This document shows, in pieces, positions 1 through 64,000 of a DNA stretch of 64,000 nt. Under the pieces are notes generated by a model. The model was not told the DNA's origin, searched no databases, and saw nothing but the letters and a program-made list of their open reading frames with translations. Within the stretch, counting starts at the first letter, position 1. Each line of letters opens with the position of its first letter. The position numbers and the translations under genes were made by a program. Origin of the DNA: Agromyces sp. SYSU T00194 (GTDB taxonomy: Bacteria > Actinomycetota > Actinomycetes > Actinomycetales > Microbacteriaceae); NCBI RefSeq assembly GCF_040496035.1, contig NZ_JBEPJZ010000001.1, positions 372,001-436,000 of the forward strand, written 5' to 3'.

Positions 1-234
1 GATCTCCGAGACCGCGGCAGCGCCGGCGGCGGTGTTCGCCTTGGCCTTCTTGACCTCGTCCCAGGTCGGGTAGTCGGCGGCGTTCGCGGGTGCGGGCGCG
101 GCGACGGACATCGACGCGACGATGAGCAGGGCGCCGAACACCCCGATGGCGCGGCGGAGGCCGGGCAGGGCGGTTCCGACGCGCCGCGCGCGTCGCGGTG
201 CGACCTGCGTCGCCTCCCCCGCCCCGTCTGCCAT
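1..234 (-). CDS. Secreted coiled-coil protein, N-terminus only (probable cell-wall hydrolase)
   Basis: The first 78 codons of a minus-strand gene whose remainder lies beyond the left edge. The reading frame starts at ATG 234 and shows a basic N-terminus, a hydrophobic stretch (AIGVFGALLIVASMSVAA, roughly residues 29-46) and an Ala-x-Ala-like cleavage region, so it is a secretory signal. The mature part begins with YPTWDEVKKAKANTAA, the start of an alpha-helical, probably coiled-coil segment. That arrangement is common in actinobacterial NlpC/P60 peptidoglycan hydrolases (RipA-like), where a coiled coil precedes the catalytic domain; the catalytic part is not visible, so the function is inferred. 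A row of 9-bp direct repeats lies about 30 bp upstream. Confidence 0.6.
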   Translation of the reverse strand, partial: MADGAGEATQVAPRRARRVGTALPGLRRAIGVFGALLIVASMSVAAPAPANAADYPTWDEVKKAKANTAAGAAAVSEI

Positions 235-264
235 GGTTCCCCGTTCCCGCCGTTCGGCCGGTTT

Positions 265-297
265 CGTCACGATCGTCACATCCGTCACATCCGCAAC
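265..297 (-). promoter_or_regulatory. Three exact plus one degenerate CGTCAC repeats at 9-bp spacing
   Basis: CGTCAC occurs at 265-270, 274-279 and 283-288, exactly 9 bp apart, followed in phase by CGCAAC at 292-297. Read on the minus strand they are GTGACG direct repeats 31-63 bp upstream of the secreted-protein start codon. Direct GTNACG-like repeats are what MtrA-type response regulators bind upstream of actinobacterial cell-wall hydrolase genes; that link is an inference. The rest of 235-518 shows no gene or convincing riboswitch to me. Confidence 0.4.
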
Positions 298-456
298 GTC
301 AGCCACAGTAACAACGGACCGCCTGATCCTCGGTATTGCCGGCCGACGTGGTGCTCGGCCCCCGGACGAGGGACGTGCCGAGCGCGACGCTACCCGGGGT
401 CCGGGCCCCCGCCGGGAGCGCCGACGGCCCGTCGCGGGATCGGTTCCGGCCTCGTT

Positions 457-485
457 TTGGAATCTGGCGGAACTGCCCGTATGCT
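457..485 (+). promoter_or_regulatory. Promoter of the tRNA-Glu/tRNA-Asp unit
   Basis: A -35 element TTGGAA (457-462) and a -10 element TATGCT (480-485) are separated by exactly 17 bp and end 33 bp before tRNA-Glu. Both hexamers match the housekeeping sigma-70 consensus at four of six positions. No other good promoter is seen before the tRNA genes. Confidence 0.55.
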
Positions 486-518
486 TGGCTGTCGGCGGTC
501 GCGTCCAGCGCGACACCC

Positions 519-591
519 GGCCCCATCGTTTAGCGGCCTAGGACACCGCCCTTTCACGGCGGCAGCACGGGTTCGAATCCCGTTGGGGTCA
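519..591 (+). tRNA. tRNA-Glu (anticodon TTC)
   Basis: 73-nt cloverleaf. The acceptor arm GGCCCCA pairs with TGGGGTC (584-590) with one G-T pair; the discriminator base is A591. The anticodon loop reads CTTTCAC with TTC, flanked by the CCGCC/GGCGG stem, and the T loop is GTTCGAATC. CCA is not encoded (C592 G593 follow). It lies first in a tRNA cluster and shares a promoter with tRNA-Asp 31 bp downstream. Confidence 0.97.
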
Positions 592-622
592 CGCTGAACG
601 AAGGTTACAATTCAATACGCAA

Positions 623-696
623 GGCCCTGTGGCGCAGTTGGTTAGCGTGCCGCCCTGTCACGGCGGAGGTCGCGGGTTCAAGTCCCGTCAGGGTCG
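623..696 (+). tRNA. tRNA-Asp (anticodon GTC)
   Basis: 74-nt cloverleaf. The acceptor GGCCCTG pairs with CAGGGTC (689-695); discriminator G696. The anticodon loop CTGTCAC carries GTC inside a CCGCC/GGCGG stem; the T arm contains GTTCAAGTC. CCA is not encoded. A strong hairpin terminator begins 8 bp downstream. Confidence 0.97.
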
Positions 697-704
697 CTTC
701 GGCG

Positions 705-729
705 GATGGGCTCTCCTCGAGAGCCCATC
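705..729 (+). terminator. Hairpin terminator after tRNA-Asp
   Basis: Perfect 11-bp stem GATGGGCTCTC (705-715) / GAGAGCCCATC (719-729) with a CTC loop. There is no long T-run behind it, as is usual for terminators of very G+C-rich actinobacteria. It separates tRNA-Glu/Asp from tRNA-Phe. Confidence 0.65.
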
Positions 730-785
730 TCCGTATGGGGAACATCTTCGGATGCCCCGCCTGAAACGCATCGTCGGATGCACCA

Positions 786-861
786 GGCTCTGTAGCTCAG
801 TTGGTAGAGCGCACGACTGAAAATCGTGAGGTCACGGGATCGACGCCCGTCGGAGCCACCA
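786..861 (+). tRNA. tRNA-Phe (anticodon GAA)
   Basis: 76 nt including an encoded CCA (859-861). The acceptor GGCTCTG pairs with CGGAGCC (851-857); discriminator A858. The anticodon stem CACGA/TCGTG holds loop CTGAAAA with GAA. Unlike the two tRNAs upstream, its CCA end is in the DNA. It is followed within 7 bp by a terminator. Confidence 0.97.
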
Positions 862-867
862 GAACGA

Positions 868-893
868 GAAGCCCGGGTTCGCCCGGGCTTCTT
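868..893. terminator. Bidirectional terminator between tRNA-Phe and sdaA
   Basis: Perfect 10-bp stem GAAGCCCGGG (868-877) / CCCGGGCTTC (882-891) closed by a TTCG tetraloop and followed by TT. It lies between the 3' ends of plus-strand tRNA-Phe and minus-strand sdaA, so it probably serves both. Confidence 0.75.
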
Positions 894-934
894 CGCGTCT
901 CCGGGTGCCGCGGCGCGGCACCGCCCCGCCGCGC

Positions 935-2377
935 TCAGCACTCGATGACGTTCACGGCGAGTCCGCCGAGCGAGGTCTCCTTGTACTTGCGCTTCATGTC
1001 GGCGCCGGTCTCGCGCATGGTCGCGATGGCCTGGTCGAGCGAGACGTGGTGCGTGCCGTCGCCGTGCAGGGCGATGCGCGCGGCGTTGATCGCGGTGCTG
1101 CTCGCGATGGCGTTGCGCTCGATGCACGGGATCTGCACGAGCCCGCCGATCGGGTCGCAGGTGAGGCCGAGGTGGTGCTCGATGCCGATCTCGGCGGCGT
1201 TCTCGACCTGCTCCGGGGTGCCGCCGAGCAGCGCGCAGAGCCCCGCGGCCGCCATGGAGCAGGCCGAGCCGACCTCGCCCTGGCAGCCGACCTCCGCGCC
1301 CGAGATCGACGCGTTGCGCTTCAGCAGCAGGCCGATGGCCGCGGCCGTCAGCAGGAAGCGCACCACGGCGTCGTCGCCGAGCTCGCCGACGAACCGGTCG
1401 GCGTAGTGCAGCACCGCGGGCACGATGCCCGCCGCGCCGTTCGTCGGCGCGGTCACCACGCGGCCGCCCGCGGCGTTCTCCTCGTTGACCGCGAGCGCCC
1501 ACAGGCTGACCCAGTCCATCGCGCCGCTCGGACCCGACTCGCCCGCCGCGGACAGCTTCCGGGCGAGGCCGGGCGCGCGCCGGCGCACGCGCAGCGATCC
1601 CGGCAGGAACTCCGCCTCCGCGGAACATCCGCGCTCGACGCACTCCCGCATGACGCGCCAGACCCGCAGCAGCTCCTCGCGGACCTCGGCCTCGGGCCGC
1701 CGCGCGCACTCGTTCGCGAGCATCGCCTGCGCGATGTCGATCCCCTCGGCTCGACACGTCGCGAGCAGCTCGGCGCCGGACGCGAACGGGAACGGCACGT
1801 CCGCGCGCTGCTCGACGACGGTCGGGCGGCCGCCGAGGTCGTCGGCGACGAAACCGCCGCCCACGGAGTAGTACGTCGCCGTGCGCAGCGTCGCGCCGGC
1901 GCCGTCGAACGCCTCGCAGGTCAGGGCGTTCGGGTGCCCCGGCAGCCGCTTCCGGCGGTGGAGGACCACGTCCTCGTCGGGATCGAACGCGATGCGCTGC
2001 GACCCGCCGAGCAGCAGCGTCCGCTCCGCCGCGACCCGCGCCACCCGGGCGCCGACACTCGCCGCGTCGACCGTCTCCGGGTGCTCGCCGGCGAGGCCGA
2101 GGACGACCGCGGCATCCGACCCGTGCCCACGCCCCGTGGCACCGAGCGAGCCGAGGAGCTCGACCCGCACGCGCGCGACCTCCGCGAGCATCCCGTCCGC
2201 GGCGAGGCCGTCGACGAACCTGCGAGCGGCGCGCATCGGCCCGACCGTGTGCGAGGAGGACGGCCCGATGCCGATCGTGAACAGGTCCAGCGCGCTCGGC
2301 ATCGGCGCGGACTCCGCGATCGGGGACGCGGCTGCGGGCCGCATCCGCTCTGCTGCGGTCGTCGGAGGGTGGGTCAT
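935..2377 (-). CDS. sdaA: L-serine ammonia-lyase (iron-sulfur serine dehydratase)
   Basis: 480 aa, the length of the single-chain bacterial serine dehydratase in which the beta and alpha domains are fused. It converts L-serine to pyruvate and ammonia in the cytoplasm using a [4Fe-4S] cluster. The N-terminal domain has the family start ([21 protein letters not shown]); the C-terminal domain has the cysteine-bearing motifs [16 protein letters not shown] (about residue 364) and [20 protein letters not shown] (to about 423), and the chain ends in the typical Cys. ATG 2377 is preceded by a GGGAG ribosome site. A glycine riboswitch occupies the leader, so serine breakdown is probably tuned to glycine, which is interconverted with serine by GlyA. 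Clear family match. Confidence 0.95.
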
Positions 2378-2435
2378 CGGAACTCCCGGGTCGGGGCCGG
2401 CCGCGCCGGCGTCGGGTGGTTCCTCCCCGCTCTGT

Positions 2436-2612
2436 CGATGACCTGAGAGATTCGCGCGGCTCGCGCCGCCTTGCCCCGTCGGTGAGCAGACCGTGGCCTG
2501 CTGCTTTCCAGAGTTCCCTGTCGTGGCGGTACGGGTGCCTGAGAGATTCCCGGGGAGGGGCTTGCTCCTACGGCGCCGCCCGGGCGGACCCGGCGGGCTC
2601 TCCCGCCACGAT
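2436..2612 (-). promoter_or_regulatory. Tandem glycine riboswitch in the sdaA leader
   Basis: On the minus strand the leader contains two glycine aptamers in series. Aptamer 1: GGGAGAGC (near 2602), GGCGCCGTAGGAGCAA (near 2565-2580), CTCTCAGGCACC (near 2530-2541). Aptamer 2: ACTCTGGAAAGC (near 2510), ACCGACGGGGCAAGGC (near 2470-2485), CTCTCAGGTCATCG (near 2437-2450). These are the signature strings of the class, and the two cores are separated by the usual short linker. It ends about 60 bp before the sdaA start codon. In actinobacteria such riboswitches control glycine cleavage or serine/glycine metabolism; here it would switch sdaA, probably on, with glycine. Confidence 0.9.
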
Positions 2613-2655
2613 GCGGGTATTCAGTTCGCTGTTCGTCACGCTAACACGCGGCGCG

Positions 2656-3321
2656 TCAGCGCGCGCCCGAGGCAACGACCTCGATCACCCCGTCGTCCAG
2701 CCCCGGCGCCGGTTCGGCACCGCCGAGGCCGAGCACCGTCGACCAGAAGTACCGGCGCCACACCGGGGCCAGGCCCGCATCGTGGATCGGCAGGACCCAC
2801 CGCGGCGCGACGCGACGCACGAACTCGACGGTGTCGCCGAGGCGCGCCCACGGCGCGGCGATCGGCACCGCCAGCAGGTCGACCCCCTCCGGCACCGCCG
2901 CGTACGAATCGCCCGGATGGAACAGCGAGACCCCGTCGCGCTCGGCGAGCACGAACCCGAGGTTGCCCGGCACGGGCAGCTCCGGGTGGATGGCATCGTG
3001 CGTGCCGCCGACCGCGCGCACCGTGAGCCCGGGCAGGTCGAGGTGCCGCCCCGCCTCCATCGCGACGGTCGCGCTCCAGCGCTCCCCCGCCCTCGCGATG
3101 ACCTCCGGCAGTGCGCAGAGCACCGCGTTCGGATTGCGCGCGTGCAGCGCGGCGAGCCGGTCGGGATCGAAGTGGTCGGCGTGGGCGTGCGTGACGGCGA
3201 CCACGTCGACCCCCTCGAGCGCGAACGCCGACTCGTCGGCGTACGACCCCGGATCCAGCAGCATCCGCACCTCGTCGCACTCGACGAGCAGCGCCGCATG
3301 ACCGTGACGGGTGACCCTCAT
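2656..3321 (-). CDS. MBL-fold metal-dependent hydrolase (UPF0173/YtkL-like)
   Basis: 221 aa. A small metallo-beta-lactamase-fold protein: MRVTRHGHAALLVE at the start, then the metal-binding motif THAHADHFD (about residues 50-58) and later metal-site histidines in GTHDAIH, HPGDSY and LPIHDAGL. UPF0173-type proteins are cytosolic hydrolases of mostly unknown substrate. ATG 3321 is chosen; an in-frame GTG nine bases upstream is possible. It is downstream of the UbiD gene on the same strand with a 34-bp gap and may be its last co-transcribed gene. Substrate unknown. Confidence 0.8.
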   Translation of the reverse strand: MRVTRHGHAALLVECDEVRMLLDPGSYADESAFALEGVDVVAVTHAHADHFDPDRLAALHARNPNAVLCALPEVIARAGERWSATVAMEAGRHLDLPGLTVRAVGGTHDAIHPELPVPGNLGFVLAERDGVSLFHPGDSYAAVPEGVDLLAVPIAAPWARLGDTVEFVRRVAPRWVLPIHDAGLAPVWRRYFWSTVLGLGGAEPAPGLDDGVIEVVASGAR

Positions 3322-3355
3322 CGCGCGCACCCGACCGCCGGTTCGGCCGGACGCG

Positions 3356-4852
3356 TCATCCGAGGATCCAGGACCACGTGTCGCGCGTGTACTGCTTCAC
3401 CTCGGTCGAGGGCCCGATCGCGGGTGGGAACCGGTCGCGCCACTCGTAGGGCCGGGTGGCGTCGATGATCATGCGCGAGTTCGTGCCCTTGCGATCGGGA
3501 TGGATCGCGGGGTCGAGGTGTCCGCTCAGCGCCCCGGTGAGGATGATCGTGTCGCGCTCCGGATCCGCCCGCGTCGAGACCGCCCAGATCACCTCGTGCA
3601 GGTCGGTGATGTCGATGTCGTCGTCGACCACCACCACGATGCGACCGAGGTAGTTGGCCTGGCGCACCTGCGCCGCGACCGTGCCGACCTGCCGCGAGTG
3701 CCCCTGGTACTTCTGGGAGATCGCGATGACGTTGAAGAGCCGGCAGCCGCCGACGCTGTGCGTCCAGGCCGCGGTCACGCCGGGGATCCCCGCGGCCGTG
3801 ATCTCGCGCTTGAGATTGGCACTGCGGCCGTACTGCTGGAACCGCTGGGCCTCGTAGGGCGGCTTCTCGGGCGGGCAGCCGAGGATGATCGGGTTGTTGC
3901 GGTAGTAGACCGCACTCACCTCGAACACCGGCTCGGGTCGCGCGGTCGAGGCGTAGTACCCCGTCCACTCGCCGAACGGCCCTTCGATGCGCTCCTTGTC
4001 GTGGCGGAGGAACCCCTCGATCGCGATCTCGGCGTCGGCGGGGATCGGCAGGCCCGTGAACCGGCCGGTTATGGTCGGGATCGGGCTGCCCTGCACACCT
4101 CCGACCCACTCGAGCTCGTTCACCCCGTTCGGGATCTCGAGGCCGCTCGCCATGAACTGCAGCGGATCGAGCCCGGCGACGATCACGGCGGGCATGTCTT
4201 CGCCGTTGTCGAAGTAGCCGTCGCGGTGGAGGCGGCCGTGCTTGCCGGGCGAGATGTACAGCCCCGTGGTGCGCTCGTCGTGCACCTGCACGCGGTACGC
4301 GCCCATGTTCACGATGCCGTCGTCGCGGCCGCGCGTGATGATGCCGCAGCCGGTGCCGATGTACGGGCCGCCGTCCTCCGGGTGCCAGAGCGGGGTGGGG
4401 AACTTCCACAGGTCGATGTCGTCGCCGGTCATCACGTTCTCGGTGATCGGGCCCTCCGCCACCTCCTCGGTCGGCAGCGGCACGGCCTCGTCGAGGTGCC
4501 GGCCCCACGCGTCGCAGAGCGCGAACGTGCCGATGTCGGCGGGGAGCCCGAGCGTCGCCGCGAGTCGCGCGCGGTTGCCGAGCGAGTTCACCAGCACCCG
4601 CCACCCCGGCTCGTAGCCCGGGATGCGGTCGAACAGCACCGCAGGCGAGTCCTCGGTGTGGTGCAGCATCTCCGAGACGTGGCCGATGCTCGCCTCGGCG
4701 TCGACGCCCTCCACCACGCGCAGCTCGCCGAGCCGATCCATCTCCGCGAGCCACCGGCGCAGCCCGGTCGGCGCGTCGCCGCGGTCGTCGAAGGGCACCG
4801 CCTCCGCGTCACCGCGTCCGGGCATCGAATGGGTCGTCAGGGTGTCGGTCAC
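3356..4852 (-). CDS. UbiD-family prenyl-FMN-dependent decarboxylase
   Basis: 498 aa, the normal size of UbiD enzymes. The family performs reversible decarboxylation of aromatic, heteroaromatic or alpha,beta-unsaturated acids with prenylated FMN. Recognisable segments are LRRWLAEMDRLGELRVVEG, NMGAYRVQVHDERTTGLYISPGKHG split over the cofactor site, FGEWTGYYA (the E-x-x-G-Y region) and VVVVDDDIDITDLHEVIWAV near residue 420. GTG 4852 follows a GAGGAGG ribosome site. UbiX, which makes the cofactor, is encoded 6 kb away in the same island. The adjacent importer genes suggest that an imported carboxylic acid, or its metabolite, is decarboxylated. It is not typical ubiquinone UbiD, because actinobacteria use menaquinone. 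Substrate unknown. Confidence 0.88.
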   Translation of the reverse strand: MTDTLTTHSMPGRGDAEAVPFDDRGDAPTGLRRWLAEMDRLGELRVVEGVDAEASIGHVSEMLHHTEDSPAVLFDRIPGYEPGWRVLVNSLGNRARLAATLGLPADIGTFALCDAWGRHLDEAVPLPTEEVAEGPITENVMTGDDIDLWKFPTPLWHPEDGGPYIGTGCGIITRGRDDGIVNMGAYRVQVHDERTTGLYISPGKHGRLHRDGYFDNGEDMPAVIVAGLDPLQFMASGLEIPNGVNELEWVGGVQGSPIPTITGRFTGLPIPADAEIAIEGFLRHDKERIEGPFGEWTGYYASTARPEPVFEVSAVYYRNNPIILGCPPEKPPYEAQRFQQYGRSANLKREITAAGIPGVTAAWTHSVGGCRLFNVIAISQKYQGHSRQVGTVAAQVRQANYLGRIVVVVDDDIDITDLHEVIWAVSTRADPERDTIILTGALSGHLDPAIHPDRKGTNSRMIIDATRPYEWRDRFPPAIGPSTEVKQYTRDTWSWILG

Positions 4853-4931
4853 GAGTCCTCCTCGATCGTGCTGATGCTGATGCTGATGCGGCCGGGACGG
4901 CGGGGCGGGCGGACGCCCACGCCTCCCGGGG

Positions 4932-5765
4932 TCATTCGAACGCCCCGCGACCGGGTTGCCACGGCGTGAGCTTCTGCTGCGCCCACGCCGCGAGTCCCTG
5001 GATCGCGACGGCGATGATCATGATGATGAAGATGGGTACGAACATCTGCGCGGTGAGGTACTCGATCGCGAAGAGCTCGATCATGCCGCCCACGCCGACC
5101 AGCGTCGACGTGATCTCCGCCACGATCACGCCCGACCACGCCTCCGCGAACGCCTGGCGGCCACCGGCCACCATGAACGGCGAGGCGGCGGGCAGGACGA
5201 TGCCGCGGATGATCTGCCGCTCGTTCGCCGTGTAGGCGACGCCGGCGTCGATGAGCGCCTTGTCGACCGCCCGGACGCCGGCCATGGTGTTGATGATCAC
5301 CGGCCAGACCGCGGAGAGGACGACGTACGCGTACCGGAACTGCCAGTCGAAGCCGAGCACGATGATCATGAGCGGCACGAGTGCCACGTGCGGCAGGGAG
5401 TACAGGAACGTCACGTACGGGTCGAGTGCGAATGCCACCGGCTTCCACCGGCCCATCGCGATGCCGATCGGCAGGCCGATGGCGAGTGCCGTGGCGAGGC
5501 CCGCGACGAGCAGCAGCAAGGAGGTGAGCAGCGGCCCCCAGACGACGCCGGTGACGAACAACTGGTCCCACGCCGCCACGAAGATCTCCGACGGCGGCGC
5601 GGTGAGCGCCCGGTTGATGTCCTTGGCGGTGAACTCCCAGAGCAGGAGCACGAACACGAGCATGCCGACCCGGATGCTCCACTGCCCGACGGGCGTGCTC
5701 GTGAAGCGGTTCTTGCGCGACGCACGGCGCAGGTGCGCCTGCGCGGCCTCGGTCTGGGCGCTCAT
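4932..5765 (-). CDS. ABC transporter permease, SsuC/TauC type (second of two)
   Basis: 277 aa with about six membrane segments, beginning WSIRVGMLVFVLLLWEF, and the binding-protein-dependent permease fold. The cytoplasmic loop that docks on the ATPase (AGVAYTANERQIIRGIVLPAASPFMVAGGRQA, given here as two parts around residue 190) fits the EAA motif of the nitrate/sulfonate/taurine permeases. ATG 5765 overlaps the stop of the preceding permease by 4 bp. With its neighbours it makes an importer with a heterodimeric channel. The gap to UbiD (4853-4931) has no gene and carries a short CTGATG triplet repeat (4871-4888). Confidence 0.88.
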   Translation of the reverse strand: MSAQTEAAQAHLRRASRKNRFTSTPVGQWSIRVGMLVFVLLLWEFTAKDINRALTAPPSEIFVAAWDQLFVTGVVWGPLLTSLLLLVAGLATALAIGLPIGIAMGRWKPVAFALDPYVTFLYSLPHVALVPLMIIVLGFDWQFRYAYVVLSAVWPVIINTMAGVRAVDKALIDAGVAYTANERQIIRGIVLPAASPFMVAGGRQAFAEAWSGVIVAEITSTLVGVGGMIELFAIEYLTAQMFVPIFIIMIIAVAIQGLAAWAQQKLTPWQPGRGAFE

Positions 5766-6628
5766 TGGCGCACCCCCTTGATCCGGGTCAGCCACGATCG
5801 GCGATGTGCATGGTTCCACGGCTCGGTCAACCGGACGTTGAGCCGGGCCATGAACTCCTGGATCACGACGGCGATGAGGCCGAGCAGCACGATCGCCACG
5901 AACATCGCGTCGATCTGGAAGTACTTGGCGTACAGCGTGATCAGGTTGCCGATGCCGCCCGCCGAGGTCGCGACCTCCGCGAGGACGACGCCGGTGAGCC
6001 CCTGCCCGAGACCGAGCCGGAACCCGCTGAAGACGTAGGGCAGGCTCGACCGCAGCATGATGCTCCGGTAGACCTTGAACGGCGACGCGCGGAACGCGCG
6101 GCCCACGTCGAGCAGTCCCCGCGGCACCTCCTTTCCGCCGAGGTAGGTGTTCAGCAGGATCGGGAACACCGCACCGAGGAAGACGATGCCCACCCGCATC
6201 TCGAAGCTGATGCCCAGCCAGAGCACGAGCACCGGGATGAGCGTGATGCGCGGCGTGGAGTAGAGCGCGTAGACGTAGGGCGCCAGCGCGATCTCGACGA
6301 CCTTGCTGAACGACATCAGCAGTCCGAGCGGCACGCCGACCACCACGGAGAGCGCCATGCCCGCGAACAGGCCGCGGAGCGTCTCGCCGAGCGCCGGCAG
6401 GATGTCGGGGACGAAGTTCTCGACCGCCGCCTGGGCGATCGCCGACGGGCTCGAGATGACCAGCGGCATGTCGCGCCCGAAGTACTCCCAGACCGAGAGG
6501 AACAGCAGCAGCGAGAGCGCGCGGATCGTCCAGGGGCTCCGGAGGACGCGCTGCACGCGCGAGGTGACGGGCTCGTCGTCGGGGATGAGCACCGCCTTCG
6601 TGCGCGCCGCGTCGCGGACGTCGGTCAC
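5762..6628 (-). CDS. ABC transporter permease, SsuC/TauC type (first of two)
   Basis: 288 aa starting at GTG 6628, which overlaps the ATPase stop by 4 bp (GTGA). It has five to six hydrophobic segments (for example ALSLLLFLSVWEYFGRD) and the EAA-type loop around DVGRAFRASPFKVYRSIML. It is homologous to the permease downstream, so the pair probably forms a heterodimer. Membrane channel of the importer encoded by 4932-8434. Confidence 0.88.
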   Translation of the reverse strand: MTDVRDAARTKAVLIPDDEPVTSRVQRVLRSPWTIRALSLLLFLSVWEYFGRDMPLVISSPSAIAQAAVENFVPDILPALGETLRGLFAGMALSVVVGVPLGLLMSFSKVVEIALAPYVYALYSTPRITLIPVLVLWLGISFEMRVGIVFLGAVFPILLNTYLGGKEVPRGLLDVGRAFRASPFKVYRSIMLRSSLPYVFSGFRLGLGQGLTGVVLAEVATSAGGIGNLITLYAKYFQIDAMFVAIVLLGLIAVVIQEFMARLNVRLTEPWNHAHRRSWLTRIKGVRQ

Positions 6629-7392
6629 AGCTTCGCACCCACCTGCATCTGCGACTGGAGCAGGTTCCAGCACTCGTCGCGCAGCTGGCCGTACTGCTCG
6701 GTGCCGCGCCAGTGCCCGTCCTTGCGGGGCTTGTCGATGGCGACCGGGAGGTCGGCGATCACGCGCCCGGGGTCGACGCCCATCACCACGATCCGGTCGG
6801 AGAGGTAGATCGCCTCGTCGATCGAGTGCGTGACGAACAGCACGGACAGCCCGCGGTCGGCGACGATGTCGAGCAGGAGTCCCTGCAACTGCTCGCGGGT
6901 GAGCGCGTCGAGCGCACCGAACGGCTCGTCCATGAGGAGGAGCTTGGGCTCGATGGCGAGCGCCCGGGCGAGACCGACGCGCTGCTGCTGCCCGCCCGAG
7001 AGCTGCGTCGGGAAGTGGTCCTTGCGACTGCCGAGACCGACCAGGTCGAGGTACTCGGCTGCCCGCTCGAGGCGTTCCTTCTTCCCGACGCCCTGCACCT
7101 CCAGGCCGTAGGCGGCGTTCTGGAGCGCGGTCTTCCAGGGGAAGAGGTTGAAGTTCTGGAACACGATGGCCTTGTCGCGCGAGGGACCCTCGCTGACCCG
7201 ACCGTCCACCTGCACCTCGCCACCGGACTGCCGGAGCAGTCCGGTGACGATGCGCAGTGCCGTCGTCTTCCCGCAGCCGCTCGGACCCAGGAGTGATACG
7301 AATTCCCCGGCCCCGACCTCGAGGTTGAAGTTCGCCAGGATCGGCGGCTTCTCGGGGTCGTAGCTCTTCGAGAGATTGACGACGCTCAGCAT
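6625..7392 (-). CDS. ABC transporter ATPase, SsuB/TauB/NrtD type
   Basis: 255 aa. Walker A GPSGCGKTT (about residue 42), Q-loop in FQNFNLFPW, signature LSGGQQQRVGLARA, Walker B LLLMDEPFGALD and switch His in LFVTHSIDEA are all present. Family level: nitrate/sulfonate/bicarbonate importers. ATG 7392 is chosen because the first strand of the fold (LSVVNLSKSY) starts there and a GGAGAA ribosome site precedes it. It energises uptake of the solute bound by the lipoprotein encoded just upstream. Confidence 0.92.
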   Translation of the reverse strand: MLSVVNLSKSYDPEKPPILANFNLEVGAGEFVSLLGPSGCGKTTALRIVTGLLRQSGGEVQVDGRVSEGPSRDKAIVFQNFNLFPWKTALQNAAYGLEVQGVGKKERLERAAEYLDLVGLGSRKDHFPTQLSGGQQQRVGLARALAIEPKLLLMDEPFGALDALTREQLQGLLLDIVADRGLSVLFVTHSIDEAIYLSDRIVVMGVDPGRVIADLPVAIDKPRKDGHWRGTEQYGQLRDECWNLLQSQMQVGAKL

Positions 7393-7414
7393 TGAGTGGT
7401 TCTCCGTTCCTGTC

Positions 7415-8434
7415 TCAGAACCGGCCGTTCTCGGCAAGGTAGTTGTCGACGAACGTGCTGTCGAGCCATTCGCTCTTGTCGGGAATGGTCGCGGCGTCGA
7501 AGTCCCCGGCGTCGATGGACGTCTGGATCCAGTTGTCGACGAGTTCGTCGTCCAGCCCGCCGTCGACGGCGAAGAAGTCGATGTCGACGAACTGGTCGTA
7601 CGCCGACTGGCGCAGCTCGTCGGAGCTCTCCGTGTCGACCTCGTAGGAGAGCTCGATGTACTCCTCCTTCTCGGTCGCCGCCCAGCGCAGCGCGTCGAGC
7701 ATCGCGTCCACCGCGCCCTGCGCGGCCTCGGGGTTGCCCTCGGTGAACTCCGTCGAGGCGATCAGGCCCGTCTGGATGTACGGACCGAGCGCCGGGCCGC
7801 AGTAGAGCAGCGCGGTGAACGGGCCCGCCTGGATCGCGGCCTCGGCGTTGACCAGGTGCGCGACGGTCGCCTGCACCTGCCCGGCCTGCAGCGCCGCGAC
7901 TCGGGCGCTCGTGCCGCCGATGACGACGTACTCGGGCGAGTCGATGTCGAAGCCCTCCGCCTCGAGTGCGAGCTTCATGATGGTGTCGCCCGCGGAGCCC
8001 GGCGTGTTCACGCCGATGAGCTGGCCCTCGAGGTCGTCGATCGAGTCGATGCCCTCCTCGGCCAGCACGACGTAGTCCGTCGCCTGGGCGTTCACGGCGA
8101 TCAACTCCACCGGCGCCTCGGTGTTCTGCACGGCGGTGATCATCGACGGAAGCGAACCGATGTACACGTCCGCTGCACCTGCGACGACCGCGCGGAGCGC
8201 CGCATCCTCCTCCTCGACGCTCTTGAAGTCGACGTCGAACCCTGCCTCTTCGAGGTTCATCTGCCACTTCGCGACGTCGACCGCACTGAAGTCGGGGGTG
8301 CCGATGCCGATGATCCTGATACTCAGGTCGGCTTCGGGGTCTCCGCCGTCTCCTCCTCCTCCGTCCCCGCCGGAGCACCCGGCCAGGACGATCGTCGCAG
8401 TCGCTGCCAACACTGCCAGCGTGTGCCTTCTCAT
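7415..8434 (-). CDS. Substrate-binding lipoprotein of an SsuA/TauA-like ABC importer
   Basis: 339 aa. Lipoprotein signal with lipobox VLAGC (Cys20), then a Gly/Asp-rich linker, then the NMT1/TauA-type periplasmic-binding fold (LSIRIIGIGTPDFSAVDVAK and further on NAQATDYVVLAEEGIDSIDD). It captures the solute at the outer face of the membrane. GGAGGAAGG lies 8 bp before ATG 8434. The 5' leader has a CCCCGG-CTTT-CCGGGG hairpin (8476-8491) and a -10-like TATGAT (minus strand, 8498-8503). First gene of a unit continuing through ATPase, two permeases and probably UbiD. Relatives carry sulfonates, nitrate, pyrimidine precursors or aromatic acids; which applies here cannot be read from the sequence. 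Confidence 0.88.
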   Translation of the reverse strand: MRRHTLAVLAATATIVLAGCSGGDGGGGDGGDPEADLSIRIIGIGTPDFSAVDVAKWQMNLEEAGFDVDFKSVEEEDAALRAVVAGAADVYIGSLPSMITAVQNTEAPVELIAVNAQATDYVVLAEEGIDSIDDLEGQLIGVNTPGSAGDTIMKLALEAEGFDIDSPEYVVIGGTSARVAALQAGQVQATVAHLVNAEAAIQAGPFTALLYCGPALGPYIQTGLIASTEFTEGNPEAAQGAVDAMLDALRWAATEKEEYIELSYEVDTESSDELRQSAYDQFVDIDFFAVDGGLDDELVDNWIQTSIDAGDFDAATIPDKSEWLDSTFVDNYLAENGRF

Positions 8435-8545
8435 TGGTGCAACCTTCCTCCGCAGGCCATTCTGCGGTCGGGTTACCCCGGCTTTCCGGGGCATGGGATC
8501 ATAGAACCAAACGCACGTTCCATAAGTCAAGGAATCGTGGCACAT

Positions 8546-8574
8546 TTGTTTCTTTCTGGCGATGGTGCAATATT
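8546..8574 (+). promoter_or_regulatory. Promoter of the LLM oxidoreductase/PrpD unit
   Basis: TTGTTT (8546-8551), 17-bp spacer, AATATT (8569-8574) about 90 bp before the LLM start codon. The -10 hexamer and the adjoining GCAATATT are the same as in the predicted fgd promoter at 23306-23334. The divergent gap 8435-8666 otherwise holds only the leader of the binding-protein gene. Confidence 0.4.
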
Positions 8575-8666
8575 CTTCTCCGAGAGGACGGGCGTCGCAC
8601 GACCCGTGCGCGTCCGCGACGACGGACGCGCGGACGCGTCCACACCACCAGGGAATCGGAGGAGCG

Positions 8667-9608
8667 ATGACGCCCTCGCAACAGACCGTGGCCGGCATGA
8701 AGCTGGGGCTGGTCCTGCCCAACAAGGGGGCGGGAGCCGGGCCCGAACTCCTGGACGCCGCCGCATCGGCGACCGCCGAGGTCGGCTGGAACTCGCTCTG
8801 GGTGACGGATCACCTGATGGTGCCGCGCGGCGAGGAGGAGGACGAGTACGGCACGATGCTGGAGGCGCTGACCACCATCGCCTGGGTCGGCGGCCGCCAC
8901 CCCGCACTCACCATCGGCACGTCCGTGGTGTCCCCCGCGATGCGCGACGCGCCCCTGCTCGCGAAGGAGCTCGCGACCATCGACGTGCTCCTCGGGGGCC
9001 GCCTGGTCGTGGGCGTCGGCGTGAGCGACAGCGGCGACCTCCAGGAGTACCGCAACATGGGCAAGGAGGATCGCTTCCGCACCCGAGGCGCCTACGTCGA
9101 CGAGACGATCCGACTCTGGCGCCACCTCTGGTCGGGCACTCGGGAGCCGTTCGAGGGCGAGTTCCACACGATCGACGACTTCACCTTCGCCCCGCTCCCC
9201 CTCGCCCGCGAGCAGCTGCCGGTGTGGTGCGGGGGCCGCAGCCGGCGGGCGCTGCGACGCACCGCCGAGCTCTGCGACGGCTACCACGCGGCCCAGACGT
9301 CCCCGGACGACCTGCGGGAGCGGATGCCGCAGCTGGAGGCCGCGTTCGCCCTGACGGGCCGCCCGATGCCGGTCGTCTCGACCCGCGCACGCGTGTACTT
9401 CGACCGCCCCCGTGGCGACGTGTACGCGATCACCGGCTCCCCGGAGGAGATGGCCGCCGATCTCGTCGCGTTCCGGGAGGCGGGCAACGACGAGCTGATC
9501 GTGGTGTTCGACGCCCATGAGCCCGATGCGCTCGCCGCCCAGATCCGGCGCTTCGCCGACGACGTGGTGGCACGGGCCGATGCGGCGATGCTGGACCGGG
9601 CCGGATGA
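8667..9608 (+). CDS. LLM-class (luciferase-like) flavin/F420-dependent oxidoreductase
   Basis: 313 aa. Luciferase-like TIM barrel: MKLGLVLPNKG strand, GWNSLWVTDHLMVP with the family D-H pair, SVVSPAMRDAPLLAKELATID, and GRLVVGVGVSDSGDL. Members use FMNH2 as monooxygenases or F420 as hydride-transfer enzymes; the cofactor is not decided by sequence alone, but the F420-reducing Fgd is encoded in the same island. ATG 8667 is set by a GGAGGAGCG ribosome site; upstream in-frame ATGs have none. The stop overlaps the next start (ATGA), so the two genes are translationally coupled. Substrate unknown. Confidence 0.82.
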   Translation: MTPSQQTVAGMKLGLVLPNKGAGAGPELLDAAASATAEVGWNSLWVTDHLMVPRGEEEDEYGTMLEALTTIAWVGGRHPALTIGTSVVSPAMRDAPLLAKELATIDVLLGGRLVVGVGVSDSGDLQEYRNMGKEDRFRTRGAYVDETIRLWRHLWSGTREPFEGEFHTIDDFTFAPLPLAREQLPVWCGGRSRRALRRTAELCDGYHAAQTSPDDLRERMPQLEAAFALTGRPMPVVSTRARVYFDRPRGDVYAITGSPEEMAADLVAFREAGNDELIVVFDAHEPDALAAQIRRFADDVVARADAAMLDRAG

Positions 9609-10894
9609 CGCCTCCCTCACCCGAGCGTGCGCTCGCCGACTTCGCGGCGACGCCCGCCGCACTGCCGCCCGCCGTGCGCGCCAGGGCGGAGGACCTCCTG
9701 ATCGACGCACTCGCCTGCGCCGTCGCAGGGCGGCACGCGCCCGGGCGCGACGGGTTCGACGCCGCCGTCCGCAGCCTGACGGGTGCGGGCGACGGCCTCG
9801 TGGTGGGCGACCGGCGGGCGGCGCCGGCGGGCGCGGCCATGCTCGACGCGTGGCAGGCGACGGCGCTCACGATGTGCGACGTCTACCGCCCGAGGCTCTG
9901 CCACGTCACGCCGCCCGTGCTCGGCGCCGTGCTCGCCGCCGCGGGGGACGCGACGCCGATGCGCGAGGTGGTCTCGGCATTCGCGATCGGTGCAGAGGTC
10001 ACCGTGCGACTGTGCGACGCCCTGCCCGCGGAGGCCTTCGACGGCCGCCGATGGCACGCGCCCGGGGTCGTCGGTCCGTACGGCGCGGCCGCCGCGGCCG
10101 GGGCGCTCCTCGGGCTCGACCCCGAGGCCATGACCCAGGCGTTCGGCGGTGCGGGCCTGCACTCCGGCGGATCCTTCGCGACCCTCGGCAGCCCCGGGGT
10201 CAAGCTGACCCAGGCGCGCGCGTCGGCCGCCGGCCTGACCGCTGCCGAGCTCGCCCGTGCCGGCCACGGCGGCGGCGCGCACGCGCTCACCGCCCCGGCC
10301 GGCGGACTCTACGCGGCGTTCGGCTCGGGAACCGCCGCCGCCGATCCCCGCGACCGGCTCGGCGAGCACTGGTCGCTCGACCGCCTCGCACTGCGACGGT
10401 GGCCCGCGTCGAGCTCGCTGCAGTCGCTCATCGAGGCCGCGACCGGCGCGTCCGACGCGAGCGCGCACCCCCGCCTGGAGGTCGAGCTGCCGGAGCAGGG
10501 CCACGCCCTCTGCGCCGAGATGGGCTGGGACGACTCGCTGTCGGCGATGCAGTCGGCGAGGTGGATCGCCGCCGTGTCCTGGCTCGACCGGTCGTTCTGG
10601 GTCGAGCAGACCTCGTCGGCCCGACGCGACGACGAGCGGGTCGCCGCCCTCGCCCGCACCGTCGAGGTACGACTCGACCCCGACCTCCCCCAGGGCGGCG
10701 TGCGCCTGCGCTCGGCCGGGAAGGTCGTGGCGGAGATCGACGTCCCGCTGGGCGCCCCGCAACGTCCGCTCCGGCGCGAGGACGTGCGCGGCAAGCTCGA
10801 CCGCGCCGCCGGCCCGGACGCCGCGGCGGGCATCGTCGCAGCGGTCACGGGCGACGGCGACGTCGGCGCGCTCGCGGCGCTGCTCGCCGGCTGA
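9605..10894 (+). CDS. MmgE/PrpD-family protein (2-methylcitrate dehydratase-like)
   Basis: 429 aa. All-helical N-terminal domain with the family pattern (LIDALACAVAGRHAPG, about residues 32-47; GVVGPYGAAAAAGALLGLDPEAM, about 158-180) and a smaller C-terminal domain. Relatives dehydrate 2-methylcitrate or related hydroxy-tricarboxylic acids, or act on unknown hydroxy acids (iminodisuccinate epimerase also has this fold). No prpC or prpB homologue lies nearby, so a methylcitrate cycle role is unlikely; it more likely acts on an intermediate of the island's pathway. Translationally coupled to the LLM gene. Confidence 0.78.
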   Translation: MTPPSPERALADFAATPAALPPAVRARAEDLLIDALACAVAGRHAPGRDGFDAAVRSLTGAGDGLVVGDRRAAPAGAAMLDAWQATALTMCDVYRPRLCHVTPPVLGAVLAAAGDATPMREVVSAFAIGAEVTVRLCDALPAEAFDGRRWHAPGVVGPYGAAAAAGALLGLDPEAMTQAFGGAGLHSGGSFATLGSPGVKLTQARASAAGLTAAELARAGHGGGAHALTAPAGGLYAAFGSGTAAADPRDRLGEHWSLDRLALRRWPASSSLQSLIEAATGASDASAHPRLEVELPEQGHALCAEMGWDDSLSAMQSARWIAAVSWLDRSFWVEQTSSARRDDERVAALARTVEVRLDPDLPQGGVRLRSAGKVVAEIDVPLGAPQRPLRREDVRGKLDRAAGPDAAAGIVAAVTGDGDVGALAALLAG

Positions 10895-10939
10895 GACCGG
10901 CTCGCGCGCGGCATCCGCTCGCCCGCCGCCCGGTGGCGG

Positions 10940-11551
10940 TCAGGCCGGCATCCGGCCCTCGACGACCACCCGGCCGCCCGCGCGCACGAGGCGCCCGTCC
11001 CAGCGCACGGTGGCCTCCGAGTGGAGGCCGAACTGGTCGAGGGTGCGGGTGACGAGGTGGTCGACCACGTCCTCGACCGACTCCGGGGCGTTGTAGAAGG
11101 CGGGCACGGGCGGCATGATGCACACCCCGAGGCGGGCGAGCTTGAGCATGTTCTCGAGGTGGATCGCGCTGAGCGGCGCCTCGCGCACCATGAGCACGAG
11201 CGTCCGCCGCTCCTTCAGCACCACGTCGGCCGCGCGGCCCACGAGGTCGTCCGCGAGCCCGGAGGCGATCGACGCGAGGGTCTTCATGGAGCAGGGCGCC
11301 ACGACCATGCCCTCGGTGGCGAACGACCCGCTGGAGACGACTGCGCTCTGCTCGGAGTGGCCGTGCGCGACATCGGCCAGTGCCCGGACCTCCGCGACCG
11401 AGTAGCCGGTCTCGTGCTCGATGGTCTTGGCGCCCCACTTCGAGATGATGAGGTGCCGCTCGACGTCGAACTCCGCGAGCCGTTCCAGCATGCGGATGCC
11501 GAACACGGCCCCCGTGGCCCCGGTGATCGCGACGACGATGCGGCGGGTCAT
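10940..11551 (-). CDS. ubiX: UbiX-like flavin prenyltransferase
   Basis: 203 aa. It joins a dimethylallyl group to FMN to make prenyl-FMN, the cofactor of UbiD decarboxylases. Visible are RRIVVAITGATGAVFGIRM (nucleotide-binding start), SSGSFATEGMVVAPCSMKTLASIASG (spans about residues 84-109 and includes the family's Ser and Pro-Cys-Ser region), and VLMVREAPLSAIHLENML, the Arg-Glu-x-Pro-Leu motif. ATG 11551 overlaps the stop of the split-barrel gene (ATGA). Its presence beside a UbiD gene argues that the decarboxylase here is a functional prenyl-FMN enzyme. Confidence 0.93.
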   Translation of the reverse strand: MTRRIVVAITGATGAVFGIRMLERLAEFDVERHLIISKWGAKTIEHETGYSVAEVRALADVAHGHSEQSAVVSSGSFATEGMVVAPCSMKTLASIASGLADDLVGRAADVVLKERRTLVLMVREAPLSAIHLENMLKLARLGVCIMPPVPAFYNAPESVEDVVDHLVTRTLDQFGLHSEATVRWDGRLVRAGGRVVVEGRMPA

Positions 11552-12033
11552 CGCTCCGCCGCCGTCCGGAGCACGTCCAGCTGCCCGCTCCAGCGCTCGA
11601 GCACGGGCGCCGGGTCGGCGAGCTCGTACCCGATCCCGTGCGTGACGCGCGCGTACCCGACCTCGTCGCGCTCGACGTCCGCGACCTCGCCGCGGAGCAC
11701 CATGCGCGACATGCGCTCGGCGGCCGCGTCGTGCACGCGACGCAGGGCCAGGCGCACCCGCACCAGGCCGCCGTCGGCGTCGGCGACGAGGAGCCCGCGA
11801 CCGGATGCCTCGAGGGCGGCGGCCGTGCGGCCGCCGGCGTGGAGCATCAGCATCACCACCCGCCCCCCGTCGACGACGAGGATCTCGCCCGCACTGAGCA
11901 GGGCCGGCCTCGGCCAGCCGTCCGCTCCCGGCGCGATGACGAGGCACGTCTCGCCCGGCTCGCGCGCCGGGTCGCTGCCGTCGTACCGGCGCGCGAGGGT
12001 CGCCGGCACCACCAGATCAGATTCGGTCCGCAT
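11548..12033 (-). CDS. Small protein of possible FMN/F420 split-barrel fold
   Basis: 161 aa. I do not recognise a named family with certainty. The pattern of short beta strands (GETCLVIAPG, ALLSAGEILVVDGGRVVMLML, GRGLLVADADGGLVRVRLALRRV) with a helix before the last strands resembles pyridoxamine-phosphate-oxidase-like split barrels, many of which bind FMN or F420. ATG 12033 is preceded at the right spacing by GGAGG; the upstream GTG 12039 is too close to it. Translationally coupled to ubiX by a 4-bp overlap, so it probably works with prenyl-FMN formation or in the same pathway. Confidence 0.6.
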   Translation of the reverse strand: MRTESDLVVPATLARRYDGSDPAREPGETCLVIAPGADGWPRPALLSAGEILVVDGGRVVMLMLHAGGRTAAALEASGRGLLVADADGGLVRVRLALRRVHDAAAERMSRMVLRGEVADVERDEVGYARVTHGIGYELADPAPVLERWSGQLDVLRTAAER

Positions 12034-12139
12034 TGACACGCCTCCAGCCTATCCAAGTGAAGCAATTGTCGTTGTACTCTCGACGTGTACATGGCACGGT
12101 CTTTGCACTCGGTGGCCGTGCGAGAGAGGAACGACCAGC

Positions 12140-13033
12140 ATGGACGAGTCCGACGTCCTCACGACGGTACGGCGGAAGTACGACGAGCTGACCCATTCGC
12201 AGAAGCGCATCGCGGAGGCCGTCGTCGAGGATCCCGAGTTCGTCGCCTTCGCGACGGTGGACAAGCTCGCCGACCGGCTCGCGGTCGCACCCTCCACGGT
12301 CGTGCGCTTCGCCTACAAGATCGGGTTCAGCGGCTACCCCGACCTGCAGGAGCGCGTCCGCAAGGTCGTGCGCGGGCAGATGCGCGGCGCCGTCGGCGAG
12401 GGGGCCGACCAGCCGACGGGCGTCGAGCACCTCGCACCCGGCCAGGCGACCTCGCTCAGCCACGACCTCGACAACCTGCGCAAGACCATCGCCGGGCTCG
12501 ACGCCGACGTGCTCACGGCGGCGGTGGACGCCATCGTCTCCGCGCGCCGGGTGTTCCTGGTCGGCGGCTACGCCTCGGGCGCCCTGGCCGCCTACGCGGC
12601 GCTCACCCTCGAGCGCGTGCGCGACGAGGTCTTCCTGCTCGAGAATCCCGGCGGCCCGCACATGCCGCTGCTCTTCCATGCGGGCCCCGACGACGTCCTC
12701 ATCGCGGTGGGGTTCGCGCCCTACAGCACGGCCACCGTCGAGGCGATCGAGCTCGCGAAACGTCGTTCGCTGCACGTGATCGGCATCACCGACACCCCGA
12801 TCTCCCCGGTCGGCCAGCGGGTCGACACCGTGATCGCCTCCCGGGTGTCGGGCGTCGCCGCGCAGAACTCGCTGGTCGCGCCGCTGGCGATCGTGAACGT
12901 CCTGCTGAACGACGCGACCGCACGCATCGAGGACGCGGTGCCCCGGTACGAGTCCATCGTGGGGACCCTCGGGGGCTGGGGCAGGTTCGTGCTGAACGAC
13001 GCGGGCAGCGGCGAGGACTCGGCCGAGCAGTAG
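12140..13033 (+). CDS. RpiR-family transcriptional regulator (HTH + SIS domain)
   Basis: 297 aa. The N-terminal HTH_6 domain (residues about 1-80) contains LADRLAVAPSTVVRFAYKIGFSGYPDLQ split across the recognition helix; the C-terminal SIS domain (about 120-250) begins ARRVFLVGGYASGALAAYAA. The family senses phosphosugars or other metabolites and controls adjacent catabolic genes. GAGAGAGG precedes ATG 12140. The upstream gap 12034-12139 carries direct TGTAC repeats at 12073 and 12086. It sits inside the island between ubiX and the CoA operon and is the only transcription factor seen there, so it is the likely pathway regulator. Confidence 0.9.
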   Translation: MDESDVLTTVRRKYDELTHSQKRIAEAVVEDPEFVAFATVDKLADRLAVAPSTVVRFAYKIGFSGYPDLQERVRKVVRGQMRGAVGEGADQPTGVEHLAPGQATSLSHDLDNLRKTIAGLDADVLTAAVDAIVSARRVFLVGGYASGALAAYAALTLERVRDEVFLLENPGGPHMPLLFHAGPDDVLIAVGFAPYSTATVEAIELAKRRSLHVIGITDTPISPVGQRVDTVIASRVSGVAAQNSLVAPLAIVNVLLNDATARIEDAVPRYESIVGTLGGWGRFVLNDAGSGEDSAEQ

Positions 13034-13041
13034 GCGGCCGT

Positions 13042-14274
13042 TCACGAGGCGGCCGACCGCCGGAGCATCGTCAGCACGAGCACCCCGACCAGCACGAGCG
13101 CCCCGGTCGCCCCGACCGCCGCGGTCGGGCCCAGCGCGTCGGCCAGCGCACCGTCGAGCAGCGCCCCCAGCGGTCGCGAGCCCACGAACGCCATGCTCCA
13201 GAGCGCGAGCACCCGGCCCCGCACCTCATCGTCCACCTCGTCCTGGATGCCCGCGACGACGTCGGAGTTGCCGAGCAGGAACCCGACGCCGGCGACCGCG
13301 AAGAGCACCAGGACCGCCCCCATGGCCGCTGCGGCGGTGGCCCCGACGACCGCCACTCCCGCGAAGGCCGCACCCACGAGCACGAGCGCGACGAGCGACG
13401 TGCGGTCGGGACCGAGTGCGTCGCGGAGGCGCCCGACGAAGGGCGACACCAGCACCGCGCCCGCCCCGAACGCCGCCACGAACCAGCCCGCGCGGGCGGT
13501 GCCGGCGTCGAACGCGTCGGCGAGCGCCGGACCCAGGGTGATCGCGGGGTCCGTCGCGATGCCCACGAGCACGCCGGCGCCGAGCAGCCGGCCGATCCTG
13601 GGCCGCCGGCGCACCACGCGGATGCCGCCGAGGATGCCGCCGCGGCGTCCCGCCGCGGCGCTGCGCGGCACGTGCACGAACCCCAGCAGCAGCGCCGCGA
13701 ACAGCAGGAAGGACGTGGCGTTCACCGCGAACGCCGGCCCCGCACCGGCCAGCGCGACGACCGCAGCGCCGAGCACGGGGCCGATCACCCGCGCGAGGCT
13801 GTAGGTCATCGAGACCAGCGCCGTCGCCTGGGCGATGTCGCGGCGCTCGACGATCGCGGGCACGAGCGACTGCAGCGCCGGGTTGTTGACGGCGCGCCCG
13901 ATGCCGAGTGCGAACGCCACCGCGAGGATCGCGGGCACCGTCGCCGCGCCGGCGAACGCGAGCGCGGCCAGTACCGCGGCGGCGACGCCCTGGGCGGCGT
14001 TCGCGGCGACCAGCAGGCGGCGGCGGTCGAACCGGTCGGCGAGGTCGCCGCCCAGCGGTGCGAACGCGATGGTCGTGCCGTGCGCGCACACCGCGAGCAC
14101 GGCGACGAGCGTGGCCGATCCGGTGGCCTGGAAGATGACGATCGCGGCGGCGATGTCCTGGAACCACGTGCCGACGTTCGATGCCGCCGCACCGGCCAGG
14201 AACGCCCGGAAGGCGGGCAGCCGCAGCACCCGGCGGGTCGCACCTCCCCGCGCGTCCGCGGGGTCGTCCGTCAC
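13042..14274 (-). CDS. MFS transporter (enterobactin-exporter/MFS_3 type)
   Basis: 410 aa with about 12 hydrophobic segments and the loop motif GGDLADRFDRRRLLVAAN (about residues 65-82), typical of the MFS_3 group of exporters. GTG 14274 overlaps the stop of the OB-fold gene by 4 bp (GTGA), making it the last gene of the CoA operon; it ends 8 bp from the convergent RpiR gene. It may export a toxic intermediate or take up substrate; direction is not decided by sequence. Confidence 0.82.
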   Translation of the reverse strand: MTDDPADARGGATRRVLRLPAFRAFLAGAAASNVGTWFQDIAAAIVIFQATGSATLVAVLAVCAHGTTIAFAPLGGDLADRFDRRRLLVAANAAQGVAAAVLAALAFAGAATVPAILAVAFALGIGRAVNNPALQSLVPAIVERRDIAQATALVSMTYSLARVIGPVLGAAVVALAGAGPAFAVNATSFLLFAALLLGFVHVPRSAAAGRRGGILGGIRVVRRRPRIGRLLGAGVLVGIATDPAITLGPALADAFDAGTARAGWFVAAFGAGAVLVSPFVGRLRDALGPDRTSLVALVLVGAAFAGVAVVGATAAAAMGAVLVLFAVAGVGFLLGNSDVVAGIQDEVDDEVRGRVLALWSMAFVGSRPLGALLDGALADALGPTAAVGATGALVLVGVLVLTMLRRSAAS

Positions 14275-14675
14275 GTGCCGACGATCCGGAAGCGCGGGAT
14301 CGCGACGCCGGACTCCTCCTCGAACGCGACGTGGACGCGGCTGCCGACCGGCACGTGGGTCTCGGAGAGCGGCGTGACGTTGCTGAGCATCCGGGGCCCC
14401 TCGTCGAGCTGGACCAGCACGACGTTGTACGGGAGGCGGTCTGCCCACGCCGGGTGGTACCGCTGGTGGAAGACGAGCGTGCTCAGCACCTCGCCGTCGC
14501 CCGAGAGCGGGGTCCAGGTGCACTCCTCGGCGAGGCAGCGCGGACACCACGGCGCGATCGGGTAGCGGAGCAGGCCGCAGCGGTCGCAGGCCTGCACCCG
14601 CAGTTCGCCCGCGGCGCAGCCCTCCCAGAAGGGCGCGTTCGCCTCAGTGACGTTGGGCAGCACCGGCTCGCTCAT
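14271..14675 (-). CDS. Zinc-ribbon/OB-fold (DUF35) acyl-CoA-binding partner protein
   Basis: 134 aa. Rubredoxin-like zinc ribbon with Cys30-x2-Cys33 and Cys44-x2-Cys47, followed by an OB-fold (GEVLSTLVFHQRYHPAWAD, PYNVVLVQLDEGPRML). Such DUF35 proteins form complexes with thiolase-fold enzymes: BbsA with BbsB in toluene degradation, and the DUF35 domain of ChsH2 with the aldolase Ltp2 in cholesterol side-chain degradation. It overlaps the thiolase-like gene by 4 bp and is almost certainly its partner subunit. Confidence 0.9.
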   Translation of the reverse strand: MSEPVLPNVTEANAPFWEGCAAGELRVQACDRCGLLRYPIAPWCPRCLAEECTWTPLSGDGEVLSTLVFHQRYHPAWADRLPYNVVLVQLDEGPRMLSNVTPLSETHVPVGSRVHVAFEEESGVAIPRFRIVGT

Positions 14676-15817
14676 CGGTCCGCCCCCAGCACCAGCGCCG
14701 CCGACGTGTTCAGCGTCATGCCGCGCCCGGTCACGAGCGCGACCTCCGCGCCCTCGACCTGCCGCGCACCGAGGCCGCCGCGCAACTGCCGCACGCCCTC
14801 GACGACGTGGAGCCAGCCCTGCATGTACGACTCCGACAGGTTCCCGCCTGAGGTGTTCACGGGCAACTCCCCTCCGATCGCGATCCGTTCACCGCCCTCG
14901 ACGAACGGGCCGGCCTCGCCGACCCCCACGAACCCCGCGTGCTCCAACCAGAGCAGGACCGAGATCGTGAAGTTGTCGTAGAGCTCGGCGACGTCGATGT
15001 CCCCGGGGCCCACGCCCGCCATGCGGTAGGCGTCGAAGATCGCCTCGCGCTGGTGGGGCATGTACCACCAGTCCTCCTTGTCGAGCTTCTGCAGGCTGTG
15101 CGCCTGCCCCATGCCCATGATCGTCACGGGCGCCGTGCCGTTATCGCGTGCACGCTCGGGGCTCGTGACGATCACCGCGACGCCGCCGTCCGTGATGAGG
15201 CAGCAGTCCAGCAGGTGGAGCGGGTCGACGATCATGCGCGACGCCTGGTGGTCCTCGATGGAGTACGGCGTGCGCATCACCGCCCCGGGGTTCAGGGCCG
15301 CGTGGCGACGCGTGGACACCCCGACCCAGCCGAGCTGCTCGCTCGTGGTGCCGTAGAGCGCCATGTGCCGGCTCGCGGCGATCGCGCTGTTCGCCGCGTT
15401 GCCGAACATGCCCCAGATGCCCCACGAGTCGTCTCCGCCGGCGGCGGCGCCGAAGCGGCTGCCGCCGGTCTTCGCCGCGTCGCCGAAGACGCATGCGACC
15501 GTGGTGGCCATCCCGGCGTCGATCGCGAGGGCGGCCTGCTGGACGAGCGTGCCGACCGTCGCGCCGCCCATCGAGATGCTCCAGGCGATCCGTGGGTTCA
15601 ACCCGAGCAGCTCCCCCAGGGCGAGGTAGTGCCGAGCCCCCTCGGGCGAGGTCGTGCCGGGCATCGTGATGAGGCCGTCGACCTCGTCCTTGGCGATGCC
15701 CGCGTCGGCCAGGGCGTCCTCGAACGCCTCCTTCGCGAGCGAGTTCGCCGTCGACCCGGGGAAGGTCCCCATGCGACTCGATCCCACTCCCGTGATCGCG
15801 GCGCGGCTCCAGGCCAT
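14672..15817 (-). CDS. Thiolase-fold protein lacking the nucleophilic Cys; probable Ltp2-like retro-aldolase
   Basis: 381 aa, SCP2-thiolase superfamily. Where thiolases carry the nucleophilic cysteine (N-x-x-C-x-S-G), this protein reads SISMGGA, placing Met83 at that position, so it should not act as a claisen thiolase. The C-terminal half has LYDNFTISVLLWLE (Tyr280), GELPVNTSGGNLSES and Tyr331. The actinobacterial steroid aldolase Ltp2 is thought to use two tyrosines about 50 residues apart; the spacing here is 51. With the DUF35 partner it is best read as a retro-aldolase cleaving a tertiary 3-hydroxyacyl-CoA to a ketone or aldehyde plus a shorter acyl-CoA. GGAAGGAG precedes ATG 15817. Alternative: an unusual thiolase or inactive partner. 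Confidence 0.8.
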   Translation of the reverse strand: MAWSRAAITGVGSSRMGTFPGSTANSLAKEAFEDALADAGIAKDEVDGLITMPGTTSPEGARHYLALGELLGLNPRIAWSISMGGATVGTLVQQAALAIDAGMATTVACVFGDAAKTGGSRFGAAAGGDDSWGIWGMFGNAANSAIAASRHMALYGTTSEQLGWVGVSTRRHAALNPGAVMRTPYSIEDHQASRMIVDPLHLLDCCLITDGGVAVIVTSPERARDNGTAPVTIMGMGQAHSLQKLDKEDWWYMPHQREAIFDAYRMAGVGPGDIDVAELYDNFTISVLLWLEHAGFVGVGEAGPFVEGGERIAIGGELPVNTSGGNLSESYMQGWLHVVEGVRQLRGGLGARQVEGAEVALVTGRGMTLNTSAALVLGADR

Positions 15818-15834
15818 GCGCGCTCCTTCCTCTC

Positions 15835-16587
15835 CTAGCGTCCTTCGAATGCGGGCGGTCGACGTTCCCGGAACGCGGCCCGGCCCTCGGCCCGGTCGCG
15901 CGTCTCGGCCAGCTCCGCCCAGAGCGCGCGCTCGAGCGCGAACCCGTCTGCGTGCTCCGACGCCGCGCGCGCCGCGCGCTTGGCGGCGCGCAACGACAGC
16001 GGCGCCGCCTCGGCCACGCGCCCGGCGAGCGCACGCGCCCGCTCCCCGAGCTCCTCGGGCTCGACGACCTCGCTCACCAGGCCCCAGCGGCCTGCGGCCT
16101 CGGCGTCCAGCGGCAGGCCCGTGTACAGCAGGTGCGCCGCGATCGCCGCGGGCAGCGCCCCGAACACCCGCTGGGTGCCGCCGCTGCCCGGGAGGGACCC
16201 GATGCGCAGTTCCGGCAGCAGGAACGTCGCCGCGCTGCTGCACAGTCGCAGGTCCGCGGCGAGCGCGAGCTCGAAGCCGCCGCCGGCCGCGGGCCCGTTC
16301 ACCGCGGCGACGACCGGACGGGTGCACGTGGCGACGGGTTCCGCGAGGGGCCGCGTCGCGAGTTCCGGGGGCACCGGGCCGCCGCGCAGGTCCGTGCCGG
16401 CGCAGAACGCGGTGCCGGCGCCGGTGAGGACCACCACGCGCACGGCGTCGTCCGCGTCCACCGCGGCGAACGCCTCGACGAGGGCGAGCCGCGCGTGGGC
16501 GTCGAGCGCGTTGCGGCGCTCGGGCCGGTTCAGGGTCACGGTCGCGACCGCGCCGTCCACCTCGAGGAGGATCGGATCGGCGCTCAT
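15835..16587 (-). CDS. Enoyl-CoA hydratase/isomerase family protein
   Basis: 250 aa crotonase fold. The oxyanion-hole segments are GTAFCAGTDLRGG (about residues 56-68) and [19 protein letters not shown] (about 95-113). The first catalytic Glu of classical hydratases would lie after the second Gly segment; PELRIGSLPGSGGTQR retains one Glu (of PEL) and the Gly-rich loop, so hydratase activity is plausible but isomerase or other crotonase chemistry is not excluded. ATG 16587 overlaps the CoA-transferase stop. Expected to hydrate an unsaturated acyl-CoA to the 3-hydroxy compound cleaved by the downstream aldolase-like complex. Confidence 0.88.
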   Translation of the reverse strand: MSADPILLEVDGAVATVTLNRPERRNALDAHARLALVEAFAAVDADDAVRVVVLTGAGTAFCAGTDLRGGPVPPELATRPLAEPVATCTRPVVAAVNGPAAGGGFELALAADLRLCSSAATFLLPELRIGSLPGSGGTQRVFGALPAAIAAHLLYTGLPLDAEAAGRWGLVSEVVEPEELGERARALAGRVAEAAPLSLRAAKRAARAASEHADGFALERALWAELAETRDRAEGRAAFRERRPPAFEGR

Positions 16588-17798
16588 GCGAGCACGCCGT
16601 CGTCGACGAGCCGGTCGTAGTCCTCGCGCGACATGCCGAGTTCCGTGCTGAGCACGTCCCACGTGTGCTCGCCGAGCAGCGGCGGCCGGGTCACGGGCGC
16701 GCGCTCGACGCCCACCTTCCTGATCGGGGTGCGGGAGATCGGCATCCGGCCGATCACGGGGTGCTCGACGTCCTCCCAGTACGCCCGCTCCCGGAGCAGG
16801 GGGTCCTCGACGATGTCCCGCGAGTCCTTCACCAGGGCGTGCGGCACGCCGTGCTCGGCGAGCCGGGCGAGCACGTCCTCCATCGCACGGGCGCCCACGG
16901 TCGCGTCGAGCAGGGCACCGAGCTCGTCCTCGTGGCGCGCGCGGCCCGCGGCATCCGCGAACCTGGCGTCGTCGACGGCGTCGAGCTCGAGCGCCGCGCA
17001 CAGCGCCCGCCAGGCCGCCTCGTCGGGGCACGAGACGGCGACCCAGCGGTCGTCGGCCGTGCGGTACGCGTCGTGCGGCACGCGACCGGGCCAGCGGTTG
17101 CCCGAGACGTGCGGTTCGTGGCCCATGCTGGACTCGACGATCGCGGGGCCGACGACGTTCACGGTCGACTCGAGTTGCGACAGCTCGATCCACTGCCCCT
17201 CGCCGGTGACCCGTCGGTGGCGCACGGCCGCGAGCACGGCGACGAGTGCGTGGCCCGGGTTCGGCAGGTGGTCGGGGTAGTGGGTGCCGGTGCCGACCGG
17301 CGCGCGACCCTCGATGCCCGACAGGCCCACGATGCCGGCGAGCGCGGAGATCGTCGAGCCGAATCCGATGTAGTTGGCGTGCGGTCCGTCGGCGCCCTGC
17401 ATGGGCATCGTGAGGTACAGCAGCGACGGGTTGGCGGCCGCCAGCTCCGCGTAGGTCATGCCCCAGCGCTCCATGATGCCGGGGCGGAAGTTGCTCGCGA
17501 CGAGATCGACGCGGCCGGCGAGCTCGCGCGCGACGTCGCGCCCGGCGGCCGTCGACATGTCGATGGCGACGCTCTGCTTGCCCGGATTGCGCGACGCGAA
17601 GTAGCCCGAGCCCTCGATCCCCTCCCGTCCGGGCCGGAACGGGGGCGAGAGCCGCAGGTTGTCGGGGTGGGTGCTCGACTCCACCCGGTAGACGTCCGCA
17701 CCGAGCTCCGCCAGCGTCTTGGTCACCAGGGCGCCCGCCCCGATCCAGCAGAAGTCGAGGATCTTGAAACCCTCCAACGGTCGCATCGCACGCGTCAT
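16584..17798 (-). CDS. Class III (CaiB/BaiF) CoA-transferase, Asp-bearing subunit
   Basis: 404 aa. Family III fold with LEGFKILDFCWIGAG start, RVESSTHPDNLR, RNPGKQSVAIDM and the active-site region THYPDHLPNPGHALVAVLAAV from about residue 172. Asp176 lies where the family forms its aspartyl-CoA anhydride. This YPD...NP.H variant is seen in two-subunit transferases such as BbsEF. GGGGAG precedes ATG 17798, which overlaps the stop of the other CoA-transferase gene. Probably moves CoA to the imported acid from a donor such as succinyl-CoA; the partner acids are unknown. Confidence 0.9.
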   Translation of the reverse strand: MTRAMRPLEGFKILDFCWIGAGALVTKTLAELGADVYRVESSTHPDNLRLSPPFRPGREGIEGSGYFASRNPGKQSVAIDMSTAAGRDVARELAGRVDLVASNFRPGIMERWGMTYAELAAANPSLLYLTMPMQGADGPHANYIGFGSTISALAGIVGLSGIEGRAPVGTGTHYPDHLPNPGHALVAVLAAVRHRRVTGEGQWIELSQLESTVNVVGPAIVESSMGHEPHVSGNRWPGRVPHDAYRTADDRWVAVSCPDEAAWRALCAALELDAVDDARFADAAGRARHEDELGALLDATVGARAMEDVLARLAEHGVPHALVKDSRDIVEDPLLRERAYWEDVEHPVIGRMPISRTPIRKVGVERAPVTRPPLLGEHTWDVLSTELGMSREDYDRLVDDGVLA

Positions 17799-18988
17799 CC
17801 GTCTGCTCCCCCCACTCGCACCAGCGGCGTCCGCCACGCCGCCGTCGGCTCCTCGACCACGGGCGCCGCGGGCCGGACCGGACTCCCGGACAGCCGGTAG
17901 GGCGGTCCGGGGAACACGAGCTCCCCGTCGGGTCCGGGCACGTGCACGAAGAACCTGCGGTGCAGCAACTGCGGGTTCTCCCGCAGGTCGGCCACCGTGC
18001 TCACGGGCGACAGCGCGATCATCCGCGACTGCGCCTCGCGATAGAGCTCGGCCTTGTCGTGCTGCGCCGCGAACGGCAGGAACACGGCCGCGAAGCCGTC
18101 GACGCCCGCGGGGCTCTGGCGGAAGGCGAAGTCGCCCCAGCGCTCCTCGCGCAGGTGCTCGGCGCCCGGGGCGCCCGCCTCGTTCAGCCAGTCGACGAGC
18201 GCGCGCCAGGCGCGGGCGGTGCCGAGCCGGCCCGCGACCATCGAGACGTGGCCGTCGCGGCACGGGTACACGCCGGTTCCCGCCTCGCGCGGCCGCTCGC
18301 CGAGGCGCTGCCGCACCGCCCCGGTCAGGGCGTAGCCCGGCGCGCTGTCCTCCAGCGCCTGCGCGATGCACTCCTGCGCCGACACGTCGTAGGTGCCGCC
18401 GTCGCCCCCGCGCTCCTTGTCGAGCACGCCGGCGAGCGCGGCGACCGCGCCGAAGATCGACGAACCGAGCCAGCTCTGGGCGCCGTGGGCCACCACCGGC
18501 CCCTCGTCCACGTACCCGCCGAGGTGGAGCAGGCCGCCGTCGGCCATGACCAGCAGGTCGTCGGACCGGCCCTCCGGCCCGCCGACGCCGAGTCCGCGGG
18601 GGCTCAGCACGACGTGCACCAGGTCGGCATCGCGCACCTCGGCCATGCCCGCCGTCCAGCGCGGGGCCCCGTCGGCACCCACCTCCTCGATGAGCACGTC
18701 GGCCTCGGGCGCGACCGCGCGCACCTGGGCGCGCAGCCGTTCGGGGTCGGCGAACACGGTGCGCCGCTTCCCGGCGTTCGTGAAGGCGTCGTAGGCCGCG
18801 AGCCAGTGGTCGCGCACGCCGGGATCGTCGGCGTCCGCCGCGATCTCCAGCCGGAGCACCTCCGCACCGAGGTCGGCGAGCAGCCGCGACGCGTACGCGC
18901 CCGGCTCGCCCGCGAGGTCGAGCACGCGCAGCCCGGCGAGGGCGCGTCCCGGCTCCGGTGACGGCACGGCGGCGGGTGCCCCGCTCAT
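17795..18988 (-). CDS. Class III (CaiB/BaiF) CoA-transferase, subunit without catalytic Asp
   Basis: 397 aa, homologous to the gene downstream (LAGLRVLDLAGEPGAYASRLLADLGAEVLRLE, read in two parts from residue 18). At the active-site position the sequence is HGAQSWLGSSIFGAV (from about 168) with no Asp. A catalytic/non-catalytic pair of adjacent CaiB/BaiF genes is the pattern of heteromeric transferases such as BbsE/BbsF, so this is probably the structural partner of the 16584-17798 product. ATG 18988 overlaps the aldehyde dehydrogenase stop by 4 bp. Confidence 0.85.
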   Translation of the reverse strand: MSGAPAAVPSPEPGRALAGLRVLDLAGEPGAYASRLLADLGAEVLRLEIAADADDPGVRDHWLAAYDAFTNAGKRRTVFADPERLRAQVRAVAPEADVLIEEVGADGAPRWTAGMAEVRDADLVHVVLSPRGLGVGGPEGRSDDLLVMADGGLLHLGGYVDEGPVVAHGAQSWLGSSIFGAVAALAGVLDKERGGDGGTYDVSAQECIAQALEDSAPGYALTGAVRQRLGERPREAGTGVYPCRDGHVSMVAGRLGTARAWRALVDWLNEAGAPGAEHLREERWGDFAFRQSPAGVDGFAAVFLPFAAQHDKAELYREAQSRMIALSPVSTVADLRENPQLLHRRFFVHVPGPDGELVFPGPPYRLSGSPVRPAAPVVEEPTAAWRTPLVRVGGADG

Positions 18989-20421
18989 CGTGCCGGCCGA
19001 TCGGTGTTCACGACCAGCGTGCGCAACTCGGTCATGTGCTCGATGGCGTAGCGGATGCCCTCGCGGCCGACGCCGGACTCCTTCATGCCGCCGTACGGCA
19101 TGTGGTCGACCCGGAACGTCGGCACGTCGTTGACGATGACCCCGCCCACGCGCAGTTCCTCGAACGCCTCCCAGATCGTGGGGAGGTCGTCGGTGAACAC
19201 GCCCGCCTGCAGGCCGTACGCGCTCGCGTTGACGGCGTCCCACGCCTCCTGCATCCGCTCGAAGGACTCGAGGGTCACGATCGGGGCGAAGGCCTCCTCG
19301 CGCGCGAGTCGCACGGTCGGCGGGACGTGCTCGAGCACGGCGGGGCGGACGTAGGCGCGATCGCGCGTGCCGCCCGTGAGCAGGTCGGCTCCCGAGGCGA
19401 CGGCCTCCTCGACGAGGCCGACCGCGCGCATCGCGGCGTCCTCCGAGATCATCGGCCCGAGGTCGACCCCGTCCTCGAGCGGGTCCCCGACCCGCAGGCC
19501 GCGCGCACCTTCCACGAGCCGTTCGCGCAGTTCGTCGATGCGCGAGGCGTGCACCAGCACCCGCTGCACGCTGATGCAGATCTGGCCGGCGTACTTGAAG
19601 CCGCCGACGAGCAGCCGCCCCATGACCCGGTCGAGGTCGGCGTCGGGGGCGACCACCACGGCGCCGTCGCCACCGAGCTCGAGGACCACGTGCTTGCTGC
19701 CGGCCCGCGCCCGCATGTCCCAGCCGACCCGTGCGGAGCCGGTGAACGACAGCAGCGCGAACCTCGGGTCGGTCACCATCGCATCGGCGACCGCGACGTC
19801 CATCGGCAGCACGCTCACCGCGCCCGCGGGCAGCCCGGCGTCGTCGATCACCTCGGCCAGCATCAGCAACGTGCCGGCGACCCGGGTGTCGGGCTTCAGC
19901 ACGATGCTGTCACCGGCCGCGATCGCGGGCGCGAGCTTGTGCGCCGACAGCGACAGCGGCACGTTGAACGGGCTGATGCCCGCGACGGGCCCGAGCGGCA
20001 TCCGCCGGGTGATCGCCCACTTCCCGCGCGCGCTCGGGATGACGTCGAGCGGGAGCACCTCGCCCTGGATCCGCACGGCCTCCTCGGCCGCATGCCGGAA
20101 CGCGAACACGGTGCGGTCGACCTCGACGAGCGAGTCGGCCAGGGGCTTCCCAGCCTCGCGCGCGAGCATCCGTCCGAACTCCTCGCGGCGGTCGCGCAGT
20201 CCGTCGGCGATGCGATGCAGCGCATCCGACCGCTCGTACGACGCCATGCGCCGCGTCTGCTCGAACGCGGCGACCGCCGCCGCCGTCGCCCGGTCGAGCT
20301 GCTCGGCGGTCGCGAGGTGCACCGCGCCGATCTCCGCGCCGCTGCCCGGCTCGCGGGAGACGACCGTCTGCTCGGACGTCTCCCACTCGCCGGCGAGGTA
20401 CACGGGGCGGGCCTGGGTCAC
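18985..20421 (-). CDS. NAD(P)-dependent aldehyde dehydrogenase
   Basis: 478 aa, the usual length. ALDH fold with the Asn of SPFNVP (153), cofactor loop FTGSARVG, general-base Glu248 in LELGGDG and nucleophile Cys282 in GQICISVQR. Oxidises an aldehyde to the acid. GTG 20421 overlaps the ThDP gene stop by 4 bp (GTGA). Its place between the ThDP enzyme and the CoA-transferases suggests that it oxidises an aldehyde released by the ThDP enzyme or by the aldolase. Closest in style to lactaldehyde/benzaldehyde-type dehydrogenases; substrate not readable. Confidence 0.92.
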   Translation of the reverse strand: MTQARPVYLAGEWETSEQTVVSREPGSGAEIGAVHLATAEQLDRATAAAVAAFEQTRRMASYERSDALHRIADGLRDRREEFGRMLAREAGKPLADSLVEVDRTVFAFRHAAEEAVRIQGEVLPLDVIPSARGKWAITRRMPLGPVAGISPFNVPLSLSAHKLAPAIAAGDSIVLKPDTRVAGTLLMLAEVIDDAGLPAGAVSVLPMDVAVADAMVTDPRFALLSFTGSARVGWDMRARAGSKHVVLELGGDGAVVVAPDADLDRVMGRLLVGGFKYAGQICISVQRVLVHASRIDELRERLVEGARGLRVGDPLEDGVDLGPMISEDAAMRAVGLVEEAVASGADLLTGGTRDRAYVRPAVLEHVPPTVRLAREEAFAPIVTLESFERMQEAWDAVNASAYGLQAGVFTDDLPTIWEAFEELRVGGVIVNDVPTFRVDHMPYGGMKESGVGREGIRYAIEHMTELRTLVVNTDRPAR

Positions 20422-22187
20422 TGCTGCTCCATCTGCCCGTGCGCGCCGTAGCTCTTCGACCAGGTGTCGGGGTATGCGCGGTCGAGGCCGCGGGTGAAGT
20501 AGGTCGGCACGTCGGGGTCGGTGTCGACGTCGACGACGAAGGGCCTGCCGCTGGCGAACGCCGCGTCGAAGGCGGCGGGGAGCTGGTCGGCGCTGGTCAC
20601 CTTGATGCCGTCGCCGCCGAAGGCGCGCGCCATGGCCACGAAGTCGGGGTTGTACGGCTCGCCGTCGGGCGTGCGGAAGAAGATCCAGGGGTGGTTGCGC
20701 CCGAACTGCTTCTCGGCGCCCTTCTTCTCGATGCCGAGTTCGTGGTTGTTGACGATGACCCAGACGCACGGCACGCCGTACTCCATGGCCGTGGCCAGCA
20801 CCTGCGGCCCCATGAGGAACGCGCCGTCGCCGGTGAGCGCCACCGGGATGATGTCGGGGTCGGCGACGGCGGCGCCGAGCGCGCCCTCGGTCGCCCAGCC
20901 CATCTCGGCCATGCCGGAGCTGATGTGCCAGTGCCCCGGCTCGTGGATGGTCATGTAGGGCTCGGCGTACTGGATGATGTCGCCGACGTCGATGTACGCG
21001 TGCGCACGGGGCTCGCGCGCCATGGCCTCTCCGAGCTCGTAGGCGAGTCGGCCCGGGTGGATGCGCTCGAAGTCGCCGGCGACGACCTCCTGCACCTCGA
21101 CCTCCCAGTCGCGCTTGAACCCGGCGATCGCCTCGCGCCACGGCGCGATGTCCATGCGCTCGTCGCCGAGCGCCTCGGCGAGGTCGTCGAGGAACGTGAC
21201 GCCGTCGCTGATCAGGCCGAGCTCGACCTCGTAGTTGCGGCCGACCTCGTCGGGGGCGACGTCGACCTGGATGAGCTTGGTCTTCGGGATGTCGTAGATC
21301 GCGCCCTTGCGCCAGTTGCCCGCGTTGTTGTCGGAGAACCGGGCACCGACGGCGATCAGGACGTCGGCGTCGCGGGTCGCCCGGGCCGCGGCGATCGTGC
21401 CCGATCGCCCGACCGTGCCGACCGAGAGCTCGTGGTCCTCCGACAGGAGCCCCTTCGCGGTGAGCGTCGTCGCCACCGGGATGCCGGTGCGGGCCGTGAA
21501 CGCCTCGATGTGGCTGGTCGGGTCGGCGCCGCGGGCGACGCCGCCGCCCACCAGCAGCACGGGGCGCTCCGCCTCCCGGACGAGCCGGGCGGCCTCGGCC
21601 ACGTCGTCGCGCGATGCGCGGTGGCCCGAGCGCACGGAGCGAGCGGCGGGCGGCACGATCTCGCCCTCGATCTGCGCCCACTGGATGTCGGTCGGGATCT
21701 GCACGAGCACCGGCCCGGGCCGGCCGCTGGTGGCCACGCGGAGCGCGTGGTTCAGGGTGTCGATGACGGTGTCGGGGCGGATGGTCAGCCAGGCGCCCTT
21801 CGTGATCGGGCGGAGGACGCTGATCGTGTCCTCGTTGCCGTGGTAGTACATCTCCTGCATGCCGGCCTTGCCGAAGAAGTGGGTGGCCGTGCCGCCGCAG
21901 ATCACGAGCAGCGGGATCGAGTCGTGCATGGCGCTGGCGATGCCGCCGACCGCGTTCATGATGCCCGGGCCCTTGGTCACGATCACGGGGGCCACGCGAC
22001 CAGTCTCGCGGAAGTAGATGTCGGCCTGGTGGACCGCGTGCGACTCGTGCTTGGCCTGCACGCCCCGGATCTCGGGGTGCTCGATCAGCCCGTCGAGGAT
22101 CGGCCAGATCGCACCTCCCGCGTAGCCGAAGTAGTGGGTGAATCCTGCTGCGGAGAACCAGTCCGCGATGGCATCTACGACACGCAT
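20418..22187 (-). CDS. Thiamine diphosphate enzyme, acetolactate synthase-like
   Basis: 589 aa with the three domains of the AHAS/decarboxylase family: PYR domain with the activating Glu48 in KHESHAVHQAD, central domain (GGGVARGADP, about 215), and PP domain with the ThDP motif LTGDGAFLMGPQ...VNNHELG (about 450-480). The AHAS-typical PVTK is ITKGAW here. The family includes acetolactate synthase, benzoylformate and oxalyl-CoA decarboxylases, sulfoacetaldehyde acetyltransferase and 2-hydroxyacyl-CoA lyase. No small AHAS subunit is nearby, so a catabolic lyase or decarboxylase feeding the next-door aldehyde dehydrogenase is more likely. AAGGA precedes ATG 22187. First gene of the CoA operon. 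Confidence 0.88.
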   Translation of the reverse strand: MRVVDAIADWFSAAGFTHYFGYAGGAIWPILDGLIEHPEIRGVQAKHESHAVHQADIYFRETGRVAPVIVTKGPGIMNAVGGIASAMHDSIPLLVICGGTATHFFGKAGMQEMYYHGNEDTISVLRPITKGAWLTIRPDTVIDTLNHALRVATSGRPGPVLVQIPTDIQWAQIEGEIVPPAARSVRSGHRASRDDVAEAARLVREAERPVLLVGGGVARGADPTSHIEAFTARTGIPVATTLTAKGLLSEDHELSVGTVGRSGTIAAARATRDADVLIAVGARFSDNNAGNWRKGAIYDIPKTKLIQVDVAPDEVGRNYEVELGLISDGVTFLDDLAEALGDERMDIAPWREAIAGFKRDWEVEVQEVVAGDFERIHPGRLAYELGEAMAREPRAHAYIDVGDIIQYAEPYMTIHEPGHWHISSGMAEMGWATEGALGAAVADPDIIPVALTGDGAFLMGPQVLATAMEYGVPCVWVIVNNHELGIEKKGAEKQFGRNHPWIFFRTPDGEPYNPDFVAMARAFGGDGIKVTSADQLPAAFDAAFASGRPFVVDVDTDPDVPTYFTRGLDRAYPDTWSKSYGAHGQMEQQ

Positions 22188-22227
22188 TTTCCTTCAGTGC
22201 CTCCCTTGGCTCCGAGTCTCGTCATTC

Positions 22228-22272
22228 ATCGTTTCAGCAACAAATCTTGCTGTCAAGTTGCAGTCTGCAACT
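22228..22272 (-). promoter_or_regulatory. Promoter with two TTGC/GCAA dyads before the CoA operon
   Basis: Minus strand: exact -35 consensus TTGACA (22251-22256) and, 17 bp on, a weak -10 AACGAT (22228-22233). Two inverted repeats bracket the -35: AGTTGCAG-T-CTGCAACT (22256-22272, perfect, 8-bp arms) and CAGCAA-N6-TTGCTG (22235-22252, in the spacer). The first lies inside the last codons of fgd. Both share the TTGCwG core, so a repressor could bind both, possibly the RpiR protein (inference). Confidence 0.5.
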
Positions 22273-23299
22273 CTCGCGTCGACTCCAGCGCACGCAGTCG
22301 CGGCGCGAGATCGCGCTCGAACAGGGCCAGGAACCGACGCTGGTCGGCGCCCGGCGCATGGAACACCAGATGGGTGAAGCCGGCGTCCACGTACTCGCCG
22401 ATGCGGCCCACCACCGCGTCGGGGTCCGCGCCGACGATCCAGCGGCGGGCGATCGCCTCGATCGGCTGCGCGTCGGCGACGCGCTCCATCTCGAGGGGGT
22501 CGGTGATGTCGTGCTTCTGCGCGGCACCGAGCGACAACGGCGACCAGAACCGGGTGTGCTCGAGCGCCGCCTCGGGGTCGGTGTCGTACGACAGCTTGAT
22601 CTCGATCATCCGCTCGACCGCGCGCGGGTCGCGTCCGGCGGCAGCCGCGCCGGCATCCACCGCCGGGATCAGCTGCTCGGCGTACAGCTCGCGGCCCTTG
22701 CCGGACGTGCAGATGAACCCGTCGGCGACGCGCCCGGCGTACCGCGCCACCACCGGGCCACCCGCCGCGATGTACACGTCGATCGGGACGTCGGGGCGGT
22801 CGTACACGGATGCCCCGTGCAGCGAGTAGTACTCCCCGTCGAAGTCCACGCGCGCATCCGACCAGAGCGCCCGGATGAGCCGGACGGCCTCGCGGAGCCG
22901 GGCGAACCGCTCGCGGAACTCGGGCCAGGGCTGGTCGCCCGCGCCGGCGTGACCGGGCGCGATCTCGTTCAGCGCCTCCCCGGTGCCGAATCCGGCGAAG
23001 ACGCGCCCGGGCGCGAGCATGCCCACCGTCGCGAACGCCTGCGCCACCACGGCGGGGTTGTACCGGAACGTGGGCGTCATGACCGACGTGCCGATGCGCA
23101 CCCGCTCGGTGCGCACGGCGACCGCGGCGAGCACCGCGAGCGCGAACGGCGCGTGGCCGCCGTGGTGCCGCCACGGCTGGAAGTGGTCGCTGATCGCGAC
23201 CGACTGCATGCCCCGCCGCTCGGCCTCGACGGCGAGGTCGACGAGCTCCGGCGGGTCGAACTGCTCCGCGGACGCCTTGTAACCGAGGGTGAGCTGCAT
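22253..23299 (-). CDS. fgd: F420-dependent glucose-6-phosphate dehydrogenase
   Basis: 348 aa. Oxidises glucose-6-phosphate to 6-phosphogluconolactone while reducing coenzyme F420, the main F420H2 source in mycobacteria. It tracks mycobacterial Fgd1 through its length: [10 protein letters not shown] start, [17 protein letters not shown] with Asp38 and His39 of the F420 site, [58 protein letters not shown], and [12 protein letters not shown] near the end. The start at ATG 23299 is fixed by the N-terminal match although no ribosome site precedes it; the promoter predicts a leaderless message. Placed directly before the CoA operon. Confidence 0.92.
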
Positions 23300-23334
23300 G
23301 CAATCAATATTGCATGCGAGGCTCTTTTAGGCAA
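23296..23334 (-). promoter_or_regulatory. Leaderless fgd promoter with operator on the start codon
   Basis: Minus strand: -35 TTGCCT (23329-23334), 17-bp spacer, -10 AATATT (23306-23311), then six bases to ATG 23299, so transcription should begin at the start codon. A perfect inverted repeat GCATGCAAT-N4-ATTGCATGC (23296-23317) covers the -10 and start site and would block polymerase when bound. A second small dyad GGCAA-N5-TTGCC follows at 23330-23344 over the -35. Confidence 0.6.
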
Positions 23335-23360
23335 TACTCTTGCCGATGTGATGCGGGCGG

Positions 23361-24194
23361 TCAGAGCACGACGTCGTCGAACGACGCGAGGCGGATGCGG
23401 CGGGCCCGCACGCCGGGCGCGCCGAGCACGTCCGCCCCCGCCAGGTCGCCGAAGGCGACGCCGCTCACCGCCGCCACGTCCGCCACCGGCACCTGGAACG
23501 TGCGGAACGGGCCGAGCGGCGGTACCGCGTCGGTGCCCGCCGGCACGGCCATGCGACGGGCGAGCTCGTCGGCGTTCAGGAGGGGCGTCTGGTCGAGCAG
23601 GAACCCGGCCGACGCGAGCGCCCCGCCCGACGTCCACGCCACGACCTTCCAGAACGCCAGCGGCACGCGGATGCCGCGGTACTCCGGGTCGGTCGGGCGC
23701 AGCACCGGCGCCGTGAAGACGCTGATGCGGGCGCCCGTCGCGTCGGCGAACGCGAGCACGTGGTCCTCGAGGCCGAGCCAGAGCTCGCGCGACTGGTTGA
23801 ATCCGCTCGCCTGCGGCGCCGCGTTCGGGTACGTGAACGTGTCGGCGTTCGCCTGCGCCGCGACGTCGGCGGCCCCCCAGACGGGGTCGCGCCGGCGCAC
23901 CAGGTGCCCGCGGTCGAGGTCGTTGCGCAGGTAGACCTCGGGGCCCGCCTGCCACTCGGGGGGCACCCGGTCGTCGAGCCGCCAGTCGTCCACCCGCGGC
24001 AGGTCGCGCAGGGCCGCGCCGTCGACGTTGACGCCGGTGACGGCGGCGAACCGCCGCTCCCGGTCGAGCAGCACGGTGAAGTGCGTCGAGTCGAGCGGCA
24101 CGTGGGCGCCCGGCGGGGCATCCGGCACCACCGGCAACGGCACGTCGACCATCAGGAACGCGGGGTCGTAGCCCCGGCCGATCTCCCCCGCCAT
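23361..24194 (-). CDS. DNA/RNA non-specific endonuclease (beta-beta-alpha metal)
   Basis: 277 aa. NUC1/Serratia-type nuclease fold with the DRGHLVRRRDPVWG catalytic segment (about residues 95-108, catalytic His of D-R-G-H), then the metal-binding Asn-rich stretch FTYPNAAPQASGFNQSREL. No clear signal peptide, unlike secreted relatives, so it may act inside the cell or be released some other way. ATG 24194 is set by GGGGAG; the gene follows the alarmone synthetase by 19 bp and is probably co-transcribed with it. Confidence 0.85.
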   Translation of the reverse strand: MAGEIGRGYDPAFLMVDVPLPVVPDAPPGAHVPLDSTHFTVLLDRERRFAAVTGVNVDGAALRDLPRVDDWRLDDRVPPEWQAGPEVYLRNDLDRGHLVRRRDPVWGAADVAAQANADTFTYPNAAPQASGFNQSRELWLGLEDHVLAFADATGARISVFTAPVLRPTDPEYRGIRVPLAFWKVVAWTSGGALASAGFLLDQTPLLNADELARRMAVPAGTDAVPPLGPFRTFQVPVADVAAVSGVAFGDLAGADVLGAPGVRARRIRLASFDDVVL

Positions 24195-24213
24195 CGCCGC
24201 TCCCCCGCGGGCC

Positions 24214-25065
24214 TCAGACCCGACGGGTGCGGGCGCGGTAGTCGTGCAGGGCGCGCACGGCGCGGTCGCCCGGCAGCACCTCGGCGATCGCGTCGCCCGT
24301 GGCATCCGGCACCGGCTCGGCGGCCCGTTCGCCGCGCGCCGCAGCCCGCTCGCCGCGCGCCGCGGCCGGCTCGTCGCCTCCGCCGTGCACCTCGTGGTGC
24401 AGCCGCTCCATGTCGGCGTCGAGGCGCGCGGCGGTGTCGGCGGCCTCCTTCAGGCCCTCGAGCAGGGCGGCCGGCACCTGCGCGTCGTACTTGTAGTAGA
24501 TCTTGTGCTCGAGGCTCGCCCAGAAATCCATCGCGATGGTGCGGAACTGCACCTCGACGAGCACCGGCACGATGCCGTCGGAGAGGAAGATCGGCACCTC
24601 GATGATCGCGTGCAGGCTCTGGTAGCCGTTCGCCTTCGGATCGGCGATGTAGTCCTTCACGCGCACGACCCGCACGTCGGACTGGCTCGTGAGCACGTCG
24701 AACACGCGGTACACGTCGGACACGAAGCTGCAGGTCACGCGCACGCCGGCGATGTCGGTGACCTGCTCGCGGATCGCCTCGAAGCTCGGCTCGACGCCCT
24801 TGCGCTGGATCTTCTCGACGATGGAGTCGGCCGACTTCAGCCGGCTCGAGATGTGCTCGATCGGGTTGCCGCGCTCCGACCGCGCGAAGTCCTCGCGCAG
24901 GATCGTCAGCTTCGTGACGATCTCGTCGATGCCGAACTTGTAGCGCTGCATGAACCGGGCGAACTCGTCCTGCAGCGAGCGGAGGGCCTGCAGGCCCTGG
25001 TCGTCGACGCCCTCGAAGGCGGCGGCGGCACTGTCGAGATCGGGGCCGGAGGTCGATGCGGTCAC
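24214..25065 (-). CDS. RelA/SpoT-domain small alarmone synthetase
   Basis: 283 aa. Synthetase domain without hydrolase or TGS/ACT parts: LKSADSIVEKIQRKG, ITDIAGVR-like VTDIAGVRVTCSF (metal Asp), DYIADPKANGYQSLH (nucleotide contact Tyr) and VLVEVQFRTIAMDFWASLEHKIYYK with Glu and Gln typical of (p)ppGpp synthetases. Makes ppGpp/pppGpp from ATP and GDP/GTP under stress. GTG 25065 is chosen by conservation; a longer frame exists. The C-terminal tail is Ala/Arg/Glu-rich with an exact AARGERA duplication (about residues 238-253). Confidence 0.88.
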   Translation of the reverse strand: MTASTSGPDLDSAAAAFEGVDDQGLQALRSLQDEFARFMQRYKFGIDEIVTKLTILREDFARSERGNPIEHISSRLKSADSIVEKIQRKGVEPSFEAIREQVTDIAGVRVTCSFVSDVYRVFDVLTSQSDVRVVRVKDYIADPKANGYQSLHAIIEVPIFLSDGIVPVLVEVQFRTIAMDFWASLEHKIYYKYDAQVPAALLEGLKEAADTAARLDADMERLHHEVHGGGDEPAAARGERAAARGERAAEPVPDATGDAIAEVLPGDRAVRALHDYRARTRRV

Positions 25066-25193
25066 GTCGCCGACGCTACGGGGGAAGTCTCGGCATCGGC
25101 TGTGCGGTTGCGGTGCGGCGTCGTGGTAGTGCGACGGATGCCCCGGGGCGACCGCGCCATCGGCCCGTGCCCGCCCGTGCGACACTGTTCCCC

Positions 25194-26156
25194 GTGCGTG
25201 CAGTCCTCGCCGTGCTCGCGGCGGCCGTGTGCTTCGGCACCACCGGCACGGCCCAGGCGCTGGGCCCCGAAGCCGATCCCCTGTCGCTCGGTGCTGCGCG
25301 CATCCTCATCGGCGGCGGCGCGCTCGCGCTGATCGCGCTCGTGCTGGCCCGGCGGAGACCCCGCGACGACGCGGCGCTGGTCCCCGAGATGCCGGCGCTC
25401 GACGCCGCGCCCACGGGCCGGCCGCCGGTGACCGACCCGCGTCGCGTGCGCCTCGTCTCGTCGGCCGTCGTCGTCGCGGGCGCGCTCGGCGTGCTCGCGT
25501 ACCAGCCCGCGTTCTTCGCGGGCACGGAGCGCAACGGCGTCGCGGTCGGCACGGTCGTCGCGCTGGGCTCCGCGCCCGTGCTCACCGGGCTGCTCGAATG
25601 GGCGTTCCGCGGGCACCGGCCGTCGGGCCGCTGGGCCCTCTCCACGGTCGTGGCGACGGCGGGCATCGCGACCCTCGGCCTCGCGAGCGGTGACGCCGAG
25701 CACGCGATCGATCCCCTCGGCCTGGCCGCCTCGCTCGGCGCCGGGCTCTCGTACGCCGTCTACGCGCTCGCCAGCAAGGGGCTCCTCGAGCGCGGCTGGT
25801 CGGGCTCCGGCGCGATGGGCGCACTGTTCGGCCTCGCCGCGGCGGTGAGCCTGCCGCTGCTGCTGGCGACGGATGCCTCCTGGCTCGCCACGCCCGAGGG
25901 GCTGGCGATGGGCCTCTGGCTCGGCCTGGTCACCACGACGCTCGCCTACCTGCTCTTCGCGGCCGGGCTGCGTCACCTGACGGCGGCGACCGTCTCGACG
26001 CTGACGCTCGCCGAGCCCCTCACCGCCACCCTGCTCGGCCTGCTCCTGCTCGGCGAACGGCTCCCGGCGGGCGCCGCGATCGGCCTCGCGGTGCTCGCGG
26101 CGGGGCTGGCGATCCTGGCGGTGCCGACCGGGCGTCGCGCGTCGCGCGCAGCCTGA
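25194..26156 (+). CDS. EamA/DMT-family transporter
   Basis: 320 aa, ten predicted membrane segments in two EamA repeats; the first begins VRAVLAVLAAAVCFGTTGTAQ, the second around LGAGLSYAVYALASKGLL. Typical metabolite exporter of the drug/metabolite superfamily; solute unknown. GTG 25194 is chosen because the first membrane segment starts there; the frame is open far upstream but without membrane character. It ends 1 bp from the convergent hydrolase gene. Confidence 0.88.
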   Translation: MRAVLAVLAAAVCFGTTGTAQALGPEADPLSLGAARILIGGGALALIALVLARRRPRDDAALVPEMPALDAAPTGRPPVTDPRRVRLVSSAVVVAGALGVLAYQPAFFAGTERNGVAVGTVVALGSAPVLTGLLEWAFRGHRPSGRWALSTVVATAGIATLGLASGDAEHAIDPLGLAASLGAGLSYAVYALASKGLLERGWSGSGAMGALFGLAAAVSLPLLLATDASWLATPEGLAMGLWLGLVTTTLAYLLFAAGLRHLTAATVSTLTLAEPLTATLLGLLLLGERLPAGAAIGLAVLAAGLAILAVPTGRRASRAA

Positions 26157-26157
26157 C

Positions 26158-26886
26158 CTACGGCGCGAGTGCCTCCGTCAGCGCGTCGGTGATCGCCGCG
26201 AGCGACGCCTCCCTCGGCATCGTGGCCTCGCCGTCGCCCGGCTGCACGCCGTAGTCGCCGAATGCGGCGTGGTTCGCACCCTCCAGTTCGACGAAGGTCG
26301 CATCGTCCGGCAGGAGGTGCGCGTTGCCGGTCACGTCGTCGGGCGTGGTGAGCCCGTCGTTCGAGCCGCTGATGCTCAGCACCTCGAGCCCCGAGTCCGA
26401 CAGGTCGTTCGCGCAGTAGCTGCCGAACAGCACCAGGCCGGTGGCATCCGCCCCCGCCTCGCCCGCCATGAGGCAGGCGCGCACGCCGCCGAGCGAGTGC
26501 CCGCCGACCCACCAGTCGTCGACGCCGGGCGCGAGTCCGGTGAACGCGTCGAGCCCCCGCGGGTCGAAGAACGCGAGGTTCAGCGTGGGCTTCGTGATGA
26601 CGACGGTCGCCCCCGCATCGACGACGCCGGAGAGCACGCGAAGGTACGCGTACGGGTCGACCTTGGCGCCGGGCACGAAGACGAGCCCGGTGCCGGAGCC
26701 GCCGTCGGCGGGCTCCATCAGCACGGCACCCGACGTCGAGGTGATCGTGATCCCCTCGTCGCGCCACGCGTCGAGGGCCGCGTCGCGCTCGCCCTGGAAC
26801 ACGGTCTGGGTCCAGGCGACGAAGACCACGACCACGAGCAGGAGGGCCGCTGCGACCGTGCCGAGCCAGCGGAGCGCGCGGCTCAT
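26158..26886 (-). CDS. Membrane-anchored alpha/beta hydrolase
   Basis: 242 aa. N-terminal anchor (WLGTVAAALLLVVVVFVAW), then a dienelactone-hydrolase-like alpha/beta fold with nucleophile motif GGHSLGGVRA (Ser about residue 121), Asp in SISGSNDGLT and His in EGANHAAFG. Probably faces outside. ATG 26886 overlaps the stop of the upstream peptidase gene. Substrate unknown. Confidence 0.82.
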   Translation of the reverse strand: MSRALRWLGTVAAALLLVVVVFVAWTQTVFQGERDAALDAWRDEGITITSTSGAVLMEPADGGSGTGLVFVPGAKVDPYAYLRVLSGVVDAGATVVITKPTLNLAFFDPRGLDAFTGLAPGVDDWWVGGHSLGGVRACLMAGEAGADATGLVLFGSYCANDLSDSGLEVLSISGSNDGLTTPDDVTGNAHLLPDDATFVELEGANHAAFGDYGVQPGDGEATMPREASLAAITDALTEALAP

Positions 26887-27860
26887 CCGCGGTGCTCGCC
26901 GGGCGCGCGCGCGAAGCGGTCGGTGGCCTCGATCATGGCGTCGAGGATGCCCGGCTCGTCGAACGCGTGGCCCGCGTCGGGGATGATGCGCAGGTCGGCC
27001 TCGGGCCACGCCTCGTGCAGGTCCCACGCCGTCATCACGGGCGTGCAGATGTCGTAGCGCCCCTGCACGATGACCGCGGGGATGCCGCGCAGCATCTCCG
27101 CGTCGCGGATCAGCTGCCCCTCCTCCCACCAGCCGCCGTGCCGGAAGTAGTGGTTCTCGATGCGCGCGAACGCGGTGGCGTACTCGGGCTCGGTGAACTT
27201 CGCGATGACCTCCTGCTGCGGCAGCAGGGTGATGGTCGACGACTCCCAGCGCGACCACGCGATCGCGGCGGGCTGGTGCACGCTCGGGTTCGGGTCGTCG
27301 AGGAGGCGGCCGTACGCGGCGACCATGTGGTGCCGCTCGCGCTCGGGCACCTGCGCCAGGAAGTCCTGCCAGAGGTCGGGGAAGATCGCCGAGGCGCCGC
27401 CCTCGTAGAACCACTCCAGCTCGCTTCGGCGGAGCGTGAACACGCCGCGCAGCACGATCTCGGTCACGCGATCGGGGTGCGTCTCGCAGTACGCCAGCGC
27501 GAGCGCGCTGCCCCAGGAGCCGCCGAGCACCTGCCAGCGATCGATGCCGAGGTGCTCGCGCAGCTTCTCGATGTCGGCGACGAGGTGCCAGGTGGTGTTC
27601 ACGCTGAGGTCGGCGTCGGGTGCGCTCGCGTGCGGGATGCTGAGCCCGCAGCCGCGCTGGTCGAACAGCACGATGCGGTACCGTTCCGGGTCGAACAGTC
27701 GCCGGTGCGCCGGGCTCGTGCCCCCGCCCGGCCCGCCGTGCAGGAACACCACGGGCTTGCCGTCGCGGTTGCCGGACACCTCCCAGTAGATGTGCTGTCC
27801 GTCCCCCACGTCGAGCATGCCGGTCTCGAGCGGCTCGATCTCCGGATACATCTCTCGCAT
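26883..27860 (-). CDS. pip: Proline iminopeptidase
   Basis: 325 aa alpha/beta hydrolase of family S33 that removes N-terminal proline from peptides. HGGPGGG oxyanion loop (about residues 41-47), LFDQRGCGLS, nucleophile GGSWGSALALAY (Ser about 114), WSRWESS typical of the cap, catalytic Asp in GRYDICTP and His in DAGHAFDEPG. ATG 27860 is the only sensible start. Followed by the anchored hydrolase gene. Confidence 0.93.
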   Translation of the reverse strand: MREMYPEIEPLETGMLDVGDGQHIYWEVSGNRDGKPVVFLHGGPGGGTSPAHRRLFDPERYRIVLFDQRGCGLSIPHASAPDADLSVNTTWHLVADIEKLREHLGIDRWQVLGGSWGSALALAYCETHPDRVTEIVLRGVFTLRRSELEWFYEGGASAIFPDLWQDFLAQVPERERHHMVAAYGRLLDDPNPSVHQPAAIAWSRWESSTITLLPQQEVIAKFTEPEYATAFARIENHYFRHGGWWEEGQLIRDAEMLRGIPAVIVQGRYDICTPVMTAWDLHEAWPEADLRIIPDAGHAFDEPGILDAMIEATDRFARAPGEHRG

Positions 27861-27929
27861 GCTTCACGATAACGGCAGGGCGGATGCCGCATGCGGGCCC
27901 CGTCCAGCGAGTCGGCGTACCCTCGGCGC

Positions 27930-28424
27930 ATGCGACCGACCCCCGACGCCCTCCGCCCCGGCCAGGAGTCCGTGTGGGACTACCCGCGCCCGCCCGCGAT
28001 CGACGCCTCCGGCGAGCGCGTCACGGTCACCCTCGGCGGCGTGGTGATCGCCTCCACCCGCGACACGGTGCGCGTGCTCGAGACCAGCCATCCGCCGACC
28101 TACTACCTGCCGATCGACGCGTTCGCCGACGGCGCGCTGCGCCCGGCGGCCGGCGGCTCGTTCTGCGAGTTCAAGGGCGGCGCGCGCTACTTCGACGTGC
28201 TCGGCGGCGACGCGGTCGCCGAACGCGCGGCATGGAACTACCCGTCGCCGACGCCCGGCTTCGAGGTGCTCGCCGACCGGGTCGCGCTCTACCCGGGGCG
28301 CATGGACGCGTGCACGGTCGACGGCGAACTCGTCCGGCCGCAGCCGGGCGGCTTCTACGGCGGGTGGATCACCGACCGGGTCGCGGGCCCGTTCAAGGGC
28401 GCGCCCGGCACCATGGGCTGGTGA
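27930..28424 (+). CDS. DUF427-domain protein
   Basis: 164 aa. Carries the DUF427 pattern: VTLGGVVIASTRDTVRVLETSHPPTYYLP split over two strands, FCEFKGGARYFDV, AAWNYPSPTPGFEVLADRVALYPGR. The family is widespread in actinobacteria and its biochemical role is unknown. ATG 27930 begins the conserved region. 39 bp upstream of mdh on the same strand. Confidence 0.88.
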   Translation: MRPTPDALRPGQESVWDYPRPPAIDASGERVTVTLGGVVIASTRDTVRVLETSHPPTYYLPIDAFADGALRPAAGGSFCEFKGGARYFDVLGGDAVAERAAWNYPSPTPGFEVLADRVALYPGRMDACTVDGELVRPQPGGFYGGWITDRVAGPFKGAPGTMGW

Positions 28425-29471
<1,047 letters not shown>

Positions 29472-29505
29472 GCGGCAGCGGCGACGGCTCGTCTAGGCTC
29501 GACGC

Positions 29506-29679
29506 GTGGCCACGCAACCCTCCCCCGCAGCACGCCGGAAGCAGATGATCGTCGGCATCGTGATGGGGCTCATCGTGGGGGTCGTGATCAGCCTGATCAC
29601 CGGGTTCTGGCTGTGGCTCGCGGCCGGAGCGGCCGTCGGACTCGCATCCGGCGCGCTGCTGAAGCCGCCGAGCGAGTAG
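29506..29679 (+). CDS. Small membrane protein (57 aa)
   Basis: Begins at GTG 29506, 34 bp after mdh. Basic N-terminus (ATQPSPAARRKQM) followed by two hydrophobic spans (IVGIVMGLIVGVVISLI and FWLWLAAGAAVGLASGALL), a hairpin of two membrane helices with glycine-rich character. No family recognised. Followed by a strong terminator, which supports it as the last gene of the mdh unit. Confidence 0.6.
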   Translation: MATQPSPAARRKQMIVGIVMGLIVGVVISLITGFWLWLAAGAAVGLASGALLKPPSE

Positions 29680-29695
29680 GCCCGCGGGGACGACG

Positions 29696-29724
29696 AGGGC
29701 CGACCCGCCCGGCGGATCGGCCCT
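29696..29724. terminator. Hairpin terminator after the mdh unit
   Basis: AGGGCCGA (29696-29703) pairs with TCGGCCCT (29717-29724); inside, CCGCC/GGCGG can extend the stem. It lies between two convergent genes and can serve both. Confidence 0.6.
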
Positions 29725-29742
29725 GCGTGCGACGGTTCGGCG

Positions 29743-31818
29743 CTACTTCTTCGACTTCTCCGGCACCGGCGCGGTGCCCGATGCGCGCTGCGCCCGGAAG
29801 TACGCCGCGGCCTCGGCCTGGCGCTCCGCCTCGGCACCGGTCGCGATGCTGGCGCGCAGGTGCTCGGGCTCGAAGCCGAACGCGTCGACCAGGTCGAGCG
29901 CGTGCGGGCGCAGGCGGGCGATGAGCCGGTCGACGTACGCCGTCACGGCCTGCGCACGCTGCGGCGAGAGCCGGCCGTGGATGAGGTACCACGACATGTG
30001 CCGCTCCAGCAGCCCGAGGCCGAACAGGTCGCGCACCCAGGTGAGCACCTGCTTCGTGCCGGGGTCCTCGGTCTGCTCGAGGCCGCGCGTGAACGCCTCC
30101 CACTGGAGCAGTTCGGCGTGTGCGCGGGCCGCCTCGATGAGCTCGTTCTGGTTCGCGTTGAACAGCGCCGCCGACTCGGCCTTCGACAGCTTGCGGGCGT
30201 CGCGCAGGCGGCCGGCGATCTCCTCGACCATGGTCTCGACGCGGTCGGTGAGCAGGCCGCGCTGGGTGTCGGGGTCGCGCAGGTCCTTGACCGAGCGCGC
30301 GGTCGAGCCGAAGTCGCTCACCGTCTGGGCGATACGGCGCAGGCCGCTGCCGTGGAGCGCCCGGTCGGCCGCCTGCGCCACCACGTACCGCGCCAGCGCG
30401 CCGGCGTCGGCGCCGGCGAACTTCTTCGAGAAGTCGGTGAGCAGGCGCTTCGCGACCAGCTGCAGCAGCACGTTGTTGTCACCCTCGAAGGTGACGTAGA
30501 CGTCGAGGTCCTGGCGGAGGCCGACGAGGCGGTTCTCGGCGAGGAAGCCCGCGCCGCCGCATGCCTCGCGCGCCTCCTGGAGCGTGTCGAGCGCGTGCCA
30601 GGTCGACAGCGGCTTCAGCGCGGCGGCGAGGGTCTCCAGGTCCTGCCGGTCGTCGTCGGTGTCGGCCTTCCCGCTGAACACCGCGTCGAACTTCACCAGG
30701 AACTCGTCGTGCGCGAAGACCTGCGCGTACGTGGTCGCGAGGCGGGGCAGCAGTCGGCGCTGGTGGCGCTGGTAGTCGAGCAGCACCTCCTCCTCGGTGT
30801 CGCTCGCCGCGTTGAACTGTCGGCGCTCGCTGCCGTAGCGGATCGCGATGGCGAGGCCCACGGCGGACGCCGTGGTCGCGGCGCCGTCGAGCGAGACGCG
30901 GCCCTGCACGAGCGTGCCGAGCATCGTGAAGAAGCGGCGGCCCGGGCTCGAGATCGGGCTCGAGTAGGTGCCGTCGGCGGCGACGTCGCCGTAGCGGTTC
31001 AGGAGGTTCACGCGCGGCACGCGCACGCCCGAGAAGTGCAGCCGTCCGTTGTCGATGCCGTTCAGGCCGCCCTTCAGCCCGTCGTCCTCGCCGCCGATGC
31101 CGTCGAGGAACCCGCCCTGCTCGTCGCGGATGGGCACGTAGAAGGCGTGCACGCCGTGGTTCACGCCCTTCGTGACCAGCTGCGCGAAGACCACCGCGTG
31201 CTTGCCGTGCAGCGCCGCGTTGCCGAGGTAGTCCTTCCACGCGCCGCGGAACGGCGTGTCGATGACGAACTCCTCGGTGTCGGGGTCGTAGGTCGCCGTG
31301 GTGGCGATGGACGCGACGTCGGAGCCGTGGCCGGTCTCGGTCATGGCGAAGGCACCCGGCACGTCGAGGGTCATGATCGCCGGCAGGAAGGCCTCGTGGT
31401 GGTACTCGGTGCCGAGGTGGAGCACGGCGGCGCCGAACAGGCCCCACTGCACGCCCGACTTGATCTGCAGGCTCGGGTCGGCGAGCACGAGCTCCTCGAA
31501 CGCCGCGATGTTGCCGCCGGCGTCCTCCTGGCCGCCCAGCGCCTTCGGGAACGCGCGGTTCACGTGGCCGTGCTCGACGAGGTAGTGCAGCTGCCCGAGC
31601 ACGCGCTCGCGGTGCTCGGCCATCGGCTGGCCCTCGATGCGCTGCACCTCCGGGCGCTTCGCGACCTCGCGCGAGGACAGGCGCACGTCGGCCCAGGTGC
31701 CGAGCAGCTGCCGGCCGAGCGCGGCCACGTCGACGCGCGGCTCGGCGCCGGCCTCGTCCTCGTGCTGCTCGATCGTGGGTTCCACGGCGGTCTCGGGGCG
31801 AACGGCGGTGTCTGCCAT
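29743..31818 (-). CDS. Acyl-CoA oxidase/dehydrogenase family protein
   Basis: 691 aa, the length of acyl-CoA oxidases (ordinary dehydrogenases are near 390). N-terminal helical domain, FAD-contact FAMTETGHGSDVASIATTATYD (about 167-188), substrate loop DNGRLHFSGVRVPR, and C-terminal ACOX domain with REACGGAGFLAENRL and YVTFEGDNNVLLQLVAKRLL, the FAD-binding EGDN motif. It oxidises acyl-CoA to 2-enoyl-CoA, passing electrons to oxygen if a true oxidase. ATG 31818 follows AGAGGAC. Not physically linked to the CoA island but could supply the dehydrogenation step missing there. Confidence 0.88.
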   Translation of the reverse strand: MADTAVRPETAVEPTIEQHEDEAGAEPRVDVAALGRQLLGTWADVRLSSREVAKRPEVQRIEGQPMAEHRERVLGQLHYLVEHGHVNRAFPKALGGQEDAGGNIAAFEELVLADPSLQIKSGVQWGLFGAAVLHLGTEYHHEAFLPAIMTLDVPGAFAMTETGHGSDVASIATTATYDPDTEEFVIDTPFRGAWKDYLGNAALHGKHAVVFAQLVTKGVNHGVHAFYVPIRDEQGGFLDGIGGEDDGLKGGLNGIDNGRLHFSGVRVPRVNLLNRYGDVAADGTYSSPISSPGRRFFTMLGTLVQGRVSLDGAATTASAVGLAIAIRYGSERRQFNAASDTEEEVLLDYQRHQRRLLPRLATTYAQVFAHDEFLVKFDAVFSGKADTDDDRQDLETLAAALKPLSTWHALDTLQEAREACGGAGFLAENRLVGLRQDLDVYVTFEGDNNVLLQLVAKRLLTDFSKKFAGADAGALARYVVAQAADRALHGSGLRRIAQTVSDFGSTARSVKDLRDPDTQRGLLTDRVETMVEEIAGRLRDARKLSKAESAALFNANQNELIEAARAHAELLQWEAFTRGLEQTEDPGTKQVLTWVRDLFGLGLLERHMSWYLIHGRLSPQRAQAVTAYVDRLIARLRPHALDLVDAFGFEPEHLRASIATGAEAERQAEAAAYFRAQRASGTAPVPEKSKK

Positions 31819-31976
31819 GCGATGTCCTCTCTGCACAGATCGTCGAGCATCACGGTAGGTCTGGGACAAGGTTCGACCAACTGGGCTGTACGGATGCCAC
31901 AAATCTGGCGTGCGCCGCGCGCGATGCCGATTGTGCGCTCCCCACATCGGCGGGCGCGCCCGGGCGGCCGCCCGGC

Positions 31977-32357
31977 TCAGCCGCGGAAGAACGCGTTCGC
32001 GCGCCGGGAGAAGAGGAGGGCGATGATGAGCAGCCCGAAGGCGATGCTGAAGTACTCGGCGATGGCGCTGGGAGTGACGACGATGACCCAGACGGAGCCG
32101 GCGATCGAGAGCACCTCGACAATCGTGACGATGATGCGTGCGGCGGAGTTGCCGCGCAGCAGCCCGGCCGCCACGGCGATCGCCACGACGCCGACGATGA
32201 TCGAGACGATCGCGATCGTCGTGAGCGACACCCGCGCCCCCTCGGCTGCCTGGCCTGCGCCGAACAACAGCACCAGCGCGCCGCCGAGGATGTCGAAGAA
32301 GCCGCCGATCCAGGTCAGGATCGCGACGAAGGTGACGCCGCCCGGTCGTGTGGCCAC
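31977..32357 (-). CDS. Four-helix membrane protein, copy 2 of a tandem pair
   Basis: 126 aa, four hydrophobic segments (VTFVAILTWIGGFFDIL, TIAIVSIIVGVVAIAVAAGLL, IIVTIVEVLSIAGSVWVIVV, FSIAFGLLIIALLF). Shares the pattern LLRGNSAARIIVTIVEVLS with LLRGNPVSRIAVTVLEALS of the next gene upstream, so the two are paralogues from a tandem duplication. DUF-type integral membrane protein of unknown role. Confidence 0.75.
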   Translation of the reverse strand: MATRPGGVTFVAILTWIGGFFDILGGALVLLFGAGQAAEGARVSLTTIAIVSIIVGVVAIAVAAGLLRGNSAARIIVTIVEVLSIAGSVWVIVVTPSAIAEYFSIAFGLLIIALLFSRRANAFFRG

Positions 32358-32370
32358 GTGGGTCCTCCGC

Positions 32371-32805
32371 TCAGTCGGCGACGGGCTCGCCGGGCGCGAG
32401 GCCCCGGAAGTACCGGGTGGACTCGGGCATCCAGAGCAGCGTGATCGCCGCCACGGCGACGAGCGCGCTCAGGATCTCCCCGGCCATGCCGGCCGGGTTC
32501 ATCACGCCGATCACGATCGACGCGAGTGCGCTGAGCGCCTCGAGCACGGTGACGGCGATACGCGAGACCGGGTTGCCGCGCAGCAGCCCGATCGCGGCGA
32601 CGATGACGATGACGCCGAGCAGGAGGGACACCGTCGACGCGGCGATGAGCGCCGCCGTGCCGCCGAACTGCTCGGCGAACTCCGGGTCGGATGCGGCCGT
32701 GAACAACAGGATCGACGCCAGGATGTCGATCGCCGCGCCGATCCAGACGAGGAACGCGACGATCGTGATGCCCACGGGCCGCTTCGGTCCGAACTGGTCT
32801 GCCAT
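32371..32805 (-). CDS. Four-helix membrane protein, copy 1 of a tandem pair
   Basis: 144 aa. MADQFGPKRPVGITIVAFLVWIG start, four hydrophobic segments and the shared LLRGN motif described for its downstream paralogue, 13 bp away. ATG 32805 is preceded by GGGGGAGAG. Function unknown. Confidence 0.75.
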   Translation of the reverse strand: MADQFGPKRPVGITIVAFLVWIGAAIDILASILLFTAASDPEFAEQFGGTAALIAASTVSLLLGVIVIVAAIGLLRGNPVSRIAVTVLEALSALASIVIGVMNPAGMAGEILSALVAVAAITLLWMPESTRYFRGLAPGEPVAD

Positions 32806-32852
32806 GCGCTCTCCCCCGATGCTCGGCGATATCGCGATCCTAGCGAGACGAC

Positions 32853-34898
32853 TCAGCCGTCCGCGACGACCTTCAACAGCTCCTCGCCGTACGCCTCGCG
32901 CTTCTTCGCGCCGATGCCGGTGATGCCGTCGAGCTCGGCGATGCTGCCCGGACGAGCCTGCGCCACCGCGCGGAGCGTGGCGTCGCCGAACACGATGTAC
33001 GCCGGGACGCCCTGCGTGCGGGCCTGGTCGGCGCGCCACGCCCGCAGTGCCTCGAACAGCTCCAGCTGTGCGGGCTCGAGGTCGGCCGCCGCGGGCGCTG
33101 CGGCGCGGGAGGCCCGCACCGGCCGATCGGGCTCGGTGCGCAGCGACACGGTGCGCTCACCGGAGAGCACCGCCCCCGAGGCATCCGTCAGCCCCAGCGT
33201 GCCGTACTCGCCCTGCGCCTGGATGAGCCCCTGCGCGAGGAGCTGCCGCACCACGCCCCGCCACTGCTGGTCGCCGAGGTCGTCGCCGATGCCGTAGGTC
33301 GCGAGCCGGTCGTGGCCGTACTGGCGCACGCGCGCCGTGTCGTTGCCGCGCAGGATGTCGATGAGGTGCCCGGCCCCGAAGCGCTGCCGCCGTTCGCGCT
33401 CGAGGCGCACGATCGTCGAGAGCAGCTTCTGCGCGGGGACGGTGCCGTCCCACGACTCGGGCGGCGCGAGGCACGTGTCGCAGTTGCCGCACGGGGTGCT
33501 CTGCTCGCCGAAGTAGCCGAGCAGGTTCTGGCGGCGGCAGCTCACGGTCTCACAGAGCGCGAGCATCGCGTCGAGGTGCTGCTGCATGCGGCGCCGGTGC
33601 GCGAGGTCGCCCGGGCTCTCGTCGATCATGCGGCGCTGCTGCACGACGTCCTGCAGGCCGTACGCGAGCCACGCGGTCGCCGGCTCCCCGTCGCGGCCCG
33701 CACGACCGGTCTCCTGGTAGTACCCCTCGACCGACTTCGGCAGGTCGACGTGGGCGACGAAGCGCACGTCGGGCTTGTCGATGCCCATGCCGAACGCGAT
33801 CGTGGCGACGACCACGACGCCGTCCTCCTGCTGGAACCGGCGCTGGGTCTCGGCGCGCACCTCGGCCGGGAGCCCGGCGTGGTACGGCAGGGCGCGCACG
33901 CCGTTGCCGTCGAGGAACGCGGCGAGCTTCTCGGTGCTGGCTCGCGAGAGCGCGTAGACGATGCCCGAGACCGGGTGCCCCTCGGCGTCGCGGCCCTCGC
34001 GTCGGATGAACTCGAGCAGCTGCTGGCGCACCTGGCGCTTCGACTCGATGCGGTACTGGATGTTCGGGCGGTCGAAGCTCGACACGAAGTGGCGCGCGTC
34101 ACCGAGCGACAGCCGCTCGGTGAGCTCGCGGTGCGTCGCCTCGGTCGCGGTCGCGGTGAGGGCGATGCGCGGCACGTCGGGCCAGCGCTCGGCCAGTTCG
34201 GCGAGCGCGAGGTAGTCGGGGCGGAAGTCGTGGCCCCACTGCGAGACGCAGTGCGCCTCGTCGATGGCGAACAGCGCGATGGAGCCCGACTCGAGCAGGC
34301 GCTTCGCGCCCTCGGTGTTCAGGCGCTCCGGGGCGATGTAGAGCAGGTCGAGCTCGCCGGTGCGGTACGCACGCTCGACCTCGCGCCGTTCGTCGGGCGA
34401 CTGCGAGGAGTTGAGGTAGGCGGCGCGCACGCCGTTGCGCACGAGCGCGTCGACCTGGTCGTGCATGAGCGCGATGAGCGGCGAGACCACCACGCCCGTG
34501 CCGGGACGCAGCAGCGCGGGCACCTGGTAGCAGAGGCTCTTGCCGGCGCCGGTCGGCATGAGCACGACCGCGTCGCCGCCACCCGCGACGTGGGCGATGA
34601 CCTCAGCCTGGTGACCGCGGAACTCGTCGTACCCGAAGACCGCGTGCAACGCCTCGCGCGCGTCGGCGAAGCGGGGCGGGGCGGGTGCCGCAGGCGCGGC
34701 GGCGGGGACCGCGTCGGCCGGGACCGCGTCGGCCGGTACCGCGGTGGCCGGGACCGACGAGACGGCGCCCCCGCCGCCGGGGATCACGGTCTCCCACTCG
34801 GGCTCGGGCGGCGGCACGTCGTCGGGGTCCGGCGGCGGCGCGACGGCGTCGGGGTCCCACCAGTCGTCGTCGGGCGCCGATGCTGCGTTCCAGGTCAC
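32853..34898 (-). CDS. recQ: ATP-dependent DNA helicase RecQ
   Basis: 681 aa. 3'-5' DNA helicase for recombination and repair. Motif 0 Gln in FRGHQAEVI, Walker A MPTGAGKSLCYQVP (about residue 117), DEAH box AIDEAHCVSQWGHDFRPDY, TATA motif, VATIAFGMGIDKPDVR, QETGRAGRDG, zinc-binding Cys cluster (CETVSC...CGNCDTC, about 430-455), winged helix, then HRDC domain at the end (FGDATLRAVA...ITGIGAKKREAYG). An acidic, Pro/Ala-rich tail of about 75 residues with PADAV repeats precedes the helicase core; start GTG 34898. Confidence 0.95.
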   Translation of the reverse strand: MTWNAASAPDDDWWDPDAVAPPPDPDDVPPPEPEWETVIPGGGGAVSSVPATAVPADAVPADAVPAAAPAAPAPPRFADAREALHAVFGYDEFRGHQAEVIAHVAGGGDAVVLMPTGAGKSLCYQVPALLRPGTGVVVSPLIALMHDQVDALVRNGVRAAYLNSSQSPDERREVERAYRTGELDLLYIAPERLNTEGAKRLLESGSIALFAIDEAHCVSQWGHDFRPDYLALAELAERWPDVPRIALTATATEATHRELTERLSLGDARHFVSSFDRPNIQYRIESKRQVRQQLLEFIRREGRDAEGHPVSGIVYALSRASTEKLAAFLDGNGVRALPYHAGLPAEVRAETQRRFQQEDGVVVVATIAFGMGIDKPDVRFVAHVDLPKSVEGYYQETGRAGRDGEPATAWLAYGLQDVVQQRRMIDESPGDLAHRRRMQQHLDAMLALCETVSCRRQNLLGYFGEQSTPCGNCDTCLAPPESWDGTVPAQKLLSTIVRLERERRQRFGAGHLIDILRGNDTARVRQYGHDRLATYGIGDDLGDQQWRGVVRQLLAQGLIQAQGEYGTLGLTDASGAVLSGERTVSLRTEPDRPVRASRAAAPAAADLEPAQLELFEALRAWRADQARTQGVPAYIVFGDATLRAVAQARPGSIAELDGITGIGAKKREAYGEELLKVVADG

Positions 34899-34989
34899 CC
34901 GACGAGCCTAACCAGCCCCGGCGACGAGCGGGCGGGCGAGGCCGCCGCCCCGCCCGCCCTCCCGCCGGGCACGATGTGGAGGAAGCGGC

Positions 34990-35604
34990 TCAGTCGTCGC
35001 CGGAGCCGTCCGGCTTCCGCCGGGTCAGCAGCAGGGTCGCCCCGACCGCCGCCGCGACCGCGAGTGCGGCGCCGCCGATCCAGAGGGCCTCGGCCGGCAC
35101 GGCGAACCCGTCGCCGTCGGCCGCCTCGGAGGCTTCCGCGCCGTCATCGCCCGCGCCGGCGCCGCAGGCGAAGTCGGCCTCGCTCCCCGTGCCCAGCTCG
35201 ACGCCGTCGCCGGGCGCCCAGGTGAACCCGAACTCGCCGGAGATCGGGTGCCCGTCGGTCGACACGGCCTGCCAGGTGACGGTGTACTCGCCCGGGTCGC
35301 CGAGGTCGGTGTCGAGCTCGACGGCCGAGCCCGCCACCACGCCGCATCCGTCGCCGTAGTGCCGGCCGTCGGGGCCGACCACCTGCATGATCGCCCCGTT
35401 GCCGAGGTCGAGCAGCGCATCGTTGGTCGTGACCGAGATCGTGCCGGGCTGCTCGGTCACGGTCGACCCGTCCTCGGGCGCCCAGGCGACCGGGTAGTTG
35501 TGCGCCGCGGCCGGGAGTGCGGGCAGCAGCGCGAGCGCGAGTGCGGCGGCCGCGCCGCCGAGCGCGCCCACGACGCCGCGGCGGCGCGCGTCCCGCACGG
35601 TCAC
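34990..35604 (-). CDS. CopC-domain copper-binding protein, membrane-anchored
   Basis: 204 aa. Signal peptide ending near AAA, so that the mature protein starts at HNYPVAWAPEDG, with an N-terminal His as in CopC copper braces; CopC/YobA-type beta barrel to GEFGFTWAPGDG, then an acidic linker and a C-terminal membrane helix (ALWIGGAALAVAAAVGATLLL) with a basic tail. GTG 35604 overlaps the ycnI stop (GTGA). Binds copper outside the cell; no CopD domain is present. Confidence 0.88.
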   Translation of the reverse strand: MTVRDARRRGVVGALGGAAAALALALLPALPAAAHNYPVAWAPEDGSTVTEQPGTISVTTNDALLDLGNGAIMQVVGPDGRHYGDGCGVVAGSAVELDTDLGDPGEYTVTWQAVSTDGHPISGEFGFTWAPGDGVELGTGSEADFACGAGAGDDGAEASEAADGDGFAVPAEALWIGGAALAVAAAVGATLLLTRRKPDGSGDD

Positions 35605-36323
35605 CGCTTCGCTGCCCCGCGCCGTGCGGTCACGGCGAGCACGATGCCCACCGCACCGACGACGAGTCCGCCGATGCCGAGCACGCGGGCCAGGACGTCG
35701 GACTCCGCGGCATCCGACGCCTCGGACGCCTCGGCGTGGTCGTCGTCGGCGTGCTCGTCCTCGTCGGACTCCGCGGTGCCGTGCGAGTGGGCGTCGCCGG
35801 TCGACTCCGTCACGGTGAAGAAGGGTGCCGCGTTCTCGGGCTCCTCACCGCCGGCCTCGGTCACCTCGGTCCAGAGGTTCTCGCCCTCGGTGCACTCCTG
35901 CACGACCGGGAACACGAGGTCGGTCCCCGCGGCGTCCTCGGGGATGAGCACCTGCATCGAGACGGTGTCGCGGTAGGCGTCGGGCAGCGGCTCGACCGCC
36001 GTGTAGACCACCTGGGCGACGCGCTCGGCGTCCTCGCCGCCGACCGGCTCGGTGACGGTCTCGACGTCCCAGGTCGCGCTGACGGTCGGCTTGACCGCGT
36101 CGACGCCCTCGGGGATCTCGATCGTGAGCGAGGTGGTCGGGGAGCCCTCGCAGCCGTGGCCGACGGCGAAGGTCATCACGGAGTACGACCCGGCGGCCGT
36201 GCCGCTCGGGGTGACCGAGACGTGGGCGCTGGCGGCCAGCGGGGCCGCGAGCGCGAGGAGGGTGCCGCCGCCGAGTGCGGCCGCGGCGAGGGTGGTGGTG
36301 CGGAGGGTGGTGCGGAGGGTCAT
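35601..36323 (-). CDS. ycnI: YcnI-family (DUF1775) copper-related protein
   Basis: 240 aa. Signal peptide ending ASA, mature start HVSVTPSGTAAGSYSVMTF with the His that serves as copper ligand in YcnI, conserved GHGCEGSPTTSLTIEIPEGV, then a His/Asp/Glu-rich segment (DAHSHGTAESDEDEHADDDH) and a C-terminal membrane helix followed by RRGAAKR. Extracytoplasmic copper handling. ATG 36323. Middle gene of a three-gene unit with copC and a membrane protein. Confidence 0.9.
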   Translation of the reverse strand: MTLRTTLRTTTLAAAALGGGTLLALAAPLAASAHVSVTPSGTAAGSYSVMTFAVGHGCEGSPTTSLTIEIPEGVDAVKPTVSATWDVETVTEPVGGEDAERVAQVVYTAVEPLPDAYRDTVSMQVLIPEDAAGTDLVFPVVQECTEGENLWTEVTEAGGEEPENAAPFFTVTESTGDAHSHGTAESDEDEHADDDHAEASEASDAAESDVLARVLGIGGLVVGAVGIVLAVTARRGAAKR

Positions 36324-36403
36324 GGCTGTCCTGTTCGAAGCGCGCGCCGGATCGCTCGCTGGCGCCGGCGCGAAGTGATGGGGGGGGGTGGCGGGGTCGC
36401 GAC

Positions 36404-37021
36404 TCAGGCGACGGATGCCACGGGCGGGCCCCGGTGCCGCAGGCCGGACAGCACGACCAGGGCGGGGCGCATCGACGGGCCGGTCCACGCGACGAGGCGC
36501 GTGCCGGTCGGGACGGGGGCGGGCAGCCGCACCTCGGGCAGCAGCAGCCGGATGGCCGTGGCGGCCGCGCGCGCGAGCGCGGCGACGGCGAGGTCGCCGC
36601 GCTGGAGGGCGACGACCGTGAGCAGCGCCGCGACCGCGTGGGAGACGAGCATCCACGCCGACGCGTGCAGCGTGCTGCCGCCGAGCCCCGCGAGTGCGTC
36701 GTCGAAGATCGCCGGGTCGACGGGTGCGTGGGCGGCGTGGACGCCCGCGGTGGCCGACGTGGCGGCGGACGCGGGCGTGGTCACCGAGAAGAGCGCGTGC
36801 AGCGCGAGCTGGCTGAGCACGGCGCCGGCCGCGGTGCGCGGCAGGCTGGCGGACGGCCCGACGAGGACCATGCAGACGAGTCCGGAGAAGGTCAGCGCGA
36901 GCACGATCGCGAGCCCCCCGGGCGGATGCCCGCCGGCGACCACGTGCGAGAGCGACGCGATCACGGTGGCGGCGGCGGCGACGAACCAGCCGCGCGCGAC
37001 TGCCTGCCACCTGGTGTTCAC
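36404..37021 (-). CDS. Integral membrane protein next to ycnI/copC
   Basis: 205 aa starting at GTG 37021. About five hydrophobic segments (GWFVAAAATVIASLSHVVAGG, LAIVLALTFSGLVCMVLVG and later ones) with several His residues at membrane borders (SHVVAGGHPPGG, GVHAAHAP, LHASAWMLVSH), which is suggestive of metal binding. No named family recognised. It leads the ycnI-copC unit; the 80-bp gap to ycnI contains a run of ten or so G residues near 36380. Confidence 0.7.
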   Translation of the reverse strand: MNTRWQAVARGWFVAAAATVIASLSHVVAGGHPPGGLAIVLALTFSGLVCMVLVGPSASLPRTAAGAVLSQLALHALFSVTTPASAATSATAGVHAAHAPVDPAIFDDALAGLGGSTLHASAWMLVSHAVAALLTVVALQRGDLAVAALARAAATAIRLLLPEVRLPAPVPTGTRLVAWTGPSMRPALVVLSGLRHRGPPVASVA

Positions 37022-37041
37022 GCCGACAGCCTACGTGAACG

Positions 37042-37084
37042 CGCCGCGGCCCCGCGCACCGGTGCGGTGCGCGGGGCCGCGGCG
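37042..37084. terminator. Strong terminator hairpin
   Basis: Perfect 19-bp stem at 37042-37060 and 37066-37084 with a 5-nt loop GGTGC. It follows the stop of the 5'-nucleotidase gene and insulates the copper operon downstream. Confidence 0.85.
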
Positions 37085-37098
37085 TGCGATCGGTCGCG

Positions 37099-39093
37099 TC
37101 AGAGCGGAGCGACGTCGAGCGTGAAGGAACTCGTCGTCCCGGTGCTCGGCACCACGATATCGAACGTGGTGAGGCCGGTGTTCCCCGGCACGTCCACGAT
37201 GACGGTCGCCGTGCCGACCTCGTCGGTCGTCGGCGTGTAGGCGGTGTCGATCGGCGCACTGCCGACCAGCACCCCGCCCACGTAGACCTCGGCCACGTCG
37301 GCGTCGGTCTCGTCGCGCGTGAAGTCGAGCGAGGAGAGCTCGACGGTCACCTGCGCGCCGCCCGCGACGGTCGTTCCGCCGGGCACGTGCACGCCCACCG
37401 CACGCTGCGCGAGGTCGGGCGCGGCGCTGCCCATCGCGGCGAAGTAGTCGACCATCGACTGCAGGTCGATCTTGCCGCTGTCGGACACGTTCGTGCCGGC
37501 GGCGAAGGTGCTGAAGTTGTCACCGCCCGAGGCGAGGAACGAGTTCACGCCGACCGAGTAGGTGTCACCGGGCAGGACGGGCGAGCCGGCGAGCCACATC
37601 TCGGTGATCTTGTCGCCGTCGAGACCCTCGGGGTCGTAGGTGTAGGTGAAGTCCGCGCTCGCGCCGAGCTTCAGGAACGGCCGCGAGGCGCCTGCGGGCT
37701 GCCACTGCTCCTCGAGCACCTGCTTGAGCTGTGCGCCCGTGAGGTCCATGGACACGAGGGTGTTCGCGAACGGCTGCACGCCGGCCGCCTCCGCGTAGGT
37801 CACCTCGCCGGAGGCCAGGTCGGCGCGCAGGCCGCCCGGGTTCATGAAGGTGACGTCCACGTCGCGCGTGCCGTCGACGTTCAACGCCCAGAGCTGCACG
37901 TCGGCGACGAAGTTGCCGAGCGTGGACTCGCCGCCGCGGTTCTCCGGGAAGGAGGTCGAGGTGGCCGGGTCGGCCGCGACCGCGCGCCCGAAGTTCGCAT
38001 CGGCGGTGCCGAGCACCACGCTGCCGAGCTCGTCGGCGACGGCGACCGCGTCGTCCACGATGCGCTGGACCTTGTTGTCCTCCTTGTAGGCGTAGCCGAC
38101 GACATCGCCCTCGGCATCGCGCACGGCGACGTCGTAGACGGTGTTGTGCATCGAGACGATGGAGTCGCTCAGGGTGTCGTACTCGATCACCATGTTGCTG
38201 AACTTCTGCCCGTACTGGCCGCTGGAGATCACCGGTCGACCGTCGATGACGTGGTTGTACGCCAGGTGGGTGTGGCCGGAGACGATCGCGTCGATGTTGT
38301 CGTTGGCGTTCAGCACGATGTCGCCGAACCGCGAGGCCGGGTCGATCGCCGACGCGAGGCTCGTGGTCGCCGCGCCCTCGTGGACGAGCATGACGACGAT
38401 GTCGGCCTCGCCGTTCGCGGCGACGCCGTCGCTCAGCTGGTCGGCCACGCGGTTCGCGGCCGCCACCGGCGACCCCACGTCGATCGTCGCGATGCCGGCG
38501 GGGCTCACCAGCGACGGGAGCTCGTCGGTGACCGCGCCGACGAAGCCGATGCTCACGCCCTTGAAGTCCTGCACCCAGTACTCGGGGAGCGCCGGGTCAT
38601 CGGTGCCCTTCTCGTAGATGTTCGCGCCCAGGTACTCCCAGTCGGCGAGCGGCATCACGCGGTCGGTGAGGTCGGCGAAGCCGAGGTCGAACTCGTGGTT
38701 GCCGACCGCGCTGACGTCGAGCCCCATCTGGTTGAGGGCGGCGATGGTCGGCTCGTCCTGCTGGATGAACGAGGTGAACGTCGAGGCGCCGATCATGTCG
38801 CCCGCGGCGGCGAACACCGTGTTGGTGTTGCCGCGCGAGAACTCCTTCACGGCGCCGGCGAGCGCCGCAGCGCCGCCGGTGGAGCCGGACTGCTCGAGGC
38901 GGCCGTGGAAGTCGTTCACCGTCATCAGGTTGATCTCGGTGATCTTCTGCTTCCCGGCCGGCGGTGCGGCCTGGGCGGTCATCGCGCCGCCGAGGGTGAG
39001 CGCGGCGGCGGCCGCGACGGCCACCGTCCCCGCGGCGAGGCGTCGGCCCCGACGTGATGTGCGGGCCGGTGCGCCGGCCGTCCTGTGCTGCAT
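37099..39093 (-). CDS. Secreted 5'-nucleotidase/2',3'-cyclic phosphodiesterase family protein
   Basis: 664 aa. Sec signal (RRLAAGTVAVAAAAALTLGG...AQA), then a calcineurin-like metallophosphatase domain with NDFHGRLE, GDMIGAS, VGNHEFDLG and SGHTHLAYNH metal motifs (residues about 55-260), then the 5'-nucleotidase C-terminal domain with NPGGLRADL and SFLASGGDNFSTF substrate-stacking loops, and a C-terminal Ig-like segment (about 560-664). Degrades extracellular nucleotides to release phosphate and nucleosides. AAGGAG lies 10 bp before ATG 39093. No sortase or lipid anchor seen. Confidence 0.92.
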   Translation of the reverse strand: MQHRTAGAPARTSRRGRRLAAGTVAVAAAAALTLGGAMTAQAAPPAGKQKITEINLMTVNDFHGRLEQSGSTGGAAALAGAVKEFSRGNTNTVFAAAGDMIGASTFTSFIQQDEPTIAALNQMGLDVSAVGNHEFDLGFADLTDRVMPLADWEYLGANIYEKGTDDPALPEYWVQDFKGVSIGFVGAVTDELPSLVSPAGIATIDVGSPVAAANRVADQLSDGVAANGEADIVVMLVHEGAATTSLASAIDPASRFGDIVLNANDNIDAIVSGHTHLAYNHVIDGRPVISSGQYGQKFSNMVIEYDTLSDSIVSMHNTVYDVAVRDAEGDVVGYAYKEDNKVQRIVDDAVAVADELGSVVLGTADANFGRAVAADPATSTSFPENRGGESTLGNFVADVQLWALNVDGTRDVDVTFMNPGGLRADLASGEVTYAEAAGVQPFANTLVSMDLTGAQLKQVLEEQWQPAGASRPFLKLGASADFTYTYDPEGLDGDKITEMWLAGSPVLPGDTYSVGVNSFLASGGDNFSTFAAGTNVSDSGKIDLQSMVDYFAAMGSAAPDLAQRAVGVHVPGGTTVAGGAQVTVELSSLDFTRDETDADVAEVYVGGVLVGSAPIDTAYTPTTDEVGTATVIVDVPGNTGLTTFDIVVPSTGTTSSFTLDVAPL

Positions 39094-39409
39094 GTTCCGG
39101 GTACTCCTTCGTTGCGGATCCGACACCGGCGTCGCCGGGCGACGCGTCCGAAGGGTGCCGGACCCGGACCCGAGGGCCCCGGTGCGCGGCGTCCCCTCCG
39201 ACCGCACGGTGTCCCCGACCACGGGCAGGGTGGCAGGGGGTGCTGTTCACACTAGGGACCGCATGGGGCACTGCCAAGGCCCCGGCGACGCACAGAACTC
39301 GCAATTCACGACGATTTCATGCACGAGTCCGTCGCCGGTGCGCAGATGTGCACGCGAAGCGGTGCGCTGCGCTCAGATGAGCGCCGCGCGTCGCCGCTAC
39401 GCTGAGCGG
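39094..39409. other. Divergent intergenic region
   Basis: 316 bp between two divergent genes. It contains the AAGGAG site of the 5'-nucleotidase gene (39104-39109). The more AT-rich stretch 39280-39330 probably carries the promoters, but I see no confident -35/-10 pair, RNA gene or long repeat. Confidence 0.4.
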
Positions 39410-40444
39410 ATGCTCACGGTCGTGATCGGGCTCGCCGGCGCCCTCGTGTACGGCGCGGCCGACTTCCTCGGCGGGCTCGCCGCCCGACGGGTCAGCGCCC
39501 TGCTCGCCACGGCGGTCGCGGCCTCCTCCGGGCTCGTCGCCCTCCTGGTCGCGTACCCGTTCGTCGGCGGCGAGTGGCACCGCGAGGACGTGCTGCTCGG
39601 CGCCCTGTCGGGCGTCGCCGGCGCGATCGCCCTCACCCTCCTGTACGCCTGCCTGGCCGTCGGGCCGATGAGCATCCTCTCCCCGCTCACCGCCGTGGTC
39701 TCGGCCATCGTGCCGATGGCGTGGGGACTCGCGGCCGGCGAGGCCCTCGCGTCGATCGGCTACGTGGCGCTGGGGCTCGCGCTCGTCGCCGTCGTCCTGG
39801 TCGGGTTCGTCCCCGAGCAGGGTGCCGTGCGACCGAGCGTGCGCGGCATCGCGATGGCGATCGGCGCCGGCACGGCGATCGGGGCGTTCCTGATCATCAT
39901 CGACGGCACGAGCGACGCCAGCGGCATCGTGCCCCTGGTGCTGAACCGCTCCGTCAGCGTGGCCGTGATGACCACCGCGCTGGCCGTACTCGTGCTCGTG
40001 GCCCGGAGCCGCTCCCGCGCGTGGTCGAGGCGGGCGGCGGATGCGGCGGGGGCACGCGCGTCCGACGACGAGCCGATCGCGGCGGAGGCGGCGCACGCGG
40101 CCGGAGCGGCGGGCGTCGCGGTGCACGCGGCGGCGCGCGAGGACGACGCCGGGCCGCGGGACGCGGCGGGTGCCGCACCGCGGACGTTCACGCTGCGCAC
40201 GCCCGGCATGGCCCGTGGCATCCGCTTCGCCCTCGCCTGCGGGGTCGTCGACGTCGCCGCGAACGTGCTGCTGCTCGTAGGGCTCCGCATCGGCGACCTC
40301 ACGGTCGTGAGCGTGCTGACCGCGATGTACCCGGCCGGAACGATCCTGCTGGCGGCGATCGTGCTGCGCGAGCGCATCGCGCCGGTGCAGTGGGTCGGGC
40401 TCGCGCTCGCGATCACGGCGGCCGCGATGCTCGCCGCGGCGTAG
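39410..40444 (+). CDS. EamA/DMT-family transporter with central loop
   Basis: 344 aa with ten membrane segments in two EamA repeats (LTVVIGLAGALVYGAADFLGG start; VVSVLTAMYPAGTILLAAIVL near the end). Between segments six and seven there is a cytoplasmic loop of about 80 residues, Ala/Asp-rich (residues about 200-270), longer than usual. Solute unknown. ATG 39410. Confidence 0.85.
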   Translation: MLTVVIGLAGALVYGAADFLGGLAARRVSALLATAVAASSGLVALLVAYPFVGGEWHREDVLLGALSGVAGAIALTLLYACLAVGPMSILSPLTAVVSAIVPMAWGLAAGEALASIGYVALGLALVAVVLVGFVPEQGAVRPSVRGIAMAIGAGTAIGAFLIIIDGTSDASGIVPLVLNRSVSVAVMTTALAVLVLVARSRSRAWSRRAADAAGARASDDEPIAAEAAHAAGAAGVAVHAAAREDDAGPRDAAGAAPRTFTLRTPGMARGIRFALACGVVDVAANVLLLVGLRIGDLTVVSVLTAMYPAGTILLAAIVLRERIAPVQWVGLALAITAAAMLAAA

Positions 40445-40471
40445 CATCCGCTCGCGGTCGCGTGCCGGTCG

Positions 40472-43000
40472 CTAGAGCCGCCCGGCCCAGGACACCCGCA
40501 CGACCGCGGCGCCCTGCTCGGCGCTCGCGGCGAGGTCGACCTCGCCGCGGATGCGCCAGTCGTGGTCGCCGGCCGGGTCTGCGATGACCTGCTCGACGCG
40601 CCAGACGCCCGCATCCGCGTCCTCGTCGATCGACAGCAGGCGCGGCGCGCGAGCCGCGCCATCGGTGCCGATCGCGTCGTGCTCGGCGTAGTACGCATCG
40701 AGCACCTCGGGCCAGCCCACCTCGGGATCGAGCTCGGCGAGCTCCTCGTCGCGCTCGAGCGCGGCGAGCTGCACGCGCCGGAACAGCTCGTTGCGCACGA
40801 GCACCAGGAAGGCGCGGCGGTTCGACACCACGCTGGGCGGTGCCGGGGGCACGACCTCGGCAGGCTCCGGGCCGTCCTCGAGCGGGTGCGCGAGCCGCTC
40901 CCACTCGTCGACCAGGCTCGAGTCGACCTGGCGCACCAGCTCACCGAGCCACTCGATGAGGTCGAGCAGCTCCTCGGTCTTCGCCTCCTCGGGCACCGTC
41001 TGGCGCACGGCACGGTAGGCGTCGCTCAGGTACCGCAGCACGAGGCCCTCGCTGCGCTGCAGCTGGTAGAACGACACGTACTCGCCGAACGACATGCTGC
41101 GCTCGAACATGTCGCGCACGACCGACTTGGGGCTGAGCTCGAAGTCGCGCACCCACGGCTGGCTCGACGCGAACGTCTCGTAGGCCTGGGCGAGCAGCTC
41201 GTCGAGCGGCTTCGGCCAGGTGACCTGCTCGAGGGCCTCCATGCGGTCGTCGTACTCGACGCCGTCGGCCTTCATCGCGGCGACCGCCTCGCCGCGGGCG
41301 CGGAACTGCTGCTGCGACAGGATCGGGCGCGGGTCGTCGAGCGTCGACTCGATCACGCTCACCACGTCGAGCGCGTAGTGGCCGGTGCCGACGGATGCCC
41401 CGCCGGACGTGTCGTCCGGGTCGAGCAGCTCGATCGCAGCGAGCGCGAACGGCGACAGCGGCTGGTTCAGCGCGAAGTTCGGCTGCAGGTCGACGGTGAG
41501 GCGGATGACCGGCGTCGCGGGATCGGCCCGGTCGACCTCGACCACGCCCGCGGCGACGAGGGTGCGGAAGACGCCCAGGGCGCGGCGGGCGAGCTCGCGC
41601 TTGCGCGCGAGCGGCTCGTGGTTGTCGAACACGAGCGCGCGGGCGTTCGCGAACACGTCGCCGCCACGCGCGATCACGTTGATGAGCATCGCCGCGGTGA
41701 GCTGCAGGTGCGAGGTGAGCGGCTCGGGCTCGGCGTCGATGAGCCGCTCGAACGACCGCTCGGTCCAGTTCACGAACCCCTGCGGCGCCTTCTTGCGCAC
41801 GACCTTGCGGAGCTTCTTCGCGTCGTCGCCCGCCTTGCGCACGGCGACCGCGTTCTCGATCTCGTGCTCGGGGGCGAGCGCGACCACGGTGCCCGCCGTG
41901 TCGTAGCCGGCGCGCCCCGCGCGCCCCGCGATCTGGTGGAACTCGCGGGCGGTGAGCTGCCGCATCCGCTGCCCGTCGTACTTGGTGAGCGCCGTGAGCA
42001 GCACGGTGCGGATCGGCACGTTGATGCCGACCCCGAGCGTGTCGGTGCCGCAGATGACCCGCAGCAGCCCGCGCTGCGCGAGCTGCTCGACGAGGCGCCG
42101 GTAGCGCGGCAGCATGCCCGCGTGGTGCACCCCGATGCCCGCGCGCACGAGGCGCGAGAGCGTCTTGCCGAACCCCGTGGTGAAGCGGAACTCGCCGATC
42201 TCGCGCGCGATCTCGTCGCGCTGCTCGCGGGTCACGACCCGGATCGACGACAGCGCCTGCGCCCGCTCCATGGCCGCCGCCTGCGAGAAGTGCACGATGT
42301 AGACCGGCGCCTGCTTCGTCTCGAGCAGCTCCTCGACCGTCTCGTGGGCGGGGGTGACCGCGTACGAGAACGACAGCGGCACGGGCCGCTCGACGCCGGT
42401 GACCCGGGCCGTGTCGCGCCCGGTGCGGCGGGTCAGGTCGTCGGCGAGCGCCGTCACGTCGCCGAGCGTCGCCGACATGAGCACGAACTGCACGTCGGTC
42501 AGGGTGATGAGCGGCACCTGCCAGGCCCAGCCGCGATCGGGGTCGCCGTAGAAGTGGAACTCGTCCATGACGACCTGGTCGAGGTCGGCCTCGGGGCCGC
42601 GACGCAGCGCGAGGTTCGCGAGGATCTCCGCGGTGCAGCAGACGATCGGGGCGTCGGGGTTCACCGACGAGTCGCCGGTGACCATGCCGACGTTCGCCGC
42701 GCCGAAGATGTCGACGAGCTGGAAGAACTTCTCGCTCACGAGCGCCTTGATCGGCGCGGTGTAGTAGCTGCGCCCGCCTCGGGCGACGGATGCCGCGTGG
42801 GCGGCCACGGCCACGAGCGACTTGCCCGTGCCGGTGGGCGTGGACAGGATGACGTTCGCGCCGGAGACGATCTCGATGACGGCCTCGTCCTGCGCCGGGT
42901 AGAGCTCGAGGCCGCGGTCGGCGGCCCAGTCGACGAACCCGTCGTAGGCCGCGTCGGCGTCGAACGGCGTCGGCATGCGGTCGAGCAGCGTGGCGGTCAT
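40472..43000 (-). CDS. DEAD/DEAH-box (SKI2-like) helicase with DUF3516 C-terminus
   Basis: 842 aa. Superfamily 2 helicase: Walker A STPTGTGKSLVAVAAH (about residue 51), DEFH box in VVMDEFHFYGD, SATLGD, HHAGMLPRYR, CGTDTLGVGINVP and QIAGRAGRAGYD. The C-terminal half (from about 430) matches the actinobacterial DUF3516 type. Probably an RNA helicase of RNA processing or decay; direct evidence is lacking. ATG 43000 fits the family start FDADAAYDGFVDWAADRG. Confidence 0.9.
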   Translation of the reverse strand: MTATLLDRMPTPFDADAAYDGFVDWAADRGLELYPAQDEAVIEIVSGANVILSTPTGTGKSLVAVAAHAASVARGGRSYYTAPIKALVSEKFFQLVDIFGAANVGMVTGDSSVNPDAPIVCCTAEILANLALRRGPEADLDQVVMDEFHFYGDPDRGWAWQVPLITLTDVQFVLMSATLGDVTALADDLTRRTGRDTARVTGVERPVPLSFSYAVTPAHETVEELLETKQAPVYIVHFSQAAAMERAQALSSIRVVTREQRDEIAREIGEFRFTTGFGKTLSRLVRAGIGVHHAGMLPRYRRLVEQLAQRGLLRVICGTDTLGVGINVPIRTVLLTALTKYDGQRMRQLTAREFHQIAGRAGRAGYDTAGTVVALAPEHEIENAVAVRKAGDDAKKLRKVVRKKAPQGFVNWTERSFERLIDAEPEPLTSHLQLTAAMLINVIARGGDVFANARALVFDNHEPLARKRELARRALGVFRTLVAAGVVEVDRADPATPVIRLTVDLQPNFALNQPLSPFALAAIELLDPDDTSGGASVGTGHYALDVVSVIESTLDDPRPILSQQQFRARGEAVAAMKADGVEYDDRMEALEQVTWPKPLDELLAQAYETFASSQPWVRDFELSPKSVVRDMFERSMSFGEYVSFYQLQRSEGLVLRYLSDAYRAVRQTVPEEAKTEELLDLIEWLGELVRQVDSSLVDEWERLAHPLEDGPEPAEVVPPAPPSVVSNRRAFLVLVRNELFRRVQLAALERDEELAELDPEVGWPEVLDAYYAEHDAIGTDGAARAPRLLSIDEDADAGVWRVEQVIADPAGDHDWRIRGEVDLAASAEQGAAVVRVSWAGRL

Positions 43001-43069
43001 CCCCACGAGTCTGCCCCATCGGGGCGTGCGCCCGGGAAACGGCCGCCGGGGCCACCCGGACATGAGAGT

Positions 43070-43108
43070 GGCCGGTGCGCCCCGAGCTCGGGTCGTTGCG
43101 CACCGGCC
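43070..43108 (-). terminator. Hairpin with inner palindrome behind the AEC gene
   Basis: Outer 11-bp stem GGCCGGTGCGC (43070-43080) / GCGCACCGGCC (43098-43108); the loop contains the palindrome CCCGAGCTCGGG (43081-43092), so two stacked hairpins are possible. Located about 130 bp after the AEC transporter stop and 70 bp before the helicase start on the same strand. The rest of 43001-43238 shows no gene. Confidence 0.5.
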
Positions 43109-43238
43109 GTCCAGGTCTCGATCGACAGTCAGTTCCCCCTGCATACGCCGTGTCTCGACCCACTCATACGGTAGGAACGCGGCAGGCCCGGGGCATCCGG
43201 GGAATCCCTGAAACCGTGCGCTCCGGGGCCGGAACCGG

Positions 43239-44162
43239 CTACACGCCGAGCAGCAGCGAGACGACGAACAGCACCGGCACGGCGCCCACCGTGGTGAGGA
43301 GCACCGTGTCGCGGGCGATGATCTCCGCCGTGTCGTAGCGCTGCGCGATCGTGAACACGTTCTGCGCGCTCGGCAGCGCCGCCAGCACCGTCACCGCGTA
43401 GAGCGTGTGCCCGTCGAGCCCGAACGCGAACCGGCCGACCGCCCAGGCGACGACCGGCATCACCAGCAGCTTCAGCGTCGAGGCGAGCAGCACGTCGCGG
43501 CGACCGGAGCCGGGCGCGAGCGGGCGCTGGCCGTGCAGCGAGATGCCGTAGGCGATGAGCATGATGGGCACCGCCGCGTGCCCGACGAGCGCGATCGGCT
43601 CGGTCACGATCGCGGGCAGCTCCACGCCCGTGACCGAGACCAGCACCCCGAGCAGCGACCCGATGATGATGGGGTTCGCGAGCGCGCGCAGCACGGTGCG
43701 CCAGACCGATGCCCCGCCGCGGACGACCACGTCGAGCACCGAGAGCGCCGCGGGCATGAACAGCAGCAGCTGCAGCAGCACGACCGGCGCGGAGAACGCC
43801 GCGTCGCCCAGCATGTAGACCGAGATCGGGATGCCGATGTTGTTGCCGTTGACGTAGCCGGAGCCGAGGCTGCCGACGACCGTCTGCGCGACGGGGCGCC
43901 GCCAGACGAGCAGCGCGACCGACGCGAACACCACGAACATCGCCACCGCCGCGATGGCGGAGACCGGCAGGAGCACCGAGAACAGCTCGCCGACGTCGGC
44001 GTCGGAGAGCACGCTGAACAGCAGGAACGGGCCGAGCACGCTGAACGCGAGCCGGCTGAGCACGTAGCGCGCGTGCGGACCGAGCACGCCGCTGCGCCCG
44101 GCGACCCAGCCCACGAACACCGCGACGCCGATGACCGCGAACCCGGTCAGGACATCCAGCAC
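43239..44162 (-). CDS. AEC (auxin efflux carrier) family transporter
   Basis: 307 aa, about ten membrane segments. Start GTG 44162 (VLDVLTGFAVIGVAVFVGWVAG). Family marks include NGNNIGIPISVYMLGD in segment four and SAQNVFTIAQRYD near the end. Bacterial members export small carboxylates such as malate or malonate; substrate unknown. Divergent from the aldo/keto reductase gene. Confidence 0.88.
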   Translation of the reverse strand: MLDVLTGFAVIGVAVFVGWVAGRSGVLGPHARYVLSRLAFSVLGPFLLFSVLSDADVGELFSVLLPVSAIAAVAMFVVFASVALLVWRRPVAQTVVGSLGSGYVNGNNIGIPISVYMLGDAAFSAPVVLLQLLLFMPAALSVLDVVVRGGASVWRTVLRALANPIIIGSLLGVLVSVTGVELPAIVTEPIALVGHAAVPIMLIAYGISLHGQRPLAPGSGRRDVLLASTLKLLVMPVVAWAVGRFAFGLDGHTLYAVTVLAALPSAQNVFTIAQRYDTAEIIARDTVLLTTVGAVPVLFVVSLLLGV

Positions 44163-44277
44163 GCGGGCCTCCTCCTGCGCCGGGCGCGGGTTCGTCGTAG
44201 GGTCGAGTCCGATCCTCCCACCTCCCGCGACGCGCGCGTCGCCGGTGGTGGGCGCACACGGACGAGGGAGACCGCAG

Positions 44278-45258
44278 ATGACCATGCAGACCACGCTGCC
44301 CACCACGCCGCTCGGCACCACCGGCATGGACGTCACGCGCGTCGGGTTCGGCGCCTGGGCGATCGGCGGCGGCGACTGGGCGTTCGGCTGGGGCCCGCAG
44401 GACGACGACGCATCGGTCGCGGCGATCCGGCACGCGGTCGCGCGCGGGGTCAACTGGATCGACACGGCGTCGGTGTACGGGCTCGGCCACTCGGAGGAGG
44501 TCGTCGCACGCGCCCTCGCCGACCTGCCCGAGGACGAGCGCCCCTACGTCTTCACCAAGGGCGGCATGGCGTGGGACCTCGCCGATCGCCGCCGCCGCGC
44601 GCAGCGGGTCGGGGCGCCCGCGACGATCAAGCGCCAGGCCGAGGAGTCGCTGACGCGCCTCGGCGTGGAGCGCATCGACCTGTACCAGATGCACTGGCCG
44701 GCCGAGGACGGCACCCCCATCGAGGACTACTGGAACGCGTTCGTCGAGCTGCGCGACGAGGGCAAGGTGCGCGCCATCGGCCTGTCGAACCATTCCGTGG
44801 CGCAGCTCGAGGCGGCGGAGGCCGTCGGGCACGTCGACACCTTGCAGCCGCCGTTCTCGGCGATCGCGCCCGCGACCGCCGACGAGCTGCTGCCCTGGTG
44901 CGCCGCGCACGGCACCGGGGTGATCGTCTACAGCCCGATGGGCTCCGGCCTGCTCACCGGCGCGTTCGACGCGGCGCGCGTCGCCGCGCTCCCCGACGAC
45001 GACTGGCGCCGCAGCGCGCCCGCGTTCACGACCGACCTCGAGCGCAACCTCCGCATCGCCGACGCGATCGGCCGCGTGGCCGAGCGCCACGGCGTGCCGC
45101 AGCCCGCCGCCGCCGCGGCGTGGACGCTGGGCTTCGCGGGCGTCACCGCGGCGATCGTCGGCGCGCGCTCCGAGGCGCAGATCGACGGCTGGCTGCCGGC
45201 GAGCACGCTCGCACTCACCGAGGCGGACTACGCGGAGGTCGCCGCGGCGAGCGCCTGA
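44278..45258 (+). CDS. Aldo/keto reductase
   Basis: 326 aa TIM-barrel NADPH reductase. GFGAWAIGGGDWAFGWGPQDD, then catalytic Asp-Tyr in NWIDTASVYGLGHSEE (about 56-71), Lys in FTKGG, and QMHW. Phosphate-binding end AAIVGARSEAQIDGW. GAGGGAG precedes ATG 44278. Resembles the YdbC/ 'oxidoreductase of aryl-alcohol type' subgroup; physiological aldehyde or ketone unknown. Confidence 0.9.
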   Translation: MTMQTTLPTTPLGTTGMDVTRVGFGAWAIGGGDWAFGWGPQDDDASVAAIRHAVARGVNWIDTASVYGLGHSEEVVARALADLPEDERPYVFTKGGMAWDLADRRRRAQRVGAPATIKRQAEESLTRLGVERIDLYQMHWPAEDGTPIEDYWNAFVELRDEGKVRAIGLSNHSVAQLEAAEAVGHVDTLQPPFSAIAPATADELLPWCAAHGTGVIVYSPMGSGLLTGAFDAARVAALPDDDWRRSAPAFTTDLERNLRIADAIGRVAERHGVPQPAAAAAWTLGFAGVTAAIVGARSEAQIDGWLPASTLALTEADYAEVAAASA

Positions 45259-45277
45259 CGCGACGCGGGCCGGGCGG

Positions 45278-45985
45278 TCAGCCCCGGATCGTCGGTCGCA
45301 CCACCGACGCGGGGCGACCGCCCGACACCAGTTCGACCACCGCCTCGACGAGGCGGAACGGCAGCAGGGCGACCAGGTGCAGGAGCACGAGCGGCCCGAA
45401 CGCCGCGCCCGAGTACGGCAGCCACACCATGAGGCGGCGCTCGGCGCCCCACGGCAGCGCGAGCACCGCCGGCACGAGCGCGAGCAGCAGCCACAGCGGC
45501 TGCACGAACGCGAGCACGGTCGCGGCGATCACGAGGCCGGCGCCGACCAGCGTCTGGAGCACGAGCAGCACGCCGACGGGCGGGCGCGCGTACCGGATCG
45601 TGCGGTCGGCCGAGACCCAGCTCCACATGAGCCAGGCGCGCAGCAGCGGCACGCCCTGCTCGCGGAGCGCCGTGCGGAACACGCGATCGTCGATGCGCCG
45701 CTGCGCGAGCGTCGCCGCGCGGCTCCCGAGCCGGTCGGCCGCCCGGCTCTGCGCGTCGTGCACGATCGCGGGGGCGGACTGCCGCCCGTAGCTCGCGATG
45801 AAGCTCCACAGGAACGGCGGCACCGACGCGAGGTCGGTCGCGACGGGCTGCGCGCGATACGCGCCGCCGTCGACGGGGTCGTCGTAGCGCACGGGCTCGA
45901 GCACGTCGAACACGTACCCGTCCGCGGGCCGCTGCGCGAGCACGAGGTGCTCGAGCGGTCGGCCGTCGTCGTCGCTGAACGGCAT
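45278..45985 (-). CDS. DUF1353-domain membrane protein
   Basis: 235 aa. N-terminal DUF1353 domain (YRAQPVATDLASVPPFLWSF and APAIVHDAQSRAA, phage-associated domain of unknown role) followed by three membrane segments (PVGVLLVLQTLVGAGLVIAA, PLWLLLALVPAVLAL, AAFGPLVLLHLVALLPF). ATG 45985 is chosen because GGAGG lies 7 bp upstream of it; ATG 45991 overlaps that site. Convergent with the aldo/keto reductase gene. Confidence 0.72.
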   Translation of the reverse strand: MPFSDDDGRPLEHLVLAQRPADGYVFDVLEPVRYDDPVDGGAYRAQPVATDLASVPPFLWSFIASYGRQSAPAIVHDAQSRAADRLGSRAATLAQRRIDDRVFRTALREQGVPLLRAWLMWSWVSADRTIRYARPPVGVLLVLQTLVGAGLVIAATVLAFVQPLWLLLALVPAVLALPWGAERRLMVWLPYSGAAFGPLVLLHLVALLPFRLVEAVVELVSGGRPASVVRPTIRG

Positions 45986-46133
45986 CTGCATCCCTCCGGT
46001 CGCTCCCATCCTGCCGGTTCCCGCCCACGCCACGCCGCAGGCACTGTCGCAACGACGGTCGCGGGCCATAGGGTCGAGATGACCTCCCCGTTCGGGGGAC
46101 GCGCACCGCCGACCACTGCGAGGGGAGACGGCC

Positions 46134-48617
46134 ATGGCCCGACGGACTGCTCCGGCTGCGACGCTCGAGACGGTGGACCTCTGGTGGCGTGCGGCCAACT
46201 ACCTCACGGTGGGCCAGATCTACCTGATGCGGAACCCCCTGCTGCGGCATCCGCTCGCCCCGACCGACATCAAGCCCCGGCTGCTCGGGCACTGGGGCAC
46301 CTCACCCGGCCTGAACCTCGTGTACGCGCACCTGAACCGCGTGATCGTCGAGCGCGGCATCCCGACCCTCTTCGTCTGCGGCCCCGGTCACGGCGGGCCC
46401 GCGATGGTCGCGAACGCCTGGCTCGACGGCACGTACTCGGAGCTGTTCCCGAAGGTCGGGCAGGACGTCGAGGGCCTCGGCGAGCTGATGCGGCAGTTCT
46501 CGTTCCCCGGCGGCATCCCCTCGCACGCCGCGCCCGAGACCCCCGGTTCGATCAACGAGGGCGGCGAGCTCGGCTACTCGCTCATGCACGCCTACGGCGC
46601 GGCCCTCGACAACCCCGGCCTCGTGGTCGCATGCGTGGTCGGCGACGGCGAGGCCGAGACCGGCCCGCTCGCCGCGAGCTGGCGCGCGCACGCCTTCCTC
46701 TCCCCCGCCACCGACGGCGCGGTGCTGCCGATCCTGCACCTGAACGGCTACAAGATCGCCAACCCGACGCTGCTCGCGCGCATCCCCGAGGACGAGCTCG
46801 TGCAGTTCTTCCGCGGGCAGGGCTACGAGCCGCTGCTCGTGACCGGCGGCTTCGACGGCGAGGACCCGATGCGCGTGCACGAGGCGCTCGCGGCCGCGCT
46901 CGACGAGGCGTACGGGCGCATCCACGACATCTGGGCCGAGGCACGGGGCACGAACGGCGACGACGGGGGCGAGACGGATGCCGGCGCCGACGCGGCCCAC
47001 GACGACGCCTCGCCCGCGGGCGAGGACGCCACCAGCGCCCCCGACGCGCGCCCGCGCTGGCCCATGATCGTGCTGCGCACGCCGAAGGGCTGGACCGGTC
47101 CGAAGGTCGTCGACGGGGTGCAGGTCGAGGGCACGTTCCACGCCCACCAGGTGCCGCTCGCGGGCGTGCGCGAGGACGAGGCGCATCGCGCCCTCCTCGA
47201 GGAGTGGATGCGCTCGTACTGGCCCGAGGAGCTCTTCGACCTCGAGGGGCGGCCGGCGGCCGGGCTCGCGCCGCTCCGGCCGGTCGGCGGCATGCGCATG
47301 AGCGCGTCTCCGCATGCGAACGGCGGCGTCGGCGAGGCGCTCGACCTGCCCGACACCGCCCCGTTCGCGGTCGACACCGGCGGGGCGCGTACGAACCGCG
47401 CATCCGCCACCACCGTCTTCTCGCACTGGCTGGCCGAGACGATGCACCGCAACGCCAGCTCGTTCCGGCTGTTCGGGCCCGACGAGGTGGCCTCCAACCG
47501 CCTGCAGGCGGTCTTCGACGTCACGCCGCGCGCGTGGATGGAGGCCATGCACCCCACCGACCAGCACCTCGGGCGCGAGGGCCGGGTCATCGAGGCGCTC
47601 AGCGAGCACCTCATGCAGGGCATGCTCGAGGGGTACCTGCTGACCGGCCGGCACGGCCTGCTCACGTCGTACGAGGCGTTCATCCACATCGTCGACTCCA
47701 TGTTCAACCAGCACGCGAAGTGGGTCGAGTCGGCGCACGAGGTGCCCTGGCGGGAGGACATCGCCTCGCTCACGTACCTGCTGTCCAGCCATGTCTGGCG
47801 CCAGGACCACAACGGCTTCTCGCACCAGGACCCGGGGTTCCTCAACGTGGTCGTGAACAAGCAGGCCGACGTGGTGCGGGTCTACCTGCCGCCCGATGCG
47901 AACACCCTGCTCGCCACGATGCGGCACTGCTTCGCCACGACGAACCGGGTCAACGCCGTCGTCGCGGGCAAGCAGCCCCAGGGCGCGTGGCTCTCGATGG
48001 CGGAGGCGCAGGCGCATGTCGACGCCGGCGTCGGCGTCTGGGAGTGGGCGGGCAGCGAGATCGGGTACGTGCCCGGCGACCCCGGGGCGTCCGTGCCCGA
48101 CGCCGTCATCGCGTGCGCCGGAGACGTGCCGACGACCGAGGCGATCGCCGCGGCCCAGCTGCTGCGGGAGCGGATGCCGCGGCTGCGGGTGCGACTCGTG
48201 AACGTCGTCGACCTCATGCGCCTGCAGGATGCCCGGGAGCATCCGCACGGCCTGTCGCACGCCGAGTTCGACGGGATATTCACGACCGACCGGCCGGTGA
48301 TCTTCGCCTTCCACGGCTACCCCGCGCTCATCCACCAGCTCACCTACCGGCGCGCGAACCACGCCAACATCCACGTGCGCGGCTTCAAGGAGCGTGGCAC
48401 GACGACCACGCCGTTCGACATGGTGCACCTGAACGACCTCGACCGGTACCGCCTCGCGCTCGACGTGCTGGAGCGCGTGCCCGGCCTGGCGGAGCAGGAC
48501 GGCGTCGCCGGTCTCGCCGAGGACTGGCACTCGCAGCGGGTCGAGGCGCGCGCGTACGCGTACGAGCACGGCGAGGACCCGCCGTTCGTGACCGACTGGG
48601 AGTTCTCCGGGCGCTGA
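46134..48617 (+). CDS. xfp: Xylulose-5-phosphate/fructose-6-phosphate phosphoketolase
   Basis: 827 aa. ThDP enzyme that splits xylulose 5-P or fructose 6-P with phosphate into acetyl-phosphate and glyceraldehyde 3-P or erythrose 4-P. Family marks: [87 protein letters not shown], and [12 protein letters not shown]. Between about residues 278 and 305 it carries an acidic insert ([16 protein letters not shown]...) before [15 protein letters not shown], longer than in common homologues. The gluconokinase gene faces it, so the pair may feed gluconate carbon into a phosphoketolase route. Confidence 0.96.
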
Positions 48618-48630
48618 GCGCTCGGCGCGC

Positions 48631-48672
48631 CGGACGACGTGCCCCGGACGACCTGCCCCGGACGACCTGCCC
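48631..48672. repeat. Three tandem 14-bp repeats
   Basis: Unit CGGACGACSTGCCC at 48631-48644 (with GT), 48645-48658 and 48659-48672 (both CT). It starts 13 bp after the phosphoketolase stop and runs into the inverted-repeat element next to it. Confidence 0.85.
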
Positions 48673-48830
48673 CGCGGGGTTCACTTTTCAGGACCCCGGC
48701 CCGGTCGGATGCCGGATTCCGCCGCGGGCGCAGGCTCGAGCGCCGGAATCGTGCGAGCGACGGGCCGCAACGCCGGATTCCGGCATCCGCCCGGGCCGGC
48801 TTCCTGAGAAGCGACCAGCAACCGCGGGGC
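48669..48830. repeat. Long imperfect inverted repeat (possible MITE-like or palindromic intergenic element)
   Basis: Two 40-nt arms, 48685-48724 and 48771-48810, are complementary at 34 of 40 positions, with tips TTTTCAGG and CCTGAGAA. Outside them, GCCCCGCGG (48669-48677) and CCGCGGGGC (48822-48830) again pair, separated from the arms by 7 and 11 nt. The centre is 46 nt. The RNA could form a large hairpin and may end both converging genes; the structure also fits a small non-autonomous mobile or REP-like element. No target duplication is clear. Confidence 0.7.
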
Positions 48831-48860
48831 GAGCGGATGCCTCGGGGGGATCGCGCCCCG

Positions 48861-49391
48861 TCAGCGCGGGGCGAGGGCGGCGGCGCGCAGGCGTGCCGCC
48901 GCGTCCGCGGCGATACGCTCGACCGGGGGTGCCACGTCGACCGCCACGCCGGGCTCGTCCTCGGCGAGCGGCTCGAGCGTGGCCAGCTGCGAGGCGAGCA
49001 GGGCCGGCGGCATGAAGTGCCCGGTGCGCGCTGCGGCACGCGCCGCGAGCATCTCCGGGTCGCCGTGCAGGTGCACGAACACGGTCTCCGGCGCACGGGA
49101 GCGGATGCGATCGCGATACGTCCGTCGGAGCGCCGAGCAGGCCATCACGAGGCCGTCATCGGATGCGGCGAGCGCATCGCCCACGAGATCGAGCCAGGGC
49201 GCGCGGTCGGCGTCGGTCAGCGGCACACCGGCGGCCATCTTCTCGACGTTCGCCCGCGGGTGCAGGTCGTCGGCGTCGGCGAACGGCACCCCGAGCCGCG
49301 CGGCGAGCGCCGCGCCGACCGACGACTTCCCGACCGCGGAGACGCCCATCACGACGATGCGGGGCGCTGCGGGCGGCGTGTCGTCGGGCAT
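48861..49391 (-). CDS. gntK: Gluconokinase
   Basis: 176 aa. Phosphorylates gluconate to 6-phosphogluconate. P-loop GVSAVGKSSVGAAL (about residues 16-29), DADDLHPRANVEKMAAGVPL, the gluconate-kinase hallmark, CSALRRTYRD, and FVHLHGDPEMLAARAAARTGHFMP with GHFMP. ATG 49391 follows a G-rich site. Next to phosphoketolase on the opposite strand. Confidence 0.95.
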   Translation of the reverse strand: MPDDTPPAAPRIVVMGVSAVGKSSVGAALAARLGVPFADADDLHPRANVEKMAAGVPLTDADRAPWLDLVGDALAASDDGLVMACSALRRTYRDRIRSRAPETVFVHLHGDPEMLAARAAARTGHFMPPALLASQLATLEPLAEDEPGVAVDVAPPVERIAADAAARLRAAALAPR

Positions 49392-49537
49392 CCCCCCATC
49401 ATCGCGCACCGCGGCACCCGACCGACGCGTCACGAGGACATGCGACGGCGCACGACACGCCGCGCGACTGCATGCGTGCGGAGCGGGTCGGTCGGATCTG
49501 CATGTTCTCGGCGGGCGGGGTGGGCGGGACGGGCCGC

Positions 49538-50545
49538 CTACCAGCGCTCGTGCACGGCGGCGCGGAACTCGCGGTCGTAGAGCTCGCGTACGGCGTCGTC
49601 GAGGCCCTCGTCGAGCGTGATCGAGCCGGCGGCGGCGTTGGCGCGCGCCTGCTCGGGGGTGCGTGCGCCCGGGATGACGGTCGACACGCCCCGCTGGCCG
49701 GCGACCCAGGCGAGCGCGAGCTGCGCGGTCGTGGGCACGCCGCCGCCCGGGGCATCCGTCACGAACTGCGGGGCGAAGTGCGCGAACTGCTGCGCGGCGC
49801 GCACGCCGGTGGCGAAGTCGACGCCGGCGAAGGTCTCGCCCACGTCGAACGCCGACCCGTCGCGGTTGTAGGTGCGGTGGTCGTTCTCGGCGAACGTGGT
49901 GTCGGTCGTGTACTTCCCCGAGAGCAGGCCGCTGGCGAGCGGCACGCGCACGATGATGCCCACGCCCTCGGCCTCGGCGGCGGGCAGCACGACGTCGAGC
50001 GGCTTCAGCCGGAACGGGTTCACGATGATCTGCACGGATGCCACGCGCGGACGCGCGATCGCCGTGAGCGCCTGGGCGACGGTCTCGACGCTGACGCCGT
50101 AGGCGGCGATGGCGCCCCGATCGACCAGCGTGTCGAGCGCGTCGAAGACCTCGTCGTCGGCGAAGACCGCCGTGGGCGGGCAGTGCAGCTGCACCAGGTC
50201 GAGCGTGTCGGTGCCGAGGTTGCGGCGTGAGCGGTCGGTCCACTCGCCGAAGTTCACGAGCGAGTAGTTCTCCGGCTCCTGGGGCATGCGCCGACCCATC
50301 TTGGTCGCGACCGTGACGCCCGAGTCGGGGTGGTCTGCCAGCCAGCCGCCGATGATCGACTCGCTGCGGCCGTCACCGTAGACGTCGGCCGTGTCGAAGA
50401 AGGTCACCCCCGCCTCGGCGGACGCGTCGAGCACGGCCCGCGCGTCGGCCTCGTCGACGTCGCCCCAGTCGGCCCCGAGCTGCCAGGTGCCCAAGCCGAT
50501 CGCGGAGACGGTGCGTCCGGTGCGTCCGAGGGTGCGGGTCTGCAT
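49538..50545 (-). CDS. Aldo/keto reductase
   Basis: 335 aa. LGRTGRTVSAIGLGTWQLGADWG start, catalytic Asp-Tyr in TFFDTADVYGDGRSE (about 49-63), Lys in VATKMGRRM, then DLVQLHCP, and the C-terminal cofactor loop STVIPGARTPEQARAN. NADPH-dependent aldehyde/ketone reductase of the YajO/aryl-alcohol group. Starts at ATG 50545, divergent from the BCCT gene. The gap 49392-49537 to gntK holds no gene. Confidence 0.9.
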   Translation of the reverse strand: MQTRTLGRTGRTVSAIGLGTWQLGADWGDVDEADARAVLDASAEAGVTFFDTADVYGDGRSESIIGGWLADHPDSGVTVATKMGRRMPQEPENYSLVNFGEWTDRSRRNLGTDTLDLVQLHCPPTAVFADDEVFDALDTLVDRGAIAAYGVSVETVAQALTAIARPRVASVQIIVNPFRLKPLDVVLPAAEAEGVGIIVRVPLASGLLSGKYTTDTTFAENDHRTYNRDGSAFDVGETFAGVDFATGVRAAQQFAHFAPQFVTDAPGGGVPTTAQLALAWVAGQRGVSTVIPGARTPEQARANAAAGSITLDEGLDDAVRELYDREFRAAVHERW

Positions 50546-50700
50546 GTCGGGTCCTCCCGGGTCGGTGCTGCAGTGCCTGCGGCCGGGCCGTGCGGATGCG
50601 GCCGCCATGCGAGCCTACGCGCGACCGGCACCGCATGCAGGCGCCTGACACCCGCGGAGCGCCTCGCTAGGGTGGGGAGGGACGACTGAGGGGGCTCCCG

Positions 50701-52689
50701 ATGACGACGACCGGAACACCGAAGGCCGAGGGCGGCGCGGAGCAGGATCCGGAGTCCGCCGCCTCGACGACATCACCACCGTCGCCGCACCTGCCGAAGA
50801 CGACCATCGAACGCTGGGTCTTCTGGCCGGCCGCCGTGGTCGTGCTCCTGTTCAGCGGCTTCGCACTGCTGCTGCCGGATGCCGCCGAGGCCGCGTTCGG
50901 CGCCGTGCAGACGTCGATCGTGAACGCGTTCAACTGGTACTACGTGCTCATCGCGGCGTTCTTCGTGGCGTTCGCCCTGTTCGTCGGCTTCAGCCGGTAC
51001 GGCAGCATCCGCCTCGGCGCCGACGACGACAAGCCCGAGTTCTCGCTGGGCGCGTGGTTCTCGCTCCTCTTCGCCGCGGGCATGGGCATCGGGCTCGTGT
51101 TCTACGGCGCGAGCGAGCCGCTCAGCCACTTCGTCTCGCCGCGGCCGGGCGTCAGCGGCACGCCCGAGCAGCTCGCGCAGCAGGCGCTCAGCCAGACCTA
51201 CCTGCACTGGGGCGTGCACGCCTGGGCCATCTACGTGGTGGTCGGGCTCGGACTCGCCTACGCGATCCACCGGCGCAAGCGCCCGATCTCGATTCGCTGG
51301 ACCCTCGAGCCGCTGCTCGGCAAGCGCGTACGCGGCGCGTGGGGCAACGTGATCGACGTCGTCGCGCTCGCGGGCACGCTGTTCGGCGTGGCGACCTCGC
51401 TCGGGCTCGGCGTGCTGCAGATCAGCGCCGGCCTCGACTTCATCGGCCTCGCCGAGCCGACGGAGGTCTCGCAGGTCGTGATCATCCTGGTGATCACGGT
51501 CTTCGTACTGGCATCGGTGCTCTCGGGCGTGACCCGTGGCATGAAGTGGCTGTCGTCCATCAACCTGATGCTCGCCGGGCTGCTCGTGCTCTACATGCTC
51601 ACGTTCGGGCAGACCGAGTTCCTGCTGCGCGAGTTCGTGCAGTCGATCGGCGCGTACATCCAGAACTTCGTCGGGCTGTCCTTCAACGTGAGCGCGTTCC
51701 AGGGCGCGGCGGGCGAGTCGTGGCAGGCCAGCTGGACCTCGTTCTACTGGGGCTGGTGGATCTCCTGGGCGCCCTTCGTCGGCATCTTCATCGCGCGCAT
51801 CTCGCGCGGTCGCACCGTGCGGGAGTTCGTCGCGGGCGTCATCCTCGTGCCCACGCTCATCGGCATGCTCTGGTTCAGCGTGCTGGGCGGCTCGGCGCTC
51901 TACATCGAGCTGACCGACCCGGGGGCGTTGATCGGGCCCGAGGGCACGGTCGACGTCGAGGCGACGCTCTTCCACCTGCTCGACTTCTTCCCCGGGACGG
52001 CGTTCCTCACCGTCGGCGTGATCCTGCTGATCTCGATCTTCTTCATCACCTCGTCCGACTCCGGCGCGCTCGTCATGGGCATGATCGCCACCGGCGGGCA
52101 GATCAACCCGCGCAAGTGGGTGCGCACGTTCTTCACGCTCATCACGGCGCTGCTCGCGATCTCACTGCTGCTCGCCGGCGGCCTGGTGGCCCTGCAGACC
52201 GCCGCGATCATCATCGCGCTGCCGTTCAGCGTCGTGATGCTCATGATGTGCTGGTCGACGATCATCGCGTTCAGCCGCGAGCGCCGGGCGTACGAACTGG
52301 CCCGCCGGGCACAGTTCGTCGACCACATCGGCGAGTACTACGGACTCGAGGTCGAGCAGCCGTTGGAGGCGGGAGCGATCGGCAGGGGTCCACGCTGGAT
52401 GCGCCAGATCGGGCGCAGGCTCAAGCTGCGCACGGACCTGCCGACCGAGCAGATCCCGACCGTCGGCACGCCGCTCAAGCCCGTGCTCACGCACGTCGAC
52501 GACGAACTGCCGGTGCGCCACGCCAGCAAGCGCGCGCTCGAGGCCGAGGAGCGCGACTCCATCGGCGTGCCGACCGACGACGTCGACGAGGTCGTCGAGC
52601 ACGACCCCCGCGCCCGCGGCGATGTCGCGGACGTGCCCGACCGCACCACCGACGACGACGGACGCGACCCCCTGCACGGGCGCGACTAG
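50701..52689 (+). CDS. BCCT-family transporter (betaine/choline/carnitine type)
   Basis: 662 aa, 12 membrane segments, Na+- or H+-coupled uptake of trimethylammonium compounds, often as osmoprotectant. Hallmarks: FSRYGSIRLG, FSLLFAAGMGIGLVFYGASEPLSHF (in parts from about residue 118), and the segment-8 motif FYWGWWISWAPFVGIFIARIS with the Trp cluster of the substrate site. A long charged C-terminal tail (from about 520) ends in an acidic run, as in osmosensing members such as BetP, but the match to BetP regulation is only an inference. ATG 50701 starts the reading frame after GGGGGCTCCCG. Confidence 0.93.
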   Translation: MTTTGTPKAEGGAEQDPESAASTTSPPSPHLPKTTIERWVFWPAAVVVLLFSGFALLLPDAAEAAFGAVQTSIVNAFNWYYVLIAAFFVAFALFVGFSRYGSIRLGADDDKPEFSLGAWFSLLFAAGMGIGLVFYGASEPLSHFVSPRPGVSGTPEQLAQQALSQTYLHWGVHAWAIYVVVGLGLAYAIHRRKRPISIRWTLEPLLGKRVRGAWGNVIDVVALAGTLFGVATSLGLGVLQISAGLDFIGLAEPTEVSQVVIILVITVFVLASVLSGVTRGMKWLSSINLMLAGLLVLYMLTFGQTEFLLREFVQSIGAYIQNFVGLSFNVSAFQGAAGESWQASWTSFYWGWWISWAPFVGIFIARISRGRTVREFVAGVILVPTLIGMLWFSVLGGSALYIELTDPGALIGPEGTVDVEATLFHLLDFFPGTAFLTVGVILLISIFFITSSDSGALVMGMIATGGQINPRKWVRTFFTLITALLAISLLLAGGLVALQTAAIIIALPFSVVMLMMCWSTIIAFSRERRAYELARRAQFVDHIGEYYGLEVEQPLEAGAIGRGPRWMRQIGRRLKLRTDLPTEQIPTVGTPLKPVLTHVDDELPVRHASKRALEAEERDSIGVPTDDVDEVVEHDPRARGDVADVPDRTTDDDGRDPLHGRD

Positions 52690-52875
52690 CACTCGTTCTT
52701 CCCCGACTACGTCGCACCCGGCACGCTGGCCGACGGGAACTGGGGCGGGCCGCGTCCGAGCGTGATCCAGGTCGTGCGCGACTCGACGGGAGACGAGCGG
52801 ATGCCGCGGAACCGGCGCGCCCCGAGCGGCGTGCCGCCCGCGGCATCCGTCGTCTGCGCCCGTGCCCGGAGACGC

Positions 52876-52909
52876 CGATGGCGGCGGCGCCGGAGCGCCG
52901 CCGCCATCG
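52876..52909. terminator. Terminator between BCCT and cspA genes
   Basis: Perfect 15-bp stem CGATGGCGGCGGCGC (52876-52890) / GCGCCGCCGCCATCG (52895-52909) with loop CGGA. It lies 19 bp after the cspA stop and 187 bp after the BCCT stop and can serve both. Confidence 0.75.
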
Positions 52910-52928
52910 GACGGGGTGGTGCGGGGTC

Positions 52929-53132
52929 CTAGAGGACCTGGATGTCCGCGGCCTGCGGGCCCTTGGGGCCCTGGGTGACCTCGAACTGCACCTTCTGGTT
53001 CTCCTCCAGGGTGCGGAAGCCCCCCGAGTTGATGGCGCTGAAGTGCGCGAAGACGTCGGCGCTCCCGTCGTCGGGAGCGATGAAGCCGTAGCCCTTGTCG
53101 GCGTTGAACCACTTGACGGTTCCGGTAGCCAT
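52929..53132 (-). CDS. cspA: Cold-shock protein (CspA family)
   Basis: 67 aa. Single cold-shock OB-fold: [21 protein letters not shown] with RNP1 (KGYGFI) and VFAHFSAI with RNP2 (VFAHF). Binds single-stranded RNA and DNA, acts as RNA chaperone. GAAGGA is 9 bp before ATG 53132. The leader (53133-53317 gap) may be structured, as in other csp genes, but no clear cold box was found. Confidence 0.96.
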
Positions 53133-53317
53133 ACTGTGTATTCCTTCGTTGTACTCATTCGGCCCGCCGGTGCGGGCGCGAAGCGGACGGCACGGTGGCC
53201 GACCGCAGCCTCCCGACGCCTCGTGTGGCGCGGGGAGCTTCGGTGGATGGGGCGATGCGACGGCGAGTGCGGTCGGATGCGGCATCCGGTCGTGGGTGGA
53301 GGCCGGGTCGACCGGGG

Positions 53318-54457
53318 TCAGACCCGTCGGAATCGATCGACCATGGGGCAATCGAAGGGATCGCGGGCGGCGAGGCCGACCCGGTTGAGGTAACGGATGA
53401 CGATCCCGTACGAACGTACGAGCGTCGTCTCAGTGTAGGGCACGCCCGTGGTGCGGCAATGCTCCATCACGATCTCGCGTGCGCGGGCGAGGTGCGGACG
53501 CGGCATGCTCGGGAACAGGTGGTGCTCGACCTGGTAGTTGAGGCCCCCCATCAGCGCGCTCGCCCAGAACCCGCCGGAGATGTTGCGGGAGGTGCGCACC
53601 TGCTTGCTGAAGAAGTCGAGCTTGGCATCGCGCGGCACGATCGGCATGCCCTTGTGGTTGGGCGCGAACGAGGCGCCCATGTAGACGCCGAAGACGGCGA
53701 GCTGCACGCCGAGGAAGGCGAACGCCATGCCGAGCGGCAGGAACCAGAACACGACACCGAGGTAGGCCGCGAAGCGCACGGCGAGGAGGACGAGCTCGAG
53801 CGCGCGGCCGTCGACGCGGCGGCGCTCGAACAGCGAGCGCACCGAGATCACGTGCAGGTTCACGCCCTCGAGCGTGAGCAGGGGGAAGAACAGGTAGCCC
53901 TGCCGCCGGGTGATCCACGCGATGAGCCCGCGCTGCTTCGCGGCCGACTCCTCGGTGAACGAGATCGTGTCGAACTCGATGTCGGGGTCCTTGCCGATGC
54001 GATTCGGGTTCGCGTGGTGACGGCTGTGCTTGCTCATCCACCACTGGTAGCTCATGCCGACGACGAGCGTGGCGAGCAGGCGACCGACGCGGTCGTTCGC
54101 CGGCCCGGAGGTGAGCACCTGGCGGTGCGCCGCCTCGTGCGCGATGAAGGCGAACTGGGTGAAGATGATGCCGAGGGCTCCGGCGATGAGCAGCTGGAAC
54201 CAGCTGTCGCCGAGCAGCCAGAACCCGAAGCCGGCGGCGACGAGCGCGACCACGAGGCCGCCGAGGACGGCCCCGTAGAACCACGGGGTGCGGGCGAGCA
54301 GCCCCGATTCGCGCACGACCTGCGAGAGCGCCGTGTAGCTCTGGGGGATGTTCGGGCGGTCGGTACGGGGGACCGTGCGACGGAAGCCGTCGACGGCCGG
54401 GGTGTCAGTGATGATGGGGGTCCCAGCTGGTAGTCCGACTTCCCAGCCGCGGTGCAC
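53318..54457 (-). CDS. Membrane fatty-acid desaturase
   Basis: 379 aa from GTG 54457. Di-iron membrane desaturase with three His boxes: HEAAHRQ (about 115-121), HSRHHANPN (about 152-160) and QVEHHLFP (about 328-335), and four hydrophobic segments. Introduces a double bond into acyl lipids using reduced ferredoxin or cytochrome b5-like donors, adjusting membrane fluidity; the cold-shock gene upstream on the same strand is suggestive. The start is uncertain: GTG 54457 is the only usual start codon before the conserved region and has no strong ribosome site; an ATC start nearer TDTPAV cannot be ruled out. Confidence 0.88.
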
Positions 54458-54548
54458 GGGCGAGTACCCGCTTGTCGATACCGGCGAAGCTAGGTGCGTG
54501 CGCTGGGAGGGGGCTGTGAGACACGCCGCCCGGTGCAAGACTGTGACC

Positions 54549-55385
54549 ATGAGAGTCGCCATCACCGGAGGATCGGGCAAGCTCGGGCGCACCGTCGTGC
54601 GCGAGCTAGCCGCAGCCGGACACCAGGTCGTCAACTTCGATCGCGTGGGCGAGCGCGGGCCGGGCTTCGTGCAGCTCGACACCACCGACTTCGGGCAGGT
54701 CGTCGACGCCCTCGGCGGGGTCGACCGCACCGAGCCGTTCGAGGCGCTCGTGCACCTCGCGGCGATCCCCGCGCCGGGCATGCTCACCGACGCCGCCACG
54801 TTCCGCAACAACATGCTGACCACGTTCAACCTGTTCTGGGCGGCGACGCGGCTCGGCATCCGGCGCATCGTGTACGCGTCGAGCGAGACGGTGCTGGGGC
54901 TGCCGTTCGACGTGCCGCCGCCGTACATCCCGGTCGACGAGGACTACCCGGCGCGCCCAGAATCGGTGTACTCCATCACCAAGGTGCTCGAGGAGCAGCT
55001 CGCGATCGAGCTCGTGCGCTGGCACCCCGACCTGTCGATCACGGCGCTGCGGTTCTCGAACGTCATGGAGCCGGCCGACTACGCCCAGTTCCCGTCGTAC
55101 GACGCCGACGCCATGACGCGCAAGTGGAACCTCTGGGGCTACATCGACGCCCGCGACGGCGCCCAGGCCATCGACCTCGCGCTGCGCAAGGCGCCCGCCG
55201 GCTTCGACCGCTACATCATCGCGGCGGCCGACACGGTCATGTCACGTCCGAACGCGGAGCTCGTGGCGGAGGTGTTCCCCGACGTGCCGGTGCGCGGCGA
55301 CCTCGGCGAGCACGACACGATGCTCTCGATCGACAAGGCGCGGCGGATGCTCGGCTACGCGCCGCGCCACTCCTGGCGCGACTGA
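54549..55385 (+). CDS. NAD-dependent epimerase/dehydratase family protein
   Basis: 278 aa extended SDR. VAITGGSGKLGRTVVREL (Rossmann Gly-x2-Gly-x2-Gly, residues 3-20), catalytic Ser in YASSETVLG and Tyr-x3-Lys in YSITKVLEE (about 143-151). No dehydratase-type insert. Close in style to uronate dehydrogenases or sugar-nucleotide epimerases; substrate unknown. ATG 54549; divergent from the desaturase gene. Confidence 0.85.
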   Translation: MRVAITGGSGKLGRTVVRELAAAGHQVVNFDRVGERGPGFVQLDTTDFGQVVDALGGVDRTEPFEALVHLAAIPAPGMLTDAATFRNNMLTTFNLFWAATRLGIRRIVYASSETVLGLPFDVPPPYIPVDEDYPARPESVYSITKVLEEQLAIELVRWHPDLSITALRFSNVMEPADYAQFPSYDADAMTRKWNLWGYIDARDGAQAIDLALRKAPAGFDRYIIAAADTVMSRPNAELVAEVFPDVPVRGDLGEHDTMLSIDKARRMLGYAPRHSWRD

Positions 55386-55430
55386 GTCGGGGCCGCGCGC
55401 CGCGCCGGTCGCCGGTCGGCGCTGCCGCCC

Positions 55431-55502
55431 GGCGGTCCCGGCGGTCCGGGCGGCTCGAGCGGCTCGAGCGGTTCGGGCGGCCCGGGCGGTTCAGGCGGTG
55501 GG
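55431..55502. repeat. Eight 9-bp imperfect tandem repeats at the end of the anti-sigma gene
   Basis: Units of the form rGCGGyyCs begin at 55431, 55440, 55449, 55458, 55467, 55476, 55485 and 55494. The array spans the intergenic end and the last four codons of the anti-sigma factor (stop at 55491-55493), so a change in repeat number could move or alter that stop. Confidence 0.8.
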
Positions 55503-56327
55503 GATCGCGATGATCGGGTCGGTGGTCGGCTGGTCGGAACCTCCGGCCGGCTCGACCGTCACGCCGATGGTCGCGCCCGCGGGTGCGCCGTCGATGAGGT
55601 GCACGGTCACCCCGTCGGCGCCCGCGTCGAAGAGCCCGGCCGCCGCGATGCCGGCCTCGGTGATCACCCACGCCTCGTAGGTCTGGTCGCCACCCAGTGC
55701 GGGCAGCTCGTCGACCAGCAGCGCGGTGCGGTCGAGCTCGTCCGACCAGACGAGCGTGGCCGTCGCGCCGTCGGCGAGCGGCACGGACTGCCGCTGCGCG
55801 TCGGGTGCCGCGCTGATCTCGGCGACGACCGACTCGGGTGAGACGGCCGACCCCGAGAAGCCGCCCCCCAGGGCGATGCCCGCCACGAGCAGCGCTCCCG
55901 CCGCGGCGACCGAGGCGACCGCGGTCACGGCGCGGATGCCCCAGCGATCGCGCGCACGGCGCTCGGCCGGCCCCGGAGCGTGCGGGGGCTCCACCGACTC
56001 GGCCGATGCGTCGACCTGCGGCGCCGCAGGGGCCGCGACTGCCTCAGGTGCGTCGGGGGCGTCGGCCGTGGTCGCGGCCGCGGGAGCCGCCTGCGGCGTG
56101 CGCGCGATGCGCGCCATGAGGGCGTCGCGCATCGCCGGCGGCGGCGCGACCGGCTCGACGGCGGCACCGAGGGCCGCCGCGGCATCCTCGTATCCTGCGG
56201 CGCTGCGATCGAGCTCCGCGTCGGCAGCGCGTGCGGCGGCGAGCCGCGCACGCTCGTCGGCGTCGAGCGCCCCGAGCGCGCCGGCCGCGGCGAGCTCCTC
56301 CGGCTCGTCGTGATCGCGTTCGGTCAT
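55491..56327 (-). CDS. rskA: Anti-sigma-K factor RskA family protein
   Basis: 278 aa. N-terminal cytosolic anti-sigma domain (AAAGALGALDADERARLAAARAADAELDR in two parts, about 13-41), one membrane helix (AVTAVASVAAAGALLVAGIAL, about 133-153) and a C-terminal extracytoplasmic RskA domain (TLVWSDELDRTALLVDELPALG, QTYEAWVITEAGIAAAG). Holds the sigma factor at the membrane until proteolysis. ATG 56327 overlaps the sigK stop by 4 bp. The mid-region is Ala/Pro-rich low-complexity. Confidence 0.9.
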   Translation of the reverse strand: MTERDHDEPEELAAAGALGALDADERARLAAARAADAELDRSAAGYEDAAAALGAAVEPVAPPPAMRDALMARIARTPQAAPAAATTADAPDAPEAVAAPAAPQVDASAESVEPPHAPGPAERRARDRWGIRAVTAVASVAAAGALLVAGIALGGGFSGSAVSPESVVAEISAAPDAQRQSVPLADGATATLVWSDELDRTALLVDELPALGGDQTYEAWVITEAGIAAAGLFDAGADGVTVHLIDGAPAGATIGVTVEPAGGSDQPTTDPIIAIPTA

Positions 56328-56923
56328 GTCGTCACCCCCAGTGCGTCTCGCAGTCGTCCCATCCCGTCGCGTATTCGGGTCTTCACCGTGCCGAGCGGCA
56401 CCTCGAGCCGTTCGGCGATCTCGCGTTGCGTGAGCCCGCCGTAGTAGGCGAGCTCGATCGATTCGCGCTGCGGCCCGGAGAGGCCGCCCATCGCCCGCAC
56501 CACCCGCTCGTGCTCGATGCGGACCTCCACCGACTCCGACGGATCGGGGACCGGAGCGGCCAGGTCGCGGTGGCCGGCGGCGACGTCGCGGTCGTGCGCC
56601 GACTGCGCGGAGCGGATGCGATCGACGGCGCGCCGGTGCGCGAGCGTCAGCATCCACGACACGGCGGAGCCTCGGACGGGGTCGAAGCGCGGCGCCTGCT
56701 GCCAGACCTCGAGGAACACCTCCTGCGCGACCTCCTCCGACTGGGCGGGGTCGACGAGCAACCGGCGCACGAGGCCGAGCACCCGCGGCGCCATGCGGTC
56801 GTACAGCAGGCCGAACGCCTCCTGGTCGCCGGTGCCGACACGCACCAGCAGCGCGTCCGGCGTGGTGGCCGGTGCGTCGGTCTCGGTGTCGGGGCGCACG
56901 AGTTCCAGCATGGCAGGTCCCAC
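56324..56923 (-). CDS. sigK: ECF sigma factor, SigK type
   Basis: 199 aa. Sigma-70 region 2 (GLLYDRMAPRVLGLVRRLLVDPAQSEEVAQEVFLEVW, read from about residue 38 in parts) with the DNA-melting segment, and region 4 (GLSGPQRESIELAYYGGLTQREIAERLEVPLGTVKTRI, from about 150). Directs RNA polymerase to stress-type promoters; its activity is set by the co-transcribed rskA. ATG 56923. Group ECF19-like by gene pairing. Confidence 0.93.
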   Translation of the reverse strand: MGPAMLELVRPDTETDAPATTPDALLVRVGTGDQEAFGLLYDRMAPRVLGLVRRLLVDPAQSEEVAQEVFLEVWQQAPRFDPVRGSAVSWMLTLAHRRAVDRIRSAQSAHDRDVAAGHRDLAAPVPDPSESVEVRIEHERVVRAMGGLSGPQRESIELAYYGGLTQREIAERLEVPLGTVKTRIRDGMGRLRDALGVTT

Positions 56924-57025
56924 GGCGTCTCCCCTCGTTCATTCGTGATTCGGTGGCGGGCGCGCTGCGGATTGCGTCCGTCCGCCCGACGCGCACGCCG
57001 AGCGGCGGACGGATAGCCTGTTCCG

Positions 57026-57841
57026 ATGACGACTCCCCCGGCATCCCCCGCCGACGAGACCGCCCGAGGCGGCCGCTACTGGTTCTGGCTCGCGACCGTC
57101 GGCGTGATCGGCGGCGTACTGTCGGGCGCGTTCGGCGTCGGCGGCGGCATCATCATGGTGCCGCTGCTGATCTTCCTGACCGGCATGGACCAGCGCCGCG
57201 CCTCCGCCACCTCGCTCGCCGCGATCGTGCCCACGGCGATCGCGGGTGCCGCGACGTACCTCGCGAACGGCCAGGTCGACGTGCTCGCCGCCTTGTTCGT
57301 CGCGGTCGGCGGCGTCGTGGGCTCGTACCTGGGGGCGATGCTCCTGCGCCGGATCAGCCTGACCTGGCTGCGCTGGATGTTCATCGCGGTCATGCTCATC
57401 GCGGCGGTCCGGCTCTTCCTGGTGGTGCCGACCCGCGACGAGGGCGTGCTCGACATCGACGTCTGGACCGCGATCGCGCTGACCGGCCTCGGCCTCGCCA
57501 TGGGCATCGCGTCGGGCCTGTTCGGCGTCGGCGGCGGCATCATCGCGGTGCCCGGCCTGATGGCCCTGTTCGGCATGGGCGACCTGATCGCGAAGGGCAC
57601 GAGCCTGCTCGTCATGATCCCCACCGCGATCAGCGGCTCCGTGGCGAACACGCGCGGCGGGCTCGTGCGGCTCTCCGAGGCGGCCGTCGTGGGCGTCGCG
57701 GCGACCGTCGCATCGTTCGGAGGCGTCGCGCTGGCGTTCGTCATGCCGCCGGCGCTGGCGTCGTACCTGTTCGCGGCGCTCATCCTCTTCGCGGCGGTGC
57801 AGCTGGCGATCCGGGCGGTGCGCGCGCAGCGGAAGGGCTGA
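57026..57841 (+). CDS. TauE/SafE-family transporter
   Basis: 271 aa, eight membrane segments in two repeats, each with a Gly-rich loop: GVGGGIIMVPLLIFLTGMD (from about 36) and GVGGGIIAVPGLMALFGMGD (from about 170). Family moves sulfite, sulfoacetate or similar anions out of the cell. Solute unknown. ATG 57026. Confidence 0.9.
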   Translation: MTTPPASPADETARGGRYWFWLATVGVIGGVLSGAFGVGGGIIMVPLLIFLTGMDQRRASATSLAAIVPTAIAGAATYLANGQVDVLAALFVAVGGVVGSYLGAMLLRRISLTWLRWMFIAVMLIAAVRLFLVVPTRDEGVLDIDVWTAIALTGLGLAMGIASGLFGVGGGIIAVPGLMALFGMGDLIAKGTSLLVMIPTAISGSVANTRGGLVRLSEAAVVGVAATVASFGGVALAFVMPPALASYLFAALILFAAVQLAIRAVRAQRKG

Positions 57842-57905
57842 GCCGCGCGCGGCGCGCGACGCACGTCGGAGGAATCTCGCGGACCCGGGAATGAATCCGC
57901 TTTCC

Positions 57906-57917
57906 ATGCAATTGCAT
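57906..57917. promoter_or_regulatory. Perfect palindrome ATGCAATTGCAT abutting the yceI start
   Basis: 12-bp perfect palindrome, AT-rich against a very G+C-rich background, immediately before ATG 57918. It shares both half-sites (ATGCAAT and ATTGCAT) with the operator over the fgd start codon, so one regulator could bind both. Confidence 0.5.
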
Positions 57918-58481
57918 ATGACCATGGATACGCAGATCGCCACCCACCCCCAGTTCATCGCCGGCACCTGGAAGCTCGACCCCATGCACGCCGAGCTCTC
58001 GTTCTCGGTGCGCCACCTCGCCATCAGCAAGGTGCGCGGCTCGTTCGAGACCTTCGACGTGACCGTCGTGACCTCGGAGGACCCCGCCGCGACCACCATC
58101 GAGGCGACCATCGACATCGCCTCGGTCACCACCAACCAGAAGGACCGCGACGCGCACCTGCGCACCGGCGACTTCTTCAAGGCCGAGGAGTTCCCCACGG
58201 CGACGTTCCGCTCGACCAGCGTCGCGATCGACGGCGACGACTTCGTCATCGAGGGCGACCTCACCCTGCGCGGCGTCACGAAGCCGATCACCCTCAAGGG
58301 CGAGTTCGGCGGCGTCGCGACCGACGCCTACGGCCAGACCAAGGCCGGCGCGACCGCCACCACCAAGATCAACCGCCACGACTTCGGCGTCAGCTGGAAC
58401 GCCGCGCTCGAGACCGGCGGCGTGATGCTGGGCGACGACGTCACCCTCACCGCCGAGCTGCAGGTGACCCTGCAGGCCTAG
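57918..58481 (+). CDS. YceI-family lipid-binding protein
   Basis: 187 aa. YceI lipocalin-like barrel: GTWKLDPMHAELSFSVRHLAISKVRG start, DVTVVT..., RDAHLRTGDFFKAEEFPTATFRS and GDLTLRGVTKPITL. Binds polyisoprenoid-like or other hydrophobic ligands. No signal peptide from this start, so it is probably cytosolic. Of the in-frame ATGs (57891, 57906, 57918, 57924) none has an obvious ribosome site; GGAGG at 57868 is too far from 57891. ATG 57918 is chosen by homology. Strong terminator downstream. Confidence 0.9.
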   Translation: MTMDTQIATHPQFIAGTWKLDPMHAELSFSVRHLAISKVRGSFETFDVTVVTSEDPAATTIEATIDIASVTTNQKDRDAHLRTGDFFKAEEFPTATFRSTSVAIDGDDFVIEGDLTLRGVTKPITLKGEFGGVATDAYGQTKAGATATTKINRHDFGVSWNAALETGGVMLGDDVTLTAELQVTLQA

Positions 58482-58497
58482 ACCCCCCTGTGACGCC

Positions 58498-58531
58498 GAG
58501 CGGGCGGTGCCGACATCGGCACCGCCCGCTC
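58498..58531. terminator. Bidirectional terminator after yceI
   Basis: Perfect 15-bp stem GAGCGGGCGGTGCCG (58498-58512) / CGGCACCGCCCGCTC (58517-58531), loop ACAT. Between two convergent genes. Confidence 0.85.
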
Positions 58532-58550
58532 ACTCGTTGCCGAGGGGAGG

Positions 58551-59015
58551 TCAGTAGCGGTCCATCGCGGCGCTCGCACCCGCGATCAGCACCCAGGCCA
58601 GCGCCGTGAGCACGATGATCGCGAGGGTCGCGGCACCGAGCCACAGCCCGGCCGTCGCAGGGCCCCGACCGATGCCGACGTGCGCGGCGCGGTGGCGACC
58701 GACGGCGCCGAAGACGACGGCGAGCAGCGCGGGCAGGAAGGCGACCAGCCCGGCGATGATGCCGAGGACCGGGATCACGGTCCAGATGCCCGTGGCGATC
58801 GCGACCGCACCCAGCGCGAGTGCCGCGACGGCGATGCCGTTGGCCCCCCGGCCGGTCGCCGCGGGCTCCGCGTCAGCGGATGCGGGGCCGGACGGGGCTG
58901 CGGAGCCGGCGCCGGTCGTCGCCGGCGTGGGCGGCGCCGCGGATGCGACGGGTGCGTCGGTCGCCTCGCCGGAGGCGGATGTCGGGTCGTCGGGATGCGG
59001 GGGGAGCGCGCTCAC
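58551..59015 (-). CDS. DUF4190-type membrane protein
   Basis: 154 aa from GTG 59015. N-terminal Pro/Ala/Ser-rich cytosolic tail of about 60 residues, then membrane hairpin GIAVAALALGAVAIATGIWTVIP and LGIIAGLVAFLPALLAVVFGAVG and a third segment GLWLGAATLAIIVLTALAWVLI; the G...A..LG..A hairpin is the DUF4190 style. Unknown role. Confidence 0.7.
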   Translation of the reverse strand: MSALPPHPDDPTSASGEATDAPVASAAPPTPATTGAGSAAPSGPASADAEPAATGRGANGIAVAALALGAVAIATGIWTVIPVLGIIAGLVAFLPALLAVVFGAVGRHRAAHVGIGRGPATAGLWLGAATLAIIVLTALAWVLIAGASAAMDRY

Positions 59016-59100
59016 CCACCCGAGTATGCCCCTCGATCCTGATCGGCGCATGCGAGCATCGCTCGCCTGTGGGCAGAACCCGCGATGGCACGATGGACGC

Positions 59101-59766
59101 ATGACCGGCTGGACCGAGGACGTGCGCATCGCCGTCGACGACGCGTGGGTGCCCGGCGCGTTCACCGGCCCCGCGGACCCGACCGCGCTGCTGGTCGTCG
59201 CGCACGGCGCGGGCGCCGGCATGGAGCATCCGTGGCTCACCGGGTTCTGCGGGGCCGTCGCCGAGGCGGGCGTGGCGACGCTGCGCTTCGACTTCCCGTA
59301 CCGCGTCGCGGGACGCCGGTTCCCCGACCGGCCGCCGGTCGCCATCGCCACCTGGCGGGCGGTGCTCGACGCGGCACGCGAGCGCGCCGGCGCGCTGCCG
59401 GTCTGGGCCTCGGGGAAGTCGTACGGCGGACGCATGGCGTCGATGGCGGTGGCGGAGGGGGCGGACGCCTCGGGGCTGGTGTTCCTCGGGTATCCGCTGC
59501 ATCCGCCCGGGCGCCCCGAGCGGCTGCGCGACGCGCACCTGTACGGCATCACCGCGCCGATGCTGTTCCTCCAGGGCGACAACGACCCGTTCGCGAAGCC
59601 GGTCGAGCAGCTCGAGGACGTCGTGCGGCGCATCGGGCCGAACGCCCGCCTCGAGTGGGTGCCGGGCGGCGGGCACTCGTTCGAGGTCGCGGGCCGCAGG
59701 CGGTCGCAGGCCGAGCTCGGGGCATCCGTCGCACCCGCCGTCGCCGCATTCCTGCGGGAGCACTGA
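59101..59766 (+). CDS. Alpha/beta hydrolase (KANSL3/Tex30-like)
   Basis: 221 aa. LLVVAHGAGAGMEHPWL, RFDFPYRVAGRRFPDRPP, nucleophile motif ASGKSYGGRMASM (Ser about 104), FLQGDNDPFA with the Asp and GGGHSFEV with the His. The G-x-S-x-G is written G-K-S-Y-G, typical of this small family of predicted hydrolases. Substrate unknown. ATG 59101. Confidence 0.88.
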   Translation: MTGWTEDVRIAVDDAWVPGAFTGPADPTALLVVAHGAGAGMEHPWLTGFCGAVAEAGVATLRFDFPYRVAGRRFPDRPPVAIATWRAVLDAARERAGALPVWASGKSYGGRMASMAVAEGADASGLVFLGYPLHPPGRPERLRDAHLYGITAPMLFLQGDNDPFAKPVEQLEDVVRRIGPNARLEWVPGGGHSFEVAGRRRSQAELGASVAPAVAAFLREH

Positions 59767-59835
59767 CCCGCTCCCGTGCTCAGGGCGGCACGGCACCGCG
59801 GGGCGCGAATCGGCCGATCATGCCAGAATCCCGTC

Positions 59836-60297
59836 ATGGGGGAGACGAGTGCGGGCATCCTGCTGCATCGGCGGGGGCCGACCGGCGTCGAGGTGTACCT
59901 CGGCCACATGGGCGGCCCGTTCTGGCAGGGCAGGGACGCCGCGGCCTGGACGATCCCCAAGGGCACCTTCACCGACGAGGAGCCGCTCGACGCCGCGCTG
60001 CGGGAGTTCGAGGAGGAGATCGGGTTCGCGGCGCCCGAGGTGACGTACCGCGAGCTGGGCCGGTTCCGGTACAGCTCGGGGAAGGTCGTCACGGTCTTCG
60101 CGGGCGAGTCCGACTTCGATCCGGGTCCGGTGCGCAGCAACACCTTCGAGCTGGAGTGGCCGCCGCGCTCGGGTCGGCGGCAGGCGTTCCCCGAGCTCGA
60201 CGACGCGCGCTGGGTGCCGATCGCCCACGCGCGCGAGCTGCTCGTCCGGGGGCAGCGGCCCGCGCTCGACGCGCTGCTCGCCCTGCTCGAGGCCTGA
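59836..60297 (+). CDS. NUDIX hydrolase
   Basis: 153 aa. NUDIX box from GTFTDEEPLDAALREFEEEIGF (about residues 43-64) with the REFEEEIG core. N-terminal SAGILLHRRGPTGVEVYLGHMGGPFW and WTIPKG are those of the diadenosine-polyphosphate/ MutT-like group. Hydrolyses a nucleoside-diphosphate-linked substrate. ATG 59836. Confidence 0.93.
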   Translation: MGETSAGILLHRRGPTGVEVYLGHMGGPFWQGRDAAAWTIPKGTFTDEEPLDAALREFEEEIGFAAPEVTYRELGRFRYSSGKVVTVFAGESDFDPGPVRSNTFELEWPPRSGRRQAFPELDDARWVPIAHARELLVRGQRPALDALLALLEA

Positions 60298-60380
60298 CCC
60301 CCTTGCCGGGTGTCGGCGGCGGGGAGCATGATCGCATCGGATGCCGCGGGGGCGGCACCGCGAACAGGAGGCGTCAGGCC

Positions 60381-60809
60381 ATGTCCATCCTCAATCCGTA
60401 CCTCAGCTTCGACGGCGTCGCCCGCGAGGCGATGGAGTTCTACCGGTCGGTCTTCGGCGGCGAGCTCACCACGAGCACCTTCCGCGACTTCCACATGGAG
60501 GACCTGCCGGAGGACGAGCTCGACGGCATCATGCACGCCCAGCTGACGACCCCGTCGGGTTTCACGCTCATGGGCGCCGACGCCCCGTCGACCATGGGGC
60601 CGGCCTCGCCCAACGGGCAGATCTCGCTGTCGGGCGAAGCCGACGAGGAGGCGGACCTGCGGGGCTGGTTCGCGGGACTCGCCGAGGGCGGCTCGGTCGA
60701 CATGCCGCTCGACGTCGCCCCGTGGGGCGACGCGTTCGGGCAGGTGACCGATCGCTACGGCGTGACCTGGTACGTGAACCTCGCAGGGCCCGGCAGCCAG
60801 GCGGGCTGA
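60381..60809 (+). CDS. VOC-family protein (PhnB-like)
   Basis: 142 aa. Glyoxalase/bleomycin-resistance fold of the PhnB/YjdN type: NPYLSFDGVAREAMEFYRSVFGG start and DRYGVTWYVNL at the end. Role unknown; relatives include 3-demethylubiquinone-like sequences and resistance proteins. CAGGAG precedes ATG 60381. Confidence 0.9.
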   Translation: MSILNPYLSFDGVAREAMEFYRSVFGGELTTSTFRDFHMEDLPEDELDGIMHAQLTTPSGFTLMGADAPSTMGPASPNGQISLSGEADEEADLRGWFAGLAEGGSVDMPLDVAPWGDAFGQVTDRYGVTWYVNLAGPGSQAG

Positions 60810-60825
60810 GGCCGCACGCCCCCGC

Positions 60826-61788
60826 TCAGACGAGCGGGATGCCCCGGCGGACGCGTCGGTCGAGGTCGGCGAGCAGCAGGTTGAACGGCACCTCGCGCAG
60901 CGGGCGGGGGGACAGCGCGACGATGCCGCTGCAGGCGGCGAGGAACCGGTCGAAGCGGCGCTGGCGCTGCGCGTCCCAGTCCCAGCGCATCTCGTCGCGG
61001 AACCGCTGCGGCAGGAAGCCGGTCGCGAGCAGCATGGCGACGTCGTTCACCGGCTTCGCCAGCAGCTTCGGCAGGTCGTCCTGCCGCACCAGGTCGTTCA
61101 GGTACTGTCGCACGGCGTCGTCGATGTGCACCTCGTCGAGGGCGTCGTTCCAGTAGCGCTCGAACGCGGCGAGGTCCTCCGGCCACTGGTCGGGGTGCAC
61201 CTGCAGGGTCGTGCCGAGCACCGCACCCGCCCGATAGTGCGCCTCGGCCTGCTCGGGTGTCATCTCGCCGATGAACCGGTGCCAGACGTCGACGCCGCCC
61301 TTGTACAGGCACGCGGCCACCCAGAGCTGCAGGTCGCGGTTGAACGCGTTGTACTTCACCGGGCTCTCGGGCGTGGAGCGCACCTGTCGGTGGGAGCCGT
61401 CGACCGCCGCGCGGTAGACGGACTTCTGCGCGTCGGTGCCGCGGTAGGCGACGGCGAGGTACGTGAAGGTCGTGCGTGCGCGCTTGACCGGGTGCAGGTC
61501 GGCGCGGCCGCCCTCGACCCGGGACTCGGCGACGCCGTGCCCGACGCCCGGACGGGCGAGCTGCATGATGACGTTGGCTCGTCCCGCGAGCAGCGTCACC
61601 CACATGAGCCCGTCGCGGAACTCGGGCGCCCGGCGCTCCCAGATGCGCCGCTGCCACCGCGGTCGGGGCACCACCGGCATGAACACGGACTCGCCCGCCC
61701 CGCGGACCGCCGCGACCGCGGTCGCCGCCGCGGCCCCGAGCGCGGTCGCCGCCTGCACGGCCCGGCCGGACTCCTGCTCCACGGTCAT
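60826..61788 (-). CDS. Oxygenase MpaB-family (DUF2236) protein
   Basis: 320 aa. DUF2236/latex-clearing-protein relative: residues GLMWVTLLAGRANVIMQLARPGVGHGVAES hold the R-A-N-x-I-x-Q-L segment, and FTYLAVAYRGTDAQKS...HRQV and FNRDLQLWVAACLYKG follow, with His residues for heme coordination in the wider family. Mostly heme-binding oxygenases or of unknown role. Here no secretion signal. GAGGGAG precedes ATG 61788. The gap 61789-62013 shows no gene; it has CGAT-GTTA-ATCG at 61818-61830 as the only dyad. Confidence 0.85.
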   Translation of the reverse strand: MTVEQESGRAVQAATALGAAAATAVAAVRGAGESVFMPVVPRPRWQRRIWERRAPEFRDGLMWVTLLAGRANVIMQLARPGVGHGVAESRVEGGRADLHPVKRARTTFTYLAVAYRGTDAQKSVYRAAVDGSHRQVRSTPESPVKYNAFNRDLQLWVAACLYKGGVDVWHRFIGEMTPEQAEAHYRAGAVLGTTLQVHPDQWPEDLAAFERYWNDALDEVHIDDAVRQYLNDLVRQDDLPKLLAKPVNDVAMLLATGFLPQRFRDEMRWDWDAQRQRRFDRFLAACSGIVALSPRPLREVPFNLLLADLDRRVRRGIPLV

Positions 61789-62013
61789 CGTGCACTCCCT
61801 CGCGCGTCGTCCTGCATCACGATGTTAATCGAGATTCGCAGGCTTGGCGAGCCCCGCACGCGCGCTGCGCGTGCCGGACCCGGACCGGACGGACCCGCGA
61901 ACGCCTCCGGAACGCGGAGCGGATGCATGCGGCCGCCACAGGCGAGGCATAGGAAGCGCATAGCGGCGCCGGGCTGAATGGGGGCACACCCCGAGCAGAA
62001 CCCGGAGAACCAC

Positions 62014-62655
62014 GTGCAGCAGCTCCTCGTCATCGCGATCGACCTGGTCGCCATCACCGTCCTCGCCTTCGGCGTCTACTTCCCCCGCCACCGCCGGCGC
62101 GACCTCGTGGTCGCGTTCATCGGCGTCAACGTCGGCGTGGTGGCCGTCTCGATGGTGCTCGGCTCGACGACCATCGGCGCGGGCCTCGGCCTGGGCCTGT
62201 TCGGCGTGCTGTCGATCATCCGGCTCCGGTCGCGCGAGATCGAGCAGCACGAGGTGGCCTACTACTTCGCCTCGCTCGCCCTCGGCCTCATCGCCGGGCT
62301 CGGCGGCACCGCCGACTGGATCACGGGCGGCCTCATGGCGCTCGTCGTCGGCGCCATGTTCCTCGGCGACCACCCCGGCCTCCTGCGCCGCTACCGCCAG
62401 CAGACGGTGGTGCTCGACCGGGCGGTGACGGATGCGGCGGAGCTCGACCGCACCCTCGAGGAGCTGCTCGGCGGGCGCGTGCACCGCGCCACGGTGCTCC
62501 GGCTCGACCTCGTCAACGACACCACGCAGGTGGACGTGCGGTACGAGGTCGCCCGCGACGGCCGCCGAGCCGCGGGACCCACCGCGCGTGCCGCCGTCGC
62601 GACCGACACCGACCGCCTCGCGACCGCGGCCGAGCTCGCCGAGGTGCGCCGGTGA
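62014..62655 (+). CDS. DUF4956 membrane protein
   Basis: 213 aa from GTG 62014, chosen because GGAG lies 7 bp upstream and the first membrane helix (QQLLVIAIDLVAITVLAFGVYF) starts there; ATG 61978 is the alternative. Four membrane segments, then a cytosolic C-terminal domain (about 130-213). DUF4956 proteins are regularly encoded beside VTC-domain proteins, as here with a 4-bp overlap (GTGA). Role unknown; a membrane partner of the VTC protein is likely. Confidence 0.85.
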   Translation: MQQLLVIAIDLVAITVLAFGVYFPRHRRRDLVVAFIGVNVGVVAVSMVLGSTTIGAGLGLGLFGVLSIIRLRSREIEQHEVAYYFASLALGLIAGLGGTADWITGGLMALVVGAMFLGDHPGLLRRYRQQTVVLDRAVTDAAELDRTLEELLGGRVHRATVLRLDLVNDTTQVDVRYEVARDGRRAAGPTARAAVATDTDRLATAAELAEVRR

Positions 62656-63506
62656 CCGCGGCGACGCGGGCCACCGCCGGCGCGCTGCGCCCGATCTCGC
62701 TCGACGAGCTCAACGCCGCCGCCGCACTGCAGACCCGCGTCGACCGCAAGTACGTGCTCGGACGCGACCGCCTCGGCGAGGTCCTGACCGGACTGGACCG
62801 CGACACCCGCGTGCTCGAGATCGACGGCGAGCGCCGCAGCCGGTACGAATCGGTCTACTTCGACACCCCCGAGCTCACGAGCTACCTGCTCGCCGCCCGT
62901 GGACGGCGGCGCCGGTTCAAGATCCGCACCCGGCACTACGTCGACGTCGGCACCAGCTTCCTGGAGGTCAAGACCCGAGGCGGCCGCAGCCTCACGGTGA
63001 AGGACCGGATCGAGTACGACGGCGTCGACACCGAGACGCTCAGCCCGGAGGGCGCCGCCTACGCGGCATCCGTCTTCGCCGAGGTCGGCATCGACGCGCC
63101 CGGCCGGCCCTTCGCGCCCGTGCTGACGACGGCCTACCGCCGCACGACACTGCTGCTCGCCGACGGCGCGAGCCGCGCGACCGTCGACGTCGACCTCGCC
63201 TGGATCGACCACGGCGGGCACGAGCACTTCGCCCGGCGCCTCGAGCTGCCGGACGCGGTGATCGTCGAGACGAAGTCGGCGGGACAGGCGAGCGAGCTCG
63301 ACCGCCTGCTGTGGGCGCGCGGGCACCGCCCGACGTCCATCTCGAAGTTCGGCACGGGGCTCGCGGCGCTGCGCCCGGGACTCCCCCGCAACAAGTGGTC
63401 GCGCGTGCTGCGCCACCACTTCGACCCCCACGCCACCCGCACCACCGACGACGCCCGCACGGGCGCGCACGACCCCGCGCACACCCCCACGAGGAGCACC
63501 CGATGA
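62652..63506 (+). CDS. VTC-domain (polyphosphate polymerase-like) protein
   Basis: 284 aa from GTG 62652. CYTH/VTC tunnel-fold: RVDRKYVLGRDRLGEVL (basic entry), YESVYFDTPELTSYLLAARGRRRRFKIRTR split over two strands, FLEVKTRGGRSLTVKDRI with the E-x-K motif, RRTTLLLADG, DVDLAW, IVETKSAGQASELDRLL and SISKFGTGL near the end. In yeast this domain makes polyphosphate from ATP; in bacteria the function is mostly untested. Coupled to the DUF4956 gene and to the next lipoprotein (ATGA). Confidence 0.9.
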   Translation: MTAATRATAGALRPISLDELNAAAALQTRVDRKYVLGRDRLGEVLTGLDRDTRVLEIDGERRSRYESVYFDTPELTSYLLAARGRRRRFKIRTRHYVDVGTSFLEVKTRGGRSLTVKDRIEYDGVDTETLSPEGAAYAASVFAEVGIDAPGRPFAPVLTTAYRRTTLLLADGASRATVDVDLAWIDHGGHEHFARRLELPDAVIVETKSAGQASELDRLLWARGHRPTSISKFGTGLAALRPGLPRNKWSRVLRHHFDPHATRTTDDARTGAHDPAHTPTRSTR

Positions 63507-64000
63507 CCGCCCACGACCGCGACCGGCCCGAGTCGACCCCGACCGGGGGCCGCCGCGCGCGGACGATGCTCCGCCGCCCCGCCGTGCTGCTGCCGCTCGT
63601 GCTGACCGGTACGCTGCTCGCCGGCTGCACCGCGACCGCCGCGACCGACGCGTTCGGCACGACGAGCTCGACCGACGACACCGCGACCGCCGAGACCGTC
63701 TCGGTCGACGTGGGCCAGACCGCCGCCGAGGCGCTGGCCGAGAACCAGGAGTCGCACGCGAGCGACGACGACGCCGAGTACGACGAGGCGGACGTCGTCG
63801 ACGTGACCCTCGACGGCGACTCGGCCGAGGTGTCGGGCGGCGACGCGGACGCGGTCACCGTGAGCGACGGGACCGTGACGATCACCGCCGGCGGCACCTA
63901 CCGCCTGCGCGGCGAGTACCGCGGCGGCGTCGTCGTCGCGGCCGGCGACGACGACACGGTGCAGCTGATCCTCGACGGGGTCGACATCGCCGACGACTCC
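63503..64000 (+). CDS. Lipoprotein with carbohydrate-binding (DUF4353/Cthe_2159-like) domain, partial
   Basis: First 166 residues of a gene cut by the right edge. Basic N-terminus, hydrophobic segment and lipobox LLAGC (Cys42), a Ser/Thr/Asp-rich linker, and then the start of a beta-helix: VTVSDGTVTITAGGTYRLRGEYRGG and VQLILDGVDI, the repeat style of DUF4353 carbohydrate-binding proteins. ATG 63503 overlaps the VTC stop (63504-63506); GAGGAG precedes it. The DUF4956-VTC-DUF4353 set recurs in actinobacteria and firmicutes, often with CotH. Confidence 0.8.
   Translation, partial: MTAHDRDRPESTPTGGRRARTMLRRPAVLLPLVLTGTLLAGCTATAATDAFGTTSSTDDTATAETVSVDVGQTAAEALAENQESHASDDDAEYDEADVVDVTLDGDSAEVSGGDADAVTVSDGTVTITAGGTYRLRGEYRGGVVVAAGDDDTVQLILDGVDIADDS

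Follow-up and report, generated by a model that had tools for sequence, protein, structure and literature searches.

A conserved gene island in Agromyces that looks like an undescribed pathway of prenylated-flavin decarboxylation and CoA-thioester breakdown

Results

Gene content and layout of the island

Nineteen genes make up an island within 3356..23299 of the 64,000-nt stretch of Agromyces sp. SYSU T00194 DNA analyzed here (the window). Every gene type named in the original prediction is present, at about the expected place:

3356..4852, minus strand: UbiD-family decarboxylase (Pfam UbiD; TIGR00148, 274 bits against a cut-off of 245)
4932..8434, minus strand: ABC importer, NMT1/THI5-type (Pfam and NCBIfam matches, as for its four genes below)
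4932 to about 5760, minus strand: importer permease
5762..6628, minus strand: second importer permease
6625..7392, minus strand: importer ATPase
7415..8434, minus strand: NMT1/THI5-type binding protein of the importer
8667..9608, plus strand: LLM-class flavin/F420 oxidoreductase (Pfam Bac_luciferase)
9605..10894, plus strand: MmgE/PrpD-family protein (Pfam), overlapping the LLM gene by 4 bp
10940..11551, minus strand: UbiX flavin prenyltransferase (TIGR00421, 253 bits against a cut-off of 109)
11548..12033, minus strand: candidate PhdC-like prenylated-FMN maturase, the split-barrel protein (no Pfam match)
12140..13033, plus strand: RpiR-family regulator (Pfam HTH_6 and SIS; ATG start and stop checked)
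13042..14274, minus strand: MFS_3 transporter, closing the ThDP operon (Pfam MFS_3)
14271..14675, minus strand: DUF35 partner, ChsH2-type Zn ribbon and OB fold (Pfam zf-ChsH2 and OB_ChsH2_C)
14672..15817, minus strand: predicted Ltp2-type retro-aldolase, thiolase fold (aligned with TcLtp2, 6ok1)
15835..16587, minus strand: crotonase-family enoyl-CoA hydratase, ECH (Pfam ECH_1)
16584..17798, minus strand: CaiB1, class III CoA-transferase, active-type subunit (best PDB match 9fn0_B)
17795..18988, minus strand: CaiB2, class III CoA-transferase, inactive-type partner (Pfam CoA_transf_3)
18985..20421, minus strand: aldehyde dehydrogenase, ALDH (Pfam Aldedh)
20418..22187, minus strand: ThDP-dependent enzyme, acetolactate-synthase superfamily (three Pfam TPP domains)
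22231..22256 (core 22237-22250), no strand: 26-bp palindrome, 43 nt before the start of the ThDP gene (matrix score 36.1)
22253..23299, minus strand: F420-dependent glucose-6-phosphate dehydrogenase, fgd (TIGR03554, about 565 bits against a cut-off of 420)
23300..23313, no strand: GCAA-N6-TTGC palindrome directly next to the start codon of fgd (exact core match)

The operon of ThDP enzyme, ALDH, the two CaiB proteins, ECH, thiolase-fold protein and DUF35 protein spans 22187 to 14271 on the minus strand, and fgd lies at its head (22253-23299). Five junctions within this operon are 4-bp overlaps, as are the LLM/PrpD, split-barrel/UbiX and ATPase/permease junctions. The MFS_3 transporter, absent from the gene list of the original prediction, belongs to the same operon, its GTG start overlapping the DUF35 stop by 4 bp. 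The island units are transcribed separately in the window, and GC content is even (0.68-0.76).

The palindrome upstream of the ThDP gene was scored with a matrix built from foreign sites, and the best of 10 shuffles reached 15.8; a 26-bp palindrome precedes the ThDP gene in 4/4 clusters. The extended score of the fgd palindrome (12.0) and that of the site between the split-barrel and RpiR genes (9.4) lie within the shuffles, and when four intergenic regions were compared in pairs, no signal exceeded the shuffles. The core, a pattern selected after inspection of these same sequences, occurs genome-wide at 6 places in genome G000, 4 in G228, 14 in G130 and 16 in G815; a reversed control pattern gave 13, 11, 30 and 45, respectively. 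A single operator for all island promoters was ruled out, the ThDP site alone standing out over the shuffles.

The cofactor module

UbiX makes the cofactor for UbiD enzymes. The island UbiD is closest among solved structures to 7pda (308 bits), scores 63 bits to phthaloyl-CoA decarboxylase structures, and falls below the equivalog cut-offs for VdcC (259 of 650 bits) and for the phenylphosphate carboxylase beta subunit (280 of 469 bits); the R and E..E motif stretches are present in 5/5 UbiDs compared. The top structural match of the protein encoded at 11548-12033 is PhdC, at only ~20% identity. Its Glu50 aligns with the PhdC active-site Glu47 and is invariant in 8/8 rows. The window protein has a C-terminal E146-R-W148 that may correspond to the ExW motif reported for PhdC (Glu136, Trp138), at a position outside the alignments made; across the rows the Trp is kept in 8/8, the Glu in 5/8 at best. 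The homologue search returned at least six proteins, an incomplete count because the Protaetiibacter and Jiangella copies were missing from the result. The split-barrel-like protein of the original prediction is a small flavin-barrel protein and is best read, from alignment and fold comparison, as a distant PhdC-like prFMN maturase. On that reading, maturase, UbiX and UbiD would form one cofactor module, and the predicted set of F420 enzymes would shrink to FGD, which is over its cut-off, and possibly the LLM enzyme.

The island fgd is an island-borne extra, the second FGD copy in the genome; of 20 genomes tested, none but the two whose islands carry a true FGD had two copies over the cut-off, and cofD is present in 10/10 genomes. 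The LLM enzyme possibly uses F420: it scores 153 bits to TIGR03619, under the cut-off of 167, and F420 enzymes head its PDB matches with scores of just ~53 bits. The best PDB match of the MmgE/PrpD protein is a Bacillus IRG1-type protein (73 bits), followed by cis-aconitate decarboxylase.

The ThDP operon and its CoA module

The ThDP enzyme is not over the acetolactate synthase cut-off (TIGR00118, 356 of 538 bits). Its best PDB match is BbmA (260 bits), with acetolactate synthases (224 bits) above cyclohexane-1,2-dione hydrolase (136 bits) in the same search; by structure comparison, acetolactate synthase, HKA synthase, glyoxylate carboligase and the dione hydrolase all fall within about 2 Z. 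The neighboring ALDH reached no NCBIfam equivalog cut-off among the matches listed.

CaiB1 matches 9fn0_B, a benzylsuccinate CoA-transferase subunit, at 296 bits, the next PDB match being 168. In hand-chosen rows an Asp, which we take to be the catalytic Asp of class III CoA-transferases, is present in 8/8 CaiB1-type and 0/8 CaiB2-type proteins. The paired CoA-transferases of the original prediction are therefore probably one heteromer, an active/inactive pair resembling benzylsuccinate CoA-transferase with the Asp in CaiB1 only. By its residues, 14672-15817 is a Ltp2-type retro-aldolase: the catalytic Tyr294 and Tyr344 of Ltp2 are both kept in the window, Protaetiibacter and Jiangella rows. 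A thiolase reading was ruled out on the same residues. The oxyanion-hole His of YDHF is not kept, the window aldolase having Asn (YDNF); in the portion of the TcLtp2 literature covered here, replacing that His cost 14-fold. CoA-transferase, hydratase and Ltp2/DUF35-type aldolase thus stand together as the predicted module, and no acyl-CoA or hydroxyacyl-CoA dehydrogenase was matched by Pfam among the island genes scanned.

Conservation and distribution

A single ~20-kb block of the Protaetiibacter mangrovi genome contains all 19 island proteins, and 14/19 lie on one contig, in another order, in G815, which is probably Jiangella asiatica. The island is therefore a real, non-chance gene block, linked in relatives, as predicted for one catabolic unit. 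Importer orthologues in Protaetiibacter share 71-85%; G815 is without this ABC importer and without a true FGD, and TctABC transporter genes are present on its contig. A PrpF gene lies near the Protaetiibacter island. The maturase-UbiX, LLM-PrpD and ECH-aldolase-DUF35 neighborhoods are kept in 3/3 islands. The predicted association of UbiX with UbiD is supported, and in G815 UbiD is placed between LLM and DUF35. ThDP-ALDH adjacency is kept in 4/4 clusters when the MAG cluster 339R is counted. That cluster keeps ThDP-ALDH-CaiB2-CaiB1-ECH; in the 38 kb examined it has no Ltp2-type aldolase, DUF35, UbiD, LLM or PrpD, and an ordinary thiolase-type gene lies ~3 kb from its ThDP-ECH cluster.

UbiD was found in 1/60 genomes of the window's own genus, in this island only. 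CaiB2 at 1e-50 and ThDP at 1e-120 each matched 1/396 genomes drawn from the phylum (the own genome), and ThDP at 1e-150 matched 2/296 drawn from the class (own and G815). The ThDP and UbiD homologue lists have in common four contigs of at least 10 kb, metagenome contigs matched by length alone, for which a perturbation null gave a mean of 0.07. On plasmids, ThDP had no match at 1e-100 and UbiD matched eight records at 1e-60, all below 60% identity; a plasmid-borne set was ruled out on these grounds. The left flank protein has a match in 4/16 genomes including its own, none of them close, and the right flank protein is present in 13/16 including its own (presence scored alone), with no empty insertion site seen on either side.

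Discussion

Taken together, these findings describe an island that looks like an undescribed degradation pathway in which prenylated-flavin decarboxylation is followed by CoA-thioester breakdown. Literature searches aimed at this combination of genes yielded no paper describing it, in keeping with the original prediction. The closest known systems each resemble a part. Like PhdABC of Mycolicibacterium fortuitum (UbiD, UbiX and prFMN maturase), the island combines UbiX and UbiD with a small protein of flavin-barrel type; it differs in a maturase only ~20% identical, a UbiD nearer 7pda and its tie to CoA and ThDP genes. It shares paired class III CoA-transferase subunits with BbsEF, 9fn0_B being the best solved relative of CaiB1, and its thiolase-fold and DUF35 pair weakly matches the BbsB/BbsA models, whereas it has no BbsG- or BbsCD-like dehydrogenase and a Tyr/Tyr aldolase replaces the thiolase. 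With the Ltp2-ChsH2(DUF35) steroid side-chain aldolase it has in common the thiolase fold, both catalytic Tyr and an overlapping DUF35 gene, but carries YDNF rather than YDHF, a crotonase as hydratase and no steroid-ring genes. Variovorax sp. SRS16 plasmid 3 (NZ_LR594668.1) has a similar ECH-CoA transferase-CoA transferase-aldolase (64.5%)-DUF35 array with an MmgE/PrpD gene; however, its second catalytic Tyr is Phe, and no UbiD, UbiX or ALDH is annotated in 29 kb. On Aromatoleum aromaticum EbN1 plasmid 2, binding protein, ATPase, permease and a UbiD 49.7% identical to the window's stand in a row, while the 29 kb examined carry no annotation for a ThDP enzyme, an aldolase or DUF35. In the portion of PMC13101534 covered here, a class III CoA-transferase belongs to a benzene cluster, and UbiD appears in the reference list only.

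Our best explanation, tentative and held at a little under even confidence, is a single catabolic unit running from UbiD decarboxylation through ThDP/ALDH to CoA-transferase, hydratase and Ltp2-type aldolase. The genes, their families and key residues, their co-conservation and the palindrome before the ThDP gene are observed; from them we infer every reaction, the reaction order and the action of all modules on one compound. An organic acid would be taken up by the ABC importer, and reduced prFMN made by UbiX would be oxidized to its active form by the PhdC-like maturase. UbiD would then decarboxylate an acid that is aromatic or alpha,beta-unsaturated, and the product would be processed by the LLM enzyme and the MmgE/PrpD protein, with F420H2 supplied by the extra FGD. 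The ThDP enzyme may break a C-C bond and so release an aldehyde, its substrate being a 2-oxo acid or else a cyclic 1,2-dione or an acyloin; ALDH would oxidize the aldehyde to a (di)carboxylate. Activation of this acid by a BbsEF-like heteromeric CoA-transferase (CaiB1 active, CaiB2 inactive) would be followed by hydration of a double bond by the crotonase. From the beta-hydroxyacyl-CoA, the Ltp2-type aldolase and its DUF35 partner would then release a carbonyl compound, leaving an acyl-CoA; a retro-aldol split of this kind needs no hydroxyacyl-CoA dehydrogenase. Aldehyde oxidation was originally placed at the end of the route. It probably precedes CoA activation instead, because 339R keeps ThDP-ALDH-CaiB2-CaiB1-ECH with no Ltp2-type aldolase or DUF35 seen in the 38 kb examined. 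Several observations weigh against the single-unit reading: modules occur apart in 339R and Variovorax, G815 has neither this importer nor a true FGD, the ThDP enzyme scores higher to acetolactate synthases than to the dione hydrolase, the ExW Glu varies among the maturase rows, the LLM enzyme falls under its family cut-off, and the extended score of the fgd palindrome lies within the shuffles.

That single 339R case, although an ordinary thiolase-type gene lies nearby, also speaks against a rather unlikely alternative order within the same single pathway. Here the route would start with CoA-transferase, hydratase and Ltp2-DUF35 working on an acid of the itaconate or benzylidenesuccinate kind, and the carbonyl product would pass to ThDP/ALDH and finally to UbiD. 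Retro-aldol cleavage would here give an aldehyde or 2-oxo acid, the former serving ALDH, together with succinyl- or acetyl-CoA that could feed the CoA-transferase; CaiB1 is indeed closest to benzylsuccinate CoA-transferase, for which the covered portion of PMC10818641 gives succinyl-CoA as donor, and the TctABC genes on the G815 contig and the PrpF gene near the Protaetiibacter island would fit such a substrate. It is similarly improbable that two or more independent pathways are merely co-located, with UbiD, UbiX, maturase and importer forming a decarboxylation unit and the ThDP-to-aldolase unit serving another substrate. 339R carries one unit only, the Variovorax CoA module has other neighbors, the EbN1 importer-UbiD neighborhood has no ThDP or ALDH annotated in its 29 kb, and the units are separately transcribed in the window; since 339R has the ThDP-to-ECH module without UbiD, LLM or PrpD in its 38 kb, and Variovorax the CoA module without an annotated UbiD or ALDH, the modules may be separable. 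Against independence, three genera retain all or almost all of the set although it has been rearranged, UbiD sits between LLM and DUF35 in G815, and ThDP and UbiD homologues fall on common metagenome contigs.

Identity with a described route, whether for breaking down phthalate (anaerobic type), phenazine-carboxylate, benzylsuccinate or steroid side chains, is very improbable. Each candidate has one module in common with the island, through its BbsEF/BbsAB-like proteins, PhdABC-like trio or Ltp2/DUF35 pair, and the EbN1 plasmid carries, next to its importer-UbiD set, UbiX and UbiD genes with a pair of CoA-transferases in what is presumably its phthalate region. Yet the window UbiD shares 25% identity with those EbN1 UbiDs that adjoin UbiX genes and is far nearer 7pda than the phthaloyl-CoA decarboxylases, and the island has no steroid-ring genes. 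The toluene (benzylsuccinate) route, moreover, requires BbsG and BbsCD (covered portion of PMC10818641), dehydrogenases of both the types that went unmatched among the island genes scanned.

Returning to the single unit that begins with decarboxylation, it is tempting to speculate on an undescribed route that needs no ring-cleaving oxygenase of the classical kind. Decarboxylation with prFMN would lead into a reduction supported by F420H2, and ThDP-dependent cleavage of a C-C bond, possibly in a ring, would yield an aldehyde acid; CoA transfer, hydration and retro-aldol cleavage would then finish the route without a dehydrogenase, and a new prFMN maturase clade would serve it. In this full form the proposal is doubtful; if true, it would combine elements of the systems for phenazine-carboxylate, benzylsuccinate and steroid side chains.

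What had been a list of neighboring genes is now a defined conserved set in Protaetiibacter mangrovi and probably Jiangella asiatica, so that its substrate can be sought directly in named bacteria. The island may also extend the PhdC maturases, a group described recently, by a distant clade, which would be useful because many UbiD enzymes have been produced in E. coli without active cofactor, according to the portion of PMC13040415 covered here. Furthermore, it points to a dehydrogenase-free ending for a CoA pathway, in which retro-aldol cleavage would take the place of thiolysis and be linked to a heteromeric CoA-transferase.

Organization of the island

Every gene that the original prediction listed is present in the window, and the operon headed by the ThDP enzyme additionally carries an MFS_3 transporter gene that was absent from that list. 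The paired class III CoA-transferase subunits are referred to as CaiB1 and CaiB2.

3356-4852, minus strand: UbiD
4932-8434, minus strand: ABC importer
8667-9608, plus strand: LLM oxidoreductase
9605-10894, plus strand: MmgE/PrpD protein
10940-11551, minus strand: UbiX
11548-12033, minus strand: 161-aa protein without a Pfam match, candidate PhdC-like prFMN maturase
12140-13033, plus strand: RpiR regulator
from 22187 downwards, minus strand: operon ThDP-ALDH-CaiB2-CaiB1-crotonase-thiolase-fold-DUF35-MFS_3
22253-23299: FGD

Overlaps of 4 bp occur at eight gene junctions, or nine with DUF35/MFS included. Outside the island, a serine dehydratase gene (935-2377) is preceded by tandem glycine riboswitch aptamers (2430-2615), and genes for a non-specific DNA/RNA endonuclease and a RelA/SpoT-domain protein lie beyond fgd (23361-25185).

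Distribution among related genomes

CaiB2 is rare in the family (5 of 249 genomes at 1e-30, our own counted), and in the phylum draw at 1e-50 only our own genome of 396 matched. A class draw searched with the ThDP enzyme at 1e-150 gave 2 of 296 genomes, our own counted, adding a probable Jiangella asiatica. Of 60 genomes of the window's genus, 1 had UbiD at 1e-60; in the order of Jiangella, at 1e-120, the figure was 1 of 22. Matched by size, contigs of 22263, 23910, 60358 and 525371 are common to the ThDP and UbiD homologue lists, against a null mean of 0.07 and a maximum of 2 in 5000; the maturase and ThDP lists share a contig size of 18806.

Protaetiibacter mangrovi possesses all 19 island proteins in a single block of ~20 kb, where FGD adjoins UbiX rather than ThDP. 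The Jiangella genome encodes 14 of the 19, with UbiX, maturase, PrpD, LLM, UbiD, DUF35, aldolase (the thiolase-fold protein), crotonase, CaiB1, RpiR, ALDH, ThDP and MFS as consecutive genes, CaiB2 and a second UbiD lying farther along the contig; it has neither the window-type importer nor a true FGD. Nine of 19 (crotonase, CaiB1, CaiB2, ALDH, ThDP and a divergent four-gene importer) occur in 339R, a Microbacteriaceae MAG of which 38 kb of a 138-kb contig was examined, together with a distant thiolase-like gene. Two further CaiB2-matching genomes of the family set (G235 and G032) have a differing cluster with related CoA genes.

Several neighbouring features were also observed. The surroundings of the Jiangella CaiB2 (locus L027, 8304-19576) include the second UbiD as well as another LLM gene and two TctA/TctC transporter gene sets, and a PrpF-family gene lies ~8 kb past ThDP in Protaetiibacter (L016, 10512-11588). 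Transposase genes of the Mutator family and of Tn3 type border the 339R cluster (L018, 10496-13467; L009, 2097-3389). Binding-protein-like proteins at the Jiangella island end (L026, 1951-2931) and beside the 339R ThDP gene (L018, 4612-5772) are 51% identical, and both are weakly similar to a TAXI-type binding protein region on Aromatoleum aromaticum EbN1 plasmid 2. On that plasmid (L024, 8370-23159), UbiX and UbiD occur together in two sets, an importer is accompanied by a UbiD that shares 49.7% identity with the window protein, and CoA-transferases are paired, one being of the active and the other of the inactive type.

Regulation

Two copies of the motif GCAA-N6-TTGC are present in the window (0.18 expected), one ahead of ThDP and the other immediately next to the fgd start. 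In 4/4 clusters ThDP is preceded by a 26-bp palindrome at a distance of 30-43 nt from its start codon. With a matrix built from four foreign sites, the Jiangella ThDP site being left out, the window ThDP site scored 36.1 and the Jiangella site 32.8, the best of 10 window shuffles reaching 15.8; the fgd site, at 12.0, fell within the shuffle range. RpiR would be the natural candidate to bind the ThDP palindrome, though in the 38 kb examined of 339R, which holds the palindrome, no RpiR homologue was seen.

The CoA module and the ThDP enzyme

CaiB1 scores best against a subunit of benzylsuccinate CoA-transferase, at 296 bits, with the next match at 168. Among 16 hand-picked rows from fetched loci, the column that we take to be the catalytic Asp holds Asp in 8/8 CaiB1-type and 0/8 CaiB2-type rows. 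Retro-aldol cleavage makes a hydroxyacyl-CoA dehydrogenase unnecessary, and none is found among the island genes. The aldolase is alignable with TcLtp2, whose catalytic pair is given as Tyr294 and Tyr344 in PMC12329534. Both equivalents are retained in the window, Protaetiibacter and Jiangella aldolases; across the module rows the first Tyr is present in 6/6 and the second in 5/6 (Phe in Variovorax), and the His of the YDHF motif is replaced by Asn. This CoA module is also present on a plasmid of Variovorax, accompanied by an MmgE/PrpD gene.

The ThDP enzyme adjoins ALDH in 4/4 clusters. It scores under the acetolactate synthase cut-off; in sequence comparisons BbmA (260 bits) and ALS (224) outscore dione hydrolase (136), and fold comparison does not settle the choice. 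Glu48 and F284-S285-D286-N287 are invariant (34/34). Acetohydroxyacid synthases have Arg at the position matching N287, which would speak against that activity here.

A proposed pathway

The original prediction, degradation of a branched or aromatic carboxylic acid with a UbiD decarboxylation somewhere along the route and aldehyde oxidation at the end, is supported in part. From the families, the gene order and the 339R cluster, the best explanation would be import, UbiD decarboxylation, LLM/PrpD reactions, ThDP-dependent and ALDH steps, CoA transfer, hydration and retro-aldol cleavage, so that the decarboxylation is kept and aldehyde oxidation would precede CoA transfer. In its working the island resembles parts of the Phd, Bbs and Ltp2 systems; as tested, it does not belong to the Bbs pathway.

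The 339R cluster contains ThDP, ALDH, CoA-transferase and hydratase; within the 38 kb examined neither the Ltp2-type aldolase nor DUF35 was found, and an ordinary thiolase-type gene lies 3 kb away from the cluster. Since 339R is a single case, the reverse reaction order remains a strong rival, as does the presence of two co-located pathways.

The proposed pathway may also involve F420. The island FGD is above its family cut-off. In 19 of 20 hand-picked genomes at least one FGD exceeds the cut-off; 17 have one such copy, Jiangella has none, and only our own genome and Protaetiibacter have two, one of each lying in the island. CofD is over the cut-off in 10/10 genomes tested. The LLM protein, scoring under its family cut-off, is a candidate F420H2 user, and the extra FGD suggests a step requiring F420H2.
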